The notes beneath the pieces were generated by a model. The model was not told the DNA's origin. It ran no database searches and worked only from the letters and a program-made list of their open reading frames with translations. From assembly GCF_022414595.1 (NCBI RefSeq), contig NZ_JADWYO010000004.1:1-64000 (forward strand): 64,000 nt of DNA, given 5' to 3'. Source of the DNA: Streptomyces sp. MUM 203J. Its GTDB lineage: Bacteria; Actinomycetota; Actinomycetes; Streptomycetales; Streptomycetaceae. Positions 1 through 64,000 of this stretch are shown piece after piece. Every line of letters begins with the position of its first letter. Within the stretch, counting starts at the first letter, position 1. Position numbers and translations under genes: made by a program.

Positions 1-556
1 GTATCAGCCCGTCCGGCCCGGATCCGCGTACCGTCCGCAGGTCGATACCCCGCTCCCTGGCAAGCCTCCGCACAAGCGGCGAGATGACCGGCACGGGCCC
101 GTCCACCACCACCGGCGCGGGCGCCGGCGGCTCGGGCACGGTCCGCGCGGGCGCCGTGGGGGACACGCCCGCGCGGATCCGGCGCCGCCGCGCGGCGGGC
201 GCCCCGGTTCCGTACCCGACGAGCACGTTCCCGGACGTCTCCTCCGCGGCGGGCGCGGACTCGGCCACGCTCCCCCCGCCCGCGGCGACGGCACCCTCGG
301 GCAGCGACTCCGCGCCGACGGCGACGGTGAGCAGCGGGGCGCCCACGGGCAGCTCCTCGCCCTCCTCGCCGTACCGGGCGGTGACCACGCCGCCGTACGG
401 GCAGGGCACCTCGACCATGGCCTTGGCGGTCTCGACCTCGACGACCGGCTGGTCGATGGCGACGACGTCCCCGACGGCGACCAGCCAGCGCACGATCTCC
501 GCCTCGGTGAGCCCTTCTCCGAGGTCGGGCAGCTTGAATTCCAGCACCTGCGGCAT
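1..556 (-). CDS. bkdC: Branched-chain 2-oxo acid dehydrogenase E2, dihydrolipoamide acyltransferase (partial)
   Basis: This is the N-terminal 185 residues of the E2 core of the branched-chain keto-acid dehydrogenase complex, which moves acyl groups from E1 to CoA. The C-terminal catalytic domain lies beyond the window edge. Residues 1-75 form a lipoyl domain with the lipoylated lysine at about residue 45 in ETAKAMVEV. An Ala/Pro-rich linker follows. From about residue 160 an E1/E3 peripheral-subunit-binding domain begins (PLVRRLARERGIDL). The ATG overlaps the stop of the E1-beta gene (TGATG), so the two are probably translationally coupled. The annotation as BCKDH rather than pyruvate dehydrogenase rests on the split alpha/beta E1 and the adjacent Lrp-type regulator. 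Confidence 0.93.
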   Translation of the reverse strand, partial: MPQVLEFKLPDLGEGLTEAEIVRWLVAVGDVVAIDQPVVEVETAKAMVEVPCPYGGVVTARYGEEGEELPVGAPLLTVAVGAESLPEGAVAAGGGSVAESAPAAEETSGNVLVGYGTGAPAARRRRIRAGVSPTAPARTVPEPPAPAPVVVDGPVPVISPLVRRLARERGIDLRTVRGSGPDGLI

Positions 557-1560
557 CAGCTCTCCGCCTCCCACTGCAGTCGGCCGACCGCGTCGAGGAT
601 CCGGTCGACACCGGGAAGGTGGTGCCGCTCCAGCATCGGCGGCGGGTACGGGATGTCGAACCCGGCCACGCGCAGCACGGGTGCCTCCAGGTGGTGGAAG
701 CAGCGCTCGGTGACCCGCGCGGCGATCTCGGCGCCCGGCCCGGCGAACCCGTTGGCCTCGTGCACGACGACCGCGCGCCCGGTGCGCCGCACCGACGCGC
801 AGACCGTCTCGTCGTCGAACGGCACCAGGGAGCGCAGGTCGACGACCTCCAGGTCCCAGCCCTCGGCCCGCGCGGCCTCGGCGGCCTCCAGACAGACGGG
901 CACGGACGGGCCGTACGTGATGAGGGTGGCGCTGCGGCCGGTGCGGCGGACCGCGGCACGGCCGATCGGCTCGACCGGGGCGGGCGTCTCGGGCGACCAG
1001 TCGGCCTTGGACCAGTAGAGCCGCTTCGGCTCCAGGAAGACGACCGGGTCGTCGGAGGCGATGGCCGCGCGCAGCAGGCCGTAGGCGTCCGGGACGGTCG
1101 CGGGCGTCACTACATGGAGCCCCGGAGTCGCCATGTAGTACGCCTCGGACGAGTCGCTGTGGTGCTCGACGCCGCCGATGCCGCCGCCGTAGGGGACGCG
1201 TATGACGATCGGCAGCGGCATCGCGCCCCGCGTCCGGTTGCGCCAGCGCGCGACGTGGCTGATGAGCTGCTCGAAAGCCGGGTAGGCGAACGCGTCGAAC
1301 TGCATCTCGACGACCGGCCGCAGCCCGTACATCGCCATGCCGACGGCGGTGCCGAGGATGCCGGCCTCGGCCAGCGGGGTGTCGGTGCACCGGTCCTCGC
1401 CGAACTCCTTGGCGAGCCCGTCGGTGACACGGAAGACGCCGCCGAGAGTGCCGACGTCCTCGCCCATCACATGAACGGTGGGGTCCTCGGCCATCGCGTC
1501 CCGCATGGCGCGCTGCAGGGCCTGGGCCATGGTGGCGGGCTTGGCTGCCACGGTGGTCAT
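556..1560 (-). CDS. bkdB: Branched-chain 2-oxo acid dehydrogenase E1 beta subunit
   Basis: This 334-residue transketolase-type subunit has the usual length of E1 beta. Visible features are the N-terminal MAQALQRAMRDAM helix, the GEDVG segment that contacts the TPP pyrimidine, DTPLAEAGI, and YGGGIGGVEHHSDS. A C-terminal transketolase domain follows (VVDLRSLVPFDDETV). With E1 alpha it decarboxylates the keto acids of Val, Leu and Ile, giving branched acyl-CoA for fatty acids and polyketide starters. It overlaps the E1-alpha stop by 4 nt (ATGA) and the E2 start by 1 nt. The gene is the middle member of an alpha-beta-E2 operon. Confidence 0.95.
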   Translation of the reverse strand: MTTVAAKPATMAQALQRAMRDAMAEDPTVHVMGEDVGTLGGVFRVTDGLAKEFGEDRCTDTPLAEAGILGTAVGMAMYGLRPVVEMQFDAFAYPAFEQLISHVARWRNRTRGAMPLPIVIRVPYGGGIGGVEHHSDSSEAYYMATPGLHVVTPATVPDAYGLLRAAIASDDPVVFLEPKRLYWSKADWSPETPAPVEPIGRAAVRRTGRSATLITYGPSVPVCLEAAEAARAEGWDLEVVDLRSLVPFDDETVCASVRRTGRAVVVHEANGFAGPGAEIAARVTERCFHHLEAPVLRVAGFDIPYPPPMLERHHLPGVDRILDAVGRLQWEAES

Positions 1561-2699
1561 CGCACGTCACCTTCCGCTTCGGCGTCCAGCTCGGCACGCA
1601 GCTGCTCCGCCTGCTCGTGCAGCTGCGTCGTCTGGTCGGCGAAGACGTGGTCGAACAGGTCCATCGGGTTGAGCTCGGCGTCCGCGTTCATCCGCTCCCG
1701 CAGGCGCGCGGCCATGGCCTCGGCATCCTCCGCGGCCTGCCGTATGCCGTCCTCGTCGAGCAGGCCGCGCTCGGTCAGCTCGCGCTCCAGCAGCTGGATG
1801 GGGTCGTGCTGCCGCCAGGTCTCGACCTCGCTGTCCCCGCGGTAGCGGGTGGCGTCGTCGGCGTTGGTGTGGGCGTCGATCCGGTAGGTCACAGCCTCGA
1901 CGAGGGTGGGGCCGCCGCCGCGCCGGGCGCGCGCGACCGCTTCGGAGAGCACCTGGTGCACGGCGACCGCGTCGTTCCCGTCGACGAGCCTGCCCGGCAT
2001 GCCGTATCCGACCGCCTTGTGAGCCAGGGACGGGGCCGCGGTCTGCTTGGCCAGCGGGACGGAGATCGCGAAGCCGTTGTTCTGGACGAGGAAGACCACC
2101 GGGGCCTGCCACACCGCCGCGAAGTTCAGCGCCTCGTGGAAGTCGCCCTCGCTGGTGCCGCCGTCACCGACCATGGCCAGGGCCACGACGTCGTCGCCCT
2201 TGAGCCGGGCCGCGTGCGCCAGGCCCACCGCGTGCGGGAGCTGGGTGGCGAGCGGGGTGCACAGGGGTGCGATGCGGTGCTCGCGCGGGTCGTAGCCGGT
2301 GTGCCAGTCGCCGCGCAGCAGGGTCAGTGCCTGGACCGGGTCCAGGCCGCGCGCCACGGCCGCCAGGGTGTCGCGGTACGACGGGAAGAGCCAGTCGCGC
2401 TCCTCCAGCACCAGCGCGGCGGCCACCTCGCACGCCTCCTGGCCGGTGGTGGACGGGTACACCGCCAGGCGGCCCTGCTTGGTGAGCGCGGTCGCCTGGG
2501 CGTTGTAGCGGCGCCCGCGCACCAGCTCCGAGTGGAGCCGGCGCAGCAGTTCGGGGGCGAACCCGGTCACGGCGTCCGTGCCCAGCACCCGGTACGGCTC
2601 GGGGTCCGGGAGCAGCGGCGCGGGATCCGTGCGGGGCTTCCACGCCGGCGGGGGCGTGGGCCGGTAAGAGGCCGCGCCGGGCAGCTCTTGGACCGTCAT
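1557..2699 (-). CDS. bkdA: Branched-chain 2-oxo acid dehydrogenase E1 alpha subunit
   Basis: This 380-residue thiamine-diphosphate-dependent E1 alpha subunit carries the TPP/Mg signature that starts at GDGGTSEGDFHEALNFA and ends about 30 residues later at QNN. The RYNAQATALTKQGRLAVYPS segment is typical of BCKDH E1 alpha. I chose the ATG at 2699 (MTVQELPG) because GAGGAGGT lies 6-7 nt upstream. An upstream in-frame start would give 22 extra low-complexity residues. It is the first gene of the bkd operon and diverges from an Lrp/AsnC regulator, with 183 bp between the two starts. That interval holds a TetR-type dyad and two DnaA-box-like nonamers. Confidence 0.95.
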   Translation of the reverse strand: MTVQELPGAASYRPTPPPAWKPRTDPAPLLPDPEPYRVLGTDAVTGFAPELLRRLHSELVRGRRYNAQATALTKQGRLAVYPSTTGQEACEVAAALVLEERDWLFPSYRDTLAAVARGLDPVQALTLLRGDWHTGYDPREHRIAPLCTPLATQLPHAVGLAHAARLKGDDVVALAMVGDGGTSEGDFHEALNFAAVWQAPVVFLVQNNGFAISVPLAKQTAAPSLAHKAVGYGMPGRLVDGNDAVAVHQVLSEAVARARRGGGPTLVEAVTYRIDAHTNADDATRYRGDSEVETWRQHDPIQLLERELTERGLLDEDGIRQAAEDAEAMAARLRERMNADAELNPMDLFDHVFADQTTQLHEQAEQLRAELDAEAEGDVR

Positions 2700-2767
2700 G
2701 ACGGCACCTCCTCGTGGGAGTGGGCATAAGGACCCAGGGGCGGCGCGGAGTGTGGCGCGCCTCACCT

Positions 2768-2781
2768 ACCGATTGTTCGGT
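2768..2781. promoter_or_regulatory. Putative TetR (PaaR-type) operator upstream of bkd
   Basis: ACCGATTGTTCGGT is a dyad of the form ACCGA-N4-TCGGT, 69 bp upstream of the bkdA start. The same dyad occurs between paaH and paaN (5677-5690) and upstream of paaA (10307-10320). The likely ligand is the TetR protein encoded at 3478-4071; that link is inference. Confidence 0.6.
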
Positions 2782-2815
2782 CGTGGAGCCATTTTGGCCA
2801 CAGGCACCCCGAGCC

Positions 2816-2837
2816 TGTGGACAAACGGTTCTCCACA
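2816..2837. promoter_or_regulatory. Two DnaA-box-like nonamers
   Basis: TGTGGACAA at 2816-2824 is the reverse complement of the preferred Streptomyces DnaA box TTGTCCACA. TTCTCCACA at 2829-2837 fits the degenerate consensus. The two face opposite directions in the bkdA/bkdR intergenic region. Confidence 0.5.
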
Positions 2838-2882
2838 GCCTGGGATAGAGGCAGGTCGTCCACGACAGAGAGGTGGGGGGAC

Positions 2883-3410
2883 ATGGCAGCTGAACAAATG
2901 GCCAACGGCTGGGACCGGGCCTCGCAGGGCGACGACCACGCGGCGCCGCCACGCCCGCTCGACGCCATCGACCGCGACATCCTTCGGATCCTCCAGACCG
3001 ACGGACGGGCCTCGGTGCGGTCCGTGGCCGACCGGGTCCACGTGTCACGCGCGAACGCGTACGCACGGATCAACCGGCTGATCGACGACGGGGTGATCCG
3101 CGGATTCAGCGCCCGCGTCAACCACGAGCGCGCCGGTCAGGGCGCCTCGGCCTACATCACGCTCAAGATCGTGCAGAACTCGTGGCGCACGGTCCGCGAG
3201 AAGCTCCAGTCGCTGCCGGGTGCCGCGCACATCGCGCTGGTCAGCGGTGACTTCGACGTGCTGCTGCTGGTCCACACCCCGGACAACCGCACGCTGCGCG
3301 AGCTGGTGCTGACCAGACTCCAGTCCATACCCGAGGTGCTGTCGACCCGCACCCTGCTGGTGTTCGAGGAGACCGACCTCAACCGCAGGCTCACGCCGGA
3401 CGAGATATGA
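2883..3410 (+). CDS. bkdR: Lrp/AsnC family transcriptional regulator, BkdR-like
   Basis: This 175-residue regulator has an N-terminal winged helix-turn-helix (LDAIDRDILRILQTDG, then ASVRSVADRVHVSRANAYAR) and a C-terminal RAM/AsnC ligand domain (GASAYITLKIV to RTLLVFEETDL). The ATG at 2883 follows GAGAGGTGGGG; an in-frame start further upstream at 2817 has no comparable Shine-Dalgarno. The gene diverges from bkdA, the arrangement expected for a local amino-acid-responsive regulator of branched-chain amino acid catabolism. The regulatory target is inferred from position. Confidence 0.88.
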   Translation: MAAEQMANGWDRASQGDDHAAPPRPLDAIDRDILRILQTDGRASVRSVADRVHVSRANAYARINRLIDDGVIRGFSARVNHERAGQGASAYITLKIVQNSWRTVREKLQSLPGAAHIALVSGDFDVLLLVHTPDNRTLRELVLTRLQSIPEVLSTRTLLVFEETDLNRRLTPDEI

Positions 3411-3421
3411 ACCGCGGGAGA

Positions 3422-3463
3422 AACACCGCCGGGGTGCCCCGTACGGGGCACCCCGGCGGTGTT
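3422..3463. terminator. Bidirectional terminator, 42-nt perfect palindrome
   Basis: Two perfect 19-nt arms (3422-3440 and 3445-3463) flank a GTAC loop that is itself palindromic. The hairpin lies between the convergent Lrp-type and TetR genes, 12 nt past the first stop. There is no long T-run, as is usual in Streptomyces. Confidence 0.85.
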
Positions 3464-3477
3464 CGGCGCGAAAGCGC

Positions 3478-4071
3478 TCAGCGAACGGTACGCAGCCCGT
3501 CGAACGCCATGTGGACGACCGCGTCCGCGAGCTGCTGCCGCTCGGCGCCGTCCCCGTGTTCCGGCCGGTACCACTCGACCAGCGAGTTCACCATTCCGAA
3601 CAGCAGGCGGGTCGCCAGCCGTATCTCCACGTCGGCACGGAGGTCGCCGTCGGCGGCGGCTGCCTTCATCAGGTCCGCGACCCGCTGGTCGAACTCCCGG
3701 CGCCGCTCCAGGGCCCACCGCTCGGTCCTGGTGTTGCCGCGCACGCGTAGCAGCAGCGTCACATAGGGCAGCTCGTCCATCAGCACCTCGACGGTGCGAC
3801 GGGTCACGTACTCGACCCGCTCGACGGCCCGGCCCTGCAGCGCGGGCTCCTCGTCGAGGACGGCGAACAGCCCCTCCAGGGCGCGGCTGACCGCCCGCCG
3901 CAGCAGCTCCTCCTTGCCCGACACATGGTGGTAGATGGACGACTTGGAGATCCCCGCCGCCTTGGAGAGGTGCTCCATGGACGTGCCGTCGTAGCCGCGT
4001 TCGTTGAAGACCCGGACGGCCACGGACAGCAGCGTCTCGGGGGTGTACGTGTCCCGCCTGGGGGTGGTCAT
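3478..4071 (-). CDS. TetR family regulator, candidate regulator of phenylacetate and acyl-CoA catabolism
   Basis: This 197-residue protein has an N-terminal TetR HTH (TSMEHLSKAAGISKSSIYHH) and a TetR ligand domain ending in VEWYRPEHG and FDGLRTVR. The ATG at 4071 sits 6 nt after AAGGA; a GTG one codon earlier is possible. It overlaps the stop of the upstream 3-hydroxyacyl-CoA dehydrogenase gene by 1 nt, so the two form one transcription unit. Together with three copies of ACCGA-N4-TCGGT near paaN, paaA and bkd, this makes it the best candidate for a PaaR-like repressor, probably relieved by an acyl-CoA such as phenylacetyl-CoA. The effector is inferred from the family. Confidence 0.85.
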   Translation of the reverse strand: MTTPRRDTYTPETLLSVAVRVFNERGYDGTSMEHLSKAAGISKSSIYHHVSGKEELLRRAVSRALEGLFAVLDEEPALQGRAVERVEYVTRRTVEVLMDELPYVTLLLRVRGNTRTERWALERRREFDQRVADLMKAAAADGDLRADVEIRLATRLLFGMVNSLVEWYRPEHGDGAERQQLADAVVHMAFDGLRTVR

Positions 4072-5621
4072 CACTGATCCTTCTGGTCCTCGGCGCGGCT
4101 CCGCCGAGCGGTCCCGAGTGAGGGTGCGTAGCGCCCGGTGGGATAGCGCGTGTGCAGCTTCTCAAGAAGGGAGCACACGTGCGCGTAGCCGACCTGTTCC
4201 CCCCATGCGAGGGGGCCGACCGGGTAGTTCACGCCGAGCCGCATGGCGGTGTCGACGTCCTCGGCTGTGGCCACACCGCGCTCCACGGCGTCCACAGCGA
4301 CATCGGCCAGCATGGCCACGGTCCTGGCGACGATCATGCCGGGGACGTCCCCGATGACGGACACCTGTTTGCCGAGTGCCTGGAACAGGCCGACGGCCTC
4401 GTCCAGCGCGCCGGGGTCGGTGGCCCCGGCGGTGGACAACGCGATGCGGGTGGCAGCGGAGTAGTCCAGGGCGAGGTCGAAGTAGATGATCTGGTCGTCC
4501 GGGTACTCGGAGGACGTCTCGCCGTCGGCCAGGCAGAGCCGACCGTCGGACGGCAGGTCGATGGAGCCGTCGCCGCTCCGTCGCCGGACCTCGATCCCGG
4601 CCTGTTCGATCAGCTCCACCAGGGGTTCCGCCGGTCCGAGGTCGCCGCGGACGACGACGTTGCGTGGCGGCTCCGCCGCAGGTGCCGTGCGCGGCTGTGG
4701 GCGCTCGGCCCCCTCCTCGTACGGGAACCAGCCCCGGCCGGTCTTGCGGCCCAGGCGACCCGACTCGACCAGGCGGCGCTGGGCGAGGGACGGCGTGAAC
4801 TTCGGGTCCTGGAAGAAGGAGTCCCACACCGAACGGGTGACGGCCTCGTTGACGTCCTGCCCGATCAGGTCGGTGAGTTCGAACGGGCCCATCCTGAAGC
4901 CGCCGCACTCGCGCAGGACCGCGTCGATCGTCGCCGGGTCGGCGCCGCGCTCCTCGTACACCCGGAACGCCTCCGCGTAGAAGGGGCGGGCGACCCGGTT
5001 GACGATGAAGCCGGGGGTGTCGGCGCAGCGCACCGGCGTCTTGCCCCAGGCGGCGACCGTCTCGTACGCGCGCGTGGCGGCGGTGCCGTCGGTCGCGAAG
5101 CCGCTGACGATCTCGACGAGCGGCAGCAGCGGTGCCGGGTTGAAGAAGTGCATCCCGACGAAACGGCCGGGCAGCCGCAGCCCCCCGGCGATGGCGGTGA
5201 CGGACAAGGAGGAGGTGTTGGTGGCGAGGAGGCAGTGCTCCGCGACGATCTTCTCCAGGGCCCCGAACAGCTCCTGCTTGACGTCGAGGCGCTCCACGAT
5301 CGCCTCGATCACCAGGGCGGCGTCGGCCAGTTCCTCGAGCGCGGCGGCGGGCCGGAGCCTCGCGGCGGCGGAGTCCCGCTCGTCCGGGGTGAGACGGCCC
5401 TTGGCGACGAGCCGGTCCAGTCGCGCGAGGAGGGCCGTCGCGGCCTCGTCGGCGCGGTCCGGCAGGGCGTCGTAGAGGCGTACGGGATGGCCGGCGACCA
5501 GCGCGACCTGCGCGATGCCCTGGCCCATGGTGCCCGTACCGACGACGGCGACGGTGCTTTCCGGGGCGAGCGCGTGCGCGGCCGTCCCGGCGATCCGTGT
5601 GGTGGGCTCGGTGTCGGTCAT
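4071..5621 (-). CDS. paaH: 3-hydroxyacyl-CoA dehydrogenase, PaaH-like with duplicated C-terminal domain
   Basis: This 516-residue NAD-dependent dehydrogenase oxidises 3-hydroxyacyl-CoA, in the phenylacetate pathway 3-hydroxyadipyl-CoA. The N-terminus holds a Rossmann motif (VAVVGTGTMGQGIA). The catalytic region includes NTSSLSVTAIA and MHFFNPAPLLPLVEIV. A 3HCDH C-terminal domain (KTPVRCADTPGFIVNRVARP) is followed by a second, diverged copy near the C-terminus (DVPGMIVARTVAML, LGVNYPVGPLAWGEQ). This is the long PaaH architecture rather than the roughly 285-residue short form. The ATG at 5621 follows GGGGAGG. The gene diverges from paaN and is coupled to the TetR gene. Confidence 0.9.
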   Translation of the reverse strand: MTDTEPTTRIAGTAAHALAPESTVAVVGTGTMGQGIAQVALVAGHPVRLYDALPDRADEAATALLARLDRLVAKGRLTPDERDSAAARLRPAAALEELADAALVIEAIVERLDVKQELFGALEKIVAEHCLLATNTSSLSVTAIAGGLRLPGRFVGMHFFNPAPLLPLVEIVSGFATDGTAATRAYETVAAWGKTPVRCADTPGFIVNRVARPFYAEAFRVYEERGADPATIDAVLRECGGFRMGPFELTDLIGQDVNEAVTRSVWDSFFQDPKFTPSLAQRRLVESGRLGRKTGRGWFPYEEGAERPQPRTAPAAEPPRNVVVRGDLGPAEPLVELIEQAGIEVRRRSGDGSIDLPSDGRLCLADGETSSEYPDDQIIYFDLALDYSAATRIALSTAGATDPGALDEAVGLFQALGKQVSVIGDVPGMIVARTVAMLADVAVDAVERGVATAEDVDTAMRLGVNYPVGPLAWGEQVGYAHVCSLLEKLHTRYPTGRYAPSLGTARRSRAEDQKDQ

Positions 5622-5643
5622 GCCAGTGATCCTCCCCGATGAG

Positions 5644-5652
5644 TTATCCACA
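5644..5652 (+). promoter_or_regulatory. DnaA-box-like nonamer
   Basis: TTATCCACA lies in the paaH/paaN divergent intergenic region. It is one of several such nonamers in the core intergenic regions of this window. Confidence 0.45.
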
Positions 5653-5668
5653 AGTCCGAGAGACCCCC

Positions 5669-5696
5669 TTGTCCCGACCGATCGTTCGGTTACTCT
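5669..5696 (+). promoter_or_regulatory. paaN promoter with TetR operator in the spacer
   Basis: A -35-like TTGTCC (5669-5674) and a -10-like TACTCT (5691-5696) are 16 nt apart. The spacer contains the perfect-arm dyad ACCGATCGTTCGGT (5677-5690). A repressor bound there would block RNA polymerase and could also control the divergent paaH-tetR unit, which would be autoregulation. The dyad is seen directly; the promoter elements are inferred by eye. Confidence 0.6.
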
Positions 5697-5744
5697 AGCT
5701 CTGTCCGCCCTTCCCTGCCCAGCTCACCGAGGAGTTGGTACGCC

Positions 5745-7439
5745 ATGGCCGCCGCGCAGCTCACCCCCGCCCACCTGGCCGAGAGGCACCGTCCCACGCT
5801 CGACCAGGCCCTGGAGGCGATCCGGACGCGCGCCTACTGGTCCCCGCACCCGGAGCACCCCAAGGCATACGGGGAGAACGGCTCGCTGAGCGCCTCCGAC
5901 GGCCTGGCCGCCCACCAGGCGACGCTCGGGAGCCGCATCGAGCTGGACCAGCCGGGCACCGACGGCTGGACTGGCGGCGAGGTCTCCCCCTACGGACCGG
6001 CGCTCGGAGTCGAGTACCCGCACGCCGATGTGGACGTCCTGCTCCCCGCGATGCGCGCGGGCATGGCCGCCTGGCGGGACGCCGGCGCGGAGACCCGTGC
6101 GCTGGTCTGCCTGGAGATCCTGGCCCGCATCAGCGCCCGTACGCACGAGTTCGCGCACGCCGTGATGCACACCAGCGGCCAGGCGTTCATGATGGCGTTC
6201 CAGGCCGGCGGCCCGCACGCGCAGGACCGCGGCATGGAGGCGGTGGCCTACGCGTACGCGGAGCAGACCCGCACCCCGGGCGAGGCCGAGTGGTCCAAGC
6301 CGCAGGGCAAGCGGGACCCGCTGGAGCTGCGCAAGGCGTTCACACCGGTCGGCCGGGGCATCGCGCTGATGGTCGGCTGCAACACGTTCCCGACATGGAA
6401 CGGCTACCCGGGCCTGTTCGCCTCGCTGGCGACGGGCAACGCGGTGCTGGTGAAGCCGCACCCGCGCGCGGTGCTGCCGCTGGCGCTGACGGTGCGGGTG
6501 GCCCGGGACGTGCTGGCGGAGGCGGGCTTCGACCCGAACCTGGTGGCGCTGGCGGTCGAACGGCCCGGCGAGGGCATCGCGAAGACCCTGGCCGTCCGCC
6601 CCGAGATCCGGATCATCGACTACACCGGTTCCACGTCGTTCGGTGACTGGCTGGAGCAGAACGCCCGCCAGGCACAGGTCTACACGGAGAAGGCGGGCGT
6701 CAACACCGTCGTCGTCGACTCCACCGACGACTACAAGGGCATGCTCTCCAACCTGGCGTTCTCGCTGTCCCTGTACAGCGGCCAGATGTGCACGACCCCG
6801 CAGAACCTGCTCATCCCGCGCGAGGGGATCTCCACGGACGCCGGCCACAAGTCGTACGACGAGGTGGTCACCGACCTGGCGGCGGCTGTGGACGGCCTGC
6901 TGGGCGACGACGCCCGCGCCAACGCCCTGCTCGGCGCGCTGGTCAACCCGGACGTGAAGGCCCGCCTGGAGGCTGCCGCCGGACTGGGGGAGGTCGCCCT
7001 GGCCTCCCGCGAGATCGTCAACCCGGACTTCCCGGACGCCGTGGTCCGCACACCGCTCATGGTCAAGCTGGACGGCTCCAAGCCGGACTCGGAGGCCGCG
7101 TACATGGCGGAGTGCTTCGGCCCGGTCTCCTTCGCCGTGTCCGTGGACTCGACGGACGACGCACTGGAGCTGCTGCGGCGCACGGTGCGCGAGAAGGGCG
7201 CCATGACGGTCGGCGCGTACACGGCCTCGGCGGACGTGGAGCGCGCGGTCGAGGAGGTCTGCCTGGAGGAGTCGGCGCAGCTGTCGCTGAACCTCACGGG
7301 TGGTGTGTACGTGAACCAGACGGCCGCGTTCTCCGACTTCCACGGATCCGGCGGCAACCCGGCGGCCAACGCCGCGCTGTGTGACAGCGCGTTCGTCGCG
7401 AACCGCTTCCGCGTGGTGGAGGTCCGCCGCCCCGCGTGA
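5745..7439 (+). CDS. paaN: Phenylacetic acid degradation protein PaaN (aldehyde dehydrogenase)
   Basis: This 564-residue aldehyde-dehydrogenase-superfamily protein is of the stand-alone PaaN type, without the hydratase domain of PaaZ. It is expected to act on the semialdehyde formed after oxepin-CoA ring opening. Visible ALDH features are VGCNTFPTWNGYP, NAVLVKPHPRAVLPLA, the glycine region DYTGSTSFGDWLE and the catalytic cysteine region SLYSGQMCTTPQNLLIPR. The ATG follows GAGGAG. It diverges from paaH and its promoter holds the shared TetR dyad. The paaABCDE operon lies about 3 kb downstream. Confidence 0.9.
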   Translation: MAAAQLTPAHLAERHRPTLDQALEAIRTRAYWSPHPEHPKAYGENGSLSASDGLAAHQATLGSRIELDQPGTDGWTGGEVSPYGPALGVEYPHADVDVLLPAMRAGMAAWRDAGAETRALVCLEILARISARTHEFAHAVMHTSGQAFMMAFQAGGPHAQDRGMEAVAYAYAEQTRTPGEAEWSKPQGKRDPLELRKAFTPVGRGIALMVGCNTFPTWNGYPGLFASLATGNAVLVKPHPRAVLPLALTVRVARDVLAEAGFDPNLVALAVERPGEGIAKTLAVRPEIRIIDYTGSTSFGDWLEQNARQAQVYTEKAGVNTVVVDSTDDYKGMLSNLAFSLSLYSGQMCTTPQNLLIPREGISTDAGHKSYDEVVTDLAAAVDGLLGDDARANALLGALVNPDVKARLEAAAGLGEVALASREIVNPDFPDAVVRTPLMVKLDGSKPDSEAAYMAECFGPVSFAVSVDSTDDALELLRRTVREKGAMTVGAYTASADVERAVEEVCLEESAQLSLNLTGGVYVNQTAAFSDFHGSGGNPAANAALCDSAFVANRFRVVEVRRPA

Positions 7440-7457
7440 CCCGCCCTTCCTGAGGGC

Positions 7458-8171
7458 TCAGTCGGAGGGCCCGGCGATCTCCGCGTACCGCTGCACCCAC
7501 GCGTGCATGGCGATCGCCGCGGCTGCTCCGGCGTTGATGGAGCGGGTCGACCCGAACTGGGCGATCGAGCACACCGTACGGGCGTGCTTCCGGGCCTCCT
7601 CGGTGAGGCCCGGGCCCTCCTGCCCGAAGAGCAGCACGCAGCGCCGGGGCAGCACGGTCCGCTCCAGCGGGACGGCGCCCGGCAGGTTGTCTATCCCGAT
7701 GACCGGCAGGCCTTCGGCGTCGGCCCAGGCAGTCAGCGACGCCGTGTCCGGGTGATGCCGGACGTGCTGGTACCGGTCGGTGACCATCGCGCCGCGCCGG
7801 TTCCAGCGCCGCCGCCCGACGATGTGGACCTCCCGCGCCAGGAAGGCGTTGGCGGTGCGGACGACGGAACCGATGTTGAAGTCGTGGCTCCAGTTCTCCA
7901 CCGCCACATGGAAGTCGTGGCGGTGGGTGTCCAGGTCCTCGACGATCGCCTCACGCGTCCAGTAGCGGTAGCGGTCGACGACATTGCGCCGGTCGCCCCG
8001 GGCGAGCAGCTCCGGGTCGTACCGCTCGTCCCCCGGCCAGGGCAGCGGGTGCGGTCCGACACCGACCTGGGAGCCGAAGCCGTCGTCGTACTGAAGGGGT
8101 TCGGCATCCCTGCCGGAGACCCCGGGGGTCTCGGCGGGGCCGGTCTCGGCCATGGGGGTCTCGCTGCTCAC
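7458..8171 (-). CDS. TrmH/SpoU family RNA methyltransferase
   Basis: This 237-residue SPOUT methyltransferase carries the three SpoU motifs: motif 1 (NIGSVVRTANAF), motif 2 (CVLLFGQEGPGLTEEA) and motif 3 (SIAQFGSTRSINAGAAAAIA). It probably adds a 2'-O-methyl group to tRNA or rRNA; the exact target cannot be read from sequence. The first 60 residues are a low-complexity extension. The GTG start at 8171 overlaps the stop of the upstream HTTM gene by 4 nt (GTGA), so it appears to be the last gene of a DUF5819-HTTM-methyltransferase unit. Confidence 0.85.
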   Translation of the reverse strand: MSSETPMAETGPAETPGVSGRDAEPLQYDDGFGSQVGVGPHPLPWPGDERYDPELLARGDRRNVVDRYRYWTREAIVEDLDTHRHDFHVAVENWSHDFNIGSVVRTANAFLAREVHIVGRRRWNRRGAMVTDRYQHVRHHPDTASLTAWADAEGLPVIGIDNLPGAVPLERTVLPRRCVLLFGQEGPGLTEEARKHARTVCSIAQFGSTRSINAGAAAAIAMHAWVQRYAEIAGPSD

Positions 8172-9484
8172 CCGACGAGGGTACGGCCCGCGGGCTCACC
8201 TGTGGCGGGGCGCTGCCCCGGCACCTCCGCTCCGACGGCGGTCCCGCCTCCACCGCCGCCCGTACCACCGCCCACGGCGCTGCCCCTGCCGCCGCGCCCG
8301 CCCGGCCACAGCCGTCCGACGGAGCCCCGCACGCGGCGGTCCAGCCACAGCAGGAACACGGTCGGCAGGAACACCGCGTCGGCGGCGATCATCGCCAGGG
8401 AGAAGACCGGCAGGCCGAGGAGGACCGCGATCCCCGCGTGCTCGGCCATCATCGCCACCAGCAGCACGTTCTTGACGCGTCGGTTCAGCAGCGTGAAGGG
8501 GAACGCCACCTGCACGATCACCGTGCCGTAGGTGATGAGCATGACGACGACGCTGCCCCTGGCCAGCAGGTCGGAGAAGGCCGGCCACGGCGAGAAGTAG
8601 TCAAGTTTGAGCGGGTAGTAGAGCGCGGTGCCGTCCTGCCAGCGCGAACCCTGGATCTTGTACCAGCCTGCCGTCGCGTAGATCAGGCAGACCTCCGCCA
8701 TGATCACGGCGAGGGTGACGTTGTGCACCACGTTGCCGACGATGTCGAGCAGGATGCGCGGCTGGGCGGGAGCGAACTGCTCCACGAGCCACCACGCGCC
8801 CTGCGCGATCCACAGAAGCCACAGGAACAGCAGGAACCAGGTCTCGCCCGAGGCGTTCCGGAACTGCGTCGCGGCGACAAGCCCGAAGCCCAGCAGCGAC
8901 CACAGCACCACACCGGTGACGTCCAGTGGGACCCGTCCGGGGGCACCGCTCACCGTTCCTCCGGCGGCGCGGGCCCGGCGGCGGGCGTCCAGCGACCAGA
9001 CCTGCCCACAGCGGGTCAGCGTCAGGTAGATCGCCATCAGATGGACGACGTTGTCACCGCCGTCACCCATGAAGACGGAGCGATTCTGCAGCGACAGCAC
9101 GCCCACCATGAAGAGCACCGACGACACCCGGGTGCGCCAGCCGACCATCAGCAGGGCGGCGGCGAGCACGGCGAGCGCGTAGACGGCCTCGAACCACACG
9201 GCCGAGTCGGTCCACATCAGGAGCGTGAAGGCGTGGTTGTCAGCGATCAGCTCCCGGGCCATGCCCCAGCCCCAGGGGCTGTCGGGGCCGTAGAGCTCGC
9301 GCCGGTGCGGAAACTCACGCAGCAGGAAGAGCAGCCAGGTCGCGGCGAAGCCGATCCGGACGACCGCCGCCTGATACGGGCCGAGGACGCCTCCCGTCAC
9401 CTTCCGGACCAGCGGGACGACCCGCCGGTCGAAGACGCTGGGCTCAGGCGGGGCGGACGCGGGGCTGGTGCTGCTCGTGGTCAC
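8168..9484 (-). CDS. HTTM domain membrane protein (vitamin K gamma-carboxylase-like fold)
   Basis: This is a 438-residue polytopic membrane protein of the HTTM (horizontally transferred transmembrane) family. Hydrophobic segments are visible at IGFAATWLLFLLREFP, FEAVYALAVLAAALLMVGW, GVVLWSLLGFGLVAA, WFLLFLWLLWIAQGAWWLV, ITYGTVIVQVAFPFTLL and MIAADAVFLPTVFLLWL. The GTG at 9484 (VTTSSTSPAS) overlaps the stop of the DUF5819 gene by 4 nt, and I prefer it to a longer in-frame start. Family function is unknown. Its constant partner here is the DUF5819 protein, which suggests a membrane complex. Confidence 0.8.
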   Translation of the reverse strand: MTTSSTSPASAPPEPSVFDRRVVPLVRKVTGGVLGPYQAAVVRIGFAATWLLFLLREFPHRRELYGPDSPWGWGMARELIADNHAFTLLMWTDSAVWFEAVYALAVLAAALLMVGWRTRVSSVLFMVGVLSLQNRSVFMGDGGDNVVHLMAIYLTLTRCGQVWSLDARRRARAAGGTVSGAPGRVPLDVTGVVLWSLLGFGLVAATQFRNASGETWFLLFLWLLWIAQGAWWLVEQFAPAQPRILLDIVGNVVHNVTLAVIMAEVCLIYATAGWYKIQGSRWQDGTALYYPLKLDYFSPWPAFSDLLARGSVVVMLITYGTVIVQVAFPFTLLNRRVKNVLLVAMMAEHAGIAVLLGLPVFSLAMIAADAVFLPTVFLLWLDRRVRGSVGRLWPGGRGGRGSAVGGGTGGGGGGTAVGAEVPGQRPATGEPAGRTLVG

Positions 9485-10224
9485 CGGGCCGCCGCCTTTC
9501 CGTCCTGCCCGCCGCTTCCGCCGAGCGGCAGGTCGGCGCCGGTCACGCTCCACCAGGACAGCTCCCGGTAGTAGGGACGCGTGTCGATCTTCTCGTCGCT
9601 CCACGGCGGCGCGGCGATGCCCTTGGTCGCGGACCGCAGCTGTATCCGCTCGACGGTCCCGCCCAGGTCCTGGCCTGCCAGCCGCAGCATCGCGATCCGT
9701 CGCAGGTAGCGCTCCGCCAGCTCGCCGCGCGGCCCCGTGGCCTTGTTGTCGTTGTCGTGCCAGTTCACATAGAAGTCCCAGGCCCGTCGCAGTTCGTTCT
9801 GGTCGACATGACTGGGGAAGGGGTTGCCGCGGATCGCCTCACCGTCCAGCGCGGACAGGTCGATCCAGCGCGTCAGTCTGCGCTCCCCGTCGACCAGGAC
9901 GTCGGCGCGGACCTGCACCGCGATGTTCTGCTGGAGCGGGTTGGGAGCGAACAGCTTCCAGTTCTGCTCGAACTCCGGCAGGACCCAGTCGTTGATCGTG
10001 TCCCCGTGCTTCTTCGACAGCGTGTTCGCCGGCGCGACGTGCAGGAAGACCACCCCCATGTGGACGCAGGCGAGAAGCCCGACCCCCAGCAGCACGACCA
10101 CCGCCGCGGCCTTGTACGGGAGGGACAGCGCGGCCAGCCCGGAGTCCTCCGCGGCCGCCCCGGGGCCTTCCGCGGGTGGCGCGGATCCGCCCGCCCCCCC
10201 GCGCCGCTCGTCGTTCGACTCCAT
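9481..10224 (-). CDS. DUF5819 family membrane-anchored protein
   Basis: This roughly 247-residue protein has a charged cytoplasmic N-terminus, one transmembrane helix (AAVVVLLGVGLLACVHMGVV, residues ~40-62) and an extracytoplasmic domain with WVLPEFEQNWKLFAPNPLQQN and RWIDLSALDGEAIRGNPFPS. I chose the ATG at 10224 after GGGGCGGG; an in-frame start at 10260 is possible. It is translationally coupled to the HTTM gene, so the two proteins probably act together. Biochemical function is unknown. It diverges from paaA but has no evident metabolic link to it. Confidence 0.75.
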   Translation of the reverse strand: MESNDERRGGAGGSAPPAEGPGAAAEDSGLAALSLPYKAAAVVVLLGVGLLACVHMGVVFLHVAPANTLSKKHGDTINDWVLPEFEQNWKLFAPNPLQQNIAVQVRADVLVDGERRLTRWIDLSALDGEAIRGNPFPSHVDQNELRRAWDFYVNWHDNDNKATGPRGELAERYLRRIAMLRLAGQDLGGTVERIQLRSATKGIAAPPWSDEKIDTRPYYRELSWWSVTGADLPLGGSGGQDGKAAAR

Positions 10225-10252
10225 CCCGCCCCGATCCGCGTCGTCCCCGCAG

Positions 10253-10261
10253 TTATCCACA
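10253..10261 (+). promoter_or_regulatory. DnaA-box-like nonamer
   Basis: TTATCCACA lies in the divergent region between the DUF5819 gene and paaA. Confidence 0.45.
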
Positions 10262-10264
10262 GGG

Positions 10265-10320
10265 TTGACACCATACGGGCCGTCGACTCACCATTGAAGT
10301 CATTCAACCGAACGATCGGT
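10265..10320 (+). promoter_or_regulatory. paaA promoter and TetR operator
   Basis: A perfect -35 TTGACA (10265-10270) is followed after 18 nt by CACCAT (10289-10294), a poor -10. Just downstream, near the expected transcription start, is the dyad ACCGAACGATCGGT (10307-10320). This is the third copy of the ACCGA-N4-TCGGT element and fits repression by the TetR protein encoded at 3478-4071. Confidence 0.55.
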
Positions 10321-10334
10321 CGGTAGGGGGCCCG

Positions 10335-11342
10335 ATGACGGCAGTGACCGCGGACTCGCAGCAGGCGTACGAGGCGGTGTTCGACGCGGCCATCGCCGCG
10401 GACGAGCGCATCGAACCGCGCGACTGGATGCCGGACGCGTACCGGGCGACGCTGGTCCGGCAGATAGCTCAGCACGCCCACTCCGAGATCATCGGCATGC
10501 AGCCGGAGGCTAACTGGATCACCCGCGCGCCCTCCCTGCGCCGCAAGGCCATCCTCATGGCCAAGGTGCAGGACGAGGCGGGGCACGGGCTGTACTTGTA
10601 CAGCGCCGCCGAAACCCTGGGCACCGGCCGTGACGAGCTGCTGGACAAGCTCCACGCGGGTCGCCAGAAGTACTCCTCGATCTTCAACTACCCCACGCTG
10701 ACCTGGGCCGACGTCGGGGCCATCGGTTGGCTGGTGGACGGCGCCGCGATCACCAACCAGGTGCCGCTGTGCCGCTGCTCGTACGGCCCGTACGCCCGCG
10801 CGATGGTCCGGATCTGCAAGGAGGAGTCCTTCCACCAGCGCCAGGGGTACGAGGCACTGCTCGCCCTCTCCCAGGGCACGCCGGAACAGCATGCGATGGC
10901 GCAGGACGCGGTGGACCGCTGGTGGTGGCCGTCCCTGATGATGTTCGGGCCGCCCGACGGCGAGTCGTCGCACTCCGCCCAGTCCATGGCCTGGAAGATC
11001 AAGCGCCACTCCAACGACGAGCTGCGCCAGCGCTTCGTCGACATCTGTGTCCCGCAGGCCGAGTCCTTGGGGCTCACCCTCCCGGACCCGGACCTGCGGT
11101 GGAACGAAGAACGCGGGCACCACGACTTCGGAGCGATCGACTGGACCGAGTTCCAGCAGGTCCTCAAGGGCAACGGGCCGTGCAACGAACAGCGGATCAC
11201 GCAGCGGCGCCGCGCCCACGAAGAGGGAGCCTGGGTCCGGAAGGCGGCGGGCGCCTACGCCGCGAAGCACAGTGATCAGACCGAGGACCACGAGTCCGTG
11301 AAGAACGACGAGTCCGTGAAGAACGGGGAGGCGACGGCATGA
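10335..11342 (+). CDS. paaA: Phenylacetyl-CoA epoxidase catalytic subunit PaaA
   Basis: This 335-residue diiron monooxygenase subunit forms the 1,2-epoxide of phenylacetyl-CoA. Ferritin-like diiron ligands are visible in [26 protein letters not shown] (ExxH) and [17 protein letters not shown] (second ExxH). [16 protein letters not shown] sits near the C-terminus, followed by an acidic tail with two DESVKN repeats. It is first in a five-gene paaABCDE operon; the stop overlaps paaB by 4 nt (ATGA). A TetR dyad lies immediately upstream. Confidence 0.96.
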
Positions 11343-11626
11343 CGACCAGCGACTGGCCGCTGTGGGAGGTGTTCGTCCGCTCACGCCGCGGGCTGTCCCA
11401 CACCCATGCCGGCAGCCTGCACGCCCCGGACGCGGAGATGGCCCTGCGCAACGCCCGCGACCTGTACACCCGGCGCAACGAGGGCGTCTCCCTGTGGGTC
11501 GTGCCGTCCTCCGCGATCACGGCCTCGTCCCCAGACGAGAAGGACCCGTTCTTCGAGCCGTCCGCCGACAAGCCGTACCGGCACCCGACCTTCTACGAGA
11601 TCCCCGAGGGGGTGCAGCACCTGTGA
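11339..11626 (+). CDS. paaB: Phenylacetyl-CoA epoxidase subunit PaaB
   Basis: This 95-residue small subunit of the epoxidase multicomponent complex has the family hallmarks [20 protein letters not shown] and [19 protein letters not shown], followed by [10 protein letters not shown]. PaaB bridges catalytic subcomplexes and has no metal site. It overlaps paaA by 4 nt and paaC by 4 nt (GTGA). Confidence 0.95.
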
Positions 11627-12363
11627 CCACGTCCCTGGACTCCGCGGCCCTCGCCCTCGGCGACGACGCCCTCGTGCTGTCCCAGCGGCTCGGGGAGTGG
11701 GCGGGACACGCTCCCGTCCTGGAGGAGGAGGTCGCCCTCGCGAACATCGCGCTGGACCTGCTCGGCCAGGCCCGGGTGCTGCTCTCCCTGGTGGGCGACG
11801 AGGACAAGCTGGCCTTCCTCCGGGAGGAGCGGGCCTTCCGCAACGCGCAGCTCGTCGAGCAGCCCAACGGCGACTTCGCCCACACGATCACCCGCCAGCT
11901 CTACTTCTCCACCTACCAGCGGCTCCTGTACGGCCGCATGGCGGCGGGCCCGGCCGACGGCACCGTCGGCATCCACGAGGAACTCACCGCGCTGGCCGCC
12001 AAGGCGGTCAAGGAGGTGGCCTACCACCAGGACCACGCCGAGCAGTGGACCCTGAGACTCGGTGACGGCACAGCGGAGAGCCACGACCGCATACAGCGCG
12101 CCGTCGACACGCTGTGGCGCTACACGGGCGAGCTGTTCCAGCCCGTCGAGGGCCTGGCCATCGACTGGCGGGAGCTGGAGTCGGACTGGCTGGCGTCCGT
12201 CTCAGCCGTGCTGGAGCGGGCCACTCTCACCGTTCCCGAGGGACCTCGCGTCACCGCGTGGAGCGCGGGCGCCGGACGGCAGGGCATCCACACCGAACCG
12301 TTCGGACGGATGCTCGCGGAGATGCAGCACCTGCACCGCAGCCACCCGGGGGCGTCATGGTGA
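11623..12363 (+). CDS. paaC: Phenylacetyl-CoA epoxidase structural subunit PaaC
   Basis: This 246-residue ferritin-like subunit pairs with PaaA but lacks a functional diiron site in the family. Visible segments are EEEVALANIALDLLGQARVL, QLYFSTYQRLLYGRMAAG and VAYHQDHAEQWTLRLGDG. The GTG at 11623 overlaps the paaB stop. The reading frame is open much further upstream, but that part is antisense-like noise over paaB. The stop overlaps the paaD start (ATGGTGA). Confidence 0.94.
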   Translation: MTTSLDSAALALGDDALVLSQRLGEWAGHAPVLEEEVALANIALDLLGQARVLLSLVGDEDKLAFLREERAFRNAQLVEQPNGDFAHTITRQLYFSTYQRLLYGRMAAGPADGTVGIHEELTALAAKAVKEVAYHQDHAEQWTLRLGDGTAESHDRIQRAVDTLWRYTGELFQPVEGLAIDWRELESDWLASVSAVLERATLTVPEGPRVTAWSAGAGRQGIHTEPFGRMLAEMQHLHRSHPGASW

Positions 12364-12851
12364 CCACCACCCCGCTGGAAGCGGAGCTGAGCCGGCTGGC
12401 CGGCTCGGTCCCCGACCCCGAGCTGCCCGTGCTCACCCTGGAGGAGCTGGGCGTACTACGGGGCGTGGAGGTCCTCGGCCCTGGAAGCGTGAAGGTGGAG
12501 CTGACCCCCACCTACACCGGCTGCCCTGCCGTCGAGACGATGTCGGCCGACATCGAGCGGGTCCTCCACGAACACGGCATACCCGAGGTGTCCGTGGTCA
12601 CGGTCCTGTCGCCCGCCTGGTCCACCGACGACATCACGGAGGAGGGGCGCCGCAAGCTGACCGAGTTCGGCATCGCCCCGCCCCGGCGCCACGACGAGGG
12701 CGGACCGGTCGCGCTGAACCTCGCGATCCGCTGCCCGCACTGCGGCTCCACCGACACCGAACTGCTCAGCAGGTTCTCCTCCACCGCGTGCAAGGCGCTG
12801 CGCCGCTGTGTCAGCTGCCGCGAACCCTTCGATCACTTCAAGGAGTTGTAG
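12357..12851 (+). CDS. paaD: Phenylacetate pathway protein PaaD (MIP18/DUF59 with C-terminal Cys4 ribbon)
   Basis: This 164-residue protein has an N-terminal DUF59 Fe-S-assembly fold (VPDPELPVLTLEELGVLRGV, TPTYTGCPAVETM) and a C-terminal zinc-ribbon-like segment with CPHCGSTDTE and CVSCREPFDH. PaaD is thought to help mature the Fe-S or diiron centres of the epoxidase complex. The stop abuts the paaE start with no gap. Confidence 0.93.
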   Translation: MVTTTPLEAELSRLAGSVPDPELPVLTLEELGVLRGVEVLGPGSVKVELTPTYTGCPAVETMSADIERVLHEHGIPEVSVVTVLSPAWSTDDITEEGRRKLTEFGIAPPRRHDEGGPVALNLAIRCPHCGSTDTELLSRFSSTACKALRRCVSCREPFDHFKEL

Positions 12852-13913
12852 ATGTTCCATCCGCTCCGGGTGAGCGAGGTCGAACAGCTCACGGACGACT
12901 CGGTGGCCGTCACCTTCGCCGTCCCCGCCGAGCTGCGGGAGGCCTTCCGCCACACGCCCGGCCAGCATGTGACGCTGCGCCGGAAACCGGCCGACGGCGA
13001 GGAGATCCGCCGCACCTACTCGATCTGCTCCCCGGCCGTGCCGCCGGGTGCGGATCCGGTGCTCCGGGTGGGGATCCGGCTGGTCGACGGCGGCGAGTTC
13101 TCCACCTACGCGCTGAAGGAACTCGCGGCGGGGGACACCGTCGAGGTCATGGAGCCCATGGGCCGCTTCGTGCTGGAGCCCCGGCCGGGGCACTTCGCGG
13201 CGGTCGTCGGCGGCAGCGGCATCACGCCCGTGCTGTCGATCGCGGCCACCTTGCTGGCGCGTGAGCCCGAGGCCCGGTTCTGTCTGATCCGCAGCGACCG
13301 TACGGCCGCGTCGACGATGTTCCTGGACGAGGCGGCGGACCTGAAGGACCGCTACCCGGACCGGTTCCAGCTCGTGACCGTGCTGTCCCGGGAGGAGCAG
13401 CAGAGCGGGCTGCCGTCCGGGCGGCTGGACGAGGACCGGCTCAACGGACTGCTGCCCGCGCTCCTGCCGGTCGCGGACATCGACGGCTGGTTCCTGTGCG
13501 GGCCGTTCGGCCTGGTGCAGAGCGCCGAGCGGGCCCTGCGGGAGCTGGGAGTGCCGAAGGCCCGCGTCCACCAGGAGATCTTCCATGTGGACGACGGCGC
13601 CGGGACGTCCCGCGCCCGGGTACCGGGCGAGGCCTCCCAGGCCACGCTCACCGCCACCCTCGACGGCCGCTCCGGCCGCTGGCCGGTGCAGGAGGGCGAG
13701 ACCCTGCTGGAGACCGTGCTGCGCAGCCGCGCCGACGCCCCGTACGCCTGCAAGGGCGGTGTCTGCGGCACCTGCCGGGCGTTCCTGGTCTCAGGCGAGG
13801 TCCGGATGGAACGCAACTACGCGCTGGAGGCCGAAGAGACGGAGTCGGGCTATGTACTGGCCTGTCAGTCGCACCCGCTGACGGGTGAAGTGGAACTCGA
13901 CTTCGACCGCTGA
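12852..13913 (+). CDS. paaE: Phenylacetyl-CoA epoxidase reductase PaaE
   Basis: This 353-residue reductase passes NAD(P)H electrons to PaaA. It has an N-terminal FAD-binding barrel (RRTYSICSP), a nucleotide-binding domain (VVGGSGITPVLSIAATLL, DGWFLCGPFGLVQ) and a C-terminal plant-type [2Fe-2S] domain with CKGGVCGTCRAF and a last cysteine in YVLACQSHP. It is the last gene of the operon. Its stop is followed by a strong hairpin at 14014-14043. Confidence 0.95.
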   Translation: MFHPLRVSEVEQLTDDSVAVTFAVPAELREAFRHTPGQHVTLRRKPADGEEIRRTYSICSPAVPPGADPVLRVGIRLVDGGEFSTYALKELAAGDTVEVMEPMGRFVLEPRPGHFAAVVGGSGITPVLSIAATLLAREPEARFCLIRSDRTAASTMFLDEAADLKDRYPDRFQLVTVLSREEQQSGLPSGRLDEDRLNGLLPALLPVADIDGWFLCGPFGLVQSAERALRELGVPKARVHQEIFHVDDGAGTSRARVPGEASQATLTATLDGRSGRWPVQEGETLLETVLRSRADAPYACKGGVCGTCRAFLVSGEVRMERNYALEAEETESGYVLACQSHPLTGEVELDFDR

Positions 13914-14013
13914 GGCGGCCGAGACGGCTCGGGCCGCCCACTCAACCGGCCCGGCCGGGCACGGCCGAGACGGCCGCGCCCGGCCGGTGCGGCTGACGGC
14001 CAGGACCACACGA

Positions 14014-14043
14014 CCGCCGACCCCGCACACCAGGGGTCGGCGG
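14014..14043. terminator. Bidirectional terminator hairpin
   Basis: An 11-bp perfect stem (14014-14024 with 14033-14043) and an 8-nt loop lie between the convergent paaE and rhodanese genes. Confidence 0.7.
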
Positions 14044-14067
14044 ACACGCACGTGTCCGGGGTCGCGG

Positions 14068-14412
14068 CTACAGGACGACCGCCGCGGCGCCGCCGTCCGT
14101 GACCATGGGACGCCCGGCGCCCTGCCACGCCAGCATGCCGCCCTCGACGTTCACCGCGTCGATGCCCTGCTGCACCAGGTACTGGGTGACCTGCGCGGAG
14201 CGGCCCCCGACCCGGCACATCACATAGGCACGCCGCCCGGCCGCCACCGCCTCCGTCACCTCGCCGAAGCGGGCCACGAAGTCGCTCATCGGCACATGCA
14301 TCGCGCCCTCCACATGCCCGGCCGTCCACTCGTCGTCCTCACGGACGTCCAGCACCAGCGCGTCGGCGGGTACGGACGCGACGTCCACGGTGGGCAGCGG
14401 TGCGAAGTTCAT
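14068..14412 (-). CDS. Rhodanese-like domain sulfurtransferase
   Basis: This 114-residue single-domain rhodanese starts with VLDVREDDEWTAGHVEGA, has the active-site loop MCRVGGRSAQV with the catalytic cysteine, and ends with VEGGMLAWQGAG. Single-domain rhodaneses carry persulfide sulfur in the cytoplasm. The physiological acceptor is not indicated by the neighbours. The ATG at 14412 follows AGAGAAGG. Confidence 0.88.
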   Translation of the reverse strand: MNFAPLPTVDVASVPADALVLDVREDDEWTAGHVEGAMHVPMSDFVARFGEVTEAVAAGRRAYVMCRVGGRSAQVTQYLVQQGIDAVNVEGGMLAWQGAGRPMVTDGGAAAVVL

Positions 14413-14470
14413 CGATCAAGCCTTCTCTCGTGACAACGGGGCATCAGTACGTCAGGGCGTCGCGCGGGCG

Positions 14471-14492
14471 CCCTGGGGGGCCGGGCCCAGGG
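14471..14492. terminator. Putative terminator hairpin
   Basis: CCCTGGG (14471-14477) pairs with CCCAGGG (14486-14492) just past the stop of the J-domain-like gene on the minus strand. Confidence 0.45.
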
Positions 14493-14504
14493 TTCCATGC
14501 TGCC

Positions 14505-15437
14505 TCAGGATGCCTGGAGCCCCGCCAGCTCCGCCTCGCGCTCCGACACCTGGGCCCGCAGCTGCTCGGCAACCTCGTCGAGCAGACGGTCCGGGTCCCC
14601 GGGCGCCAGCCTCAGCATCGACCCGATCGCGCTCTCCTCCAGCTCCCGGGCGAGTTCCGCCAGCAACTCCTTGCGCCGAGCCAGCCACTCCAGGCGGGCA
14701 TAGAGCTCCTCGCTCGCGCTCACCTCCGGCACGACGGGCGCGGGGCCCGCGGCCCACTCCTCCGCCAGCTCGCGCAGCAGCGCCTCGTCCCCGCGCGCGT
14801 AGGCGGCGTTGACCCGGGTGATGAACTCGTCGCGCCGCGTGCGCTCCGCATCCTCCCGGGCCAGGTCCGGATGTGCCTTGCGGACCAGCTCGCGGTAGAG
14901 CCTGCGTGCCTCGTCGCCCGGCCGGACCCGCTTGGGCGCCTGCACGGACTGCTCGTTGAGCATCGCCGCGGCCTCCGGGGAGAGACCGTCGGAGTCGATC
15001 CACTCGTGGAACAGGTCGTCGACACCGGGCATCGGCATCACCATCGCCCGCAGCTCCTGAGCCTTGCGCAGGTCCTCCGGGTCGCCGGTCCGGGCGGCCC
15101 GCGCCTCTGCGATCAGCGCGTCCAGCTCCTCCAGACGCGCGTACACGGGGCCGAGCCGCTGGTGGTGCAGTCGCGAGAAGTTCTCCACCTCCACACGGAA
15201 GGTCTCCACGGCGATCTCGAACTCGATCAGCGCCTGCTCCGCCGCCCGCACCGCCCGCGCCAGCCGCGCCTCAGGCGCCTCGCCGCCGGGAGGCACCTCG
15301 GCGTCCGCCGGAGCCTCAGGCTCCCGGTCCGCCGCGTTCGCGGTCTCCGGGGCCACCTCAGGGCTCTGAGGGCTCACCGGACTCTCGGCGTTCTCGGCCG
15401 TCTCGGCGCCGTTCACGTCGTCGCTCGGGGTCGTCAC
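14505..15437 (-). CDS. J-domain-like coiled-coil protein
   Basis: This 310-residue protein starts with an acidic Glu/Pro/Ala-rich segment (residues 1-55). A long charged helical region follows (~60-135). About residues 175-220 look like a DnaJ J-domain, with RRLYRELVRKAHPDLAREDA containing the HPD tripeptide and VNAAYARGDEALL matching the last helix. A C-terminal coiled coil follows. It lacks the DnaJ Gly/Phe and zinc regions. A role as an Hsp70 co-chaperone is plausible but inferred. The start is the ATG at 15437. Confidence 0.7.
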   Translation of the reverse strand: MTTPSDDVNGAETAENAESPVSPQSPEVAPETANAADREPEAPADAEVPPGGEAPEARLARAVRAAEQALIEFEIAVETFRVEVENFSRLHHQRLGPVYARLEELDALIAEARAARTGDPEDLRKAQELRAMVMPMPGVDDLFHEWIDSDGLSPEAAAMLNEQSVQAPKRVRPGDEARRLYRELVRKAHPDLAREDAERTRRDEFITRVNAAYARGDEALLRELAEEWAAGPAPVVPEVSASEELYARLEWLARRKELLAELARELEESAIGSMLRLAPGDPDRLLDEVAEQLRAQVSEREAELAGLQAS

Positions 15438-15483
15438 CCGACCAGACTACGGGCGCCGGGCCCCCGCCCGTCACACCCGCCCG

Positions 15484-17001
15484 TCACACTCCCGTCTCGG
15501 CCGCGACACGCCCGCTCCGCACGGCGGCGGCCAGGTCCGCGTGGTCGGCCTCGGTACGGTCGGCATAGGCGACGGCGAACCGCGCGACAGCGGCGTCGAG
15601 TTCATCGTTCTTGCCGCAGTACGCCGCTATGAGCCGCGGGTCCGCGCTGTGCGCGTGCGCCCGCGCCAGGAGGGCGCCCGTCATCCGTCCGTAGTCGTCC
15701 ATCTGGTCGGCGGACAGCGCCGCCGGATCCACGCTGCCCTTCCGGTTCCGGAACTGCCGCACCTGGTAGTCGCGGCCGTCCATGCTCGTCCAGCCGAGCA
15801 GACTGTCGCTGACGATCTGCATCCGCTTCTGCCCGAGGACGACCCGCCGCCCCTCGTGCCCGGCCCCGGAGGCCCCGGCGTCCGAGGTCCCGTCCCCCGC
15901 CAGGTGGTGCCCGGCGAACCCCGCCGCCGGCAGGTACGGCAGCAGCGCGGAGGGCCGCGCCTCCTTCACCTGGAGCACCAGTGGCTCGCCCCGGTGGTCC
16001 AGCAGCAGCACCACGTACGACCGGGTGCCCACGCTCCCCGTACCGACCACGCGGAACGCCACATCGTGGATCGCGTACCGGGCCAGCAGCGGGCGCCGGT
16101 CCGGCGGCAGCGTCTCCAGGTACGGGCCCAGCGAGGCCGCGACCGCCGCCGCCTCCCCGTCCGGCACCCGCCGCAGCACGGGCGGCGCGTCCACGAACCG
16201 CCGCACATGGTCGTCGCAGGCCTCCGTCGACTTGGCAGCGAACCGGGCGCTCGTGTTCCGCCGCGCCTTCTCCGACACCCGCTCCAGCGTGCCCAGCAGG
16301 TCCCGGGCGTCCGTGTGCGAGACCAGTTCCTCGTCGGCGATGGCGTTCCAGGCGTCCAGGACCGGCATCCTGGCCAGCAGCCGCATGGTCCGCCGGTACG
16401 CGCCTACCGCGTCGTACGCGGCCGCCCGGCACACGTCCTCGGACGCCCCGGTCTCACGCCCGGCCAGCACCAGGGACGCGGCCAGCCGCTTGACGTCCCA
16501 CTCCCAGGGACCGACCACGGTCTCGTCGAAGTCGTTCAGGTCGATGACCAGCCGCCCACGCTGGTCGCCGTACAGCCCGAAGTTCGCCGCGTGCGCGTCG
16601 CCGCAGATCTGCGTGCCCACCCCGGTCACCGGGGTCACCGCCAGGTCGTGCCCCATCAGCGCCGCCGCCCCGCGCAGGAACGAGAACGGCGTCGCCGCCA
16701 TCCGCCCCACCCGTATAGGCGCCAGTTCCGGAACCCGCCCCCGGCTGGACTCCTCCACCGCCCGCACCGCGTCCGGCCGCCCCGCGGCCGTCACCAGTGC
16801 GTCGTGCGACGCCCGGGGCACCCGCTCCCGCAGCGCCTTGCCGCGCGCCTTCGGCCCGTCGCTCCCGCCCTCCGCGTACGCCCCGGCCCACCGCCGCGCG
16901 AACCCGGGCACCACGGGAATCCGCCCGCCCGCAGGCACCGCACCGTCAACGCCACCGTCGCCCGCCCGCTGCGCGGGCACCGCCACCCGGATCTCGTCCA
17001 T
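15484..17001 (-). CDS. DUF2252 family protein
   Basis: This roughly 505-residue DUF2252 protein shows the family core: FSFLRGAAALMGHDL, GDAHAANFGLYGDQRGRLVI, DLNDFDETVVGPWEWDVKRL and LARAHAHSADPRLIAAYCG. The fold resembles aminoglycoside-phosphotransferase kinases, with GDAHxxNF like the catalytic loop and DFDE like the metal site, but the substrate is unknown. I chose the ATG at 17001 (MDEIRVAV) preceded by GGGGGG; a GTG five codons upstream is possible. It appears to be the last core-type gene before the accessory region. Confidence 0.82.
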   Translation of the reverse strand: MDEIRVAVPAQRAGDGGVDGAVPAGGRIPVVPGFARRWAGAYAEGGSDGPKARGKALRERVPRASHDALVTAAGRPDAVRAVEESSRGRVPELAPIRVGRMAATPFSFLRGAAALMGHDLAVTPVTGVGTQICGDAHAANFGLYGDQRGRLVIDLNDFDETVVGPWEWDVKRLAASLVLAGRETGASEDVCRAAAYDAVGAYRRTMRLLARMPVLDAWNAIADEELVSHTDARDLLGTLERVSEKARRNTSARFAAKSTEACDDHVRRFVDAPPVLRRVPDGEAAAVAASLGPYLETLPPDRRPLLARYAIHDVAFRVVGTGSVGTRSYVVLLLDHRGEPLVLQVKEARPSALLPYLPAAGFAGHHLAGDGTSDAGASGAGHEGRRVVLGQKRMQIVSDSLLGWTSMDGRDYQVRQFRNRKGSVDPAALSADQMDDYGRMTGALLARAHAHSADPRLIAAYCGKNDELDAAVARFAVAYADRTEADHADLAAAVRSGRVAAETGV

Positions 17002-17438
17002 GAGCCCCCCGTTCACGTACTCACATCACGCTCTCGCCACAACTGCCCCGACCGTACCCGGCCTCCGGAAGCCCGTCGGTCTCTGTGGACAACCCGCCTG
17101 TGGACAACGCGAAACGGGCCCCGCCCGGACTTTCGTCCTGGCGAGACCCGTTTCGTCTCGTGGGGCACCGACGGAACTGGCTGGTCAGGGTCTATGTGAG
17201 TACCGACGAAGATCGTTTCCCGCGCTGTCGGTTCGACTTTCCCACGATCCAGGCCAGAGGCTGGGGCAGGGATGGTGGGGTCACGTGAGCTCCGCCGTCA
17301 CCGTTTGTGCCACTGCCCACGAAGACAGGAGCAATGTCTTCCCACAGCTCATCCCTGCACGGCCTGCTGGGCTTCCGCCGCTGGCCAACTCTTCAACCCA
17401 TCTCGGCGTTGTCGGTCCCTCTGGCCTACCATGGCCGC
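17002..17438. other. Intergenic region with two DnaA-box-like sites and a hairpin
   Basis: Two copies of TGTGGACAA (17084-17092 and 17099-17107), the reverse complement of TTGTCCACA, are 15 bp apart. Just after them CGAAACGGG (17110-17118) pairs with CCCGTTTCG (17147-17155). I see no tRNA or convincing gene here. It may mark the left junction of the accessory region. Confidence 0.5.
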
Positions 17439-17834
17439 ATGAGTGAGCTGACCAGGATCTCTGCCCTCGACGGCGTCGTCCCTGCCAAGCAGTTCAGCCA
17501 CGTGGTGGCGGCCACCGGCCGCTTCGTTGCCGTGGCCGGCCAGCTCGCTCTGGACGAGAGCGGGAAGCTCGTCGGCGAGGGCGACCCCGAGGCACAGGCC
17601 CGCCAGGTGTTCGAGAACCTCAGACGTTGCCTGGCCGCCGCCGGGGCAACCTTCGACGACGTTGTCAAGCTCACCTATTTCGTCACGGACATGTCGCACA
17701 TGGCGGCCATTCGCGCCGCCCGATCCGAGTTCATATCCGATCAGCGCCCGGCGTCGACAGCGGTCCAGGTCGCTGCACTGGCAGGGCCGGAGTTCCTCAT
17801 GGAGATCGACGCGTTCGCGGTGGTGGGCGAATAA
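17439..17834 (+). CDS. Rid family (YjgF/YER057c/UK114) protein
   Basis: This 131-residue Rid-superfamily protein resembles enzymes that hydrolyse reactive enamine/imine intermediates. Family motifs are GRFVAVAGQLALDESGKLVG, DPEAQARQVFENLRRCLAAA, VKLTYFVTDM and the C-terminal RPASTAVQVAALAGPEFLMEIDA-type segment; the usual imine-contacting Arg is the R of QRPAS. The ATG at 17439 has no Shine-Dalgarno but follows TACCAT by 6 nt, so the transcript may be leaderless. A longer upstream in-frame start looks unlikely. A role in PLP-enzyme by-product clearance is inferred. Confidence 0.85.
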   Translation: MSELTRISALDGVVPAKQFSHVVAATGRFVAVAGQLALDESGKLVGEGDPEAQARQVFENLRRCLAAAGATFDDVVKLTYFVTDMSHMAAIRAARSEFISDQRPASTAVQVAALAGPEFLMEIDAFAVVGE

Positions 17835-18213
17835 GACAATGGACGCCGAGCGATAACAGGCTTGGTTCCCGCATTGGGGTGGCTCCGTGGTGAACCTAGC
17901 CGCCTCACGGGGAGAATCGGGCCTCGGCTGGGCGGACACAGTGGCCATCCCGGTACGGTGAGCTACACACCGCCGACCGAGTTACACGCGACCTACGTTG
18001 ACCCGCCCATTTCGGCAGTGAGATCGCGGCAGGCCTTGATATCCGAGGTGGTCACTTGGCGCTCACGCTGCGTCGGACAATACCGTCCGACGAGCTGCTG
18101 TGATACGCATTCCTTCCGCAGCATGCTGCACCTGCAGTCAGGCACAGCTGCCAGCCACTAGGACGATGAGATCGACTAGGGACCGTGCAAGCGGACGGCG
18201 CCCGAACCGACCT
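17835..18213. other. Intergenic region without recognisable gene
   Basis: This stretch lies between the Rid gene and the stop of the CGNR regulator. Base composition is less GC-biased than in neighbouring genes. I found no tRNA, convincing promoter or protein similarity. Confidence 0.4.
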
Positions 18214-18798
18214 TCAGCCAGCTGATCGCGATCGACGAGTCCCGCGCGCCCGGTACGCGGCGGCCTTGACACGGTTCTGGCAAGTGACCGAGCAGAATTG
18301 GCGACCGGAATTGCGCGAACTGTCAACGAATACCCGGTCGCACCTCGGAGCAGCACAGACACCCAGCCGACCCGCCAGATCACTTCCCGCAGCAAGGGCG
18401 AGCGCGGTAGCACATCCCGCACTCCACCCTACGGCGAGAGAGTCGTCATGGCCGTGGAAGTGCAGCTGCCAAGGCTCCCCAGGAACTCGGTCCAACTGCG
18501 GGCGTGCGCCCGTGGCACGCAACAACGCATTGACGATCTCAGCGGCGTCGTCAATGCGACCTTCCTCCACGGCCTCGAACACCCCCCTCATCTGCTGGGC
18601 AACCCGGGCGAGAAAGGCTGCCTGCGGATTGTCGAGGTCCTCCGGGTTGGTCGTGGGAGGCAGCGCTCGTCCCACTGCCACGGGCAGATCGTCGCCCACG
18701 GGCGCGACGTATGGCTTGCCGCGACGGGCGCCATCCGTCAGCTCGTTCACCAGTGATTCCGCCACCGTGAGCAGCGTCGCCACGTGACTGTCGAACAT
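18214..18798 (-). CDS. CGNR zinc-finger (ABATE-type) transcriptional regulator
   Basis: This roughly 194-residue protein has an N-terminal stress-responsive ABATE-like domain (MFDSHVATLLTVAESLVNEL) and a C-terminal CGNR-type zinc finger, CAAPRCDRVFVDSSRNSGRQ followed by FCSVTCQNRVKAAAYRAR. The metal ligands are the four cysteines. I chose the ATG at 18798; a GTG at 18813 sits too close to GGAGG. It diverges from an MFS transporter, the usual arrangement for a regulator and its exporter target. Paired ACCAGTCAC elements lie in between. Confidence 0.8.
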   Translation of the reverse strand: MFDSHVATLLTVAESLVNELTDGARRGKPYVAPVGDDLPVAVGRALPPTTNPEDLDNPQAAFLARVAQQMRGVFEAVEEGRIDDAAEIVNALLRATGARPQLDRVPGEPWQLHFHGHDDSLAVGWSAGCATALALAAGSDLAGRLGVCAAPRCDRVFVDSSRNSGRQFCSVTCQNRVKAAAYRARGTRRSRSAG

Positions 18799-18804
18799 CA
18801 CTTG

Positions 18805-18866
18805 ACCAGTCACCCCCTCCGGGCCTAGCTTCCGTCACTGACATTAACTCATTCACCAGTCACGGA
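18805..18866. promoter_or_regulatory. Candidate operator between the CGNR regulator and MFS genes
   Basis: ACCAGTCAC occurs twice as a direct repeat (18805-18813 and near 18856-18864). The second copy also forms an imperfect inverted repeat with CCGTCACTG about 25 bp upstream. Position and repetition suggest a binding site for the divergent CGNR regulator. Confidence 0.4.
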
Positions 18867-18875
18867 TGGAGTCCC

Positions 18876-20111
18876 ATGCGGACCCGCGCCCAACAGCCGC
18901 TGCCTCGCGAAGTACGCCTGCTCATCGCCGCGCGCGCGGTGAACCGCCTCGGCGCGTTCTCGCTGCCGTTCCTCACCGTATCGCTCACCACGCGCTTCGA
19001 CGCAAGCGTTGCCACCGCGGGCTTCATCTCGGCGGCGTTCGGCCTCGCCAGCATCCCTTCCCGCCTGATCGGTGGATACCTGGCCGACCGCGTAGGGCGT
19101 CGTCGAACGATCACTGTGGGGTTGATCGCGTGCGCCGCGGCGCAGTTGGGAATCGCGGCCTCGGACAGCCTGCCTGTCGTCGCGATGTTCGCCATCCTGC
19201 TGGGGCTCGCATTCGAGGTGTACGAACCACCGAGCCAGGCGATGATCGCCGATACCGTAGCCGCCACCCGCGAACGGGTGCGCGCCTACAGCATGCTGAA
19301 CGCGGCTCTGGCCGTAGCGGGCATGGCAGCCGGCCTGCTCGCGGCGGCACTGGGGCAGTGGGACCTGCGCTGGCTGTTCGTCGTCGATGCCGTGACGTGC
19401 CTGGTCTGCGCGGTCACCATGCACCTCACACTGCCCTCGGACCATCCGGTACCGAGCGGGGGCGTGACTGAAAATCACCGAGCGGACAGCCCCTGGCGCG
19501 ATCCGTCCCTCAGGGTCATGTTCGCCTGCGGGACGCTCCTCGCGCTCGTCTACCTCCAGGTCATGATCGCGTTGCCGCTGTCACTGGTGGATCGCGGCCT
19601 CGAAGCGGGTGACGCCGGTCTGCTGTCCACCGCATCGGCCCTCACCATAATGGCGGGCCCGCCCCTGCTGCGCTTCACCCGTCTGTCCACGCTTCCCGCG
19701 TCTCGGGCACTGGCGTTGGGCTACGGCCTCATGGCCCTCGGTCTGCTTGGCTATGCACAGGCGCATACACTCGCCGCCCATCTCGTCGCCACGCTCGTGT
19801 GGAGTCTCGGCGATCTGCTGCTCGTCGGGCGGATCTACGCCATCGTGGCGGATCTGGCTCCTCCCCACCTCTCCGGCCGCTACATGGCGATGTACGGGCT
19901 CACCTGGGGGATCGCCGGCGTCGCAGCACCCATCACCGGTACACAGCTGCTGCACCTGGCAGGACCCGCCACATTGTGGACGGCCATGGCCGCCGTATGC
20001 CTCGTCCTCGCGGTCCTCCAGCCGGCGATCGTACGTACCGTCACAGCTCGCATCGATCGGTCTCGCGAGGCTACGACAGCCGACGGCACACGCACCGGTC
20101 CGGAGCAGTGA
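18876..20111 (+). CDS. MFS transporter
   Basis: This 411-residue major facilitator protein has 12 predicted helices. The loop 2-3 motif A is GGYLADRVGRRRTITVG. Helices include LGAFSLPFLTVSLTTR and LIACAAAQLGIAAS in the first half and GYGLMALGLLGYAQAH and LVATLVWSLGDLLLVGRIYA in the second. It resembles DHA1-type drug exporters. Substrate is unknown; the divergent CGNR regulator suggests induction by a small molecule. ATG at 18876 follows GGAG. It ends 42 bp before the convergent ATP-grasp gene. Confidence 0.85.
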   Translation: MRTRAQQPLPREVRLLIAARAVNRLGAFSLPFLTVSLTTRFDASVATAGFISAAFGLASIPSRLIGGYLADRVGRRRTITVGLIACAAAQLGIAASDSLPVVAMFAILLGLAFEVYEPPSQAMIADTVAATRERVRAYSMLNAALAVAGMAAGLLAAALGQWDLRWLFVVDAVTCLVCAVTMHLTLPSDHPVPSGGVTENHRADSPWRDPSLRVMFACGTLLALVYLQVMIALPLSLVDRGLEAGDAGLLSTASALTIMAGPPLLRFTRLSTLPASRALALGYGLMALGLLGYAQAHTLAAHLVATLVWSLGDLLLVGRIYAIVADLAPPHLSGRYMAMYGLTWGIAGVAAPITGTQLLHLAGPATLWTAMAAVCLVLAVLQPAIVRTVTARIDRSREATTADGTRTGPEQ

Positions 20112-20115
20112 GGCC

Positions 20116-20131
20116 GGGACGTGCCCGTCCC
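20116..20131. terminator. Short hairpin between convergent genes
   Basis: GGGACG and CGTCCC form a 6-bp stem with a TGCC loop between the MFS and ATP-grasp stops. It is the only candidate terminator for the 11-gene leftward operon. Confidence 0.4.
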
Positions 20132-20153
20132 ACCGGATTCCCCGACGAGGGAG

Positions 20154-21476
20154 TTACTCCTCCTGCCTTCGGTACATGGCCAGAAGCTCGTTGGTGTACC
20201 CCAGGGCAGGCTGCATGGCCCGAAGTTCCCGGACCCTGAGACCAGGCGGCACGACCGTGACGCGGCTGTCGAACCAGGACAACACCTCCTCCGTCCGCCG
20301 GTGGAACTCCTCCACTGTCGAGGTCCTGAGCATGACCTGGCCGACGCGGGTCGTGGTGTCGGAGATGGACGCGGGCAAGGTCGCTCCCACGGAGTAGGTG
20401 AGCACCGCGTACTCCACATCGGGAAGGCTCATGACCTCCTCGCATGAGGGCACCCTGAAGAGGACGCCAGGCGGCGCCTTGATGTACGTGCTGCCGACAA
20501 TGCCGGGGCTCTCCGTGACGCTGACGTCCGGCCGCTCACCCCGTGCAAGAGAGAGAGCCGCGTCACCGAGATCGACACCGAACTTGCACTCGACCTGCTC
20601 GTGTACGAGGGCACCTCCCCGGCGCGCGGCGCACTCGCTGAAGAAGACTTCACCGTTGTCGTGGAACAACTCCATGTGAAACACGCCGTCGGTCAGGCCC
20701 AGTGCCGCGACGGCCGCCTGGATTACAGGATCGGCCAGCTTGTAGGTCCACGACTCTGTCCCCGGGTCGAATCGCCGTATCTCCAGTGGCGCCTGTACCT
20801 CCACGGCGCGAAGACAAGGCTGTGCGTATTCCGCGACAGAGTAGAAAATCACCTCGCCGTCGTGCACCACCCCGTCGACCAGCCACTCGTCTCCCTCCTG
20901 GAACTCCTCGATGACGAACGTCCGGGCGGAGCGGCTCTGGGAACGGAAGTCCCGGACTGCGTTCCGCAGATCGGCCACGCTGCTCAGGGTGGCGGTCTGG
21001 CGCGTCGCGGCACCCATGACGGGCTTGATGACACAGCGCTCGAAAGGAAGGGCCGAGGGTATGTCGTCATAAAGGTCCTGCACCACTACGGACCGCGCCG
21101 CGGGAATTCCCTGGTGTCGGACCACTTCCTTCTGCACGAATTTGTCGCGGAAGCGTACCGCCACCTCCGGGGCAGGGCCGGAACATCCGAGGACCCGCGC
21201 AAGGGCGGCCGCGTTGACCAGAGCGAATTCATTGGTCGTCGACACCGACGTGAACTGCTCACCGGACAGGCCGGCTCTGGTAAGTGCCGACAGCACCGCT
21301 TCGGGGCTGCGCTCGTCTTCGGTGAAGACCGTGGTCACATTCGCAGACAGACGGGGAATCCCGCTGTCGCGCCAGTTCGGCCCATAGACGAGAACGGCAG
21401 GAGCGTCCCGTCGCTCACACGCGCGCAGCACGTAGCGATCGACTCCCAGGAGCAGAGGGCGCCCGGAGGTGGTCAT
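20154..21476 (-). CDS. ATP-grasp ligase 1
   Basis: This 440-residue ATP-grasp protein has an N-terminal Rossmann-like lobe (LLLGVDRYVLRACERRDAPA) and the central ATP-grasp fold: RFRDKFVQKEVVRHQGIPAA, the ATP-binding lysine in CVIKPVMGAATRQ, and the metal-site region HMELFHDNGEVFFSECAARR. Such enzymes activate a carboxylate as acyl phosphate and join it to an amine. The carboxyl-terminal metal motif reads E-CAARRGG instead of the common E-x-N-x-R. The ATG at 21476 follows AAGGAG and overlaps the MFS stop by 4 nt. It is the distal gene of the leftward operon. Confidence 0.82.
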   Translation of the reverse strand: MTTSGRPLLLGVDRYVLRACERRDAPAVLVYGPNWRDSGIPRLSANVTTVFTEDERSPEAVLSALTRAGLSGEQFTSVSTTNEFALVNAAALARVLGCSGPAPEVAVRFRDKFVQKEVVRHQGIPAARSVVVQDLYDDIPSALPFERCVIKPVMGAATRQTATLSSVADLRNAVRDFRSQSRSARTFVIEEFQEGDEWLVDGVVHDGEVIFYSVAEYAQPCLRAVEVQAPLEIRRFDPGTESWTYKLADPVIQAAVAALGLTDGVFHMELFHDNGEVFFSECAARRGGALVHEQVECKFGVDLGDAALSLARGERPDVSVTESPGIVGSTYIKAPPGVLFRVPSCEEVMSLPDVEYAVLTYSVGATLPASISDTTTRVGQVMLRTSTVEEFHRRTEEVLSWFDSRVTVVPPGLRVRELRAMQPALGYTNELLAMYRRQEE

Positions 21477-22813
21477 GACTTCACTCCTTCCACTGACATG
21501 TCCGCCGACATCACGGGCGCATGACTCGCGGACTGTTCGCTGGGCCGCCGTCCTCCCGCGAGGATCCGCGGCGAGACCCAACCGGTGACCAGGAAGATCG
21601 CTGCGAGCATCAGCCAGCCGGGAGTTCCGAGCCCGAAGCAGAGGACGGCCAGAAGAGCAGGGCCGGCAGTGAGGGCGAGTCCCTGTCCGATCCAGAAGAC
21701 GCCGGCGTATTCCGCCTGCGACTCGTCCGTGGACATCCCGTAGTACACCTCTTGCGAGGCGGCGGCGTGCAACGCCTCACCGATGCTGTGCACCAGGACG
21801 GAGAGCCCGAGGACAATGGTCGCCATGAGCGGGGAAAGCAGGGGCGCGATGACGATCAGCACAACATTGAGGGTGAAGATTACTCCGCTGTGCTTCATTG
21901 CTTTTCCGGCGAGCGGGAGGGACTGGATGCCTCTGCTGATCCGGCTCTGAAGAAGGACGATGAGAACGGTGTTGAGCAGGACGTACCCGGAGGCGAGCCA
22001 TGGCGGAGAACCGATCACTTCGACGGCCCAGAGCGGCATCGCGAACGTGAGCATCGGGTATTGCAGCGCGATAATTCCGTTGAGCACGGTGCCGCGAAGG
22101 AACTGACGATCGCGGAACGCGACCCACTTACGCGTGGTCGGCCGAGCCTCCACCACACCGCCCGCCGACCTGACCGCCAGAAGCACGAAGGCGGAACAGA
22201 CCACGAAGGAAGCAGCGTTGATCAGGTAGATCACCTGGAAGGCGAACAGGGTGTCGACCTTGAGTGCCGCGATGGCGCCGGCGGCGCCCAGCGCCATGCC
22301 GAGGTTGTTAACCACTCGATTTCGCGTCCGGAACCATCGGAGGTGGCCGTTCGACATCTGACGCACCAACGCGGGCCGCGCGACAGCGCTCGCACCGGAT
22401 GTGATGCCGGTTGCCGTGGCGACCACTGTGAAGGTCAGCATGTCGCGGACCTGGGCGAATGCCACCATCGCACCGGCGTAAGCGACGCAGGAGACGATGT
22501 AGAGCAACTTCGCGCCCATGCGGTCGCAGATATACCCGAAGTGGGCCATCATGACCAGCGCGATCGCGGAGCCGATGGTGAAGCCGAGTCCGGCCTCATA
22601 CTCACTGAGTTCCGCATAACGAACCAGGTAGATGGGAGCACTGGCCACGTACAGACCGCTTCCCGTCGCGTTGATCAGGAGCGCGAAGAGCAGTATCTGC
22701 TGCGGCCGAGTAGCTCGATAGGTATCACCGGCGGGTGCCTTCTTCACTCCACTACCACCTGCCACCCCTTTTCTCGAGCCGGGCACCAATGATCTCAAGG
22801 CCTGAAATTCCAT
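21473..22813 (-). CDS. MFS transporter, candidate product exporter
   Basis: This 446-residue major facilitator has helices at QQILLFALLINATGSGLYVA, GFTIGSAIALVMMAHFGYI, LLYIVSCVAYAGAMVAFAQV, FTLNVVLIVIAPLLSPLMA and PALLAVLCFGLGTPGWLML. The loop after helix 2 (YICDRMGAKLL) is a motif-A variant. It sits inside the ATP-grasp operon, 21 bp after ATP-grasp ligase 2 and overlapping ligase 1 by 4 nt. This fits export of the cluster product or a precursor, and self-resistance. Substrate is inferred only from position. Confidence 0.82.
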   Translation of the reverse strand: MEFQALRSLVPGSRKGVAGGSGVKKAPAGDTYRATRPQQILLFALLINATGSGLYVASAPIYLVRYAELSEYEAGLGFTIGSAIALVMMAHFGYICDRMGAKLLYIVSCVAYAGAMVAFAQVRDMLTFTVVATATGITSGASAVARPALVRQMSNGHLRWFRTRNRVVNNLGMALGAAGAIAALKVDTLFAFQVIYLINAASFVVCSAFVLLAVRSAGGVVEARPTTRKWVAFRDRQFLRGTVLNGIIALQYPMLTFAMPLWAVEVIGSPPWLASGYVLLNTVLIVLLQSRISRGIQSLPLAGKAMKHSGVIFTLNVVLIVIAPLLSPLMATIVLGLSVLVHSIGEALHAAASQEVYYGMSTDESQAEYAGVFWIGQGLALTAGPALLAVLCFGLGTPGWLMLAAIFLVTGWVSPRILAGGRRPSEQSASHAPVMSADMSVEGVKS

Positions 22814-22834
22814 TCTCTGATCTCCTGGGCTTGC

Positions 22835-24052
22835 CTACTCGACGATGAATTCCAGGCCACGGTTCAACACTTCTATCTCGCTGGCCAGAACGGCACCATC
22901 TGGACACTCCAATGCGAAATATCCGGCACGTTGCCATGAATTGGAAAAGTCGGGCACCTGCTGTCCGCTCTGCAGATTTACCTCGTAGTCGAAAACGTAC
23001 GGTGAATTCCTCAGAGCCTCTTCCCCGCGCAGTTCGACGAACTTTCCTGCGGGCGGCCGGAAGAACTGCACGGCCGTCACCGATCTCAGGTTGGTCCGCA
23101 AGGCAGGCCGCTGGCCCGCCAGAACGTCGACGAAGGCTTCGTAGAGGTCGACACCCTGGCTGCGCCTGATCAGTTCGGGGATGAGATCCCCCGGGGGCCG
23201 GGCCGCGCATTCGACGAGGTGCGGCACACCGTCGCTGATACGCCATTCCGAATGGAAGACGCCAGACACCACGTCCATCGCGGTAAGCAGCCGGTGCACC
23301 TTGTCCAGGATCAGCCGCCGCTGCCGGTCGTCCACTGGGGCCGGGGTGACGTGTCCGATCTCGGTGAAGTACCGACCGCCCACGGTCCGCTTGGCCGTGA
23401 TGTTCTCAAAGAGCACCTCGCCCCGAAAGACGACACTCTCGACGGAGATCTCCGGACCGTCGATGTACTCCTCGCACTGGTATCTCCAGGCCAGCTCTCT
23501 GCCCACCGTGCGGAAACCCTCACCGGCGGTCGTCATCTCTCGCCAGGCGGACTTGATCTCGTCGATCGTGTCGACGCGTATGACGCCGACCGAGGCGCGG
23601 CGGTTGGAAGGCTTCAGAACGATCGGCCGACCCTCGAAGAAGGCCTTCGCGTCGTCGACGGAAGCCGCCTCGGCATACCTCGGTTGCGCGACTCCGGCCG
23701 CACGCGCGACCTGCCGGAGCAACAGCTTGTCGGTGCAGGCACGAGTGGCGCCGTCGCCCGGTTCGCCGAGCCCCCACTCCCTTGCCAGACCGTAAGCGGG
23801 ACGCACGGCGTATTCCATGCCCGGCAGCACCACGTCGAAGGGGGCATCGGCGTGCCAGGCCCGCGCCACCTGCGCGGCCTCATCACATTGCTGATAGGCG
23901 CCGACCCGCACCTCCTTGATCCAGGGAGCCTTGAAGGCGGTGGGGTTCGCTTCGATGATCTCCGCTTCTTCCAGAACGCAGAGTTCGAGGTCGGGCCTCT
24001 TGCTGACCATGTGGCGAAAGCCACCGTTGAGCCCGATCATGAGTACACGCAT
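22835..24052 (-). CDS. ATP-grasp ligase 2
   Basis: This roughly 405-residue enzyme of carbamoyl-phosphate-synthase/biotin-carboxylase-like type starts with MRVLMIGLNGGFRHMVSK. CTDKLLLRQVARAAGVAQPR precedes the ATP-grasp core, whose lysine is in PIVLKPSNRRASVGV. The second ATP segment is QCEEYIDGPEISVESVVF, and the metal ligands lie around SDGVPHLVECAARPPGDLI. I chose the ATG at 24052, preceded by GAGGAAC. It probably forms an amide bond from a carboxylate. It is not a close paralogue of the other four ligases by eye. Confidence 0.85.
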   Translation of the reverse strand: MRVLMIGLNGGFRHMVSKRPDLELCVLEEAEIIEANPTAFKAPWIKEVRVGAYQQCDEAAQVARAWHADAPFDVVLPGMEYAVRPAYGLAREWGLGEPGDGATRACTDKLLLRQVARAAGVAQPRYAEAASVDDAKAFFEGRPIVLKPSNRRASVGVIRVDTIDEIKSAWREMTTAGEGFRTVGRELAWRYQCEEYIDGPEISVESVVFRGEVLFENITAKRTVGGRYFTEIGHVTPAPVDDRQRRLILDKVHRLLTAMDVVSGVFHSEWRISDGVPHLVECAARPPGDLIPELIRRSQGVDLYEAFVDVLAGQRPALRTNLRSVTAVQFFRPPAGKFVELRGEEALRNSPYVFDYEVNLQSGQQVPDFSNSWQRAGYFALECPDGAVLASEIEVLNRGLEFIVE

Positions 24053-24079
24053 ACGGTTCCTCGCACACGGCAGGGACAA

Positions 24080-24763
24080 TTACTCGTTCTCGGCGCTGGG
24101 CTTCCGGTCGGGAAGGCGCAGCAGCTTGCCTGTCTGCAGGCGTTCCTCGGCCATCGCACGCCAGCGTGTGGCGAGAGCGGGAGCAGCCCGGAGGCGGGGC
24201 AACAGCTCCCGGTCGCCGTAGTAGGCGGTGATCGCCTCGGCCAGCGTCAGGCTCTCGGCGGGTCGGTCGACCAGGTGGATCGCGTCGGTCGCCGAGATCG
24301 ATCCCTGTTCCAGAACGCGCAGATACGCTCCCGGCCGGGCGGCGTGGGCGAACCGCTTCATCCACTGCTCCTCGCCTATCCAGCCGGCGAACATCCGGCA
24401 CGGGATACGCGGTGACGTGATCTGCAGCAGAGTGCTGCCGATGCGCCAGCACTCGCCGATCACCGCGGCATTGACGTCGAAGCCGACCGTCGTAAGGTTC
24501 TCCCCGAACGCGCCGTCAGGGCGCGCTGTGCCCAGGTGATCGGCCCACCACACGTGGTCCTCGGCGGCGTAGGCGTACACGGCCTGGTCGCGCCCGCCGT
24601 GATGCACCTGATCCGCCTGTTCATCACCGGCCAGCCCGCCCCGGGTCACCGCCACGGGCCCGGACACGGGGCGTTTGTCGATGCCGGTGGTGGCCCGCGG
24701 TCCTTCGAATGCGGGTGCTTTCGCGCGGCCGATGCTGACCGACCGCACCTGTCCCAGGATCAC
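24080..24763 (-). CDS. MOSC domain protein
   Basis: This 227-residue MOSC (molybdenum-cofactor sulfurase C-terminal) protein resembles YiiM. Motifs are the GGRDQAVYAYAAEDHVWWAD segment, DGAFGENLTTVGFDVN, and SPRIPCRMFAGW with the conserved cysteine that binds molybdopterin or sulfide in the family. YiiM/YcbX/mARC relatives reduce N-hydroxylated bases and amidoximes. In a cluster with two flavin oxidation systems this could be a tailoring or detoxifying N-oxide reductase. That role is inference. The GTG at 24763 overlaps the FAD oxidoreductase stop by 4 nt. Confidence 0.8.
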   Translation of the reverse strand: MILGQVRSVSIGRAKAPAFEGPRATTGIDKRPVSGPVAVTRGGLAGDEQADQVHHGGRDQAVYAYAAEDHVWWADHLGTARPDGAFGENLTTVGFDVNAAVIGECWRIGSTLLQITSPRIPCRMFAGWIGEEQWMKRFAHAARPGAYLRVLEQGSISATDAIHLVDRPAESLTLAEAITAYYGDRELLPRLRAAPALATRWRAMAEERLQTGKLLRLPDRKPSAENE

Positions 24764-26256
24764 ACGTGCCTCCCGGTACCGACCGGTTCGACGTACGCGC
24801 CGGGGTCAGCGGGGACACCGTGGCGGGCCCGCAACTCCGTTGCTCTCTCCACAACTTCCACGCGGCTCGGCACGTCGGTCATGTAGATCTGGATCGATTC
24901 CGGCTTCGTCCCGGCCGCACCGTCGGCATACCGTCGCGCCAGTGACGCGGGGGTTTCCAGGAGTTGGCTGTAGCGGCGCTTCTGCCACCACTCCTGCTCG
25001 TCGGCCGACGGCAGTTGGAAGGCGATGAAGGCGGGCAGCCGGTCGGGCACCGGGATGGTCGGCGGGACGCGCTCGCCGGCCAGGAGCGCGGACCATCGCC
25101 GTGCTCGGGTGTCGGTGTGCGCCACCGTGTCCTCGTACCAGTCGAGCAGCCAGGGAGTGAGCCGTGCCAGGAACGCCTCGCGTGCGGCGCGGACGTCGTC
25201 GCGGTGCTCGGCAATCGCCTGGGCGAGCCACACGGAGCCGACCGCCGCGACGGACGCCCCGAAGCCGCGGCTCGGATCCGTGGTGGCCAGGGCGTCCCCC
25301 ACCGCGAAGAAGCCGTCCGGCGCGTTCTCGGAGAGCCGACGTACCGTGTTGCGCATGTTCGACATGACCCGTGGCGGGGAGATCGGCAACGACCTTCCCG
25401 CGTCGAACCAGGGGCCGGTCTTCGGTATGGACTCCATGAGCCCTTCGAAGACGCGCGTGTCACGGGCGGACAGCAGCTCCCGGTCACGCGGCGAACAGGC
25501 CAGCACGCCAGAGAACGTGCGGTTGTCGTGGACATTGATCACGGTGTGGTAGCCGTCGCCGATGACGCCCGCGCCGCTGACCCGGGAGAGAGGACCGGGG
25601 TCGGCTCCGTCGGCGAGCCGGTACATACGAGTGATGTAGGCCAGCTCACCCTGATTGTCGCCCACCGTTTCGTACCAGGAGGCCCACGGGGAAGCCCGCC
25701 GACCGGAGGCATCGATCACCACGTCGGCGTCGACGTCGTGCCCGGTGACCCCTACACCCTGCACCCTCCCCCGGGCAACAAGGATCTCGTCCACCGCGGC
25801 GCCCGCGTGCAGCGCGACGCCCGGTTCCCGGGTCAGCCGCCGGCGCAGTACCTGCTCGACCGTGCTGCGCCGGGCCATCAGTACCGCGACGTCCGCACCA
25901 GCCTCAGGAGTGAAACCGTGGTCCGCGGCCATTTTCGCGAAGTCGCCCCGCTCGGCACCTGCGGTGAGCAACTGCGAAAGGACATCCGGCAGTTCGTCGC
26001 GCAGCACCGAGTGGAACGCGCCGAGGAACCCATGTGTCTGGTGCAGATGCGGCACCCCGGCGCGCGGCCAGTCGCCCGCCGCGGACGGGGTGTCCGGCAC
26101 CGTCGATCCGTCCCGTTCGAGGACCGTCACCCGGATGCCTCTGCGGGCGAGGCAGAACGCGGTCAGCATGCCGCCCACGCCCGCACCGATGACAACGGCG
26201 TGCTCCGCTCGCGTGCGATCGAGCCCGTGTGTCGGCATGTTGTATGTGTGGGGCAC
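24760..26256 (-). CDS. FAD-dependent oxidoreductase/monooxygenase
   Basis: This 498-residue flavoprotein of the PHBH/halogenase-like class has the dinucleotide motif VVIGAGVGGMLTAFCLARRG at residues ~20-40, a D-G-type segment in DADVVIDASGRRA, and the second FAD motif FFAVGDALATTDPSRGFGAS at ~315. FAD monooxygenases of this type hydroxylate, epoxidise or N-oxidise. No tryptophan-halogenase WxWxIP motif is visible. It lies mid-operon and overlaps the MOSC gene by 4 nt. Substrate is unknown; a pathway intermediate is likely. Confidence 0.82.
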   Translation of the reverse strand: MPHTYNMPTHGLDRTRAEHAVVIGAGVGGMLTAFCLARRGIRVTVLERDGSTVPDTPSAAGDWPRAGVPHLHQTHGFLGAFHSVLRDELPDVLSQLLTAGAERGDFAKMAADHGFTPEAGADVAVLMARRSTVEQVLRRRLTREPGVALHAGAAVDEILVARGRVQGVGVTGHDVDADVVIDASGRRASPWASWYETVGDNQGELAYITRMYRLADGADPGPLSRVSGAGVIGDGYHTVINVHDNRTFSGVLACSPRDRELLSARDTRVFEGLMESIPKTGPWFDAGRSLPISPPRVMSNMRNTVRRLSENAPDGFFAVGDALATTDPSRGFGASVAAVGSVWLAQAIAEHRDDVRAAREAFLARLTPWLLDWYEDTVAHTDTRARRWSALLAGERVPPTIPVPDRLPAFIAFQLPSADEQEWWQKRRYSQLLETPASLARRYADGAAGTKPESIQIYMTDVPSRVEVVERATELRARHGVPADPGAYVEPVGTGRHV

Positions 26257-26297
26257 CGGTCAGCACCTCCCCGTGAGTCGTGGATGGGCCGTGTGTG

Positions 26298-27515
26298 TCA
26301 CTCGAAGGACAGCGAGGCGTGGAAGGCCCGCGCGGCGTCGACGGCGGTCTCGGCATCGTCGTGACGGGTGATGACCCAGCCCAGGCGGGAGGTGTTCGTC
26401 GCCTGGACCCCGTCCGGGCCGATGTCCTGGATGCCGAAGTCCAGAACGGCCTCGTCCTGGCTCTCCGGCCTTCCGATCCGCCGCACCACACCGTCCGCGG
26501 GCGGGGTGAGATAGCGGATGACGGAGTAGGGGGCGCCGTCCCAAGGACGGTCGGGCAGCGTCACCGGGCGTCCCATCCAGAGCTGCTGGTAGAGGTCGAC
26601 CACGTCGAGCCCCGTCGTCGCCTCGATGAGCAGCCGAATGTCGCCCCCGCCGAGTCGGGGGTTGATCTCCATGAGGGCCGGACGGCCTTCATCGTCGATC
26701 TTGAACTCGACGTGTGCGGCCGTCCCGCGGTGCCCGGTGGCGTCCAGCCACTCCAGCACGGTCTCCTCTGCCAACTTCGCGGTGTCGGGGTCCAGGCGGG
26801 CGGGGAAGACGTGCGCGAGCTCCTTGCACTTCGGCGGCCGACTGAGCAGCGTCTCGGCGAATCCGAGGAGCCGCCAGGCCTGCGCCTGGTCGTCCCACAG
26901 CAGTTCGGCGCTGTACTCCGCACCCTCCACGTACTCCTCAACGAGCACGGCGTCGAGGCAGCGGTATCCCCGTCCGTGTGTGCTGTGGTCGATCGCCGAT
27001 CCCGTCGCCGCCTTGAACTCCTCGTCCGTACGGCAGACCCGCACCCCGGAGCTGGCACTGTCGTCGACCGGCTTGACCACGCACGGGTAGCCGAGGGGAG
27101 AACCGGTCACGGTCCCGTCCACGGGCACCAGGGTGTGCTGGACGTCCCGGCCGATACCGGCGGTGGCCTTCCGGGTCAGGTCCTTGTACCGGCAGTTCAG
27201 GATGCCCACCGGGTCCGGGCCCGGCAGGCCGAGGCTCTGCGCGACCAGCGCGGTCTGGAGGAGGCGGTAGTCGTCGTAGGCGATGACGGCGCGGGGCTGC
27301 AGGGCGCAGACCAGGCGCATGAGCTGGGACGTGTCGTAGGTGTCCACGCACTCGACCGTGTCCACGAGCCGGGTCGGGTCCGGGTCGAGGCGGCTGTATT
27401 CCTGGGGGTCGCGGCAGACCAGGCCGGTCGTCAGCCCCTGCTCCTGGGCCCGACGGATGCCGTGGGTGCCGTAACCGGTGAGATTGACTTCTATGTACAG
27501 CAGATCGGTACTCAT
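26298..27515 (-). CDS. ATP-grasp ligase 3 (paralogue of ligase 5)
   Basis: This 405-residue ATP-grasp ligase begins LLYIEVNLTGYGTHGIRRA. Then come AVIAYDDYRLLQTALVAQSL, the lysine motif GYPCVVKPVDDSASSGVRVC, VLVEEYVEGAEYSAELLWDD, and the metal site AHVEFKIDDEGRPALMEINP followed by RLGGGD (E-x-N-P-R). This is the complete carboxylate-amine ligase signature. The protein is clearly paralogous over its whole length to the product of 31965-33185. The ATG at 27515 overlaps the SDR stop by 4 nt. The pair may perform successive ligations on similar substrates. Confidence 0.88.
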   Translation of the reverse strand: MSTDLLYIEVNLTGYGTHGIRRAQEQGLTTGLVCRDPQEYSRLDPDPTRLVDTVECVDTYDTSQLMRLVCALQPRAVIAYDDYRLLQTALVAQSLGLPGPDPVGILNCRYKDLTRKATAGIGRDVQHTLVPVDGTVTGSPLGYPCVVKPVDDSASSGVRVCRTDEEFKAATGSAIDHSTHGRGYRCLDAVLVEEYVEGAEYSAELLWDDQAQAWRLLGFAETLLSRPPKCKELAHVFPARLDPDTAKLAEETVLEWLDATGHRGTAAHVEFKIDDEGRPALMEINPRLGGGDIRLLIEATTGLDVVDLYQQLWMGRPVTLPDRPWDGAPYSVIRYLTPPADGVVRRIGRPESQDEAVLDFGIQDIGPDGVQATNTSRLGWVITRHDDAETAVDAARAFHASLSFE

Positions 27516-28540
27516 CCGGCTGCTTCCCCTCTTCCAGCTTCTCGTGCCCGCCATGCGGCAACCAGGCGCCGTTCCTTGGCGGGGTCCATGCCGATCTTCG
27601 GCTTGCCGCGGAACTCCGGGGTGCGGCGCAGCCACTCCCACGTGTCGGCGACCGTCTCCGCCAGCGGCCTGCACGTCAGTCCCTCAGCGAACGCCGCGGC
27701 GCTCGACACGGACCAGGCATGCCGCCAGTCGGCCCTCGCGGGCGCCCACAAAGGCAGTTCCGTCCAGGGGGCGACCCCCTGCTCCAGCAGGAAGTCCTCG
27801 TCCATCCGCATCAGGTCCTCGCCGCTCTGCGCGCCGGTCACCTCGGTGCACAGGGCGAGCCACTCGGCGAATGTCGCCTGGCCCAGCGGCGCCGTCGCCA
27901 GCAGGTCGCCGTCGGCCGGCCGTTCGGCCCTGCTGACGAGGAACTCCGCGAGATCCCGTACGTCGATGAGCTGGATCTCGCGGTCACCGGTGCCCGGAGC
28001 GGGCGCGCCGCCGGCCGCGACGCGGCGCAGCCACCAGGGCAGCCGACCCACGTTTTCGCCGGGGCCCACGATGATGCCTGGGCTGACCACGCAGACGGTG
28101 CCGACGAAGTGTTCCCGCACAGCGCGTTCACAGCCGGCCTTGTACGGCCCGTACGTGCCGTCCGGCTCGTCGGCGTCCGAGGCGCAGTCCCACCGCGGTG
28201 AACGTTCGTCGATGGGGTGGGCCGGCCAGTCCTGGAAGGCGCTCACTGAGGACACGAACACGTAGTGGTCCGCGTGCGAGGACAGCACCGCGGCGCCGGT
28301 GGAGACCGAGCGGGGGACGAATCCGCAGGTGTCGACGATGGCGTCCCAGCGCCGGCCGGCCACGAGTCGTTCGAGGTCACCCGGCTCGTCCCGATCGCCC
28401 CGCACCGTCTCCACGCCCTCGACGTCGGTGCCCGAGCGGCCACGGTTGAAGGTGGTAACCTTGTGCCCGCGGCGCAGTGCCGCCTCGGCTACGGCCTGGC
28501 CCAGGAAGACCGAGCCGCCCAGGATGAGAATCCTGCTCAT
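27512..28540 (-). CDS. NAD-dependent epimerase/dehydratase (extended SDR)
   Basis: This 342-residue extended SDR has an N-terminal cofactor motif RILILGGSVFLGQAVAEAAL (GGxxFLG instead of GxxGxxG, typical of atypical SDRs). It has VFVSSVSAFQDW and an active-site Tyr-Lys in TYGPYKAGCERAV. The ligand domain includes VSPGIIVGPGENVGRLPWWL. Such proteins act as reductases, epimerases or dehydratases. It is tightly coupled on both sides (ATGA and TAATG overlaps), so it belongs to the pathway, but its reaction cannot be read from sequence. Confidence 0.83.
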   Translation of the reverse strand: MSRILILGGSVFLGQAVAEAALRRGHKVTTFNRGRSGTDVEGVETVRGDRDEPGDLERLVAGRRWDAIVDTCGFVPRSVSTGAAVLSSHADHYVFVSSVSAFQDWPAHPIDERSPRWDCASDADEPDGTYGPYKAGCERAVREHFVGTVCVVSPGIIVGPGENVGRLPWWLRRVAAGGAPAPGTGDREIQLIDVRDLAEFLVSRAERPADGDLLATAPLGQATFAEWLALCTEVTGAQSGEDLMRMDEDFLLEQGVAPWTELPLWAPARADWRHAWSVSSAAAFAEGLTCRPLAETVADTWEWLRRTPEFRGKPKIGMDPAKERRLVAAWRAREAGRGEAAG

Positions 28541-29667
28541 TAGCCGAGGCTCTTCTTGAACGCACTGTACCTGGCGGCCAGTTCCTGTGCGCAGGCCTCG
28601 GAATCCTCCAGCTTCATCTCCCGGACGTCGTAGCCGAGCATGCTCTTCACGATGTCCATGTGCGGGTCGCTGTAGCGGACGCTGCCGTCCTCGCGGATCT
28701 CCGCGATCCCGTCGTGCCACAGCGCCTGCTTGTTGATGTCGACCGCCTGCTCCAGCGAGAGACCGTCGGGCAGCCGGACGTCCACACCCTTGGCCGATAC
28801 GGCGACCGGGTAACCGCCGATCAGTGCGGCAGGGCCGGGAGCATGGACCAGGCGCGGCTCCGCGGAGGCCAGCGCTTCGATCACCGTAACCGCGGACGCG
28901 GAGGTGAGGACGGCACCGCGCATGCCGCCCAGCCGCCGGTAGCGCGACGCGACCGCCTCCAACAGCTCCGCGACGTCGACCCGGTGGGTGACGTCCTCGC
29001 CGTTCTGCAGCACGCCGATGCGGTACGGCGCGCCTCCCGGCTCTCCGGTGCGAGGCACGCGGTGGCTGACGAACACCTCCATGACCACGCGCAGATCGAC
29101 CTGCTCCACGGAGGTGCCGAGCTGGTCCGCGGCCGCGTACCGCAAGGCGGGCACGATGTTCGCGACGTTGCCGATGCCGATCGTCGGAGCGAGGCCCACC
29201 TTGTCGAGGATCGTATGGGTGGCGTCGGGAAGCGCGGCGTTGACAACCGCCGTGTCGATGCCACTGGCCTTCACCGCCTGCATCACCTTGTGGATCAGGG
29301 TGAGCTGCATGGGCAGCCACGGTCCGATCTCCGCCTCGTCGAGCCGGGTCAGCAGATCCTTCGGTAGTTCGTTGATGACCCACCACGCCTGCAGGCTGAC
29401 GGTGCTGAAAATGATGTCTGGGCGCAGTTCGGCGAGGGTCTCGGCGGTCCGGTCGATGTCGTGGACATCGATGACCGCGTGGTCCAGCCGGGGGGTGTGG
29501 CCGAGCTGGGTTGCGACCATGCGCGAGAGGTTGACCTGACGGATCAGATGTTCCTCGTTCCGTCCGGCAAGCGTGATCCGGGGGCTGTCAGGCCGGCGTG
29601 CCAGCAGATCAAGCGTGTGCGCACCGACGTTGCCCGGGCCAATGATGAGCAGATGGGCGTCCCTCAT
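28540..29667 (-). CDS. Saccharopine-dehydrogenase-like NAD(P)-binding protein
   Basis: This 375-residue protein has an N-terminal Rossmann motif HLLIIGPGNVGAHTLDLLAR and a TLAGRN segment. The middle contains NAALPDATHTILDKVGLAP, GIGNVANIVPALRY and VFVSHRVPRTGEPGG. The layout resembles saccharopine dehydrogenase or homospermidine-synthase-like amino-acid oxidoreductases that form or cleave secondary amines (opines). I do not recognise the exact subfamily. An opine-type C-N reaction on a diaminopropionate-derived amine would fit this cluster but is speculative. The stop overlaps the SDR start by 1 nt. Confidence 0.65.
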   Translation of the reverse strand: MRDAHLLIIGPGNVGAHTLDLLARRPDSPRITLAGRNEEHLIRQVNLSRMVATQLGHTPRLDHAVIDVHDIDRTAETLAELRPDIIFSTVSLQAWWVINELPKDLLTRLDEAEIGPWLPMQLTLIHKVMQAVKASGIDTAVVNAALPDATHTILDKVGLAPTIGIGNVANIVPALRYAAADQLGTSVEQVDLRVVMEVFVSHRVPRTGEPGGAPYRIGVLQNGEDVTHRVDVAELLEAVASRYRRLGGMRGAVLTSASAVTVIEALASAEPRLVHAPGPAALIGGYPVAVSAKGVDVRLPDGLSLEQAVDINKQALWHDGIAEIREDGSVRYSDPHMDIVKSMLGYDVREMKLEDSEACAQELAARYSAFKKSLG

Positions 29668-29726
29668 CTGGGGCTCCTCAGGGTAGATCGAAAAGTGATG
29701 ATGTGGTCCCGTCGCCGGGACGGATG

Positions 29727-30914
29727 TCAGCGGGTGACCAGTCGGATCGCGGAGACGGCGCGTTCGAGTCGGGTGTCGACCTCGTCCTGGTCGCGGCCTT
29801 CACAGACCACGAAGCCCACGCGATCCAGGTTGTTCTCCCAGGCCCGGATCACCTTGCCCTCCGCGAGTTCCAGGCCGACCTCGACGACACCCTCGTGCTT
29901 CTCCGCGTCAGGGACACCGACGACCTCGGCGACCTCTCCGAGCGGTCCGGAGAAGAAGCGGACGCCCGCCGCCCCGACGCCCGGCACCGTGTCCGGCAGC
30001 GGGCGGCCGCAGACTGCCCGGACGGCAAGCTCGTACTGATCGAGACCCGACACGAGTTCGGTGATCAGCGGTATCCGTCCGCCCCCCGGCCGGGTGTGCG
30101 TCTCCACGACCGTGACGCCATCGGCGCCCAGGACCACCTCGGTGTGCGCAGGGCCCACGGTCAGTCCTATGGCGTCCAGGCAATCGGTCACCGTCGCAGC
30201 GACCACGCGTGCCTCACCGGGTGCCAGTGGGGCCGGAGCGTGGTGGGCGTATTCCACGAAGTGCGGTGCGCCTGTGGTGACTTTGCGGGTGATGCCCAGC
30301 ACGACATGCCGGCCGCCCTGGCTGACCGTCTCGACGGACAGCTCCCGTCCGACCGCGTACCGCTCCCACATCAAGGGCTCGTTGGTGGTCAGCAGCGCCG
30401 CACGCAATTCGCGAGCAGTGGTCACCAGGTGGACTCCCACGCCCGCCACCCCCGAGACAGGTTTGACGATCAACGGGTATGCGGTGGTGTCGACGTCGCT
30501 GACGTGCTTGAGCGGTCCGAACGGCAGGTGATGCCCGGCCCGCGTCAACAGCTGCCGCATCAGCAGTTTGTCCCGGGATCCGCGCACCGCGGCGACCGGA
30601 ACACCACCCACCGACCAGTGTTGCGCCAGCTCCGCAGCCGGGAGCTGACCCAGCTCGGTGAACGAGATGACAGCACGAACACCGGCCGGCCTGGGGAGTT
30701 CGCGTACGGCGAGGGGGGCGGTGCGGTAAGGCACTCGGTGCACGGCCAGGGACTGCTCGACCGCGGGCGTCTCGTCCTCGTCCGGGTCGCACACAAGAAC
30801 GTACGGCATGCCGAGAGCAGCAATCGCCCGGCCACCGAGCGGACTTGCGCCGATCAGGACGACACAGCCCTCCTCACGGGCGTCTGCGGTGCCGCCGGGC
30901 GGCAGGCCTGTCAT
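29727..30914 (-). CDS. ATP-grasp ligase 4
   Basis: This 395-residue ATP-grasp protein starts with CVVLIGASPLGGRAIAALGM. The core shows RGSRDKLLMRQLLTRAGHHL, the lysine in YPLIVKPVSGVAGVGVHLV, WERYAVGRELSVETVSQGG, and the metal site VTVVETHTRPGGGRIPL (E-x-H-x-R rather than E-x-N-x-R). The ATG at 30914 overlaps the SbnA-like gene by 4 nt, tying this ligase to diaminopropionate supply. Substrates are unknown. Confidence 0.85.
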   Translation of the reverse strand: MTGLPPGGTADAREEGCVVLIGASPLGGRAIAALGMPYVLVCDPDEDETPAVEQSLAVHRVPYRTAPLAVRELPRPAGVRAVISFTELGQLPAAELAQHWSVGGVPVAAVRGSRDKLLMRQLLTRAGHHLPFGPLKHVSDVDTTAYPLIVKPVSGVAGVGVHLVTTARELRAALLTTNEPLMWERYAVGRELSVETVSQGGRHVVLGITRKVTTGAPHFVEYAHHAPAPLAPGEARVVAATVTDCLDAIGLTVGPAHTEVVLGADGVTVVETHTRPGGGRIPLITELVSGLDQYELAVRAVCGRPLPDTVPGVGAAGVRFFSGPLGEVAEVVGVPDAEKHEGVVEVGLELAEGKVIRAWENNLDRVGFVVCEGRDQDEVDTRLERAVSAIRLVTR

Positions 30915-31903
30915 GAGGCCGTCCTCGCGCCGACCAGGGAGTCCGTGCCCTCGATGCATGCCTCCGGCGGCAGAGGCTCGGAGGCCGCCGCGTCGTAGAC
31001 CAGGTCGATGTACCGGTCTCCTCGGTCAGGGAAGAGTGTGACGACGGAGGATGTGGGGGGTATCGACGGGACGATTTTCTGAATGGCGGCGATGACCGAT
31101 CCGGAGGATCCCCCGGCGAAAATCGCCTCCTTGGACAGCAGATCGTGGCAGGCCTCGATCGATTCACGGTCCGTCACTTCGACAACACGGTCGATCAGAG
31201 CCTTGTCCAGCAATTCAGGTACCCGGCTCGAACCGATTCCGGGAAGTCGGCGCGGCCCCGGAGGGTTGCCAAACACGATCGACCCGACGGCGTCGACAGC
31301 GACCACCTGAAGCCCTTCCGAACGCTCCTTGAGTCGACGCGCCAGTCCGTTCAGCGTCCCGGTGGTGCTCACCGCTACCACCAGATAGTCCGGGGAGCGC
31401 GGCAGATCCCTGACTATCTCCTCCGCAGTGCCGCGGTAATGAGCCTCGGGTCCCAGGGAATTGGCGTACTGGTTGATCCAGACCGCCGAACGATCGGCAG
31501 CCAATATTTTTTTGACTCGCGCGATACGTGCCGGTAGGTACCCACCCTCGGCGGCCTCTTCGACCATCTCGACCTGGGCACCATAACTTTTTAGAATCCC
31601 TAAATTACTCGCCGTAATATGAGGATCAACCACCAAAGTGAGGCGTAGGCCATGAATTCTGGACATCATGGCCAGCGCGACACCGAAATTTCCGGAGGTG
31701 CTCTCGACGATATGCGCTCCGGGATGAAGAAGACCCTCGCGTACACCGGTTTCGATGATGTGCCGAGCGGTGCGATCCTTGACACTTCCCGCAGGGTTGA
31801 GCAGCTCAAGCTTGGCGAATACCTGCGGCCCTGTCGGGAATAGGCGCCTCAGGTGGACCATCGGGGTACAGCCGATACAGTCCACAATGGAGTCGTGCAG
31901 CAA
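30911..31903 (-). CDS. SbnA-like PLP synthase (cysteine-synthase homologue), predicted Dap precursor synthesis
   Basis: This 330-residue fold-type II PLP enzyme carries the PLP lysine in NPAGSVKDRTARHI, the substrate loop VESTSGNFGVALAM and the phosphate site AVSTTGTLNGLA. It begins MLHDSIVDCIGCTPMVHLRR. SbnA relatives join O-phosphoserine and glutamate to give N-(1-amino-1-carboxy-2-ethyl)glutamate, the precursor of L-2,3-diaminopropionate. The SbnB partner is at 47767-48825. Homology alone cannot exclude a cysteine- or cystathionine-type reaction. Codons 100-130 are unusually AT-rich and include a TTA leucine codon at 31601-31603, so translation may depend on bldA. Confidence 0.8.
   Translation of the reverse strand: MLHDSIVDCIGCTPMVHLRRLFPTGPQVFAKLELLNPAGSVKDRTARHIIETGVREGLLHPGAHIVESTSGNFGVALAMMSRIHGLRLTLVVDPHITASNLGILKSYGAQVEMVEEAAEGGYLPARIARVKKILAADRSAVWINQYANSLGPEAHYRGTAEEIVRDLPRSPDYLVVAVSTTGTLNGLARRLKERSEGLQVVAVDAVGSIVFGNPPGPRRLPGIGSSRVPELLDKALIDRVVEVTDRESIEACHDLLSKEAIFAGGSSGSVIAAIQKIVPSIPPTSSVVTLFPDRGDRYIDLVYDAAASEPLPPEACIEGTDSLVGARTAS
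31601..31603 (-). other. TTA (bldA-dependent) leucine codon
   Basis: A TTA codon encodes Leu in SNLGIL of the SbnA-like protein. It lies in a local AT-rich run with AAA AAA ATA and CTA AAA codons that are rare in Streptomyces. Confidence 0.8.
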
Positions 31904-31964
31904 GAATCCCCCTCAGATGCTTCCTTGCCGGTCCGATTTTCCTCGATTCAGCATTCGCCCCGCG

Positions 31965-33185
31965 TCAGGCGTACTGAACCTCTACCGAGGCGAGGTAAGA
32001 TTCGGCGATCGCCAGTGAGGTGTCGAATTCATCGGCCCAGGAGATGGCGTAACCGAGGCGATCGTCGTTGTCTACCACTCCTCTGATCTGCATGCGTTCC
32101 GAGGTGAAGGTGCTGCGGACGATTCCGGCAGGCAGTTCGGACGGCGGCGTCACGGACGTGACTAGTCCAGTGCGTCGGGGTGTCAGATAGAAACTGGTGG
32201 CGTATCCACCGCGGGCGTCAGGAGACGGGTCGCGGGCCGGGAGCCCCAGATAGAGACGCGTGTACAGGTCGATGGAGTCCTGGCCGATGGTGAGCCGCAT
32301 AAGCTCCCTGATCTGGTCGCCGCCAAGTCGCGGGTTGATCTCGATCATCGCCGGCACACCATTCACGATCTTGAACTCGACGTGCGCAGCTCCCCGGCGG
32401 TGCCCCACCGCATCAAGCCAACTGACGACGACCCGCGCGACGCTCTCGTCGTCCTCAGCCGTCTCGAAGTGGTATGGGAACATGGCCCCGAGCTCCACCC
32501 GGTAGGGAAGTTCAGCCATCAGCTTCTTGGTGAACCCGAGGATTCGCCAGCCGTCGGTATGGTCGTCCCACATGAGCTCGGCGGTGAACTCTGGCCCGTC
32601 GACGAACTCTTCCACTAGGGCGTACGGCACGCAGCGGTAGCTGCGGAGGTTCACCGGGTGGGCGGCGATGGCGCGCAGAGCCGCGTGGTAGTCGTCGTCG
32701 GATGAGCAGACCCGAACCCCGGTGCTGCCACTGTCGTCCACGGGTTTCACTACGCACGGGTATCCGACAGGGGATGCGCCGCCCGGCTTGTCCAGCGGCA
32801 CCCGGGCGGCCGCCACAGAGTGCCCGATGCCCTTGGTCAGGCTGCGGGCCCGGTCCTTGAAGTGGCAGTTGAGCAATCCGTCGACTGAGGCGTGTGGCAG
32901 GCCGAGGCGCTCGGCTATCAGCGCAGCCTGCACCAGCCGGTAGTCGTCGAACGCGATCACCGCATCCGGCTGATGGTCGGTGAAGAAGTGCATGAGCTTC
33001 ACCACGTCGTAGGTGTCGACCACGCTGTGGGTGTCGGCGATGGCAACCGGGTTCGGAGCGACCTTCACGTACTCCGAAGGGTCACGGGTGACGAAGTGGG
33101 CCCGATAGCCCTTCTCCTTGGTAAGCCGTACACCTTCGGGCCCATAGCCCGTCATGTTGCTCTCAATAAAGAAGGCAGTCTTCAC
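31965..33185 (-). CDS. ATP-grasp ligase 5, first gene of the leftward operon
   Basis: This 406-residue ATP-grasp ligase closely parallels ligase 3: FFIESNMTGYGPEGVRL, AVIAFDDYRLVQAALIAERL, the ATP lysine in GYPCVVKPVDDSGSTGVRVC, ALVEEFVDGPEFTAELMWDD and AHVEFKIVNGVPAMIEINPR. I chose the GTG at 33185 because GGGGGAT lies 6 nt upstream and the start then aligns with ligase 3. An ATG eight codons upstream lacks a ribosome site. It heads an 11-gene operon with gaps of at most about 60 bp and diverges from the aldolase gene across 422 bp. Confidence 0.88.
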   Translation of the reverse strand: MKTAFFIESNMTGYGPEGVRLTKEKGYRAHFVTRDPSEYVKVAPNPVAIADTHSVVDTYDVVKLMHFFTDHQPDAVIAFDDYRLVQAALIAERLGLPHASVDGLLNCHFKDRARSLTKGIGHSVAAARVPLDKPGGASPVGYPCVVKPVDDSGSTGVRVCSSDDDYHAALRAIAAHPVNLRSYRCVPYALVEEFVDGPEFTAELMWDDHTDGWRILGFTKKLMAELPYRVELGAMFPYHFETAEDDESVARVVVSWLDAVGHRRGAAHVEFKIVNGVPAMIEINPRLGGDQIRELMRLTIGQDSIDLYTRLYLGLPARDPSPDARGGYATSFYLTPRRTGLVTSVTPPSELPAGIVRSTFTSERMQIRGVVDNDDRLGYAISWADEFDTSLAIAESYLASVEVQYA

Positions 33186-33607
33186 CCGAAATCCCCCAAT
33201 TTCGTGCATTTATGCTCGCTAACATCATGGCGCGCCCATCAGGGCTCGAGCGTCAACTACACCCTGGAGCACCCAAGGAAGAACCAAGAGATGGTCAAGA
33301 AATCTCCGTTACACCCTCGAGACCACCGCGCGTTCCGGCTGGCCATGAGCCTAGGGCGGGTACCCAACCCCCGTGGCTTTCAATGAACTTGGTGGAGTCA
33401 ATCGGCCACAAGCTAACACCTTGATCACACTTGGAGAGGTGCGCTTGCATGTGATGATCATCACAACGGAGACGGTTGGATCCAAGTCCGCTCGCAGTGC
33501 AGGCTCATGGTTTGCCGCAGCTGCATGGAGCGGGATGTGCCGACTTTATTTCCGACTTCTCCGCACATTCCTGCATCGGCTTCGACACTTAGGGGGATTC
33601 ACGTCGC
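33186..33607. other. Divergent regulatory region of the cluster
   Basis: This 422-bp interval separates the leftward ATP-grasp operon from the rightward aldolase gene. It is less GC-rich than the genes. On the minus strand TTGACG, near 33240, is a possible -35 for the ATP-grasp operon. A perfect 16-bp palindrome lies at 33450-33465. No convincing small gene is present. Confidence 0.5.
33450..33465. promoter_or_regulatory. CRP-box-like perfect palindrome
   Basis: TGTGATGATCATCACA is perfectly palindromic and matches the classical CRP half sites TGTGA-N6-TCACA exactly. It lies about 143 bp upstream of the aldolase start and 265 bp upstream of the ATP-grasp start. Streptomyces Crp is known to control many secondary-metabolite clusters. 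A GntR-type regulator is an alternative owner. Confidence 0.5.
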
Positions 33608-34456
33608 ATGTCTAGATTAGCGCTGGGTTCCGTTTTGCGTTCGGCAAGATCGGGCGGGTATGCGGTACCGGCTTGTAACGTTTTTGACGCCGTAGGCATG
33701 GATGCGGTCCTCGCCGCCGGCGAGCGTCTCTCGTCGCCTGTGATCGTTCAGATCTCGACGCGGACCCTGCGCGCCTGGGGCCCGCGACGGATACGGCAAC
33801 TCTTCGTGGGACTCGTGTCGCAGCGGCACGTCTCGGCACTACTCCACCTAGATCACTGTGCCGATCCGGACCTGGTGACCGCCTGTATGGAGGAGGGGTG
33901 GGACTCCGCCCTGTTCGACGCGTCTTCCATGGATTTCGAGACGGCCGTACGGCTGACGCGCGACCTGGTGGTGCGCGGAGCCGAACGCGGCTTCGACATC
34001 GAGGGTGAGATCGACCGGATCGGGTCCGTGCACGAGGTCGGCCCACCGCAGGTCAGGGTGGCTGTCGACCGCTCGGTGACGTTCGTCGGTCAGACCGGCG
34101 TCACGTGCTTCAGCCCGGCTGCGGGTACATTGCACGGCCTGTCCGAGGCGCCCGTGGTCCTTGACCTCGACGGCCTCGCCGCTCTATCGGAGAACGTCGG
34201 CCTTCCTCTGGTCCTGCATGGCGGCAGCGGGCTCGATGCCCCGACGCTGAAGAAAGCCGTCACCTGCGGCATCGCGAAGGTCAACGTGTCCAGCATGGTG
34301 AAGTCCGCCTTCCGCGGTGCGCTCAGTCCCGGTCCCAGCTCGGCGGCCGTGGAACCCATCGACCTGCTCCAGAACTTCTCCGCCCGGACGGAAGCGGTGG
34401 TCGCCGGTTTCGTGGAAGCACTCGGCAGTAGGGGGCGGTCGTGCGACGTGCACTGA
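33608..34456 (+). CDS. Class II (metal-dependent) fructose-bisphosphate-aldolase-like protein
   Basis: This 282-residue protein has the class II aldolase core: VPACNVFDAVGMDAVLAAGE, the metal/histidine segment LLHLDHCADPDLVTACMEEG, ALFDASSMDFETAVRLTRD, GFDIEGEIDRIG, the phosphate loop LHGGSGLDAPTLKKAVTCG and KVNVSS. Usual members join dihydroxyacetone phosphate or a related nucleophile to an aldehyde. Inside this cluster a primary glycolytic role is unlikely. Codon 4 is TTA (33617-33619). The gene overlaps the following HAD gene by 16 nt, which fits phosphorylated products cleared by a phosphatase. Confidence 0.85.
   Translation: MSRLALGSVLRSARSGGYAVPACNVFDAVGMDAVLAAGERLSSPVIVQISTRTLRAWGPRRIRQLFVGLVSQRHVSALLHLDHCADPDLVTACMEEGWDSALFDASSMDFETAVRLTRDLVVRGAERGFDIEGEIDRIGSVHEVGPPQVRVAVDRSVTFVGQTGVTCFSPAAGTLHGLSEAPVVLDLDGLAALSENVGLPLVLHGGSGLDAPTLKKAVTCGIAKVNVSSMVKSAFRGALSPGPSSAAVEPIDLLQNFSARTEAVVAGFVEALGSRGRSCDVH
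33617..33619 (+). other. TTA (bldA-dependent) leucine codon
   Basis: Codon 4 of the aldolase gene is TTA, a position where lack of the bldA tRNA would block translation early. Confidence 0.8.
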
Positions 34457-35271
34457 TCCTGGACTGCGACGGCGTCCTCGTCGACGCCGAGCAGACCGGC
34501 CATCTGCGAGCCTTCAACGAGATGTGGCGCCGCCTGGGTGTCCCCTGGCAGTGGACCGCGGAGCAGTACGCCGCCAAACTGGCCATCTCAGGGGGAAAGG
34601 AGCGGCTTGCCAGTCTGTGGCAGGACGCTTCGTTCCGGGCCGCGGTTGACGTACCGTCGGGCGAGCGCGAGATTCAGACGTTGATCCGTACCTGGCACAA
34701 ACTCAAGACGGATCTGTACGTGGCCATGGTGGAACACGGCGAGATCAGGGTGCGAGCCGGTGTTCGTCGGCTCGCACGCGAGGCCGTCGAGTCGGGATGG
34801 GCCCTGGCCGTCGCCTCGTCGGGCTCCTCTCGCTCGGTCACGGCCGTGGTCCGTCATGCCCTCGGCGACCAGCTCGCCGCCCAGGCGACGATTGTGAGCG
34901 GAGACAACGTCAGGTCGAAGAAGCCGGCTCCCGACGTCTACGTCCGCGCGGCATCGCTCGTCGGGGTCGCCTTCTCCGGATGCCTGGTGATCGAGGACAA
35001 CGTCGCCGGGCTGACCGCGGCGCTCCGGGCACGGATGACCTGCGTCGTCACCCCCACACGATGTCCCACCGCTTCCGACTTCACCGGAGCCGCGGCCGTA
35101 CTGAGCTCCCTGGGCTCCAGTGCCGACGGCCCCATGCGGGTGCTCGCGAACGAGGCGCGGCTCAGTCTGGACGGCGAGTTTCGACTGTCCGCCGTGGACC
35201 ACCTGCTCCTCTCCCCTCCCGCCGTCGCATCCGAACCCGGCAGGCGCACGAGCACGGCTGGTGTCGCATGA
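34441..35271 (+). CDS. HAD family hydrolase (CbbY/beta-phosphoglucomutase-like)
   Basis: This 276-residue HAD phosphatase has motif I ALILDCDGVLVDAEQTGH, motif II ALAVASSGSSRS, motif III lysine in RSKKPAPDVYVRAA and motif IV GCLVIEDNVAG. A helical cap domain of about 80 residues follows motif I, typical of the CbbY/PGMB group. It probably dephosphorylates a product of the preceding aldolase. The GTG at 34441 follows AGGGGGCGG. It ends convergent to the threonine-synthase-like gene. Confidence 0.85.
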   Translation: MRRALILDCDGVLVDAEQTGHLRAFNEMWRRLGVPWQWTAEQYAAKLAISGGKERLASLWQDASFRAAVDVPSGEREIQTLIRTWHKLKTDLYVAMVEHGEIRVRAGVRRLAREAVESGWALAVASSGSSRSVTAVVRHALGDQLAAQATIVSGDNVRSKKPAPDVYVRAASLVGVAFSGCLVIEDNVAGLTAALRARMTCVVTPTRCPTASDFTGAAAVLSSLGSSADGPMRVLANEARLSLDGEFRLSAVDHLLLSPPAVASEPGRRTSTAGVA

Positions 35272-35309
35272 CCGTCGCCATGAGGTGCGCCGCCATCCAC
35301 CCAGGGGCC

Positions 35310-36569
35310 TCAGTCTCTGGCCCTTGCTTCCTTCCAGACCCGCTCGACCGCGACCAACTCCGCACCGATGGTGATCACTTGTGGATCAACAGGCGCACCG
35401 GGGACCGCGTGCTTCAGCCCATTGCCGGTGCTGACAAGCACGACCTCGTCATCAGCGGCGAGCTGACCCCACCCCTTCAGTCCGGCAAGGCCGGCCAGCG
35501 CCGTGGCTGCGGAAGGCTCCGCGAAGACGCCCGATCCTTGTGCGAGTCGATGTACTGCGGCTCCGAGCATGCTGTCGGGGACCGTGATCACGCTGCCCCC
35601 GCTCTCCCGTACCGCGCGCAGCGCACGGAAACCGTCCTGCGGAAGAGCGACGTTGATGCTCTCGGCAATGCTCACGGCGTCGTACGACTCCACCTCGACA
35701 TGACCGCTCTGCCAGGCCCGATACAGCGCCGGTGCCTGCTCGGACTGAACGGCGACCAGGCGCGGCACAGCCTCGGCCCAGCCCATGCGGACCGCGTCGA
35801 CGAACCCGCGGTAAAGGCCCGTCAGGATGTTGCCGTCGCCCGCGGGGACGAGCACGACGGACGGGGCACGGAAGCCGAGTTGTTCGATGATCTCGAACGC
35901 CGCCGTCTTCTTCCCCTCGGCCGTCAGCGGGTTGTACGCCGTACTGCGGCACAGCCAGCCGAACCGGTCGGCGGCCTCGTAGCTCAGCTGAACGGCCGCC
36001 TCGTATCCGTCTCGCACCGCGAACACCGACGCACCGTAGGCGAGGAGCTGTCGTATCTTGGCCGGTGCCGTGTCACTGGGAACGAACACCACACAGGTGA
36101 TCCCCGCTGCGGCACAACAGCCGGCGAGGGCGGCCGCGGCGTTGCCCGAGGATGCGGTGCACACCACGTCCTGGCCGGTTCGGACGGCTGCCGCGACCAC
36201 GAGCGCGCTGGCCCGGTCCTTCAGCGAACCGGTCGGATTACGGCCTTCGTCCTTGACCCACAGACGCTTGACGCCGAACTCGTCGGCGAGCCTCGGAGCG
36301 TCGACCAGCGGGGTGCCCCCGACGCCGTAACCGGTCTCAAGGGGATGGGCCGGGCCGCCTTCCGGGAGGGGCAGCAGCGCCCGGTAGCGCCACATCGAGA
36401 AATCGCCTCCGAGCACGTCGGAAACCGGGCGCCCACGGCCTGCCGCCGCATAGTCGGGAACCATGGTGAGTGGTGACCATTCAGAGCACACAGGGCAGAG
36501 GTATCGAACCTCAGCCGCAGCAAAGAGGCGCTGGCACCGCCAGCATTCCCATTGGTAAAAAGACGTCAT
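35310..36569 (-). CDS. Threonine-synthase-like PLP enzyme
   Basis: This roughly 419-residue fold-type II PLP enzyme has an N-terminal zinc-ribbon (CWRCQRLF then CPVCSEW) as in many threonine synthases. The PLP lysine is in NPTGSLKDRASALV, followed by CTASSGNAAAALAGCCAAAG and the glycine-rich phosphate loop VLVPAGDGNILTGLYRGF. Threonine synthase eliminates phosphate from O-phosphohomoserine and adds water. Relatives in antibiotic clusters make unsaturated or beta/gamma-substituted amino acids. I chose the ATG at 36569 after AAGGG. It stands alone on this strand inside the rightward genes and diverges from the aminotransferase. Confidence 0.85.
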   Translation of the reverse strand: MTSFYQWECWRCQRLFAAAEVRYLCPVCSEWSPLTMVPDYAAAGRGRPVSDVLGGDFSMWRYRALLPLPEGGPAHPLETGYGVGGTPLVDAPRLADEFGVKRLWVKDEGRNPTGSLKDRASALVVAAAVRTGQDVVCTASSGNAAAALAGCCAAAGITCVVFVPSDTAPAKIRQLLAYGASVFAVRDGYEAAVQLSYEAADRFGWLCRSTAYNPLTAEGKKTAAFEIIEQLGFRAPSVVLVPAGDGNILTGLYRGFVDAVRMGWAEAVPRLVAVQSEQAPALYRAWQSGHVEVESYDAVSIAESINVALPQDGFRALRAVRESGGSVITVPDSMLGAAVHRLAQGSGVFAEPSAATALAGLAGLKGWGQLAADDEVVLVSTGNGLKHAVPGAPVDPQVITIGAELVAVERVWKEARARD

Positions 36570-36656
36570 AGCCATCCCTTTAAGCACGTGGCAACAAGCG
36601 CGATCTCCGGCGAAAACTTCGCCAACCATATTCATCTTCGGCTGCCTCTGCAAGGC

Positions 36657-36686
36657 TTGAGCGGGAAACCGCAGGACCGGTAGGGT
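36657..36686 (+). promoter_or_regulatory. Probable vegetative promoter of the aminotransferase-NRPS operon
   Basis: TTGAGC (36657-36662) and TAGGGT (36681-36686) are separated by 18 nt, close to the Streptomyces consensus TTGACN-N16-18-TAGRRT. This places the start point about 55 nt before the GTG of the aminotransferase gene, which is followed by tightly packed genes as far as 52801. Confidence 0.55.
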
Positions 36687-36746
36687 CACCGCGGCGGCAG
36701 TTCCGAGAACTATGTGCCGAACTGAATTCACAAGGAGTCGGTCCGA

Positions 36747-38351
36747 GTGACGACCTCTGCTCATGAACACCTTCTCGCCAAACACGACCGATCCCACCGC
36801 GCCATCCAGTCCTTCATGCGCGCCCGAGACGCCATCAGTGCCGCCGACGACGATTCGGGCAACGGCGGTTGGATGAATCCGGATGTGATTTCGCTCGCTC
36901 ACGGAGAAGGTGTGCGCAGGCCACACCATTCCGTTGTGGCAGCGGGCGTCCGGGCCTTGCTCGACACCGCGGAATCATCGCTCGACAACTACCTGTACCT
37001 GCGGCCCTTTCCAGCGTTCGAAGAAGAACTGAAGGCTACGTTCAAGAAGGCTGGGATACCGGAGGACGCCGCCGAGAACCTCTGTATCGACAGCGGAAAC
37101 ACTCGGCTCTTCCTGGCGTTCTTTCACGCCGTGGGTGACGCCGGCGACGTCTTCCTGGTGCCGCAGGGCTACTACCAGGCCGTGAACATGTGGGCAGACA
37201 TCAGCTCCGTGCACCTGGAGACGGTGGAGACGCAGCGCTCCAACGACTACAAGTTCACCCGGGCCGACCTGGAGGAGTTCTACCGCCGGCACGTCGACAC
37301 CGGCGAGATCCGCACGCCCAAGGGGATTATTCTTTTCAGCCCGAGTTACACCGGGGCGGTCTACGGGAGGGAGGAGCTGGCCGATATAGCGGAATTCATC
37401 GAAGAGCGTGATCTACTCGTCCTTGAGGACGCCATCTTCCGCGGCACCGAGTTCGCCGGGAACAGCTCTGTCCATCTGGCGAGTCTACCGAAGATGAGCC
37501 AGCGGGTGGTCACCATTAACGGCGGCTCCAAGGCTTATGGACTGGCCAATATGCGAATTGGCTGGGGGTGCGGGCCAAAGTTTATAGTCGACCGCATGAA
37601 CTACTACACCATGGCCACCTCGATAACCGTTCCGCACATCGCCAAGGCAATGGCGCTTGCGGCACTGAGGGCCCCGGTAGAATATTTGCAGGGAAACATC
37701 GCCGAATGCATGGCGCGGGCGGATCTGGTGGCCACGCTGATCGACGATATCAACGAGAAGGTGGCAACGGCACTGGGTTTCGAACCGGACCAGCCGCTGC
37801 TAACGGTGGCCCACCATCCGAAAGCCTCTCACTCCGTCTTGGTCAGCTGCGAAGGAATGGCCGGCCTGGTCACTCCGGAAGGCGTGAAGATCAGCGACAG
37901 CGTGGATGTGACCAAGCATTTCTTGCGCACCGCCAAGGTGTGTCTCTCGCCGGGTGTCTCCAACGGCTTCACCGACTGCACCGTACGGATCGCCTTCGGC
38001 TGCCTGGGCTGGGAACACACCTATGCCTATCCGCGACACGCCGAGTTCGTGTCCAGTGCGGCGGCCCTGCTCGCCACATTCCAACCCGAGCTGTCGGACG
38101 GCGAGGTCGACGAGCGGCTCCGGGCAGTCGGAGTGGAGCCGGAGTGGTCGTCCGCCGACCATCTGAACCCAGGCTTCCAGGGCGGGCGTGAGGAACTGAC
38201 CGAGGCGATCCAGCGCCGTCTGGGCCCCGCCGTGGTGCGCCTCGCGCTGGCCAACAGCGAGGAACTGCAGGCCCGTCGCCGGCACCTGGAGGCGACGGAA
38301 GGCGAGCCGGCTGGGTCTGCCGCCGGTCCAGCGGGAAGGCAGGCTCGGTGA
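36747..38351 (+). CDS. Class I/II aminotransferase-fold PLP enzyme
   Basis: This 534-residue fold-type I PLP enzyme has ISLAHGEGVRRPHHSVV, the LCIDSGNTRLFLAFFHAVGD segment, LFSPSYTGAVYGREELADI, the Asp-containing LVLEDAIFRGTEF, and the PLP lysine in NGGSKAYGLANMRIGW. It is about 130 residues longer than typical aspartate-type aminotransferases, with a C-terminal extension rich in Ala/Glu/Arg. Transamination is the default. In such clusters the same fold also carries out cyclisation (capreomycidine synthase) or beta/gamma-replacement. The GTG at 36747 follows AAGGAG, and the stop overlaps the next HAD gene (GTGA). Confidence 0.82.
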   Translation: MTTSAHEHLLAKHDRSHRAIQSFMRARDAISAADDDSGNGGWMNPDVISLAHGEGVRRPHHSVVAAGVRALLDTAESSLDNYLYLRPFPAFEEELKATFKKAGIPEDAAENLCIDSGNTRLFLAFFHAVGDAGDVFLVPQGYYQAVNMWADISSVHLETVETQRSNDYKFTRADLEEFYRRHVDTGEIRTPKGIILFSPSYTGAVYGREELADIAEFIEERDLLVLEDAIFRGTEFAGNSSVHLASLPKMSQRVVTINGGSKAYGLANMRIGWGCGPKFIVDRMNYYTMATSITVPHIAKAMALAALRAPVEYLQGNIAECMARADLVATLIDDINEKVATALGFEPDQPLLTVAHHPKASHSVLVSCEGMAGLVTPEGVKISDSVDVTKHFLRTAKVCLSPGVSNGFTDCTVRIAFGCLGWEHTYAYPRHAEFVSSAAALLATFQPELSDGEVDERLRAVGVEPEWSSADHLNPGFQGGREELTEAIQRRLGPAVVRLALANSEELQARRRHLEATEGEPAGSAAGPAGRQAR

Positions 38352-39208
38352 CCGACTGCGTCCTGGACCTGGACGGCACGCTGTACTACGAGTCGACGCC
38401 GATCGACGGAGCCGTCGAGGCCGTCGCACGGCTGCGAGCCGACGGACACCGGGTGGTCTTCGCGACCAACGACGCCACCCTGACCCGGGCGCAGCGAGCC
38501 CATGTGCTGTCCTCGATGGGCTTCCCGGCGACCGAGGACGATGTCATCACGTCGGGCTTCGCCGCCGCCCACACGGTCGCCTCTCACATCGACGCGCCAA
38601 GGACGGCCATGGTGCTGGGGCCCGAGGCGATCGTCGCTGAGCTGAGCGCCGCCTGCCCGGCCCTTGAGCTGGTCGAACCCGAGCCGGGCGCGCGGGCGGA
38701 CGCCGTCGTCGTGGGACTCGACCAGCAGCTGTCGTACGACCGCCTGCGGGCCGCGCACACGGCCATCAGACATGGAGCCCGGTTCATCGCCACCAACGCG
38801 GACAGCGCCTATCCGGCCTCGGACACCGAGACGGCACCAGGAGCCGGGGCTCTGGTGGCCGCGCTGGAGCGGTCCACCGGCGCGAGGGCTTCCGTGGTCG
38901 GCAAGCCCGACCCCTTCATGCTCGTGCTGGCCGCGCGTCGTCTCGGAGTGGAACCCGCCTCGCTCCTGGTCGTCGGAGACAGCACAAGCGATCTGGTCGC
39001 GGCCGCGCGCTGCGGGGCGCGGAGCGTCCGGGTGCTCACCGGTATGGCCGAGGCGGCGGACACGCCTCCCGGCCGGACCTCAGTACTGAAGTCGATCGCC
39101 GAGCTGCCTGGCGCGTTGCCCGCCGTGGCGGACGCATGGGCGGGCGCGATGTCGCCGGCGGCGGGAGAACGGCCCGACGGCCGACCGATGTCAGGGGAGA
39201 ACGCATGA
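38348..39208 (+). CDS. HAD-IIA (NagD-like) hydrolase
   Basis: This 286-residue HAD phosphatase has motif I VLDLDGTLYYESTPIDGAVE, motif II FATNDATLTRAQ, a large C2 cap (SGFAAAHTVASHI to FIATNADSAYP), motif III lysine in VVGKPDPFMLVLAARR and motif IV LVVGDSTSDLVAAARCG. NagD-type enzymes hydrolyse small phosphomonoesters. It is the second phosphatase in the cluster and is coupled to both the aminotransferase and the NRPS genes. Substrate is unknown. Confidence 0.85.
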   Translation: MTDCVLDLDGTLYYESTPIDGAVEAVARLRADGHRVVFATNDATLTRAQRAHVLSSMGFPATEDDVITSGFAAAHTVASHIDAPRTAMVLGPEAIVAELSAACPALELVEPEPGARADAVVVGLDQQLSYDRLRAAHTAIRHGARFIATNADSAYPASDTETAPGAGALVAALERSTGARASVVGKPDPFMLVLAARRLGVEPASLLVVGDSTSDLVAAARCGARSVRVLTGMAEAADTPPGRTSVLKSIAELPGALPAVADAWAGAMSPAAGERPDGRPMSGENA

Positions 39209-42200
39209 CCAGTTCCATCGATCGCGACCACCATCACATCGCTCTGGCGCCAGCGACGGTGACGGCGCTGTACCGGACGGCGCGCCACCTCGGCGCACAG
39301 CCCGGTGCCGTCCTCCACGCCGTGTGGGCGAGCCTCGTCGCACGCCATCTCGACGTTTCCGACGTGGAGACGCACGAGGTGTCCGGTGGGGAGGAGACCG
39401 ACGCCGCCGTACGTGCCGTGCACGTGCCGTACTCGTCGAGTGCCCCGTTCGCGGAGATCGTGCGGGTCGTGGAGGACGCCCCGCCCGCAACTGCGCTCGC
39501 GCCGGCGGACGACCGTGAGCCGTCGGACGCGCTCCGGGTGGAGTTCCGCTGGAACGCCGCGGACCTCCCGTCGCGTGGCGCGCCGAGTGGCAATGGTTCC
39601 TCCGCGGTTCTGGACGTCCTCGCCGACGAGTCCAGCATCCGCTGCCGTGTGGAGCTGACGACCGGCTCCCTCGGGCCGGCCACCGCCCGCGGCATCGCCG
39701 CCGAACTGACGGTGGCACTCGCGGCCGCGGCCGCCAATCCCGGCCGTGCCGCGGGGTCCCTTCCGCTGCTGTCCGACGGCGAACGCGACGATCTGCTATG
39801 GACGTTGAGCGCCGGCGGCCCGGCGCCCAGATCGGAATGCTTCATCCGTCTGTTCGACAAGCAGGTGGCGAACACGCCGCTCAGGCCCGCGGTGACAGAC
39901 CGCCAGGGAAGTGTCGACTATGCCCGGGTACAGCAGCGTTCGGTGGAGATCGCGGAGGCTGTGCGGGCCGTGGGCGCGGGCCGGGATCGTACGGTGGCGA
40001 TCCTGCTCGACAGGGGCATCGACTTCGTCGCCGCGATGCTCGGTGTGCTTCGCGCGGGAGCGGCCTTCGTCCTGCTCGACCTCGCACGGCCGACCGAGCA
40101 CCACGCGCGGGTGGTGCGGGAGGCCGGCTGCGTGGCCGTGCTCTCGGCGGAGCGCCACAGGGAGGCCCTCGACGACGTGCTGCGGCGCCTCGACGGCGGG
40201 CCCGCGGTCGTCGACGTGACCTCGGCGGGCGCCGGCGGGCCGGACTCCCCGCAGGCACGGGCCGACGGCCCCTGCTGTGCGCAGGACTCCCTGGCGTACC
40301 TCATGTTCACCTCCGGATCGACGGGGGAGCCCAAGGGCGCCATGGTCGAGAACCGGGGCATGGTCACCCACATGGAGGCCAAGCTCCACGACCTGGCCAT
40401 CGGCTGCGACGATGTCGTGGCCCAGAGCGCACCGCCCTGCTTCGACATCGTCGTCTGGCAGTGCCTGGCCCCGCTGCTGCGCGGTGCGCATGTCCAGGTC
40501 CTCGACGACGAGCATGTCGCGGATCCACTACGCCTCGTCGACGCCCTGAACCGTCTCCGTGTCACCGTGGTCCAGTTGGTCCCGGCCATGCTCCGGTCTT
40601 TGGTCGCCGCGCTCCCGGCTCCCGCCGGTGGCGAGCGGGCGCCGCTGCCAAACTTGCGCTGGATGGTGCCGACCGGTGACGCCCTGCCCGAGGACCTCGT
40701 ACAGCTCTGGTTCGAGACTTGTCCCGACGTGCCGCTCCTCAACACGTACGGGTCCACGGAGTGCAGTGACGACCAGTGCCATCTCGTCGTCCGCAAGTGG
40801 TCACCCGAGCTGCCCGCGATCGTCCCGATCGGCCGTCCGATCCCGGGCATCTCGGTCTACGTTCTCGGCGACGGAGGTGAGGTCCTCCCGGTGGGCGTGC
40901 CCGGTGAGCTCTACGTCGGCGGGGTCGGTGTGGGCCGCGGATACCTGGGCCGGCCGGACCTGACGGCGGCGAAGTTCGTCGAGGACCCGTTCGCCGGGTC
41001 TCCGGGGGCGCTGATGTACCGCACCGGGGACAAGGCGCGCTGGCGTGCGGACGGCTCGCTCGATTTCCTGGGCCGCATCGATCTGACGGTCAAGGTCCGG
41101 GGCCACCGGATCGAGGTCGACGAGATCGAGCGCGTCGTTCGGGGCCACCGGGATGTCCACGACTGTGTCGTCGTGGCGTACGCGCACGCCGGCGACGTCA
41201 CAGATACCAGGCTGGCCGCGTACGTGTCACCCCGCGACGGTCGTGCCGTGGACTCCGCGGTGCTCCGCGGGCATGTCGCCGAGCATCTCCCCGAGCAGAT
41301 GCGGCCCGCCGCCTACGTGACGCTCGACGCGCTTCCCGTCGGGTCCAGCGGAAAGGTGGACCGCAAGGCCCTGCCTCCGGTCACCGAGCGGGACCTGGTG
41401 GGCGGCGAGACGGACGACACACCCCGCAGTGAGCTGGAGGCAGTGCTCGCGCGGCTCTGGTCGGAGAACCTGGGCCTGTCCAGGGTTCCTCTGGACCGCA
41501 CCTTCATGGAACTCGGCGGTCATTCCGTTCTCGCGGCCCGTCTCGTCGTCGCCGTGCAGCGCAGGCTGGGTGTGATGATCTCGCTGGCCGACCTGTTCCA
41601 GCACCCCACGGTGCGACAGCTGGCCGGATTCGTCGAGACCGCGGCTCGGGCGGTGCCCGGACCACCTCCGGCCGGCGCGTTGCGGGCCAACCCCGGCGAG
41701 GCGCACGAGGCGTTCGAACTGACGCCGTTGCAGCAGGCGTACTGGGTCGGGCGCACCGAGGCGTTCGAGCTCGGCGGTGTACGTGCCCATGTCTATCTGG
41801 CGGTGGAGTGCAACGGTCTCGACCTGAACCGTGCGGAGCAGGCACTGCAACGGCTCGTCGAACGGCACGACGCGCTGCGTCTCGTGATCGGCCCCGACGG
41901 ACGTCAGCAGGTGCTGCCCGCCGCGAAGGCTGGCATCGTCGTCGAGGACCTGCGCGGCCGGAGCGCCGAGGACGTCGCCGGGACGACCGAGAAGGTGTCG
42001 CGGCGGATGTCCGCGGAAGGGCCTGCTCCCGATCGTGCGCCGCAGCTGGAGATCGTGGTCCACGTGCTGGACGGCGGTGTTCACCGTGTGCACATCAGTG
42101 TCGGCCTGCTCGCGGCGGACGGTTACTCGGAGCATGCGCTGCTGAGCGACTGGCTGGAGTTGTACCGGGACCGGGCCGCGTCCCGAGAGCAGGGCGCTCT

Positions 42201-45200
42201 CACCTACCGCGACTACGTCACGGCGATGCTCGACGGCCGTGTGGGGTCCGTCCGGACTTCCTGGGACTACTGGAAGCAGCGGCTGCACTCCTTGCCGCCA
42301 GCACCGGAACTTCCCGTCAACAGCCGGATACCGGCCCGCGCGGGACGCTTCACCCGGCGTGTCGCACGCTTGACACCCACCCGGTGGGCCGCGTTCAAGC
42401 GGCACGCCGCGCAGGCCGGGGTGACTCCCAGCGCCGCTCTGCTCACCGCGTTCTCCGAGGTTCTGGCGCACTGGGCCAAGTCGCCCTGGTTCACACTCAA
42501 CGTACTGTCGTCCTGGCGGTTGCCGGAGGTCTCGGGTGCCGAGCGCGTCGTCGGCAACCTCAGCAGCACGCTGCCCCTGGAAGTGGACTGCCGGGGAGCG
42601 ATGGCCTTCGCCGACCGGTGCCGCGCGGTCCAGGCCCGGCTGCTGGAGGACCTCCAGCACGGTGACGTCGACGGTGTCCGGGTGGCGCGCGAGGCGGCCC
42701 GGGTGCAGGGCTGGTCCCAGCGGGCCGTGTTCCCGGTCGTGTTCGCGAGCGTGCTCGACGTGGACACGGCGTTCCTGGACGATCTCCCCTTCGAGGCCTC
42801 GGTCATCGACAGCGGCCTGCAGACACCCCAGGTGTATCTGGATCACCAGGTGTACGAGTACGGCGGAGGACTCGTCGCGAACTGGGACACCGTCGACGCC
42901 TCCTTCCCCGAGGGATTCGTCGAGGCCGCGTTCGCCGCGTTCACCCGGCTGCTGGACACGCTGGCCGACGAGGGCTCGTGGCGCGAGCCGGTGGCCGCGT
43001 CGTCGCATCTGCCGCGCAGCACGCGGATCGAGCCCGTGTGTTCCTCGCTCACACTGGATGCGAGCGGTCTGCTGCACACGCCGTTCTTCTCCCGCGCCGC
43101 CGAAGCTCCCGATCGGCTCGCCCTCGTCGACGGCACGACGCGGATGTCCTACGGCGAGCTGGCCGGCCGCGCCGAATCCGTCGCGAACTGGCTGATCGAG
43201 CGCGGCGCCGGCCCCGGTGACCTGGTACCCGTGGTCGCCCGGAAGGGGTGGGAGCAAGTGGCGGCGGTGCTCGGTGTCCTCCGGGCGGGTGCCGCCTACC
43301 TCCCGATCGACGCGGAGCTGCCGGGGCAGCGCATCAGCCACCTGCTGGCCCAGGCGACGACGAGGGCCGCCCTCACCCAGTCGTGGGCCGATGTCGGCGA
43401 GGACATCTGGGACGGCCGGGAACGGCTGCTCGTGGACCTGACCGGGGCCGCTGCGGTCGTCCCGTCGGCCGAACCACGGCAGACCCCCGAGGACGCCGCG
43501 TACGTTATCTATACGTCCGGCTCCACGGGCCTGCCCAAGGGCGTCGAAGTGGCTCACCAAGGTGCCGTAAACACCGTGCGTGACGTCTCCGACCTGATCC
43601 GCCTGGGCCCCGAGGACAGGGTTCTGGGCCTGTCGTCCCTGAGCTTCGACCTGTCCGTCTACGACATCTTCGGAGTGCTCGCCGCGGGCGCCGCCCTGGT
43701 CCTTCCCGACCGGCGCTGGTCCCGTGATCCGGCACGCTGGACGCAGACCGCGCGGAGCGAGGATGTGACCGTGTGGAACAGTGTCCCGGCCCTGGCGGAG
43801 ATCCTCGTCGACCACGCCGAACAGGCACCGGACGACGCGGCTCTCCCGCTGCGAGCGGTGCTGATGAGCGGGGACTGGATTCCGGTGACGCTGCCGGACC
43901 GGATCCGGCAAATCTGGCCGGCGACCGACGTCATCAGCATGGGCGGCGCCACCGAGGCCTCGATCTGGTCGGTGATGTACCGCGTGGGCGAGGTGCCCCC
44001 GCACTGGAGGAGCATCCCCTACGGCAAGGCGATGACCAACCAGCGCATGTACGTACTGGACCACCTCGGAGCGCCGCGACCGCAGTGGGCCACCGGCGAG
44101 ATCGCGATCGGCGGCATCGGTCTGGCCCGCGGATACTGGCGCGACGGGGAACGGAGCGCCGAGCGGTTCGTCCACGACCCGGTCTCCGGCGAACAGCTCT
44201 ACCTCACCGGTGACCAGGGGCGCGTCCTGCCGGACGGCAACATCGAGTTCCTGGGCCGGGACGATTTCCAGGTGAAGGTCAACGGCCACCGGATCGAGCT
44301 GGGCGAGATCGACGCTGCCCTGGGCAGGGAGCCGGCGGTCCGTGAGGGCGTCGCCACCGTCCGGTCGGCGGGTACGGGAGGCAGCTCGCTGATCGCCCAT
44401 GTGGTGCCGGCGCACGGCGAGGTCGACGGGGAGGAGCTGCGCCGCAACCTCGCCGCGACGCTCCCGCCGTACATGGTTCCCACGGCGATCCACCTCGTGC
44501 CTGAGCTGCCGCTGACAGCGAACGGCAAGGTCGACCGCAAGGCGCTCACCGCGACCGAGCCGGTCTCGCAGCCGGTCGGCGCACGGCAGGGCCGGCCGCT
44601 CCGGGAGGGCGTGGAGGCCGAGATCGGTGGCCTGTTCGCCACCGTCCTGGACCGGACCGGCATCACTGCTGACGACGACTTCTTCCAGTGCGGGGGCAAC
44701 TCCTTCCTGGCGATCCGTCTGACGACGGCCGTCGCGCGGCGCTTCGACGTCGAGGTGTCCCTGTCGTCGTTCTTCGCCGACGCGACCCCCAGCGGTCTCG
44801 CCGCGCTGATCGAGGCGGGCGGGGCGGCCCAGGCGGACCGCTCCCCCGTGGTGGCGATCAGGGAAACCGGCTCAGAGCCTGCCTTCTTCTGCGTACATCC
44901 GGTGGGCGGAACCACCATGTGCTATGCCGAACTGGCCAGGCTGCTGCCGGACGACAGGCCCTTCTACGGCATCGAGGCCGTCGGCCTGGCGCCCGGCGAG
45001 CAACCGCTGGCGACGATCGAGGACATGGCCCGCAGGTACGTGGCGGCTGTCCGGGCCGTCCGCCCGGACGGCCCCTACCTCCTGGGTGGCTGGTCCATGG
45101 GCGGGCTCATCGCCTTCGAAATGGCCCGCCAGCTGACGGAACAGGGCGCCGAGGTGGCCCGACTGGTGGTGATCGACGCGGAGTTGCCCGATCCGCGGAC

Positions 45201-45633
45201 GGTCGGCGCGGAGCTGTCCGACCGTGAGGTGCTGGCCGGGATCGTCCGGGACCTCACCGGGCAGCCGGAAGCATGCCACGACCTCGGCGACGATGCCGGT
45301 GTACTGGGTGAACTCCAGCGGCGGGGCGTGCTGCCGGAGGAACTGTCGACGGCAAGCTGGCAGCGGCTCCGCGCGCTGTACGGCGCGAACCTGCGGGCGA
45401 TCGCCCGCTACCGGAGCGCGTCCTACGACGGCCCCGTCCAGCTGATCCAGGCGGCCGAGCAGCCGGAGGGCACCGACGGTCCGCAGCGGTCGTGGGAACG
45501 GGCGGGACTGAGCGTCATCGTGGACACCGTGCCGGGTGATCACTACAGCATGTGGTCCTCCGACCGGCTTCCGGCGCTCGTCACCGCACTCGGCAGGCGA
45601 CTGGGTCTCACGACCGGAGGCGACGATGACTGA
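39205..45633 (+). CDS. Two-module nonribosomal peptide synthetase: (C-fragment)-A1-PCP-Cy-A2-PCP-TE
   Basis: This NRPS has 2142 residues. Residues 1-215 resemble only the C-terminal half of a condensation domain. A1 (~225-720) has MFTSGSTGEPKGAM; its pocket residues read D-I-W-Q-V-T-T-D-D. PCP1 serine is at ~773 in FMELGGHSVLAARL. A cyclisation (Cy) domain (~835-1290) opens with ELTPLQQAYWVGR and contains QTPQVYLDHQVYEYGGGL. Its core motif is GLLAADGYS, where the first Asp of DxxxxDxxS is Gly. A2 (~1310-1790) has YVIYTSGSTGLPKG and pocket D-L-Y-N-L-S-M-I-W, close to the cysteine code. PCP2 is at FFQCGGNSFLA. The TE (~1890-2142) has serine in GGWSMGGL and His in GDHYSMW. The prediction is an acyl unit plus Cys, forming a thiazoline and released by TE. 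The ATG follows AGGGGAGA. Confidence 0.92.
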   Translation: MTSSIDRDHHHIALAPATVTALYRTARHLGAQPGAVLHAVWASLVARHLDVSDVETHEVSGGEETDAAVRAVHVPYSSSAPFAEIVRVVEDAPPATALAPADDREPSDALRVEFRWNAADLPSRGAPSGNGSSAVLDVLADESSIRCRVELTTGSLGPATARGIAAELTVALAAAAANPGRAAGSLPLLSDGERDDLLWTLSAGGPAPRSECFIRLFDKQVANTPLRPAVTDRQGSVDYARVQQRSVEIAEAVRAVGAGRDRTVAILLDRGIDFVAAMLGVLRAGAAFVLLDLARPTEHHARVVREAGCVAVLSAERHREALDDVLRRLDGGPAVVDVTSAGAGGPDSPQARADGPCCAQDSLAYLMFTSGSTGEPKGAMVENRGMVTHMEAKLHDLAIGCDDVVAQSAPPCFDIVVWQCLAPLLRGAHVQVLDDEHVADPLRLVDALNRLRVTVVQLVPAMLRSLVAALPAPAGGERAPLPNLRWMVPTGDALPEDLVQLWFETCPDVPLLNTYGSTECSDDQCHLVVRKWSPELPAIVPIGRPIPGISVYVLGDGGEVLPVGVPGELYVGGVGVGRGYLGRPDLTAAKFVEDPFAGSPGALMYRTGDKARWRADGSLDFLGRIDLTVKVRGHRIEVDEIERVVRGHRDVHDCVVVAYAHAGDVTDTRLAAYVSPRDGRAVDSAVLRGHVAEHLPEQMRPAAYVTLDALPVGSSGKVDRKALPPVTERDLVGGETDDTPRSELEAVLARLWSENLGLSRVPLDRTFMELGGHSVLAARLVVAVQRRLGVMISLADLFQHPTVRQLAGFVETAARAVPGPPPAGALRANPGEAHEAFELTPLQQAYWVGRTEAFELGGVRAHVYLAVECNGLDLNRAEQALQRLVERHDALRLVIGPDGRQQVLPAAKAGIVVEDLRGRSAEDVAGTTEKVSRRMSAEGPAPDRAPQLEIVVHVLDGGVHRVHISVGLLAADGYSEHALLSDWLELYRDRAASREQGALTYRDYVTAMLDGRVGSVRTSWDYWKQRLHSLPPAPELPVNSRIPARAGRFTRRVARLTPTRWAAFKRHAAQAGVTPSAALLTAFSEVLAHWAKSPWFTLNVLSSWRLPEVSGAERVVGNLSSTLPLEVDCRGAMAFADRCRAVQARLLEDLQHGDVDGVRVAREAARVQGWSQRAVFPVVFASVLDVDTAFLDDLPFEASVIDSGLQTPQVYLDHQVYEYGGGLVANWDTVDASFPEGFVEAAFAAFTRLLDTLADEGSWREPVAASSHLPRSTRIEPVCSSLTLDASGLLHTPFFSRAAEAPDRLALVDGTTRMSYGELAGRAESVANWLIERGAGPGDLVPVVARKGWEQVAAVLGVLRAGAAYLPIDAELPGQRISHLLAQATTRAALTQSWADVGEDIWDGRERLLVDLTGAAAVVPSAEPRQTPEDAAYVIYTSGSTGLPKGVEVAHQGAVNTVRDVSDLIRLGPEDRVLGLSSLSFDLSVYDIFGVLAAGAALVLPDRRWSRDPARWTQTARSEDVTVWNSVPALAEILVDHAEQAPDDAALPLRAVLMSGDWIPVTLPDRIRQIWPATDVISMGGATEASIWSVMYRVGEVPPHWRSIPYGKAMTNQRMYVLDHLGAPRPQWATGEIAIGGIGLARGYWRDGERSAERFVHDPVSGEQLYLTGDQGRVLPDGNIEFLGRDDFQVKVNGHRIELGEIDAALGREPAVREGVATVRSAGTGGSSLIAHVVPAHGEVDGEELRRNLAATLPPYMVPTAIHLVPELPLTANGKVDRKALTATEPVSQPVGARQGRPLREGVEAEIGGLFATVLDRTGITADDDFFQCGGNSFLAIRLTTAVARRFDVEVSLSSFFADATPSGLAALIEAGGAAQADRSPVVAIRETGSEPAFFCVHPVGGTTMCYAELARLLPDDRPFYGIEAVGLAPGEQPLATIEDMARRYVAAVRAVRPDGPYLLGGWSMGGLIAFEMARQLTEQGAEVARLVVIDAELPDPRTVGAELSDREVLAGIVRDLTGQPEACHDLGDDAGVLGELQRRGVLPEELSTASWQRLRALYGANLRAIARYRSASYDGPVQLIQAAEQPEGTDGPQRSWERAGLSVIVDTVPGDHYSMWSSDRLPALVTALGRRLGLTTGGDDD

Positions 45634-47770
45634 ATCACACGACCTGCGCCCCCGCGCGCTCCCGTCGGCCGCGCGCAGGTCCCCGGTCACCGACGTCCAC
45701 CACGGGGTGTCGATCCAGGACCCGTACCGCTGGACGGAGACGGAGACGGCCGAACTGGGATCCTGGCTCGAAGAGCAATCCCGTTCCTGCGAGGAGTTCC
45801 TGGACACACGGCCAGGACGCAGCGGACTGAGGGAACGCTGTGCCTCCCTCAGTGCCGCCGACGCGCATGTCGTCAACGTGCAGTACGGCGGGGACCATGT
45901 GTTCCTCCTCCGGCGCGACGTCGACGCACCGGTCCATCGCCTCATCGCCCGGCCCCGCTCGGGCGGCGAGGAACGGGTCGTGGTCGATCCGGCCGTACAT
46001 CACACGGTGGACGGGGCCCACCACGTGTCGATCGACTGGTACAACGTCTCCCCCGACGGCCGGTTCGTCGCGTACGGCCTGTCGGCCAACGGTTCGGAAC
46101 TCTCGACGCTGTACGTCGTCGACGCCGTGAACGGAACGCTGCTGCCGGTGTCCCTGCCAGGAGCCGCCACCTCGCGGATGACCCGGCTGCGGCACCCGGG
46201 CATCTCCTGGCACCCGGACTCACGCCGGTTCGTCTACCAGCGCCTCGGCGCCGACTCGGGCCTCGCCAAGTACCAGAACGTGGCTGCCGGGATGTACGAG
46301 ATCGACGCCGGCACCGGCCAGGTCGCCGTGCACCCGCTGAACTACGTGGGCGCCCTCGCCTCCACGCCGGACGACACCCCGGTCGTGACGTTCTCCGGCG
46401 ACGGCCACTGGCTCGTGGTGGGCATCCGTTCCGGCTGCGAGCGCACAGGCACGGTCTACGCCCGTCGTCTCGACGGACCGACGGACGCGTGGCGCAAGGT
46501 GTCCGACGCCGCAATGGCCTGGCATGTGGCGCACGACGAGGCATACGTCCTGGTCCCCGGCGACGACGGCCGCGGCCGGATCGTCGTCGGCCCGCTGGCC
46601 GGCGACGCCCGGCACACGCTCGTCCTCGAGAACGGACCGGTCATCGAGGACTTCTGCGTGCTGGGCGACTCGGTCATGCTCCGCTGCCTCGACGGCGGGT
46701 CCTCCGCCGTCATCCGGCTGCGGCCGTCCACCGGAGAGCGAGCAACCATACGGCTGCCGCACCTGGGCAGCGTCACCGAGTGGGCGCCCGACCCCGTCAC
46801 CGGAGAATGCCTGATCGGGCTGTCGTCATGGACGCACCAGCTGCGCCTGCTGCGGGTGGCCGCCGACTCGGCGGAGTGCGCGGACACCGGCTGGGTGCCT
46901 CCCTCTCCCGTGGAGCGGAACGACGTCACGACGAGCACGGTGACGGTGCTCGCGTCGGACGGTGTCGAGGTTCCCATGACCGTCGTCCACCGCGTGGACC
47001 AGCGGCTCGACGGATCCTCGCCCGCACTGCTGAACGCCTACGGATTCTTCGGCATCACCCTGCGAGCGGCCTTCAACCCGGCGCTGGTCGAATGGGTCGC
47101 GGGCGGCGGGATCTGGGCGACGGGCCACGTACGCGGAGGCGGTGAGGGCGGCGAGCGGTGGGCGCAGGCCGGGCACGGCACCGGGCAGGAACGCACCATC
47201 GCCGACTTCCTCGACTGTGCCGGTCACCTGGTCGACGCCGGCTGGACGTCCACCGACCGACTGGCCGCCGAAGGCACCAGCGCCGGAGGGCTGACCGCTG
47301 CGGGCGCGATGGTCCGCTCGCCGGACCGCTTCGCCGCCGTGGTGCTGCGCGTCCCGGTCACCACGACGCTCCGGCTCGAAATGCACGAGAACGGCCCGCC
47401 CAACATCCCCGAGTACGGAACCGTGACGACTGAGGAGGGCCTTGCCGCCCTGCTCGTCTCCGACGTCTGCCACCGGGTGACCGCGGCCGCCTACCCGCCG
47501 GTCCTCATCACCATGGGGCTGAACGACCCCCGCGTCACCCCCTTCCAGCCCGCCAAGCTCGCGGCCCACCTCCAGCACTCGTCCACCTCCGGGCATCCGG
47601 TGCTGCTGCGCGTGGAGAAGCACGCCGGGCACGGCGTGGGTTCCACCAAGCGCCAACTGGACGACGAGATCGCCGACCGGCTGACCTTCCTGAACGCGGT
47701 CCTCGCCCAACCGGGATCCGTAGCCGCCCAACAACCCGTCCCGCACAGCCAAGGGGAGCGAGAAAAGTGA
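45626..47770 (+). CDS. Prolyl oligopeptidase family (S9) serine peptidase
   Basis: This 714-residue S9 peptidase has an N-terminal beta-propeller domain (HGVSIQDPYRWTETE onwards) and a C-terminal alpha/beta-hydrolase domain. The nucleophile is in EGTSAGGLTAAGAM (family consensus GGSNGG), the Asp in MGLNDPRVTPFQ and the His in KHAGHGVG. No signal peptide is visible, so it acts in the cytoplasm. In the cluster it could remove a protecting peptide from a pro-drug, hydrolyse a shunt product or give self-resistance. It overlaps the NRPS by 8 nt and the SbnB-like gene by 4 nt. Confidence 0.9.
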   Translation: MTESHDLRPRALPSAARRSPVTDVHHGVSIQDPYRWTETETAELGSWLEEQSRSCEEFLDTRPGRSGLRERCASLSAADAHVVNVQYGGDHVFLLRRDVDAPVHRLIARPRSGGEERVVVDPAVHHTVDGAHHVSIDWYNVSPDGRFVAYGLSANGSELSTLYVVDAVNGTLLPVSLPGAATSRMTRLRHPGISWHPDSRRFVYQRLGADSGLAKYQNVAAGMYEIDAGTGQVAVHPLNYVGALASTPDDTPVVTFSGDGHWLVVGIRSGCERTGTVYARRLDGPTDAWRKVSDAAMAWHVAHDEAYVLVPGDDGRGRIVVGPLAGDARHTLVLENGPVIEDFCVLGDSVMLRCLDGGSSAVIRLRPSTGERATIRLPHLGSVTEWAPDPVTGECLIGLSSWTHQLRLLRVAADSAECADTGWVPPSPVERNDVTTSTVTVLASDGVEVPMTVVHRVDQRLDGSSPALLNAYGFFGITLRAAFNPALVEWVAGGGIWATGHVRGGGEGGERWAQAGHGTGQERTIADFLDCAGHLVDAGWTSTDRLAAEGTSAGGLTAAGAMVRSPDRFAAVVLRVPVTTTLRLEMHENGPPNIPEYGTVTTEEGLAALLVSDVCHRVTAAAYPPVLITMGLNDPRVTPFQPAKLAAHLQHSSTSGHPVLLRVEKHAGHGVGSTKRQLDDEIADRLTFLNAVLAQPGSVAAQQPVPHSQGEREK

Positions 47771-48825
47771 AGCCAGACCATATCAGGATCCTCGACCGCG
47801 CCACGGTGACGCGCTGCCTGGCCGAGATCGATCCCGTGAACGTGGTCGAGTCCGCAGTCCGCGCGCACACACTGGGCCAGTCCGACCTGCCTGCCGAGGG
47901 CTACATGGCCTGGGAGAACTCAGCCGGCGCCTACACACGCTCGGTCGCGATGCTCGGATCCGTGCAGCACGGTGAAGGCAGGGCCTACGGCATCAAGCTG
48001 ATCAACGCCTCGGTGACCAATCCCGCCCTGGGCATCGAGCGCGCGGGCGGCTTCACGGTGTTGTTCGATCCCGAGACGGCCCGTCCGGTCACCCTGGTCG
48101 AGGCCGGTCACATCAGTGCGCTGCGCACCGCCTCGTACACGGTGTCCAGTCTGCGCACGCTCGGCCCCGTCGGCTTCGACGCTGTGAGCATCATCGGGTG
48201 CGGCACCCTCGCGGCCATGCATGCGAGGCTGATCGCCCGGTACTTCCCCGCGGTCCGGGACATACACCTGTTCGACATCGACCCCGCCCGGGCCACCGCG
48301 CTCGCCGGCGATCTCACCGCCGACTGCCCGGAGTTGAAGATCACCGAGCACACGGACGCCGAGTCGTGCGTGAAGGCGAGCCACGTGGTCGTCACGCTGA
48401 CGGTCTCCTCCGAGCCGTACATTCCGCCCCACTGGTTCGCGCCCGGGACGTTCATCGCGCATGTGTCGCTCGACGATGTGACGCCGGCCGTGTTCCTGGA
48501 GGCCGATGCGGTCTACGTCGACGACATCGACCTCGTCCGCGACAATCCGCGCCGCATCCTCGGGGCGGTGATGCAGGCAGGTGACGTGGTGGCCGACGCC
48601 GAGGCCGCGGCTGGCCAGGGCCGCGCCCTGGCACGGCGGTACGGAGACGTGCTGCTCGGCCGGGAAGAGGCGATCCGCCCGCGGAACGGCCTCGTGGTGA
48701 GCAACCCCTTCGGCATGGCGATCCTCGACGTGGCCGTCTGCCAGGAGGTGGCCGTACAGGCCGAGGCAGCGGGCCTGGGAGCGGTCGTCGACCTCCTGGG
48801 TGACCGAGACGGGGCAGTCGCGTGA
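47767..48825 (+). CDS. SbnB-like dehydrogenase (ornithine cyclodeaminase family), predicted Dap formation
   Basis: This 352-residue member of the ornithine-cyclodeaminase/mu-crystallin family has LIDPVN-like start segments (AEIDPVNVVESAVRAH), AYGIKLINASVTNPALGIER, the Rossmann motif VSIIGCGTLAAMHARLIARY and the C-terminal DVVADAEAAAGQGRALARRY. SbnB oxidatively cleaves N-(1-amino-1-carboxy-2-ethyl)glutamate to L-2,3-diaminopropionate and 2-oxoglutarate with NAD. The SbnA partner is in the other operon (30911-31903). GTG at 47767 overlaps the peptidase stop. The SbnB assignment over a true ornithine cyclodeaminase rests on this pairing. Confidence 0.82.
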   Translation: MKPDHIRILDRATVTRCLAEIDPVNVVESAVRAHTLGQSDLPAEGYMAWENSAGAYTRSVAMLGSVQHGEGRAYGIKLINASVTNPALGIERAGGFTVLFDPETARPVTLVEAGHISALRTASYTVSSLRTLGPVGFDAVSIIGCGTLAAMHARLIARYFPAVRDIHLFDIDPARATALAGDLTADCPELKITEHTDAESCVKASHVVVTLTVSSEPYIPPHWFAPGTFIAHVSLDDVTPAVFLEADAVYVDDIDLVRDNPRRILGAVMQAGDVVADAEAAAGQGRALARRYGDVLLGREEAIRPRNGLVVSNPFGMAILDVAVCQEVAVQAEAAGLGAVVDLLGDRDGAVA

Positions 48826-48871
48826 GCATGTGGCGGCAGATCCGGACACCGAGGAAACTGGAGGTGAAGCG

Positions 48872-49831
48872 ATGACACACCCCACGTCCGTGCAGGCGGA
48901 AGCCCCACCGCGCGCTCCCCGCAGCCTCATCTCCCTGCACGACCTGGCCCCTGAGGATCTTCAGACGCTTGTCCGCCGCTCGTGCGAGTGGTACGAGGAC
49001 CGGCGCCCGCGGGAACGGCCCCTGCGGGACCGCGTGGTGGGAACGCTGTTCACCCACACCTCGACACGCACCCGGACCGCGTTCACGAGTGGCGCGGTGC
49101 GTCTGGGCGCCACCGTCATCGCCTTCGGGCCGAACGATCTGCAACTCGCCACGGGCGAACGTCTGTCGGACACCGGGCGGATCCTGGGTGGCATGCTCGA
49201 CGCCCTGGTGGTCAGGAGTTCCGTCGGTGAGGACGATCTGCGCGAACTCTCGCGCGCGGCCTCGATCCCCGTCGTCAACGCGATGGTGCGCGAGGAGCAC
49301 CCGACCCAGGGCATCAGCGACATCGCCATGCTCTCCCACCGTTTCGGTTCCCTGCGAGGACTGCACCTCGCCTATCTCGGGGAGGGCAACAACACGGCCG
49401 CGGCCCTGGCGCTCGGCCTGGCGCTGGTTTCCGGGGTCACGCTGACCATCGCGACACCTCCCGGGTACGGGCTCGACCCCACGGTCCTCACCCACGCCCA
49501 GAAGACCGGGGAGGCGTCGGGGAGCGAGATCATCGAAGTACACCGGGTCGACGACATCGACGGTGGTGTTGACGTCGTCTACACCACCCAGTGGCAGACC
49601 ACCGGGACCACCAAGAGCGATCCCGACTGGCGGACGGCGTTCCTGCCGTTCACGGTCGACGAGCACTTGATGGCGCGGTGGCCGGACGCCCTGTTCATGC
49701 ACGACCTGCCGGCCCGCCGCGGCGAGGAGGTCACCAGTTCCGTGCTCGACGGGCCACGGTCGATCGCCTGGGACCAGGCACAGATGAAGCTGGCGAGCGC
49801 GATGGCCGTACTCGACTGGTGCCTGGCATAG
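48872..49831 (+). CDS. Aspartate/ornithine carbamoyltransferase homologue with altered amine-substrate site
   Basis: This 319-residue carbamoyltransferase keeps the carbamoyl-phosphate motifs HTSTRTRTAF and REEHPTQGISD. The ornithine-binding DxxxSMG loop is replaced by VYTTQWQTTG, and the HCLP motif reads MHDLPARRGEEV. These changes argue against ornithine as substrate. In this cluster the likely acceptor is diaminopropionate, giving 3-ureidoalanine (albizziine), as I recall for the carbamoyltransferase of viomycin and capreomycin. The ATG at 48872 follows GGAGGTGA; the longer in-frame GTG at 48800 is less likely. A primary-metabolism argF role is disfavoured by context. Confidence 0.85.
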   Translation: MTHPTSVQAEAPPRAPRSLISLHDLAPEDLQTLVRRSCEWYEDRRPRERPLRDRVVGTLFTHTSTRTRTAFTSGAVRLGATVIAFGPNDLQLATGERLSDTGRILGGMLDALVVRSSVGEDDLRELSRAASIPVVNAMVREEHPTQGISDIAMLSHRFGSLRGLHLAYLGEGNNTAAALALGLALVSGVTLTIATPPGYGLDPTVLTHAQKTGEASGSEIIEVHRVDDIDGGVDVVYTTQWQTTGTTKSDPDWRTAFLPFTVDEHLMARWPDALFMHDLPARRGEEVTSSVLDGPRSIAWDQAQMKLASAMAVLDWCLA

Positions 49832-49895
49832 CTCACCGATCGCGCCCCGATCCAGCCTGACATCCCCTTTTCCATTCCCCGGCCGAGGAGGCCTT

Positions 49896-51035
49896 ATGAG
49901 TTTGTCCGTCAGTGGTGTGCTCCACCACGTCGAGAGCCTCGCGCAACGTCTCGCCTCTCAGCGCCGTCAGCGGTCCGGGGCCAGGGAGCTGTCGGCCGAC
50001 GACTTCGCCGCGGTGGCCGAGACCGGCTTCCATCAGCTGCTGGTCCCGGAGTCGATGGGTGGACTGTGGTCGTCCACCACCCGGTCGACACGGGCGGTGG
50101 CCGAGGCCATCAGCTCCCTCGCCGCCGGCGACAGTTCGCTCGCGCTGATCCTTTCCATGGAGCCGGTCGCGATGTTCGTCACCGGCTGGCTCACCGATTT
50201 CCGTGAGGAGGAGGTCGATGCGGCGTGGCTGCGGCAACGCCAGGAGTACCTCGGCCTCCTGGGGTCCGGCGCCGGGGCCTGGGGCGTCCTTCTCTCCGAG
50301 CGGGACGGCGTGATCCGCAGCACCGCGAAGCAGGACTCCGACGGCAAGTGGTCGATCTCCGGGGCGAAATCCTCGGGAAGCGGCTGGGACCATGTGTCGT
50401 TCATGCTGACCAACGCGGTTGTGGAGGGAGAGGACCGGCCGGAGCTGTTCGTTCTCGACCTGCGGAACCGGGAGAAGCTGCCCGGGGTCACCGTCAGCCG
50501 CGTCTGGGACGGCCTCGGCATGACGGCTTCGGGGAGCCACGCAGTCGTGCTGGACAACGCCCCCGTGCAGCGTGTGACGTGGCCCGGGCGCCAGGAGCTG
50601 ATCAACCGGATGTCGTCCAGCCCGACGATCGGGTCCCGTCTCGCACCGTTCGTCGGCATCGTCCGGGCCGCCGTGGCCGAGGCCACGGAACACGTACGGG
50701 CGCGAGGAGGCACCCGGTCCAGCCTCGAGTCGGTGGAGTGGGCCCGGGCGCAGGCCGCCGGCTGGCTGGTGGAGCAGGCATTCGAGGGTGTGCTCCGCGC
50801 CACGGAGGCCGATACGTCCTCCGAGGACTTCGGGCGCATGGCGCGCGTGGCCAAGCTGGCCGTGAGCGAGCAGGCCGAGCACACCTTGCAGCACATCAGC
50901 AGGGCGCTCGGAGGAATGACCTACTCGCAGAGCTCGCCTTTCGGCTGGTGGCACACGGACGTGCGGGCCATGGCGTTCATCCGGCCGACCCTCGCCACGA
51001 CGGTGGACGACCTGAGCGGCCCGCTCGTCTCCTGA
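49896..51035 (+). CDS. Acyl-CoA-dehydrogenase-like flavoprotein
   Basis: This 379-residue member of the ACAD/group D flavoprotein superfamily starts with an all-alpha domain (AVAETGFHQLLVPESMGG). The middle beta domain includes LLGSGAGAWGVLLSERDG and GLGMTASGSHAVVLDNAPV. The C-terminal helices contain SRALGGMTYSQSSPFGWWHT. Two readings are possible. It may be a desaturase, like VioJ/CmnJ, which I recall as converting ureidoalanine to ureidodehydroalanine. Or it may be the oxygenase of a two-component monooxygenase using the flavin reductase at 52316-52801. The catalytic base cannot be assigned by eye. ATG follows GAGGAGG. Confidence 0.8.
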   Translation: MSLSVSGVLHHVESLAQRLASQRRQRSGARELSADDFAAVAETGFHQLLVPESMGGLWSSTTRSTRAVAEAISSLAAGDSSLALILSMEPVAMFVTGWLTDFREEEVDAAWLRQRQEYLGLLGSGAGAWGVLLSERDGVIRSTAKQDSDGKWSISGAKSSGSGWDHVSFMLTNAVVEGEDRPELFVLDLRNREKLPGVTVSRVWDGLGMTASGSHAVVLDNAPVQRVTWPGRQELINRMSSSPTIGSRLAPFVGIVRAAVAEATEHVRARGGTRSSLESVEWARAQAAGWLVEQAFEGVLRATEADTSSEDFGRMARVAKLAVSEQAEHTLQHISRALGGMTYSQSSPFGWWHTDVRAMAFIRPTLATTVDDLSGPLVS

Positions 51036-51108
51036 CCCCTACCCACCGGAGAACTCAGCCGCGGCGCCGACGCGGCCGAGTTCCGCCCCTCTGCGAGAAA
51101 GCACGACG

Positions 51109-52269
51109 ATGCGCGTTGATGTGTACGAGAGCGTGGACTCCCTGGACACGCGAGCCTGGGACGCGCTGGCGGCCCCCAAGTCCTTCTACATGGGGACGGG
51201 GTGGCTGCGCTTCCAGGAGAAGATGAACCCCGAGCAACGCTGCCGGTTCATCACCGTCTCGGACGGCGGCCGGCTGATCGCCGCTCTCCCCACGTTCCTG
51301 ACCCCCCGCCCGGCCAACAAGCATTACAACGTGGCCGCCATGTTTCCCGGTGCGGTCAGTGACGACACCCCCGTCCTGCTGGTCGGCGGCACGCGGGGCT
51401 ACCAGAGCCGCGTCCTGCTGGATGATGACGTTCTGTCCCCCGAGCAGCGTGGCACCGCCGTAGGCCTGCTGGTCGACCAGGTACAGGCCATGGCCGACCA
51501 GGACGCCGACGGGGTCTCATGGTGGCTCTACTTCTCCGACGAGGACGTGGAACTGCTGCGCCCCTGGGCACAGACCGTCCCCAGGGTGCTGCGCGGTGAC
51601 TGCGCCATCGACCTGCACGGTCAGTCGTTCGAGGACTATCTGGCGACCACCGGCCGACGCCGGCAGATCATGCGGGACCGTCGGCGCTTCGACCGGACCG
51701 GCTACACCGTACGGCGCCGCCCGCTGGGCGAGCGGCTCTCCGTCGCCGGAGACCTGCTGAGCAAGACCCAGAACCGGTATGGTTTCGACGTCTCACCGCA
51801 GTCGATGACCAATCTGCTCAAGGTGCAGAACGAGGCCACCGGGAACACGGGGGTCCTCTACGAGTGCGTCGACGGCGATGAGACCGTCGGCTTCTGTCTG
51901 GCCTACGAAGCCGGCGACACGATCTACGGCAGAGCCGTCGGGTTCGACTACGACCGGCTCCGCGACGGCGCCGAGTACTTCACGCTCGGCTACTACGCCC
52001 CCATCGAGCACGCCTACCAGAGCGGGATGCGACGCCTGCACCTGGGCACATCGGCCTATGAAGCGAAGATTCTGCGCGGCGCCGCGATCACTCCGCTGTG
52101 GGCAACCGCCCTGGGCGCCCGTCCTTGGACGACGGAACAGGCCCGGGATCACAATGCCGCGAAACTGGCTGAGACACGTGCGTCACTGCCTGACGGCCCC
52201 CGTTACGAGGACCGGATCACGTCCAGGATCTGGGACGAGTTCGCCTTCCCCTCCCGCAGCGAGCCGTAG
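51109..52269 (+). CDS. FemAB/GNAT-superfamily acyltransferase
   Basis: This 386-residue protein of the large GNAT/peptidoglycan-biosynthesis FemAB-like type has MRVDVYESVDSLDTRAWDAL at the start, SWWLYFSDEDVELL and SFEDYLATTGRRRQIMRDRR in the middle. A second GNAT-like half follows with TGNTGVLYECVDGDETVGFC, EYFTLGYYAPIEHAYQSGMR and LHLGTSAYEAKILRGA. Relatives transfer acyl or aminoacyl groups, some from aminoacyl-tRNA, to amines. It could acylate an amine of the Dap-derived scaffold. Substrate and donor are unknown. The start at 51109 has only a weak GAGAAAG ribosome site. Confidence 0.75.
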   Translation: MRVDVYESVDSLDTRAWDALAAPKSFYMGTGWLRFQEKMNPEQRCRFITVSDGGRLIAALPTFLTPRPANKHYNVAAMFPGAVSDDTPVLLVGGTRGYQSRVLLDDDVLSPEQRGTAVGLLVDQVQAMADQDADGVSWWLYFSDEDVELLRPWAQTVPRVLRGDCAIDLHGQSFEDYLATTGRRRQIMRDRRRFDRTGYTVRRRPLGERLSVAGDLLSKTQNRYGFDVSPQSMTNLLKVQNEATGNTGVLYECVDGDETVGFCLAYEAGDTIYGRAVGFDYDRLRDGAEYFTLGYYAPIEHAYQSGMRRLHLGTSAYEAKILRGAAITPLWATALGARPWTTEQARDHNAAKLAETRASLPDGPRYEDRITSRIWDEFAFPSRSEP

Positions 52270-52315
52270 AGCAGTCGCATCCGCACGCGGACGGAAGAAC
52301 AGAGCGGAAGGACAG

Positions 52316-52801
52316 ATGCTGGAGCAGCGCTCTTTCAGAGACATCCTGGGCCAGTTCGCGACGGGAGTCGCACTGATCACGGCACAGACCCCGGAAGGTC
52401 CCATGGGCCTTGCCGTCAACTCCTTCACCTCCGTGTCACTGGACCCACCGCTGGTCGCACTGTGCACCGCGCACACCTCGACCACGTGGCCGTCCATCCG
52501 CGCTTCGGGACGCTTCGCCGTGACGATCCTCGGCGACCAGCACGCGGAGCTGTGCCGGACGTTCTCCACGCGCGCCGTCAACCGGTTCTCCGGCCGGAAC
52601 TGGGCCCAGAGCTACGCCGGTCATCCCATCGCGGCGGACGGACTGGCCTGGCTAGACTGCGAGATCTCACAGATCCACCCGGCCGGGGACCACAGCCTGG
52701 TGATCGCCCAGGTGACTGCAGGCGCACTGACGGGACAGATCGGCCCCTTGGTGTTCCATGCTGGGCGGTTTGCCGCGCTGAATGCCTGGCACTCCCGCTG
52801 A
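52316..52801 (+). CDS. Flavin reductase (HpaC/ActVB family)
   Basis: This 161-residue NAD(P)H:flavin oxidoreductase has FRDILGQFATGVALITAQTP, GLAVNSFTSVSLDPPLVALC, FAVTILGDQHAELCRTFS and HSLVIAQVTAGAL. It supplies reduced FMN or FAD to a partner oxygenase. The nearest candidate is the ACAD-like flavoprotein two genes upstream. The ATG at 52316 follows GGAAGGA. It is the last intact gene of the rightward operon; degenerate DNA follows. Confidence 0.9.
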   Translation: MLEQRSFRDILGQFATGVALITAQTPEGPMGLAVNSFTSVSLDPPLVALCTAHTSTTWPSIRASGRFAVTILGDQHAELCRTFSTRAVNRFSGRNWAQSYAGHPIAADGLAWLDCEISQIHPAGDHSLVIAQVTAGALTGQIGPLVFHAGRFAALNAWHSR

Positions 52802-53277
52802 GAAGTCTGGTCGACGACATGGGGCGCGGGTGAAGTTCGCACCTGGCGGGCGGACGTGGCGAACTGGTCGAGATACTGCGCGGGGATCCCGTCCGGTACT
52901 GCTTGGCCCGGTGCCATGAGCTGATTCCGCCACTGTTTGTCAGCGAACGGCGCATCAGCTCGCGGGCTGCTCAGCCTGGCGGTCGATCTGACCTCCTCGG
53001 CGGTGTACGCGTGCAACAGTCCGTCGAGCGAGCCGTCCAGCTGTGCGCGGTCCGAGCGTTCACGGGCGAGAGCCCGCGCGACAGCCTCACTCACGAAGTC
53101 CTCCGGGGTCTTCCCAGCCGTGGCGGCCCGACCGCGGATCCGTTCCCACACCTCGTCGGCCATGGGGATGCTCTTGAGGTACTTGCCGTCGGACCCGGGG
53201 AACACGCTGCACAGTACGTCGATGGGGTCGGGGTCATCGAGCTGGGAGCCGCGCAACAGGACGGTGCGCTGGTTCAT
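52621..53277 (-). CDS. Hypothetical protein, probably truncated or fused by rearrangement
   Basis: This 218-residue open frame begins MNQRTVLLRGSQLDDPDPID. Residues ~35-85 could form a helical/ribbon-helix-helix-like region (KTPEDFVSEAVARALARE). After about residue 160 the frame runs antisense through the flavin reductase gene, so the native C-terminus is probably lost and this tail is not original. I recognise no family. It may be an unexpressed remnant. Confidence 0.35.
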   Translation of the reverse strand: MNQRTVLLRGSQLDDPDPIDVLCSVFPGSDGKYLKSIPMADEVWERIRGRAATAGKTPEDFVSEAVARALARERSDRAQLDGSLDGLLHAYTAEEVRSTARLSSPRADAPFADKQWRNQLMAPGQAVPDGIPAQYLDQFATSARQVRTSPAPHVVDQTSQRECQAFSAANRPAWNTKGPICPVSAPAVTWAITRLWSPAGWICEISQSSQASPSAAMG

Positions 53278-53319
53278 GGCGGCGGGCGGTTCGGCGTGAG
53301 CGGCGCGGCACGTTGGCCA

Positions 53320-54374
53320 CGGCACGACCCGGGAGATCGCGCGCAAGACGCTCCAGACGTACTGGAACACGGTCGCCTTCCAGGCCCTGTACGCACGGAC
53401 GTCGGGCTGGGCGCCGAGCACGGCCGACCCGGCGCCAGCCGACCGCACGGTCCAGTGCCGCTGGGCGCTGAGCTAGCTGAACGCGCTGGTGGCCCAGGTC
53501 ACCGAGGCGATGGAGGCGTACGACACACAGCGCGCCGACAAGCTGCTCTCGGCATTCGCCGACGACCTGTCGAACTGGTACGTGCGCCGCTCGCGGCACC
53601 GATTCCGGCAGGGCGACAAGGCGGCACTGCGGACACTGCACGAGGTGATCGAGACGATCATCCGCCTGATGGGCCCGCTGACCCCGTTCATCACCGAGCA
53701 GGTGAGGCGAGATTTGGTGGTCCCGGTGACGCTGGAGGCGCCGGAGACGGTGCATCTGTCGACGTGGCCGGGGGCGGACGCGGCACTGATCAATCCGACG
53801 CTGCCGGGACAGATGGTGCTGGTCCGGCGGCTGGTCGAGCTGGGCCGTGCCATGTGGGCGGAGTCGGGGTGAAGTCCCGTCAAGCACTGTCGCGGGCGCT
53901 GGTGGCGGCGAGCGGGTTCGCGGCGCTGTCGGACGAGCTCCGGGCCCAGATCACAGAGGAGCTGAACGTCAGCTCGCTGGCCTCGCTGAGCGAGGTGGGC
54001 GGCTCGTTGGTCGACACGACCGCGAAGGCAAACTTCCGAGCCCTGGAGAAACGGTTTGGCAATGGCGTGCCGGACATGGCGAGGGCGATGGCCGCGGCCG
54101 CCGCGGTGGCGCTGTCGCTGGCGCTGCGCAGCGGCGAGGCGCAGCTGGAGGTGAACGGCGAGCCGGTCAGGCTCACTCCCGAGGAGGTCATCATCACGAA
54201 CACTCCCTTGGACCTCCGCCTCCCGTGCAACGGCCACGGCTCTCACCGAGAGAGCGGCACTCATCGCGGACGAGGTCCCGGCCGTCGACTTCGCGCGGGG
54301 CGAGGCAGACACGTCCGACGATGAGACGCTCAAGGAGGACTCATGGGCCTCGCTTTCGTCTCCGCAAGGCGTAA
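53320..54374 (+). pseudogene. ileS-like pseudogene, C-terminal remnant of isoleucyl-tRNA synthetase
   Basis: Translation across frames gives the class I IleRS anticodon-binding region: RKTLQTYWNTVAFQALYART, DDLSNWYVRRSRHRFRQGDK, IIRLMGPLTPFITEQV, TLPGQMVLVRRLVELGR, ELNVSSLASLSEVGGSLVDT, ALTERAALIADEV and the ending FRLRKA. Lesions are an in-frame TAG at 53474-53476 (where a Glu codon is expected in LSELNALV), a 1-nt deletion near 53869, a probable internal deletion near 54205-54240 and a shift before the end. The catalytic domain is missing upstream. It is a decayed second copy, not a functional synthetase. Confidence 0.85.
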
Positions 54375-54541
54375 TCGCCTCAAGGGGTCGGGCACCTGTC
54401 ACAGGTACGCTGTTGGTCCACTCGAGCCTTGAACGTACTGCGCCGGATGCGATGAGAGATACGTCGTGTGCTGTCCATGCACAATGCCCGCTCCGGGGCT
54501 TACTGAGGTGACCCCCTTGCCTGCGAACCCACAATTCTCCG
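54375..54541. other. Short non-coding stretch
   Basis: This lies between the ileS pseudogene and the IS left end. I see no gene or convincing regulatory signal. Confidence 0.4.
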
Positions 54542-55595
54542 CTAACGAGCTCGTGCACGGTAAGCGGTGAGGCGTTATGGACTTCGGTGTGACCTGGGTT
54601 CACGTCTGCCGTGTCGGGTTCAGGTCCACGGTCTGCTGGTGGGACAGCAGGCCGGCGATCGCTTGGATGGTGTCGCTCATGTGCTCGCGGCGGCCGAGGT
54701 GGCGGGCCAGGGCCCGTCAGTTCTTCAGGTGGGCGATGCCGTGCTCAACACGGATACGTCGTGAGGAGTGCGCTTTGCGCTGGCGCTCGTACATCTCCTC
54801 GTACCACTCGGGGGCGTTCATTTTGAACTTGCGGTGCGGTGGTGTCACCACCCGGCCCCCCGTCTGGGCTCCCAGTCCCTGGTAGCCGGCATCGGCGAGA
54901 ACCTCGACTGCGGGCCCGTCGGACAGGAGCTTGACCAGTCCCAACTGGCGGGCGTGGGTGACGTCCGCGCAACTTGCGGGACGGGCCGGGCTGCACCACA
55001 GCACCCGGCCTTCGCCGTCCGTGACCACCATGGACTTGACGGCGTTCTGCTTGTTCTTGCCGGAGATGAACTTGGCCCGGTCCTTGCGTCCGGCGGCCGG
55101 GCGGCGGACCCGGATCTCGGTACCGTCGACGATGCCAGTTGTCCTGCTCGCGCCGAGATGGTCGACGACCTCGGCCAGAGACCGCAACCGCACGTCGGGG
55201 CTGACGGTGCAGCCCCGCTCGGCGAGCAGGAGCCGCACCTCACCGATGTCCGGGTGATAGTGGAGCGGTCCACTCCGAACCAGCAGGCAAGCACGTCATG
55301 GGTGACCCCATGACGAAGATGGACGAGCGTGGCCAGGAGCCGATCGACGAACACCAGCCGGTGTTTCGCACCGGCGCCCACGGCCCGCTGCCGCGGGCGA
55401 GCGGCAAGCCTCGCCTGGTGACACTCCTGCCACAACGGGCCGATCTCCTTGACGAGTTCAGCAATCACTCCGGCCGTCAGACCTGTGATGCGCCGATTTC
55501 CGATGATCACCGCACGCGCCGAGTTCCCCACCACCCGACCGTGATCGACCATCCAGACTCGACGCCTCACCGCTTACCGTGCACGAGCTCGTTAG
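54542..55595. mobile_element. IS element with perfect 34-bp terminal inverted repeats
   Basis: The left end (54542-54575) is an exact reverse complement of the right end (55562-55595). The outermost bases CTA...TAG contain TA on both sides, so a TA target duplication is possible with ends starting ACGAGCTCG. Total length is 1054 bp. It carries one transposase gene on the minus strand, and the DDE signature resembles the IS5 superfamily. Confidence 0.85.
54717..55570 (-). pseudogene. IS5-like DDE transposase, frameshifted
   Basis: The N-terminal half (VVGNSARAVIIGNRRITGLT to WFGVDRSTITR) and the C-terminal half (IGEVRLLLAERGC to RRIRVEHGIAHLKN) lie in different frames. The break is near 55250, where one base appears to be missing. 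DDE residues are visible in GIVDGTEIRVRRP, VLADAGYQGLG and the E of RIRVEHG. Either the copy is dead or translation uses a frameshift; I see no slippery run typical of programmed shifting. N-terminal HTH and catalytic segments are otherwise intact, so the lesion is recent. Confidence 0.75.
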
Positions 55596-55654
55596 GCCCA
55601 CGAAGGCGTTCGCTTGGGGCGCAGCCGATCGCGGGAGGTATGTTCACGTCAACC

Positions 55655-56107
55655 TCAGGCGTCCAGAGTGATGGGGCCGTCCGGGATCCATCCCCCGACG
55701 TAGCCAGCCATCAGGACGCCGAGTTCCCTGGGGAACACAACCGCGGAATGGACGTCCACGATCGGCCACCACCTCCCGCGGGACGAGAAGAGCTCCGGAT
55801 CTTCCTCCCGGGAGAGCTTGAGGATGACCAGGTGGTAGTCATGGCGTCCCGAGACCGCCCCGGCTGTCAGCCGCCCGGCCACCGAGCCTCGGCGTATGCC
55901 CGAGCGCCTGCCCCACTGCCGCTGCCACTGGTGGGCGGCACGCGCGTAGGAGCGATGTGACGGTACGTCGACGCGCAGCGGCCACCAGGTCGGCTCACCG
56001 CGCCGGTGCTCGAGGAGGATCGTGTTGCTGTCGTGCGACAGCAACACGATCAGCAGCGTGCGGCATGCGCCACGGACGGCGGTGCCCCAGTGTGCGGGAT
56101 GCGTCAT
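55655..56107 (-). CDS. Hypothetical protein (NUDIX-like appearance)
   Basis: This 150-residue protein begins MTHPAHWGTAVRGACRTLLI. The order IVLLSHDSNTILLEHRRGEP, WWPLRVDVPSHRSYARAAHQ, YHLVILKLSREEDPEL and GRWWPIVDVHSA resembles a NUDIX hydrolase fold, but the catalytic GX5EX7REUXEEXGU box is not present. It diverges from the transposase-ATPase fusion gene across about 260 bp of repeat-rich DNA and may be part of the same mobile unit. Function unknown. Confidence 0.5.
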   Translation of the reverse strand: MTHPAHWGTAVRGACRTLLIVLLSHDSNTILLEHRRGEPTWWPLRVDVPSHRSYARAAHQWQRQWGRRSGIRRGSVAGRLTAGAVSGRHDYHLVILKLSREEDPELFSSRGRWWPIVDVHSAVVFPRELGVLMAGYVGGWIPDGPITLDA

Positions 56108-56126
56108 ACGGCCACCCTCGCCCGTC

Positions 56127-56140
56127 GATATTGGAATATC
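56127..56140. promoter_or_regulatory. Dyad GATATTGGAATATC
   Basis: Six-base perfect arms with a GG spacer lie between the hypothetical gene and the transposase-ATPase fusion. The 14-nt word ATTGGAATATCACC that overlaps it (56130-56143) recurs at 60414-60427, upstream of the recombinase-like gene. It is a candidate operator for the XRE protein at 60038-60349. Confidence 0.5.
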
Positions 56141-56188
56141 ACCTCGGGTGTTCCATCCGGGTGGTGTGGGGCAGGATCTGCCCGTCAG

Positions 56189-56256
56189 GGCGTTCAGTGA
56201 ACTGGATGCCGAGGCGGCCCGAGTCGGCTTCCTCCGGCTCCAGTTCACTGAACGCC
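56189..56256. repeat. Perfect 18-bp inverted repeat with 32-bp spacer
   Basis: Arms at 56189-56206 and 56239-56256 are exact reverse complements. Each arm holds its own small palindrome, GTTCA-S-TGAAC, so the region has two operator-like half-turn sites. It lies 113 bp upstream of the transposase-ATPase start. Confidence 0.7.
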
Positions 56257-56368
56257 ACGGCTGGCCGGTCCGAGCGGGGCCGAGGAGCGCTCGCGTCGTG
56301 GTGTGAACACGACGGGGGCGCGGCTCGGTGCGGCTCGGACCGGCCCCGTATCCGGACCGAGGGTGCCA

Positions 56369-58897
56369 ATGAACGCGGTGTGGCCGGACTGGTTGGGCGT
56401 GGGTGACCGGGTCCGCCTCGACGGGCGGGCGTATACCGTCACCGGTGTGTACGGCCGGGTCCTGACGCTGACGGACGGAGTGGGAGGCGAGCGGCACGCG
56501 GACGTGGTGACGCTGCTGCGAAGCCGGGGATTCTCGGTGCTGGACCAGGCGGCGCAAGCACCCGTGCCCGGCCCGCCCCGGCCCGAGGGTGACGCCGCCG
56601 AACGGGCCCGCTGGTGGCTTCCCCACATCGTCGAGGTCCTGACCGGGCTGCCCCCTGGGGCCCCGCCGGGTGCGCGGCCGAGGCCCGAGTTCGATCCGGC
56701 ACGGCGCACGCTGGGCGAGCGGGAGGAAGCGAAGTCCGAGGAACTGCGGCAAGCAGGGATACGAGGAGCGTCCGCCCGCACCGTCCGGCGCAAGCGGCAG
56801 CGGTACGAGGCGGAAGGGCCGACCGGACTGGCGGACGGCCGGGCGGGGCGACGCGAGGAGCTCGGCGCGAGGTGGGATCCACGCCTTGTGGACGCGGTGC
56901 GCCAGGTGGTGGCGGAGTCACCCGGGGATCGGCCGGGGATCGAGGCAGTCCGTCGCCGGGTCGGACAGATCCTCGCGGCGGAGGCTGGTTCAGGGGGCCT
57001 GACGCTGCCGTCGCGGACGACCTTCCATCGCCTGTACACGGAGTTGGATGCCGCGGGCCTGATCGCCAGTCCGGAGCAATGGCCAGGACGACAGGTCGTC
57101 GTGGACGCCGTGCGGCTTCCCCCGCTGCCGCTCCCGCACGGCGAGCGGCGGGACCTGGAGGTGGTGTTCGTCCTGGACGTCGACACCGAGGTGCTTCTGA
57201 CCGCCGTCGTACGCGAGAGTGCACGGCCCGTGGACGGGGCCGCGCTGCTGGCCCGGATCTGGATGCCCCCGGACCGGCGAGTGAACTGGCTCTGCGAGCA
57301 CGAAGCCCCGGCTCCGGACGGACTGCACGCCGGGCATGCGCTGCCCCCGCTCGTCCGGCCGCAGACCTTGTTCTGGGACCGGGCGCCCGGTTTCCCCCGG
57401 CTGGCGGACGCGTGCCGCCGTCATGGTGTTCTCGTGCGCGCGGCGCCCGGTTCGCTTCTGTATCCGCGACGCCGCGCCGAGGTCGCGGCCCGGCAGCTGG
57501 CCTCACAGTTCGGCACCTGGTTGCGGTCCGTGCAGGGCGACCAGGCCCGGGACGCCGGGTGGCCCGTGGTCATGGTGCAGGACCTGCTCGACGCGTGGAC
57601 CCAAGAGGAATGGAATCACGGCGAACTCCATCGTCAGGCCCCCGAGTTCGCTATGCCGGAGTGTGCGCGCAGCAGGGCGCACAGGTACGCGGTACTCACC
57701 GCCCGGGCGGGCTGGGTCGCCGCGCCTCCCTCCCCGCAGGCGTTCGCCGGCCTGCTGCCCGGCGGGCGTCGGCGCGTGACCGCGACCGGTCTGCACGTGC
57801 ACGGGCACCACTACAACAGCCCTGGCCTGGACGCGCTGCGCGGCCAGCAACCAGTCGAGGTACGCCGGGACCCGCACGACACCCGGCAGGTGTGGGCTCG
57901 CACGGCGCAGGACTCGTGGGTCGCCGTGCCCGCCACCGCGCCCGCGCCTCTGCTGCCGCTGAGCAAGTGTGCCGATCCCCTTCCTCCGTCCTCATCCGTC
58001 GGTTCTCCCTTCATCGCCCAGACCCCGCCGCTGGAACCGGGTACGACACCCTCCGCCAGGGCGCTGGACCAGGCGCGCATCGAGTACCACGCCCGGCTCC
58101 CTCTCCCGACCCCCGATGTCGAGGCCACGGTCCGCCGGGCCGAGGAACTGGTGCTGCTCAACGAGCACACCTCCGGGGCTCGCCGTGGCCTCGTGGTGAC
58201 CGGTGAATCCGGCACAGGCAAGACCACGGCGCTGCTGGCGCTCGGCCGGAGCTACACGGCGAGGACACAGCTCCCCACCGGCAGCACCCGCCTGCCGGTC
58301 GTCTATGTCCGGGTGCCGCCGGCCACGACCCCACGCGTGTTCCTGGCGGAACTGGCCCGGCAGGCCGCGGTCCCGGTCCGCGAGCGGGCCGGGATGGCGG
58401 TTCTGGCCCGGGAGACGAGCGAGGCACTGGCCCGGCTGGGGACGGGGCTGGTCCTGGTGGACGAGTTCGAGTACCTCCACACAGCGAGGGGCTCGGCCAC
58501 CCCGTTGTCCGACACCGTGGACTACCTGTGCGATCGGATTCCGGCCACCTTCGTGTTCGCCGGCCACACGGCTGCCCTGCCCGGCCTCGGCCCCAGCCGC
58601 CGTCTGCTGCACCTGACGCTGGCCCCGATGCGGTACGACCAGGCCTGGACTGATTACCTGGCGCGGGCGGAATCGGCCCTCCGGCTGCGCAGGCACACGA
58701 TGGGTACTCTCCCGGGCCTCGCCGGTCATCTGCACCGGCTCACCGGCGGCCGGGCCGACCGCTTGGGCTACCTCCTGCGCAGTGGGGCCGTGCGTGCCAT
58801 CCGGGACGGCACCGAGCACCTCACCCGCGCACTGCTCGACGACCTCGCCGCTCCCTGGCGATACACAGCGCCACCGAAACAGGGCATGACCCCCTGA
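56369..58897 (+). CDS. Fused TnsB/TniA-like DDE transposase and TnsC/TniB-like AAA ATPase
   Basis: This 842-residue protein has helix-turn-helix segments at ~120-170 (GASARTVRRKRQRYEAEG). An rve-type catalytic core has D246 (VVVDAV), D337 (LFWDRAP) and E371 (RRAEVAAR); the D-E spacing of 34 suits a retroviral-integrase fold. A Mu-type beta-barrel follows at ~430-535 (GLHVHGHHYNSPGLDAL). After a Pro/Ser linker, an AAA ATPase begins at ~575 with Walker A GESGTGKTTALL near 611 and Walker B LVLVDEFEY near 694. TnsB and TnsC (TniA and TniB) are normally separate genes; here they are one chain. I chose the ATG at 56369 after GAGGGTG. Confidence 0.85.
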   Translation: MNAVWPDWLGVGDRVRLDGRAYTVTGVYGRVLTLTDGVGGERHADVVTLLRSRGFSVLDQAAQAPVPGPPRPEGDAAERARWWLPHIVEVLTGLPPGAPPGARPRPEFDPARRTLGEREEAKSEELRQAGIRGASARTVRRKRQRYEAEGPTGLADGRAGRREELGARWDPRLVDAVRQVVAESPGDRPGIEAVRRRVGQILAAEAGSGGLTLPSRTTFHRLYTELDAAGLIASPEQWPGRQVVVDAVRLPPLPLPHGERRDLEVVFVLDVDTEVLLTAVVRESARPVDGAALLARIWMPPDRRVNWLCEHEAPAPDGLHAGHALPPLVRPQTLFWDRAPGFPRLADACRRHGVLVRAAPGSLLYPRRRAEVAARQLASQFGTWLRSVQGDQARDAGWPVVMVQDLLDAWTQEEWNHGELHRQAPEFAMPECARSRAHRYAVLTARAGWVAAPPSPQAFAGLLPGGRRRVTATGLHVHGHHYNSPGLDALRGQQPVEVRRDPHDTRQVWARTAQDSWVAVPATAPAPLLPLSKCADPLPPSSSVGSPFIAQTPPLEPGTTPSARALDQARIEYHARLPLPTPDVEATVRRAEELVLLNEHTSGARRGLVVTGESGTGKTTALLALGRSYTARTQLPTGSTRLPVVYVRVPPATTPRVFLAELARQAAVPVRERAGMAVLARETSEALARLGTGLVLVDEFEYLHTARGSATPLSDTVDYLCDRIPATFVFAGHTAALPGLGPSRRLLHLTLAPMRYDQAWTDYLARAESALRLRRHTMGTLPGLAGHLHRLTGGRADRLGYLLRSGAVRAIRDGTEHLTRALLDDLAAPWRYTAPPKQGMTP

Positions 58898-59085
58898 GGG
58901 CCATCTGTACCGGGACGGCGACAGCCCGTGTGGTCGCGTTGGCCATCTACCCAGAACTCCCCGAGGAAACCACAAGCCAGCGAACCCGATTTCATCGCCA
59001 ATTCATTCGAGCAACGAATATGCAACCAGGACAAAACGGCACAACGATTCCCTTGTCCATCGGATGCTGCTGCCAGTCGTGAAGA

Positions 59086-59112
59086 AGGCAGGACATATAT
59101 GGCTTCCTGCCT
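59086..59112. promoter_or_regulatory. Hairpin/dyad over the start of the winged-helix gene
   Basis: AGGCAGGA (59086-59093) and TCCTGCCT (59105-59112) form an 8-bp inverted repeat that encloses both the ribosome site and the ATG at 59099. It could be an operator or a translation-attenuating stem. Confidence 0.4.
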
Positions 59113-59824
59113 CTACCGTGGCGCCATGTCCTTTCAGGTGACTGAGCAGGTCATCCCGGATGATTCTCCGGACGCCCTCGAACGGTGGGCCCGGAAGTTC
59201 GACGCGGCGCTGAAGGAGTGCGACGCCGGTATCGACGAGGCTGAGCAGTCGCTGCGACTGCTCAGGGAGCGTCGCATGCGGCTCGCCTCGGGGCGGGAGG
59301 AAGTCTGGGCGGCCGTGACGACAGCACGGTCCGCGCTGAAGACCGCTCACGAGACGTTCGGTCCGCGGCAGGACGGCTCAGGCGCCTCAACGGCCGGCCA
59401 GCCGGGCCCCCAGCTCAAGATCGTCCCGCCGGACCCTCCGCCGCACGCCGCGTCGCCGCACACGGACCCCTCTGAACCGGAGCGTGATGCAGCCCCCGGC
59501 CCTCACCCCCCGCCCCAGGAGGCCACCCCCGCCGACGATACGGGCCTGCCGTCCGACATGCAGGACGACGCCCCCGCCGAGGTGATCGTCCGGGGCGCCC
59601 GGATGAAGCAGATCCTCACGGTGATGGCCCAGCGGCCCGACACCAATTGGGGCACTGGTGATGTCGCCGAGCTCCTCGGTGTCAGCGAGAGTGACGGCGC
59701 CGCCCGCCGTGCGCTGCGCGAGAACCTCCGCAACCTCGCCCGGCGCGGCGCCCTGGAACGGGTGACCGTCGAAGGCGACTTCCACACCTACTACCGGCCC
59801 CTCATGAACTGGAGATTCGCCTGA
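59099..59824 (+). CDS. Hypothetical protein with N-terminal coiled coil and C-terminal winged helix
   Basis: This roughly 241-residue protein has a helical coiled-coil N-terminus (residues ~15-85, SPDALERWARKFDAALKECD, EQSLRLLRERRMRLASGREE). A Pro-rich acidic linker follows (~95-165). The C-terminal winged helix includes VIVRGARMKQILTVMAQRPD, GTGDVAELLGVSESDGAARR and LARRGALERVTVEGDFHTYY. I chose ATG 59099 (spacing after GGCAGGA); ATG 59126 (MSFQVTEQV) is an alternative. It may be an accessory DNA-binding protein of the mobile unit, by position. Confidence 0.65.
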   Translation: MASCLYRGAMSFQVTEQVIPDDSPDALERWARKFDAALKECDAGIDEAEQSLRLLRERRMRLASGREEVWAAVTTARSALKTAHETFGPRQDGSGASTAGQPGPQLKIVPPDPPPHAASPHTDPSEPERDAAPGPHPPPQEATPADDTGLPSDMQDDAPAEVIVRGARMKQILTVMAQRPDTNWGTGDVAELLGVSESDGAARRALRENLRNLARRGALERVTVEGDFHTYYRPLMNWRFA

Positions 59825-59876
59825 CATAGGCACCTGTGGGCAATCATCGCCGCAGGTGCACTCGTACAACTTAATA

Positions 59877-59930
59877 ACCGCCGCCGCGTAGGACGGCCCA
59901 GGGTTGCCCCCCTGGGTCTGCGGCGGCGGT
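59877..59930. terminator. Long branched terminator hairpin
   Basis: An 11-bp outer stem (59877-59887 with 59920-59930) encloses a second stem CCCAGGG/CCCTGGG (59897-59903 with 59910-59916). It lies between the winged-helix gene and the convergent XRE gene. Confidence 0.65.
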
Positions 59931-60037
59931 CATAGCCCGCTAAGGCCGTTTCCGACACTACCCGGCTCCGCCCGGGTGTGTACGGCATTCGGCCATTCCG
60001 CCCTGCCTCTTTCGAGGAGCCGAATGCCCATGCGATT

Positions 60038-60349
60038 TCATCGCGGTGGATTGCCCGGTTCACGTCCGGGCCACAGGTCCACGTCGAGCGCCTTCTCCAA
60101 AGTCGCGATCGTCAGCAGGTCGGGCCACACCTGTCCGGCGAGCACGCGCGTGACGGTCAGCCGGTCGACACCCGTCAGCCTGGCCACCTCCACCATCGAC
60201 CAGCCGTTCGCGTCGACAACTTTCCGCAGCCGCGCGGCGACTTCCTGGGCGACCCGCGCCCCGTGGTGGTCATCGAGCACAGCGCCCGGCCAGGTGCCCT
60301 CGAGGACGTACCCGACGGGCCTGCGGCTGCGCTTGTCTCCTTGTGGCAC
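60038..60349 (-). CDS. XRE family helix-turn-helix regulator
   Basis: This roughly 103-residue protein has a Cro/CI-type HTH: RVAQEVAARLRKVVDANGWS, then VEVARLTGVDRLTVTRVLAG and WPDLLTIATLEKALDVDLW. The start is uncertain. The frame has no ATG; I used the GTG at 60349 with a weak GGCGAG upstream. It diverges from the recombinase-like gene. The dyad at 60414-60427 between them, repeated upstream of the transposase-ATPase gene, makes this the likely repressor of the mobile unit. Confidence 0.7.
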   Translation of the reverse strand: MPQGDKRSRRPVGYVLEGTWPGAVLDDHHGARVAQEVAARLRKVVDANGWSMVEVARLTGVDRLTVTRVLAGQVWPDLLTIATLEKALDVDLWPGREPGNPPR

Positions 60350-60413
60350 GGCAAAGAGTCTCGCCCATACGGACCTCCCGGGATGACGGCGGCCGCCACT
60401 CTCACCGAATGTT

Positions 60414-60427
60414 ATTGGAATATCACC
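60414..60427. promoter_or_regulatory. Second copy of the ATTGGAATATCACC element
   Basis: These 14 bases are identical to 56130-56143. The surrounding GTTATTGGAATATC is a dyad with one mismatch from GATATTGGAATATC. It sits between the XRE and recombinase-like starts. Confidence 0.55.
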
Positions 60428-60460
60428 CCGCCCGGGGTCTATTCCTGGTGGAGAGTCACG

Positions 60461-61372
60461 ATGGATGCGATCGAGCAGTACCGGCCCAAGCTCCCCAGCC
60501 CCGTCTGGGAGCGGATCGGCGCGGACTGCCGTCGCGCGGTCGCCAAGGCCAAGCCCGGCACGCCGAAACAGGCCCGTGACTGGCTCGGCGCCCTGGCGTA
60601 CGCCGCCGCTCACGCGGACGCCTGCGGACAGCCCACGAAAGCCGAGCAGTTGCTCACCCGTGAGGCGATCGAGTGGTACCTGGCGACCGGCTACCTGCAC
60701 GCCGAGAAGTCGTCCCGTTCCAACCGCCGCTGCCGCCTCAACAAGCTCCGCCTCGCCCTGCTCGGCCCCGACCTGATCACCGGTACTCCGGCCTCGTACA
60801 CCGGCTCCGATCCCTCCCGCCCCTACACCAAGCCGGAGCAGGCCCTGCTGTACGCCTCCGCCCGCGTCCAGCCCACCGACGAACTGCGCTACGGCTCTCT
60901 GACCCTGCTCGCCCTCGGCCTCGGCTGCGGCCTGGACTCACCCGAGATCATCCCGCTGCGCACCCACGACATCCGCGAAGCGCCCAACGGCGCGGTCGCC
61001 GTCTCGGTCCGCGGACGGCGCAAGCGGATCGTGCTGTGCCGCAACGCCTGGGCGCCGGTCCTCACCGAGGCCACCGCCTGGGCCTGTCTCCCCGGCCAGG
61101 CCCGCTACCTCTTCCGCCCCGCGAGCCACGCCCGGGGCACGAACACCGTCACCAACTTCCTCGCCCGTACCAAGCGCACCCCCGGCACACCGGCCCTGGT
61201 GATGGGCCGGACCCGCGCCACCTGGCTCGTCGACGCCGTCGAGGCCCGCATGTACCTGCCCACGCTGATGGCCGCCGCCGGCCTGACCACCCTGCGCTCG
61301 ATCGACCGGATCCTGCCCTACGTCCGCAACCTCCCGCCCGACCAGGCCGCCGCCATGCTCAGGGAGCTGTAG
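60461..61372 (+). CDS. Degenerate tyrosine-recombinase-like protein
   Basis: This 303-residue protein starts MDAIEQYRPKLPSPVWERIG. Residues ~60-100 look like a SAM-like core-binding domain (LLTREAIEWYLATGYL). The C-terminal part follows a tyrosine-recombinase pattern (LTLLALGLGCGLDSPEIIPL, VRGRRKRIVLCRNAW, GRTRATWLVD). However, the box I arginine is replaced (GLDSPE) and no clear nucleophile tyrosine with its usual context is visible. It may bind DNA without cutting. ATG follows GGAGAG. Its TAG stop abuts the ATG of the next gene, so the two are co-translated partners. Confidence 0.65.
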   Translation: MDAIEQYRPKLPSPVWERIGADCRRAVAKAKPGTPKQARDWLGALAYAAAHADACGQPTKAEQLLTREAIEWYLATGYLHAEKSSRSNRRCRLNKLRLALLGPDLITGTPASYTGSDPSRPYTKPEQALLYASARVQPTDELRYGSLTLLALGLGCGLDSPEIIPLRTHDIREAPNGAVAVSVRGRRKRIVLCRNAWAPVLTEATAWACLPGQARYLFRPASHARGTNTVTNFLARTKRTPGTPALVMGRTRATWLVDAVEARMYLPTLMAAAGLTTLRSIDRILPYVRNLPPDQAAAMLREL

Positions 61373-63097
61373 ATGACCAGCAGTCTCGACCGCGAGGATC
61401 ACCTCGCCAAGCTCCGTACCCGCCGCCTGCCCGTTCCCGACGCCGAGGTGCACGAGGTACTGGCCGCGCTGGACGACTCCGGTCTCGTCTCCGAGGTCGA
61501 ACCCCTCGTCGCCCAGTCCACCGGCCGCAAGCGGACACTCACCGTGCGGGCGCTGTTCCTGGGCATGTGGCTGGCCGCCGCGCGCAACGCCGGCACGGTG
61601 ACCCTGACCTCGGTGGCGAACCTGCTCTTCTTCGCCCTGTCCGACGAGGTGCGCGAGCAGCTCGGCATCTCCCGCTATGCCGACCACTTCCGGGGCTTCG
61701 AAGCCGGGTACCACGTCGTCCGCCGCCTCTTCCACCGCATCGAGGAAGCCGTGGATCCCTCGCCGCTGCCCAAGAACCACCGCCTGGACCGCGAGCTCGT
61801 AGCCCGCCTCCTCGGCGAGGCAGACCCCGACGAGCTCGCCGGCAGGCGCTCGCTCATGCTGCGGGTCGCCAACCGGATCCTCTCCATGTCCCTCCTCGAC
61901 GCCCACCCTCTGCTGGAAGGCCGCTGGAACGGGTCGGCCGCCCTGGACGCCACCGTCATCGGCACGTACGCGAAAGGCCTGTCCTCCGACAGCCCGGTCA
62001 CGGCGAGCGACCCCGACGCCGGCTGGTACGTCCGCACCACCAAACACAAAGACCCCCTCCTGACAGACGCACCAACACAGGAGCGCATCAAGAAGCGCCT
62101 GTACGGCTACGACGCGTGTCTCGTCGTCGCACGCGACCCCGACCACGACGGCACACCGCTGCCCGACGGCTCGGCCAACCCCGACGTCGTCCCGTCCCTG
62201 GTCGTCGCGTTCTCCCTCGACAAGCCCAGCCACCGCCCCGCTGAAGTCGCCCTCGAAGCCCTCCAGCAGGTCGATCCCCGCTACCCCCGCGGCTACCTCG
62301 CCGGCGACCGCCTCTACCCCGACCAGAAACCGGACAAGTTCCAGCTCCCCATCCGCGCCGTGGGCTACCAGCCCGTCTACGACTACGCCAAGGACCAGCT
62401 CGGCGTGCAGGCCCAGTTCGCCGGGGCAGAACTCGTCGAGGGCAACTGGTACTGCCCCTCCATGCCCCAGCCCCTCAAGGACGCCAGCAAGGACCTCGTC
62501 GCCAAGAAGATCGACAAGCAGACCTGGATCAACCGGATCCGGCAGCGCACCACCTACCTCTTCATGCCCAAGCAGCGCGCTGACGCCGAGGGCCACCGCC
62601 GCATGATGTGCCCCGCCGAGGCCAACCGCACCCAGTGCCCTCTCAAGCCCTACACCCTCGGCCGGGGCATCCACCTGCCCCTCATCGACCCCGCTCCCAG
62701 CCCCGTCGGCTCGCCCACCGCCTGCACCCAGCGCACCATCACCCTCCCGCCCGAGGCCGGCGCCCAGCTCTGGCAGCCCCTCCAGTACGGCACCGCGGAA
62801 TGGCAGCGCGTCTACTTCCGGCTCCGCAACGCCATCGAGGGCATGAACGGCTTCGGCAAGGACCCCCTCTACGAGTGCCTCGAGTCCGGCGGCACCCGCC
62901 GCATCCGCGGCATCGCCGCCCAGGCCATCCTGCTGGCCTTCCAGCTCGCCCACGCCAACAAACGCAAGCTCGCCACCTGGGCCGGCAGCATCGCGCTCCA
63001 CGGCAACCGCCCCCACCGCCGCCCCACCCGCCGTCGCAAGACCAAACCCCTGGGCACCTGGACCCCCGAGGGGTACCTCACCGAGACGACCGCGTGA
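61373..63097 (+). CDS. DDE-transposase-like protein
   Basis: This 574-residue protein has an RNase H-type DDE pattern: D in SAALDATVIGTYAKGLSSD, D in YLAGDRLYPDQKPDKFQ and E in FRLRNAIEGMNGFGKDPLYE, with GTRRIRGIAAQAILLAFQLA at the end of the core. A DUF772-like N-terminal region (RTLTVRALFLGMWLAAARN) suggests IS1182-like ancestry, though identity is uncertain. A cysteine-bearing insert (CPAEANRTQC) and a basic C-terminus follow. No terminal inverted repeats were recognised around the pair. It is coupled with no gap to the recombinase-like gene. Confidence 0.7.
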   Translation: MTSSLDREDHLAKLRTRRLPVPDAEVHEVLAALDDSGLVSEVEPLVAQSTGRKRTLTVRALFLGMWLAAARNAGTVTLTSVANLLFFALSDEVREQLGISRYADHFRGFEAGYHVVRRLFHRIEEAVDPSPLPKNHRLDRELVARLLGEADPDELAGRRSLMLRVANRILSMSLLDAHPLLEGRWNGSAALDATVIGTYAKGLSSDSPVTASDPDAGWYVRTTKHKDPLLTDAPTQERIKKRLYGYDACLVVARDPDHDGTPLPDGSANPDVVPSLVVAFSLDKPSHRPAEVALEALQQVDPRYPRGYLAGDRLYPDQKPDKFQLPIRAVGYQPVYDYAKDQLGVQAQFAGAELVEGNWYCPSMPQPLKDASKDLVAKKIDKQTWINRIRQRTTYLFMPKQRADAEGHRRMMCPAEANRTQCPLKPYTLGRGIHLPLIDPAPSPVGSPTACTQRTITLPPEAGAQLWQPLQYGTAEWQRVYFRLRNAIEGMNGFGKDPLYECLESGGTRRIRGIAAQAILLAFQLAHANKRKLATWAGSIALHGNRPHRRPTRRRKTKPLGTWTPEGYLTETTA

Positions 63098-63153
63098 GAG
63101 GGGTCATACCCCAGCAAGCCAGCTGAAGGTCAACAACCGAAGACCCAGAACAC

Positions 63154-63187
63154 GACTGCCCGGCGGCTCCCCAGCCGCCGGGCAGTC
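63154..63187. terminator. Terminator hairpin
   Basis: A 15-bp perfect stem (63154-63168 with 63173-63187) with a CCCC loop lies 57 bp after the DDE-transposase-like stop. Confidence 0.8.
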
Positions 63188-63231
63188 ACGCGTGCAAGCC
63201 GCGCCACACCCCACCTGACCAGTAGGGAAAG

Positions 63232-63271
63232 CGAAACGGTCGGCATCGTGATCACGATGCCGACCGTTTCG
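63232..63271. terminator. 40-nt perfect palindrome, tRNA-Leu terminator
   Basis: The palindrome has centre GTGATCAC and ends CGAAACGG/CCGTTTCG. It lies 38 nt past the 3' end of the minus-strand tRNA and is followed by a T-rich stretch on that strand. It may act in both directions. Confidence 0.8.
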
Positions 63272-63308
63272 TCGGTGCTACGAGGACACTTTCGTCGGTG
63301 TCCCCTCG

Positions 63309-63392
63309 TGCGCGAGGGGGGAGTTGAACCCCCACGCCCTTGCGGGCACTGGAACCTGAATCCAGCGCGTCTGCCTATTCCGCCACCCGCGC
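63309..63392 (-). tRNA. tRNA-Leu (anticodon CAG)
   Basis: The reverse strand gives a complete class II tRNA. The acceptor GCGCGGG pairs with CUCGCGC (one G-U), with discriminator A. The D arm contains GGCGGAAUAGGCAGACGC. The anticodon stem-loop CUGGA-UUCAGGU-UCCAG has anticodon CAG. The long variable arm is GCCCGCAAGGGC-like, followed by a T arm with GGUUCAACUC. CCA is not encoded. tRNA-Leu genes are common integration targets, but no duplicated 3' end was found in this window. Confidence 0.95.
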
Positions 63393-63868
63393 ATCTGGGT
63401 GTCGTAACCTTCGGCCTCCACCGTTTTGGTGCGACCGCCTGGCGACATCTGAAGATTAGCACGCCATCGGGGATGGATTCACATCCGTTGTTTCGAGGGC
63501 CCGGCAGACGCACAAGGAGGTAGAGGAGACGCCCGCCGTCCCCGGCGGCGACGGTACCGAGGGGCACCCCCCGAGGCATCGGGGCCGCCGAGTCGGGCAC
63601 GGAACCGCGGGGACACAGAGGACGAGCGGGACAGAGGAAGAGGAAGGGGGACAGCGGAACAGCCCCCGCCCGGAACCCCCGACCCCCGTCCCTCCGAGGT
63701 ATCCGGAAGGTGCGGGACACTGTCCACAGGGCGCCTCTACGATCCGTGTGGGAGATGTGAGAGGTGACACTCATCCACAGGGCAGAGAAGGGGAACCAGC
63801 CGATTTCCCGACGCGTGGATACGATCAGTAAGCAGTACCAGGGCGGCAACGACGGAGGAGGTGCCCGA
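63393..63868. other. Upstream region of fhaA
   Basis: This 476-bp purine-rich non-coding region between tRNA-Leu and fhaA holds the tRNA promoter, read leftwards, and the fhaA promoter. Two DnaA-box-like nonamers occur: CTGTCCACA (63720-63728) and TCATCCACA (63771-63779). I saw no further gene. Confidence 0.5.
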
Positions 63869-64000
63869 TGGGAGTCCTGAAGAGGTTCGAGCAGCGTCTC
63901 GAAGGCCTGGTCAACGGCACCTTCGCCAAGGTCTTCAAGTCCGAGGTCCAGCCGGTCGAGATCGCCGGCGCCCTCCAGCGCGAGTGTGACAACAACGCGA
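63869..64000 (+). CDS. fhaA: FHA domain protein FhaA, DUF3662 N-terminus (partial)
   Basis: The first 44 residues, MGVLKRFEQRLEGLVNGTFA followed by KVFKSEVQPVEIAGALQREC, match the DUF3662 domain that begins actinobacterial FhaA. The C-terminal phosphothreonine-binding FHA domain is beyond the window. ATG follows GGAGGAGG. In actinobacteria this gene usually heads the fhaA-fhaB-ppp-rodA-pbpA-pknB group for cell-wall synthesis control, which marks the return to core chromosome. Confidence 0.9.

Follow-up and report, generated by a model that had tools for sequence, protein, structure and literature searches.

ATP-grasp ligases occur in a Dap pathway in the case of the dapdiamide-type peptides (DdaF), as they do in the locus described here. 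Neither ATP-grasp ligases nor the aldolase set are known to us from the tuberactinomycin or zwittermicin A clusters. According to published accounts, the tuberactinomycins (viomycin, capreomycin) and zwittermicin A (ZmaTUV) share with this locus a supply of Dap followed by a carbamoyltransferase (CTase) that carries HDLP and has Thr where OTC has Asp (PMC4581275, PMC6022934, PMC9586298). Further likenesses are found in the azaserine cluster, which is reported to encode a small NRPS whose Cy domain is changed at the catalytic Thr and whose A domain is Cys-like, along with an ATP-grasp protein and proteins that carry a saccharopine dehydrogenase annotation (PMC10445470).

The 64-kb window, that is, the whole stretch of DNA analysed, comes from an actinobacterium, probably a Streptomyces, and was found to contain a cluster of 24 genes, five of which encode ATP-grasp enzymes and one a two-module NRPS. 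Gene calls gave a left arm of 11 minus-strand genes (20154-33209), in which neighbours overlap or lie at most 103 bp apart, and a rightward gene set forming the right arm (33608-52801), within which the ThrC-like gene (35310-36464) lies on the minus strand. The MFS0 gene (18876-20111) is outside 20154-52801 and is conserved with the cluster. The original prediction of an 11-gene leftward operon with five ATP-grasp ligases and a rightward NRPS set was borne out by the gene calls and Pfam, and the carbamoyltransferase, FemAB-like and flavin reductase genes it had named are all present in the right arm. No promoter or terminator was found by a scan of the divergent region between the arms. The features are as follows, with Pfam cut-offs of 27 bits for ATP-grasp_4 and 29.4 bits for LAL_C2:

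18876-20111, plus: MFS0, MFS transporter convergent with the left arm, probably an exporter (MFS_1 171.4 bits)
20154-21476, minus: ATPg5, ATP-grasp ligase-like (ATP-grasp_4 37.8 bits), 69% in S. fulvoviolaceus, not in the Lentzea block
21473-22747, minus: second MFS transporter (MFS_1 62.5 bits)
22835-24079, minus: ATPg4, ATP-grasp ligase with LAL_C2 (ATP-grasp_4 67.4, LAL_C2 43.7 bits)
24080-24763, minus: MOSC protein, 6-hydroxyaminopurine reductase-related (MOSC 110.8 bits; NF008577 101.5 against 294, below cut-off)
24760-26256, minus: FAD monooxygenase, nearest solved relatives the epoxidases MonCI and Lsd18
26298-27515, minus: ATPg3, ATP-grasp ligase 44% identical to ATPg1 (ATP-grasp_4 81.6 bits)
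27512-28540, minus: NAD-dependent epimerase/SDR-like protein, ATG start (Epimerase 51.5 bits)
28540-29667, minus: "SacDH", NAD(P) oxidoreductase with a modelled lactate/malate dehydrogenase fold, core gene
29727-30914, minus: ATPg2, ATP-grasp ligase with LAL_C2 (ATP-grasp_4 52.0, LAL_C2 61.3 bits)
30911-31861, minus: SbnA, first enzyme of Dap supply (TIGR03945), one TTA codon, core gene
31965-33209, minus: ATPg1, core ATP-grasp ligase (ATP-grasp_4 69.7 bits)
33608-34456, plus: class II (FBA-type) aldolase (F_bP_aldolase 198.6 bits; best NCBIfam 153.7 against 343.05), one TTA codon if the start at 33608 is used, core gene
34441-35271, plus: HAD1, HAD phosphatase-like (profile match), in the Lentzea block, core gene
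35310-36464, minus: ThrC-like PLP enzyme (PALP 257 bits), core gene
36747-38351, plus: GntC-like PLP enzyme of a rare family (profile matches), in the Lentzea block, core gene
38348-39208, plus: HAD2, HAD-IIA phosphatase-like (profile match), in the Lentzea block, core gene
39205-45633, plus: NRPS, C remnant-A1-T-Cy-A2-T-TE (domain search)
45626-47770, plus: prolyl oligopeptidase, POP (Peptidase_S9 140.9 bits), core gene
47767-48825, plus: SbnB-like dehydrogenase (best family TIGR03944), core gene
48872-49831, plus: carbamoyltransferase, CTase, core gene
49896-51035, plus: ACAD-fold protein, nearest solved relatives nitrososynthases (best NCBIfam SfnB, 50.1 against 430.9)
51109-52269, plus: FemAB/GNAT-like acyltransferase (PF13480 42.0, PF04339 36.3 bits)
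52316-52801, plus: flavin reductase (Flavin_Reduct 135.3 bits on the enclosing ORF)

All five ligases pass the ATP-grasp_4 cut-off; for LAL_C2, ATPg2 and ATPg4 are above it and ATPg5 (28.4), ATPg3 (24.9) and ATPg1 (24.6) below. We read the locus, at a probability of about 0.55, as a single cluster whose divergent arms together would produce a small peptide, in which beta-ureidoalanine, likely derived from Dap, is joined by ATP-grasp chemistry to a short NRPS product. The predicted ureidoalanine-containing peptide appears to be undescribed, and a search of a limited body of literature returned no described product matching the cluster.

The supply of Dap would draw on both arms. SbnA passes the NCBIfam cut-off of TIGR03945 (390.6 against 349.95 bits), and the SbnB-like protein scores 217.1 bits against 326.9 for TIGR03944, below the cut-off though this is its best family; the SbnA gene is in the left arm and the SbnB-like gene in the right, as originally described. 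In S. colonosanans the SbnB-like gene and SbnA are neighbours, and the block of the probable Lentzea contains both. In the CTase, the carbamoyl-phosphate motifs STRTR and HPTQ (SxRTR, HPxQ), as well as HDLP in place of HCLP, were shared by the window protein and each of the six closest relatives compared. In the 240s loop, the window protein and four relatives from Streptomyces read TQWQTTG, with Gln for the Arg of (T/S)RWQTTG; the probable Lentzea and Saccharothrix have TRWQTTG. HDLP alone is insufficient, since it also occurs in two of three Chloroflexota relatives that have the OTC-type SMG motif. These motifs (STRTR/HPTQ/HDLP and TxWQTTG) are consistent with Dap transcarbamylases as described (PMC4581275); in two reviews, TTG and SMG are given to the Dap and Dab enzymes in opposite ways. 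The protein falls below the ornithine carbamoyltransferase cut-off (TIGR00658, 238.9 against 280.85 bits), with TQWQTTG and HDLP replacing DxxxSMG and HCLP. It likely functions like a Dap transcarbamylase, although the strict (T/S)RWQTTG pattern is not matched, and because of its HDLP and TxWQTTG motifs the carbamoylation of Dap to beta-ureidoalanine is considered likely, in line with the Dap- or ureidoalanine-derived product originally proposed.

The genes for the aldolase, HAD1, the ThrC-like enzyme, the GntC-like enzyme and HAD2 stay together in relatives. This rare, conserved set likely builds an additional amino acid, probably one so far undescribed, and the predicted product likely contains a second unusual amino acid. 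The GntC-like protein has 58 relatives at E<=1e-20, five of them fused to HAD domains, and lies below the cut-offs for GntC (104.1 against 415) and VioD (54.2 against 390.9). The ThrC-like protein may instead be an ordinary threonine synthase outside any new amino acid route: it narrowly passes TIGR00260 (170.8 against 167.1) and is below NF006050 (261.5 against 303). A literature search on the aldolase/ThrC combination returned no papers.

Conservation of the cluster was informative about its extent. Streptomyces fulvoviolaceus (NRRL B-2870) carries all 24 window genes on one 61-kb contig at 69-89% identity, and in a probable Lentzea 13 of the 24, the genes of the core pathway, are contiguous, uninterrupted by any further called gene, and run Aldo-HAD1-(ThrC)-GntC-like-HAD2-NRPS-POP-SbnB-CTase-ATPg1-SbnA-SacDH-MFS0. 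There the NRPS arm continues directly into three left-arm genes (ATPg1, SbnA, SacDH), and the ThrC-like gene is again opposite in strand to its neighbours; ATPg2-5, the SDR, MOSC and FAD monooxygenase genes are absent from the block. MFS0 is kept beside the cluster in both organisms. S. milbemycinicus and NBS 14/10 have ATPg1, SbnA and CTase next to one another, SbnB not being found in the loci examined, and S. colonosanans has ATPg1-SbnA-SbnB-CTase; ATPg1 adjoins SbnA in these three and in the probable Lentzea. Matched by the length of the longest contig, at least nine apparent genomes were common to the 58 GntC-like relatives (right arm) and the SacDH relatives (left arm), of which 120 were listed out of 415. 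A small form in the probable Lentzea and a large form in Streptomyces make core and decoration separable by comparison. Downstream of the Lentzea block lie further NRPS genes and genes that look P450-like by eye.

Several other loci were considered. The plasmid collection gave no match to the cluster, and only distant aminotransferases for the GntC-like protein; a plasmid of Streptomyces sp. NBC_00557 carries one ATPg5-like gene with an NRPS gene about 7 kb away. A Saccharothrix locus was dropped as a candidate capreomycin cluster, as its neighbours (two TauD-type proteins, a halogenase, a second FAD protein of Trp_halogenase type and an acyl-CoA dehydrogenase) did not point there. Two loci with ATPg1-like genes (G933 and G923, 40 and 37% identity) proved to be different clusters; G933 also has a PhyH protein, a glutathione-synthetase-like protein and a third one with weak likeness to permuted ATP-grasp, below the Pfam cut-off. 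Loss of a second IleRS as self-resistance was rejected because S. fulvoviolaceus gave a single strong IleRS match; in the probable Lentzea there are two matches (62 and 42%), both away from the contig of the cluster.

Above comparisons bear on whether the arms belong together. Two neighbouring pathways, an ATP-grasp peptide from the left operon and a separate NRPS product from the right arm, would explain why ATPg2-5, the SDR, MOSC and FAD monooxygenase genes are missing from the Lentzea block and why ATPg1-SbnA-CTase is found apart from the NRPS, yet the probable Lentzea joins ATPg1, SbnA and SacDH directly to the right arm, S. fulvoviolaceus retains every gene of both arms, and SbnA and SbnB are split between them. 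We consider this very improbable and rejected it as the main reading on the evidence of these two organisms. That the two arms form one pathway, as originally claimed, is well supported by the gene content of these two organisms together with the ATPg1/SbnA/CTase grouping in the three further Streptomyces. The independent occurrence that the original prediction had set against itself was found in part only: the ATPg1-SbnA-CTase unit is found, too, where this NRPS is absent, so that ureidoalanine need not always feed this enzyme. The same observation agrees with ureidoalanine being used by ATPg1 rather than by A1, and it weighs against the unlikely case that A1 itself loads Dap or beta-ureidoalanine while the aldolase-GntC-like-ThrC-HAD set makes the partner of an ATP-grasp ligase. 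The overlap of the HAD2 and NRPS genes in the window also speaks against that case, whereas gene order is silent on the A1 substrate. The A1 code, read by eye as DIWQVTTDDK, is identical in the probable Lentzea at the seven compared positions and has no match known to us, and a literature search on "DIWQ" returned no papers.

As for the second module, a usual Cys-derived thiazoline made by the NRPS and then extended by ATP-grasp ligases is possible but rather doubtful. The A2 code (DLYNLSMIWK, read by eye) is one we take to be Cys-like, and the Cy catalytic Asp and helper Gln (LDHQ) are kept in the window, S. fulvoviolaceus and the probable Lentzea. The Cy domain, on the other hand, reads VVFAS for VVFTS, with Ala replacing the catalytic Thr in each of the seven family members compared, that of the window among them. 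At DxxxxD, the first Asp is Gly in the window and Gly, Ala or Ser across the seven, the second Asp being kept. Among 193 sampled Cy-type domains, Ala with a normal DxxxxD is not rare (19), and Ala together with a non-Asp first position occurs in 15, seven of which are this NRPS family. The Thr-to-Ala change was accordingly rejected as proof of a dead domain, the helper Gln being reported able to replace the catalytic Thr in PchE (PMC8807600). Against ring formation stands azaserine AzsO, where, as reported, a Cys-predicted module loads Ser beside an altered Cy domain and forms an ester (PMC10445470); no oxidase domain for a thiazole was found in the NRPS by Pfam. The thiazoline peptide of the original prediction is thus not established, and we regard a Cys-derived thiazoline as doubtful since the Cy domain lacks both the catalytic Thr and the first DxxxxD Asp in all seven members. 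The altered domain offers a natural test of the residues that separate coupling from ring closure.

Returning to the single-cluster reading, the pathway would begin with the making of L-Dap by SbnA from the left arm and the SbnB-like enzyme from the right; the CTase, given its motifs, would convert this L-Dap to beta-ureidoalanine. The five-gene set would provide a second amino acid to be loaded by A1; A2 would load Cys (or Ser), the altered Cy domain would couple the residues, perhaps without a ring, and the TE would free the dipeptide. We infer that the peptide is extended through ATP-grasp amide bonds: ATPg1 would couple ureidoalanine to the dipeptide, and the LDH-fold enzyme and the prolyl oligopeptidase would tailor or process its product. 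For the Streptomyces form, further residues might be attached by ATPg2-5 and by the FemAB-like protein, which is possibly aminoacyl-tRNA dependent, and the peptide might be decorated by the N-oxygenase pair (ACAD-fold protein and flavin reductase), the MOSC protein, the epoxidase-like flavoprotein and the SDR before export by the MFS proteins. Only tentatively do we propose the complete scheme as a new hybrid, with the five-gene amino acid on the NRPS, ring-free coupling to Cys/Ser, and up to five ATP-grasp ligases adding beta-ureidoalanine and more residues off-line. The FemAB-like protein had no PDB sequence match at E<=0.1. SacDH matches PF03435 (28.0 against 25.1 bits) and has saccharopine dehydrogenase 4ina as its second PDB profile match (E 0.033), and the best matches of its structural model are lactate/malate dehydrogenases. 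A first model from three sequences (pLDDT 51.9) was too poor and was set aside. As modelled, this "saccharopine dehydrogenase" adopts a lactate/malate dehydrogenase fold, and it may belong to another, unlisted family. Across 77 sequences N143 and D148 never vary; H202, which from its place in the sequence alone may be the catalytic His, is conserved in 70 of them and replaced by Ser in the Lentzea protein.

In comparison with known systems, the gene first called ACAD-like turned out to resemble N-oxygenases: its closest solved relatives are nitrososynthases (3m9v, 4kcf, 4zxv DnmZ, 3mxl), at E 5e-15 to 1e-13 only. The protein is likely an N-oxygenase, with the flavin reductase, encoded after the FemAB gene, as its likely partner, and unlike for nitrososynthases no deoxysugar genes were recognised among the 24 genes. 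A tuberactinomycin-like cluster was rejected, the PLP enzyme here being far below the VioD cut-off. From azaserine the locus differs in that no hydrazine genes were recognised among its 24 genes; moreover, the AzsO Cy domain keeps both DxxxxD Asp and has Asn at both dyad positions, whereas here the dyad has Ala and the retained Asp and the first DxxxxD Asp is lost. From dapdiamide A synthase DdaF, ATPg1 is distant by the one NCBIfam model compared (NF041595, 20.6 against 840 bits), and a CTase and a two-module NRPS are present here. The cluster would combine an NRPS with ATP-grasp amide formation within one conserved gene set.

Genes were called with a codon model and families were assigned with Pfam and NCBIfam. 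The 24-gene cluster is part of a 6.4 Mb genome, on a contig of 202,625 bases, and was found to consist of the following parts, all taken from the codon-model gene call:

20154-33209, leftward (-): left arm, 11 genes
33608-52801, rightward (+): right arm, divergent from the left arm, with a ThrC-like gene on the opposite strand
18876-20111: MFS0, convergent with the left arm

The five ATP-grasp ligases (ATPg1 to ATPg5) are a diverse set; ATPg1 and ATPg3 shared 44% identity and all remaining pairs 18-27%. TTA codons are linked to bldA control, and one was present in SbnA of the left arm (30911-31861, codon 87) and one in the class II aldolase of the right arm (33608-34456, codon 4 if the start is 33608); with one such codon per arm, both arms could be under bldA control. 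Just 3′ of the cluster, the remains of another isoleucyl-tRNA synthetase (IleRS) gene, disrupted by stop codons and a shift of frame, were observed at 53261-54210 (+) and are 75-76% identical to the intact IleRS of the same genome; S. fulvoviolaceus gave a single strong IleRS match. Also adjoining the cluster, an 842-aa protein encoded at 56369-58897 (+) carries a Mu-type transposase C-terminal domain and a TniB-like AAA ATPase, and may be left over from an element of the Tn7 or Tn5053 type.

The original prediction held that the two arms form one pathway, and comparison with other genomes supported it. A scan for the carbamoyltransferase (CTase) in one genome per species, covering 84,980 species, found 83 relatives, 80 of which were kept; five of the relatives had at least 54% identity to the window CTase, and the nearest clusters were from Streptomyces. 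All 24 window genes were found together on a 61,352-base contig of S. fulvoviolaceus with 69-89% identity (best copy of each), and the divergent two-arm layout was kept. The ACAD gene (ACAD-fold protein near nitrososynthases) adjoining CTase in this contig was split over three reading frames, breaks which could be sequencing errors, and the flavin reductase was not found in that part of the contig. A second ACAD-FemAB-reductase set without frame breaks was located between the arms (88, 89 and 79% identity), in a region also containing a transposase-like stretch, recognised by eye, and truncated pieces of the aldolase and ATPg1. The rearranged cluster centre, with its insertion-like stretch, occupies 22559-34754 of this contig (G296:C86).

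A search for the GntC-like PLP enzyme in 297 genomes of the Saccharothrix family gave a match in one, a probable Lentzea (G1081), where a block was revealed in the order Aldo-HAD1-(ThrC)-GntC-like-HAD2-NRPS-POP-SbnB-CTase-ATPg1-SbnA-SacDH-MFS0 (Aldo, aldolase; HAD1 and HAD2, HAD phosphatase-like; POP, prolyl oligopeptidase; SacDH, an oxidoreductase). This block held 13 of the 24 window genes at 39-59% identity, without other called genes in between, and because ATPg1, SbnA and SacDH are left-arm genes in the window, the arms are joined there as a single unit. Eleven genes were missing from the block, namely ATPg2-5, SDR, FAD monooxygenase, MOSC, the second MFS, ACAD, FemAB and flavin reductase. 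MFS0 was followed by two proteins without a Pfam match (the second searched in part) and, past these, by additional NRPS genes.

Independent occurrence of the leftward genes and the NRPS was not seen in S. fulvoviolaceus (24 genes together) or in the probable Lentzea (13 genes together), and was seen for ATPg1-SbnA-CTase, which stood without this NRPS in the fetched Streptomyces stretches. Both S. milbemycinicus and strain NBS 14/10 had these three genes side by side, as S. colonosanans had ATPg1-SbnA-SbnB-CTase, with 80-86% identity, and the cluster NRPS was not found in the stretches fetched from the three. Upstream of the unit in S. milbemycinicus lay a P450 and an NRPS of the A-T-C type, which together with the unit itself and an MFS make up a compact cluster (L002, 3221-12525; domains checked); NBS 14/10 (L004) has a similar one, the domain check covering L002 only. 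SbnB was not found in the fetched stretches of either, and the cluster is possibly a minimal ureidoalanine-peptide pathway. Indirect evidence of linkage came from contig sizes: nine longest-contig sizes recurred both among 58 GntC-like proteins and among the SacDH proteins listed (120 of 415), and 8 of the 19 GntC-like proteins on contigs of at least 30 kb had a size in common with a listed SacDH. Elsewhere, PhyH, an SbnA-like PLP enzyme and ATPg1-like, glutathione-synthetase-like and weakly permuted-ATP-grasp-like proteins were noticed in a row (G933:C1, 787318-792963; domains checked), and similar genes stood beside a three-module NRPS with TE at G923:C118 32001-49655.

In samples of larger groups, ACAD matched its own genome alone among 293 from the order (E<=1e-20), GntC-like likewise its own alone among 396 from the phylum (E<=1e-60), and ATPg1 three among 392 from the genus (E<=1e-60), one being its own and the other two matches being distant. 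Among 7,998 candidates scored out of 5.8 billion proteins, 58 were assigned to the GntC-like family (E<=1e-20); five of the 58 were fused to HAD domains, which links this PLP enzyme with a phosphatase of the HAD type, for instance HAD2. SacDH had 415 relatives at E<=1e-10, and the 120 listed were mostly nameless or 'hypothetical protein', some being from Deltaproteobacteria. In a 77-sequence alignment (A4), N143, P147, D148, N167, N170 and H275 were invariant, and the structure model assigns the family an LDH/MDH fold. The open-licence PubMed Central literature was searched for such clusters, building blocks, multiple ATP-grasp enzymes, S. fulvoviolaceus, the A1 code and Cy residues, and no description of such a cluster was found among the papers listed, which for one search were 8 of 6,667.

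The analysis demonstrates which genes are present, how they are conserved, their motifs and the fold of one model; reactions, substrates, coupling order, the product and its role are predicted. SbnA scored above its NCBIfam equivalog cut-off and the SbnB-like protein below its own. The window CTase carries the motifs STRTR, HPTQ, HDLP and TQWQTTG. Two reviews describe transcarbamylases acting on Dap and Dab as recognisable by HDLP with (T/S)RWQTTG or TRWQSMG, and assign the two latter motifs to the Dap and Dab enzymes oppositely (PMC4581275; PMC6022934). The motif Arg was replaced by Gln in the window and four Streptomyces relatives and retained in the probable Lentzea and Saccharothrix. Given this substitution and the contradictory reviews, the motif match makes beta-ureidoalanine the likely, rather than proven, CTase product.

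The NRPS (39205-45633) has a C-domain remnant followed by A1-T-Cy-A2-T-TE; Pfam recognised a single Condensation domain, the Cy, and the remnant is our own reading of the gene call. The A2 code, also read by eye, was DLYNLSMIWK, which we take to be close to Cys codes, and the A1 code was DIWQVTTDDK, to which no substrate could be assigned. Across three NRPSs compared at seven code positions, A1 of the probable Lentzea was identical at 7/7, and in its A2 Tyr was replaced by Trp and Met by Leu. A Cys-like A2 and a Cy that retained its catalytic Asp and helper Gln speak for the Cys-derived thiazoline originally predicted. Against it, alignment with EpoB, BmdB, FmoA3 and Irp2 revealed Ala at the catalytic Thr in all three NRPSs (window, S. 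fulvoviolaceus and probable Lentzea), and the first Asp of DxxxxD was replaced by Gly, or by Ser in the probable Lentzea.

A survey was performed on the 120 listed of 6,996 NRPS relatives plus the probable Lentzea protein. Domains of at least 350 residues were aligned (254 of 293 matches, 39 shorter ones being left out), and 193 were classed as Cy-type by a first motif position other than His. At the Thr and first Asp positions, 118 had Thr and Asp, 28 Asn and Asp, and 19 Ala and Asp, while 15 combined Ala with a residue other than Asp. The window's NRPS family contributed seven of these 15 (window, S. fulvoviolaceus, probable Lentzea and four others similar in size), and six of the other eight were the second Cy of PKS-NRPS hybrids whose first Cy had Thr and both Asp; the two hybrids inspected (P0078 and P0106) ended in a TE domain. 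Published work describes a Gln that compensates for Thr in PchE (PMC8807600), a structural role for the DxxxxD aspartates (PMC9547227), and, in azaserine AzsO, an ester-forming Cy with Asn at both dyad positions and a Cys-predicted A domain that loads Ser (PMC10445470). Taken with the Cy residues, these make a thiazoline ring in the product possible, not established. AzsO itself differs from the window NRPS, since it has Asn at both dyad positions whereas the latter has Ala for Thr and retains the Asp.
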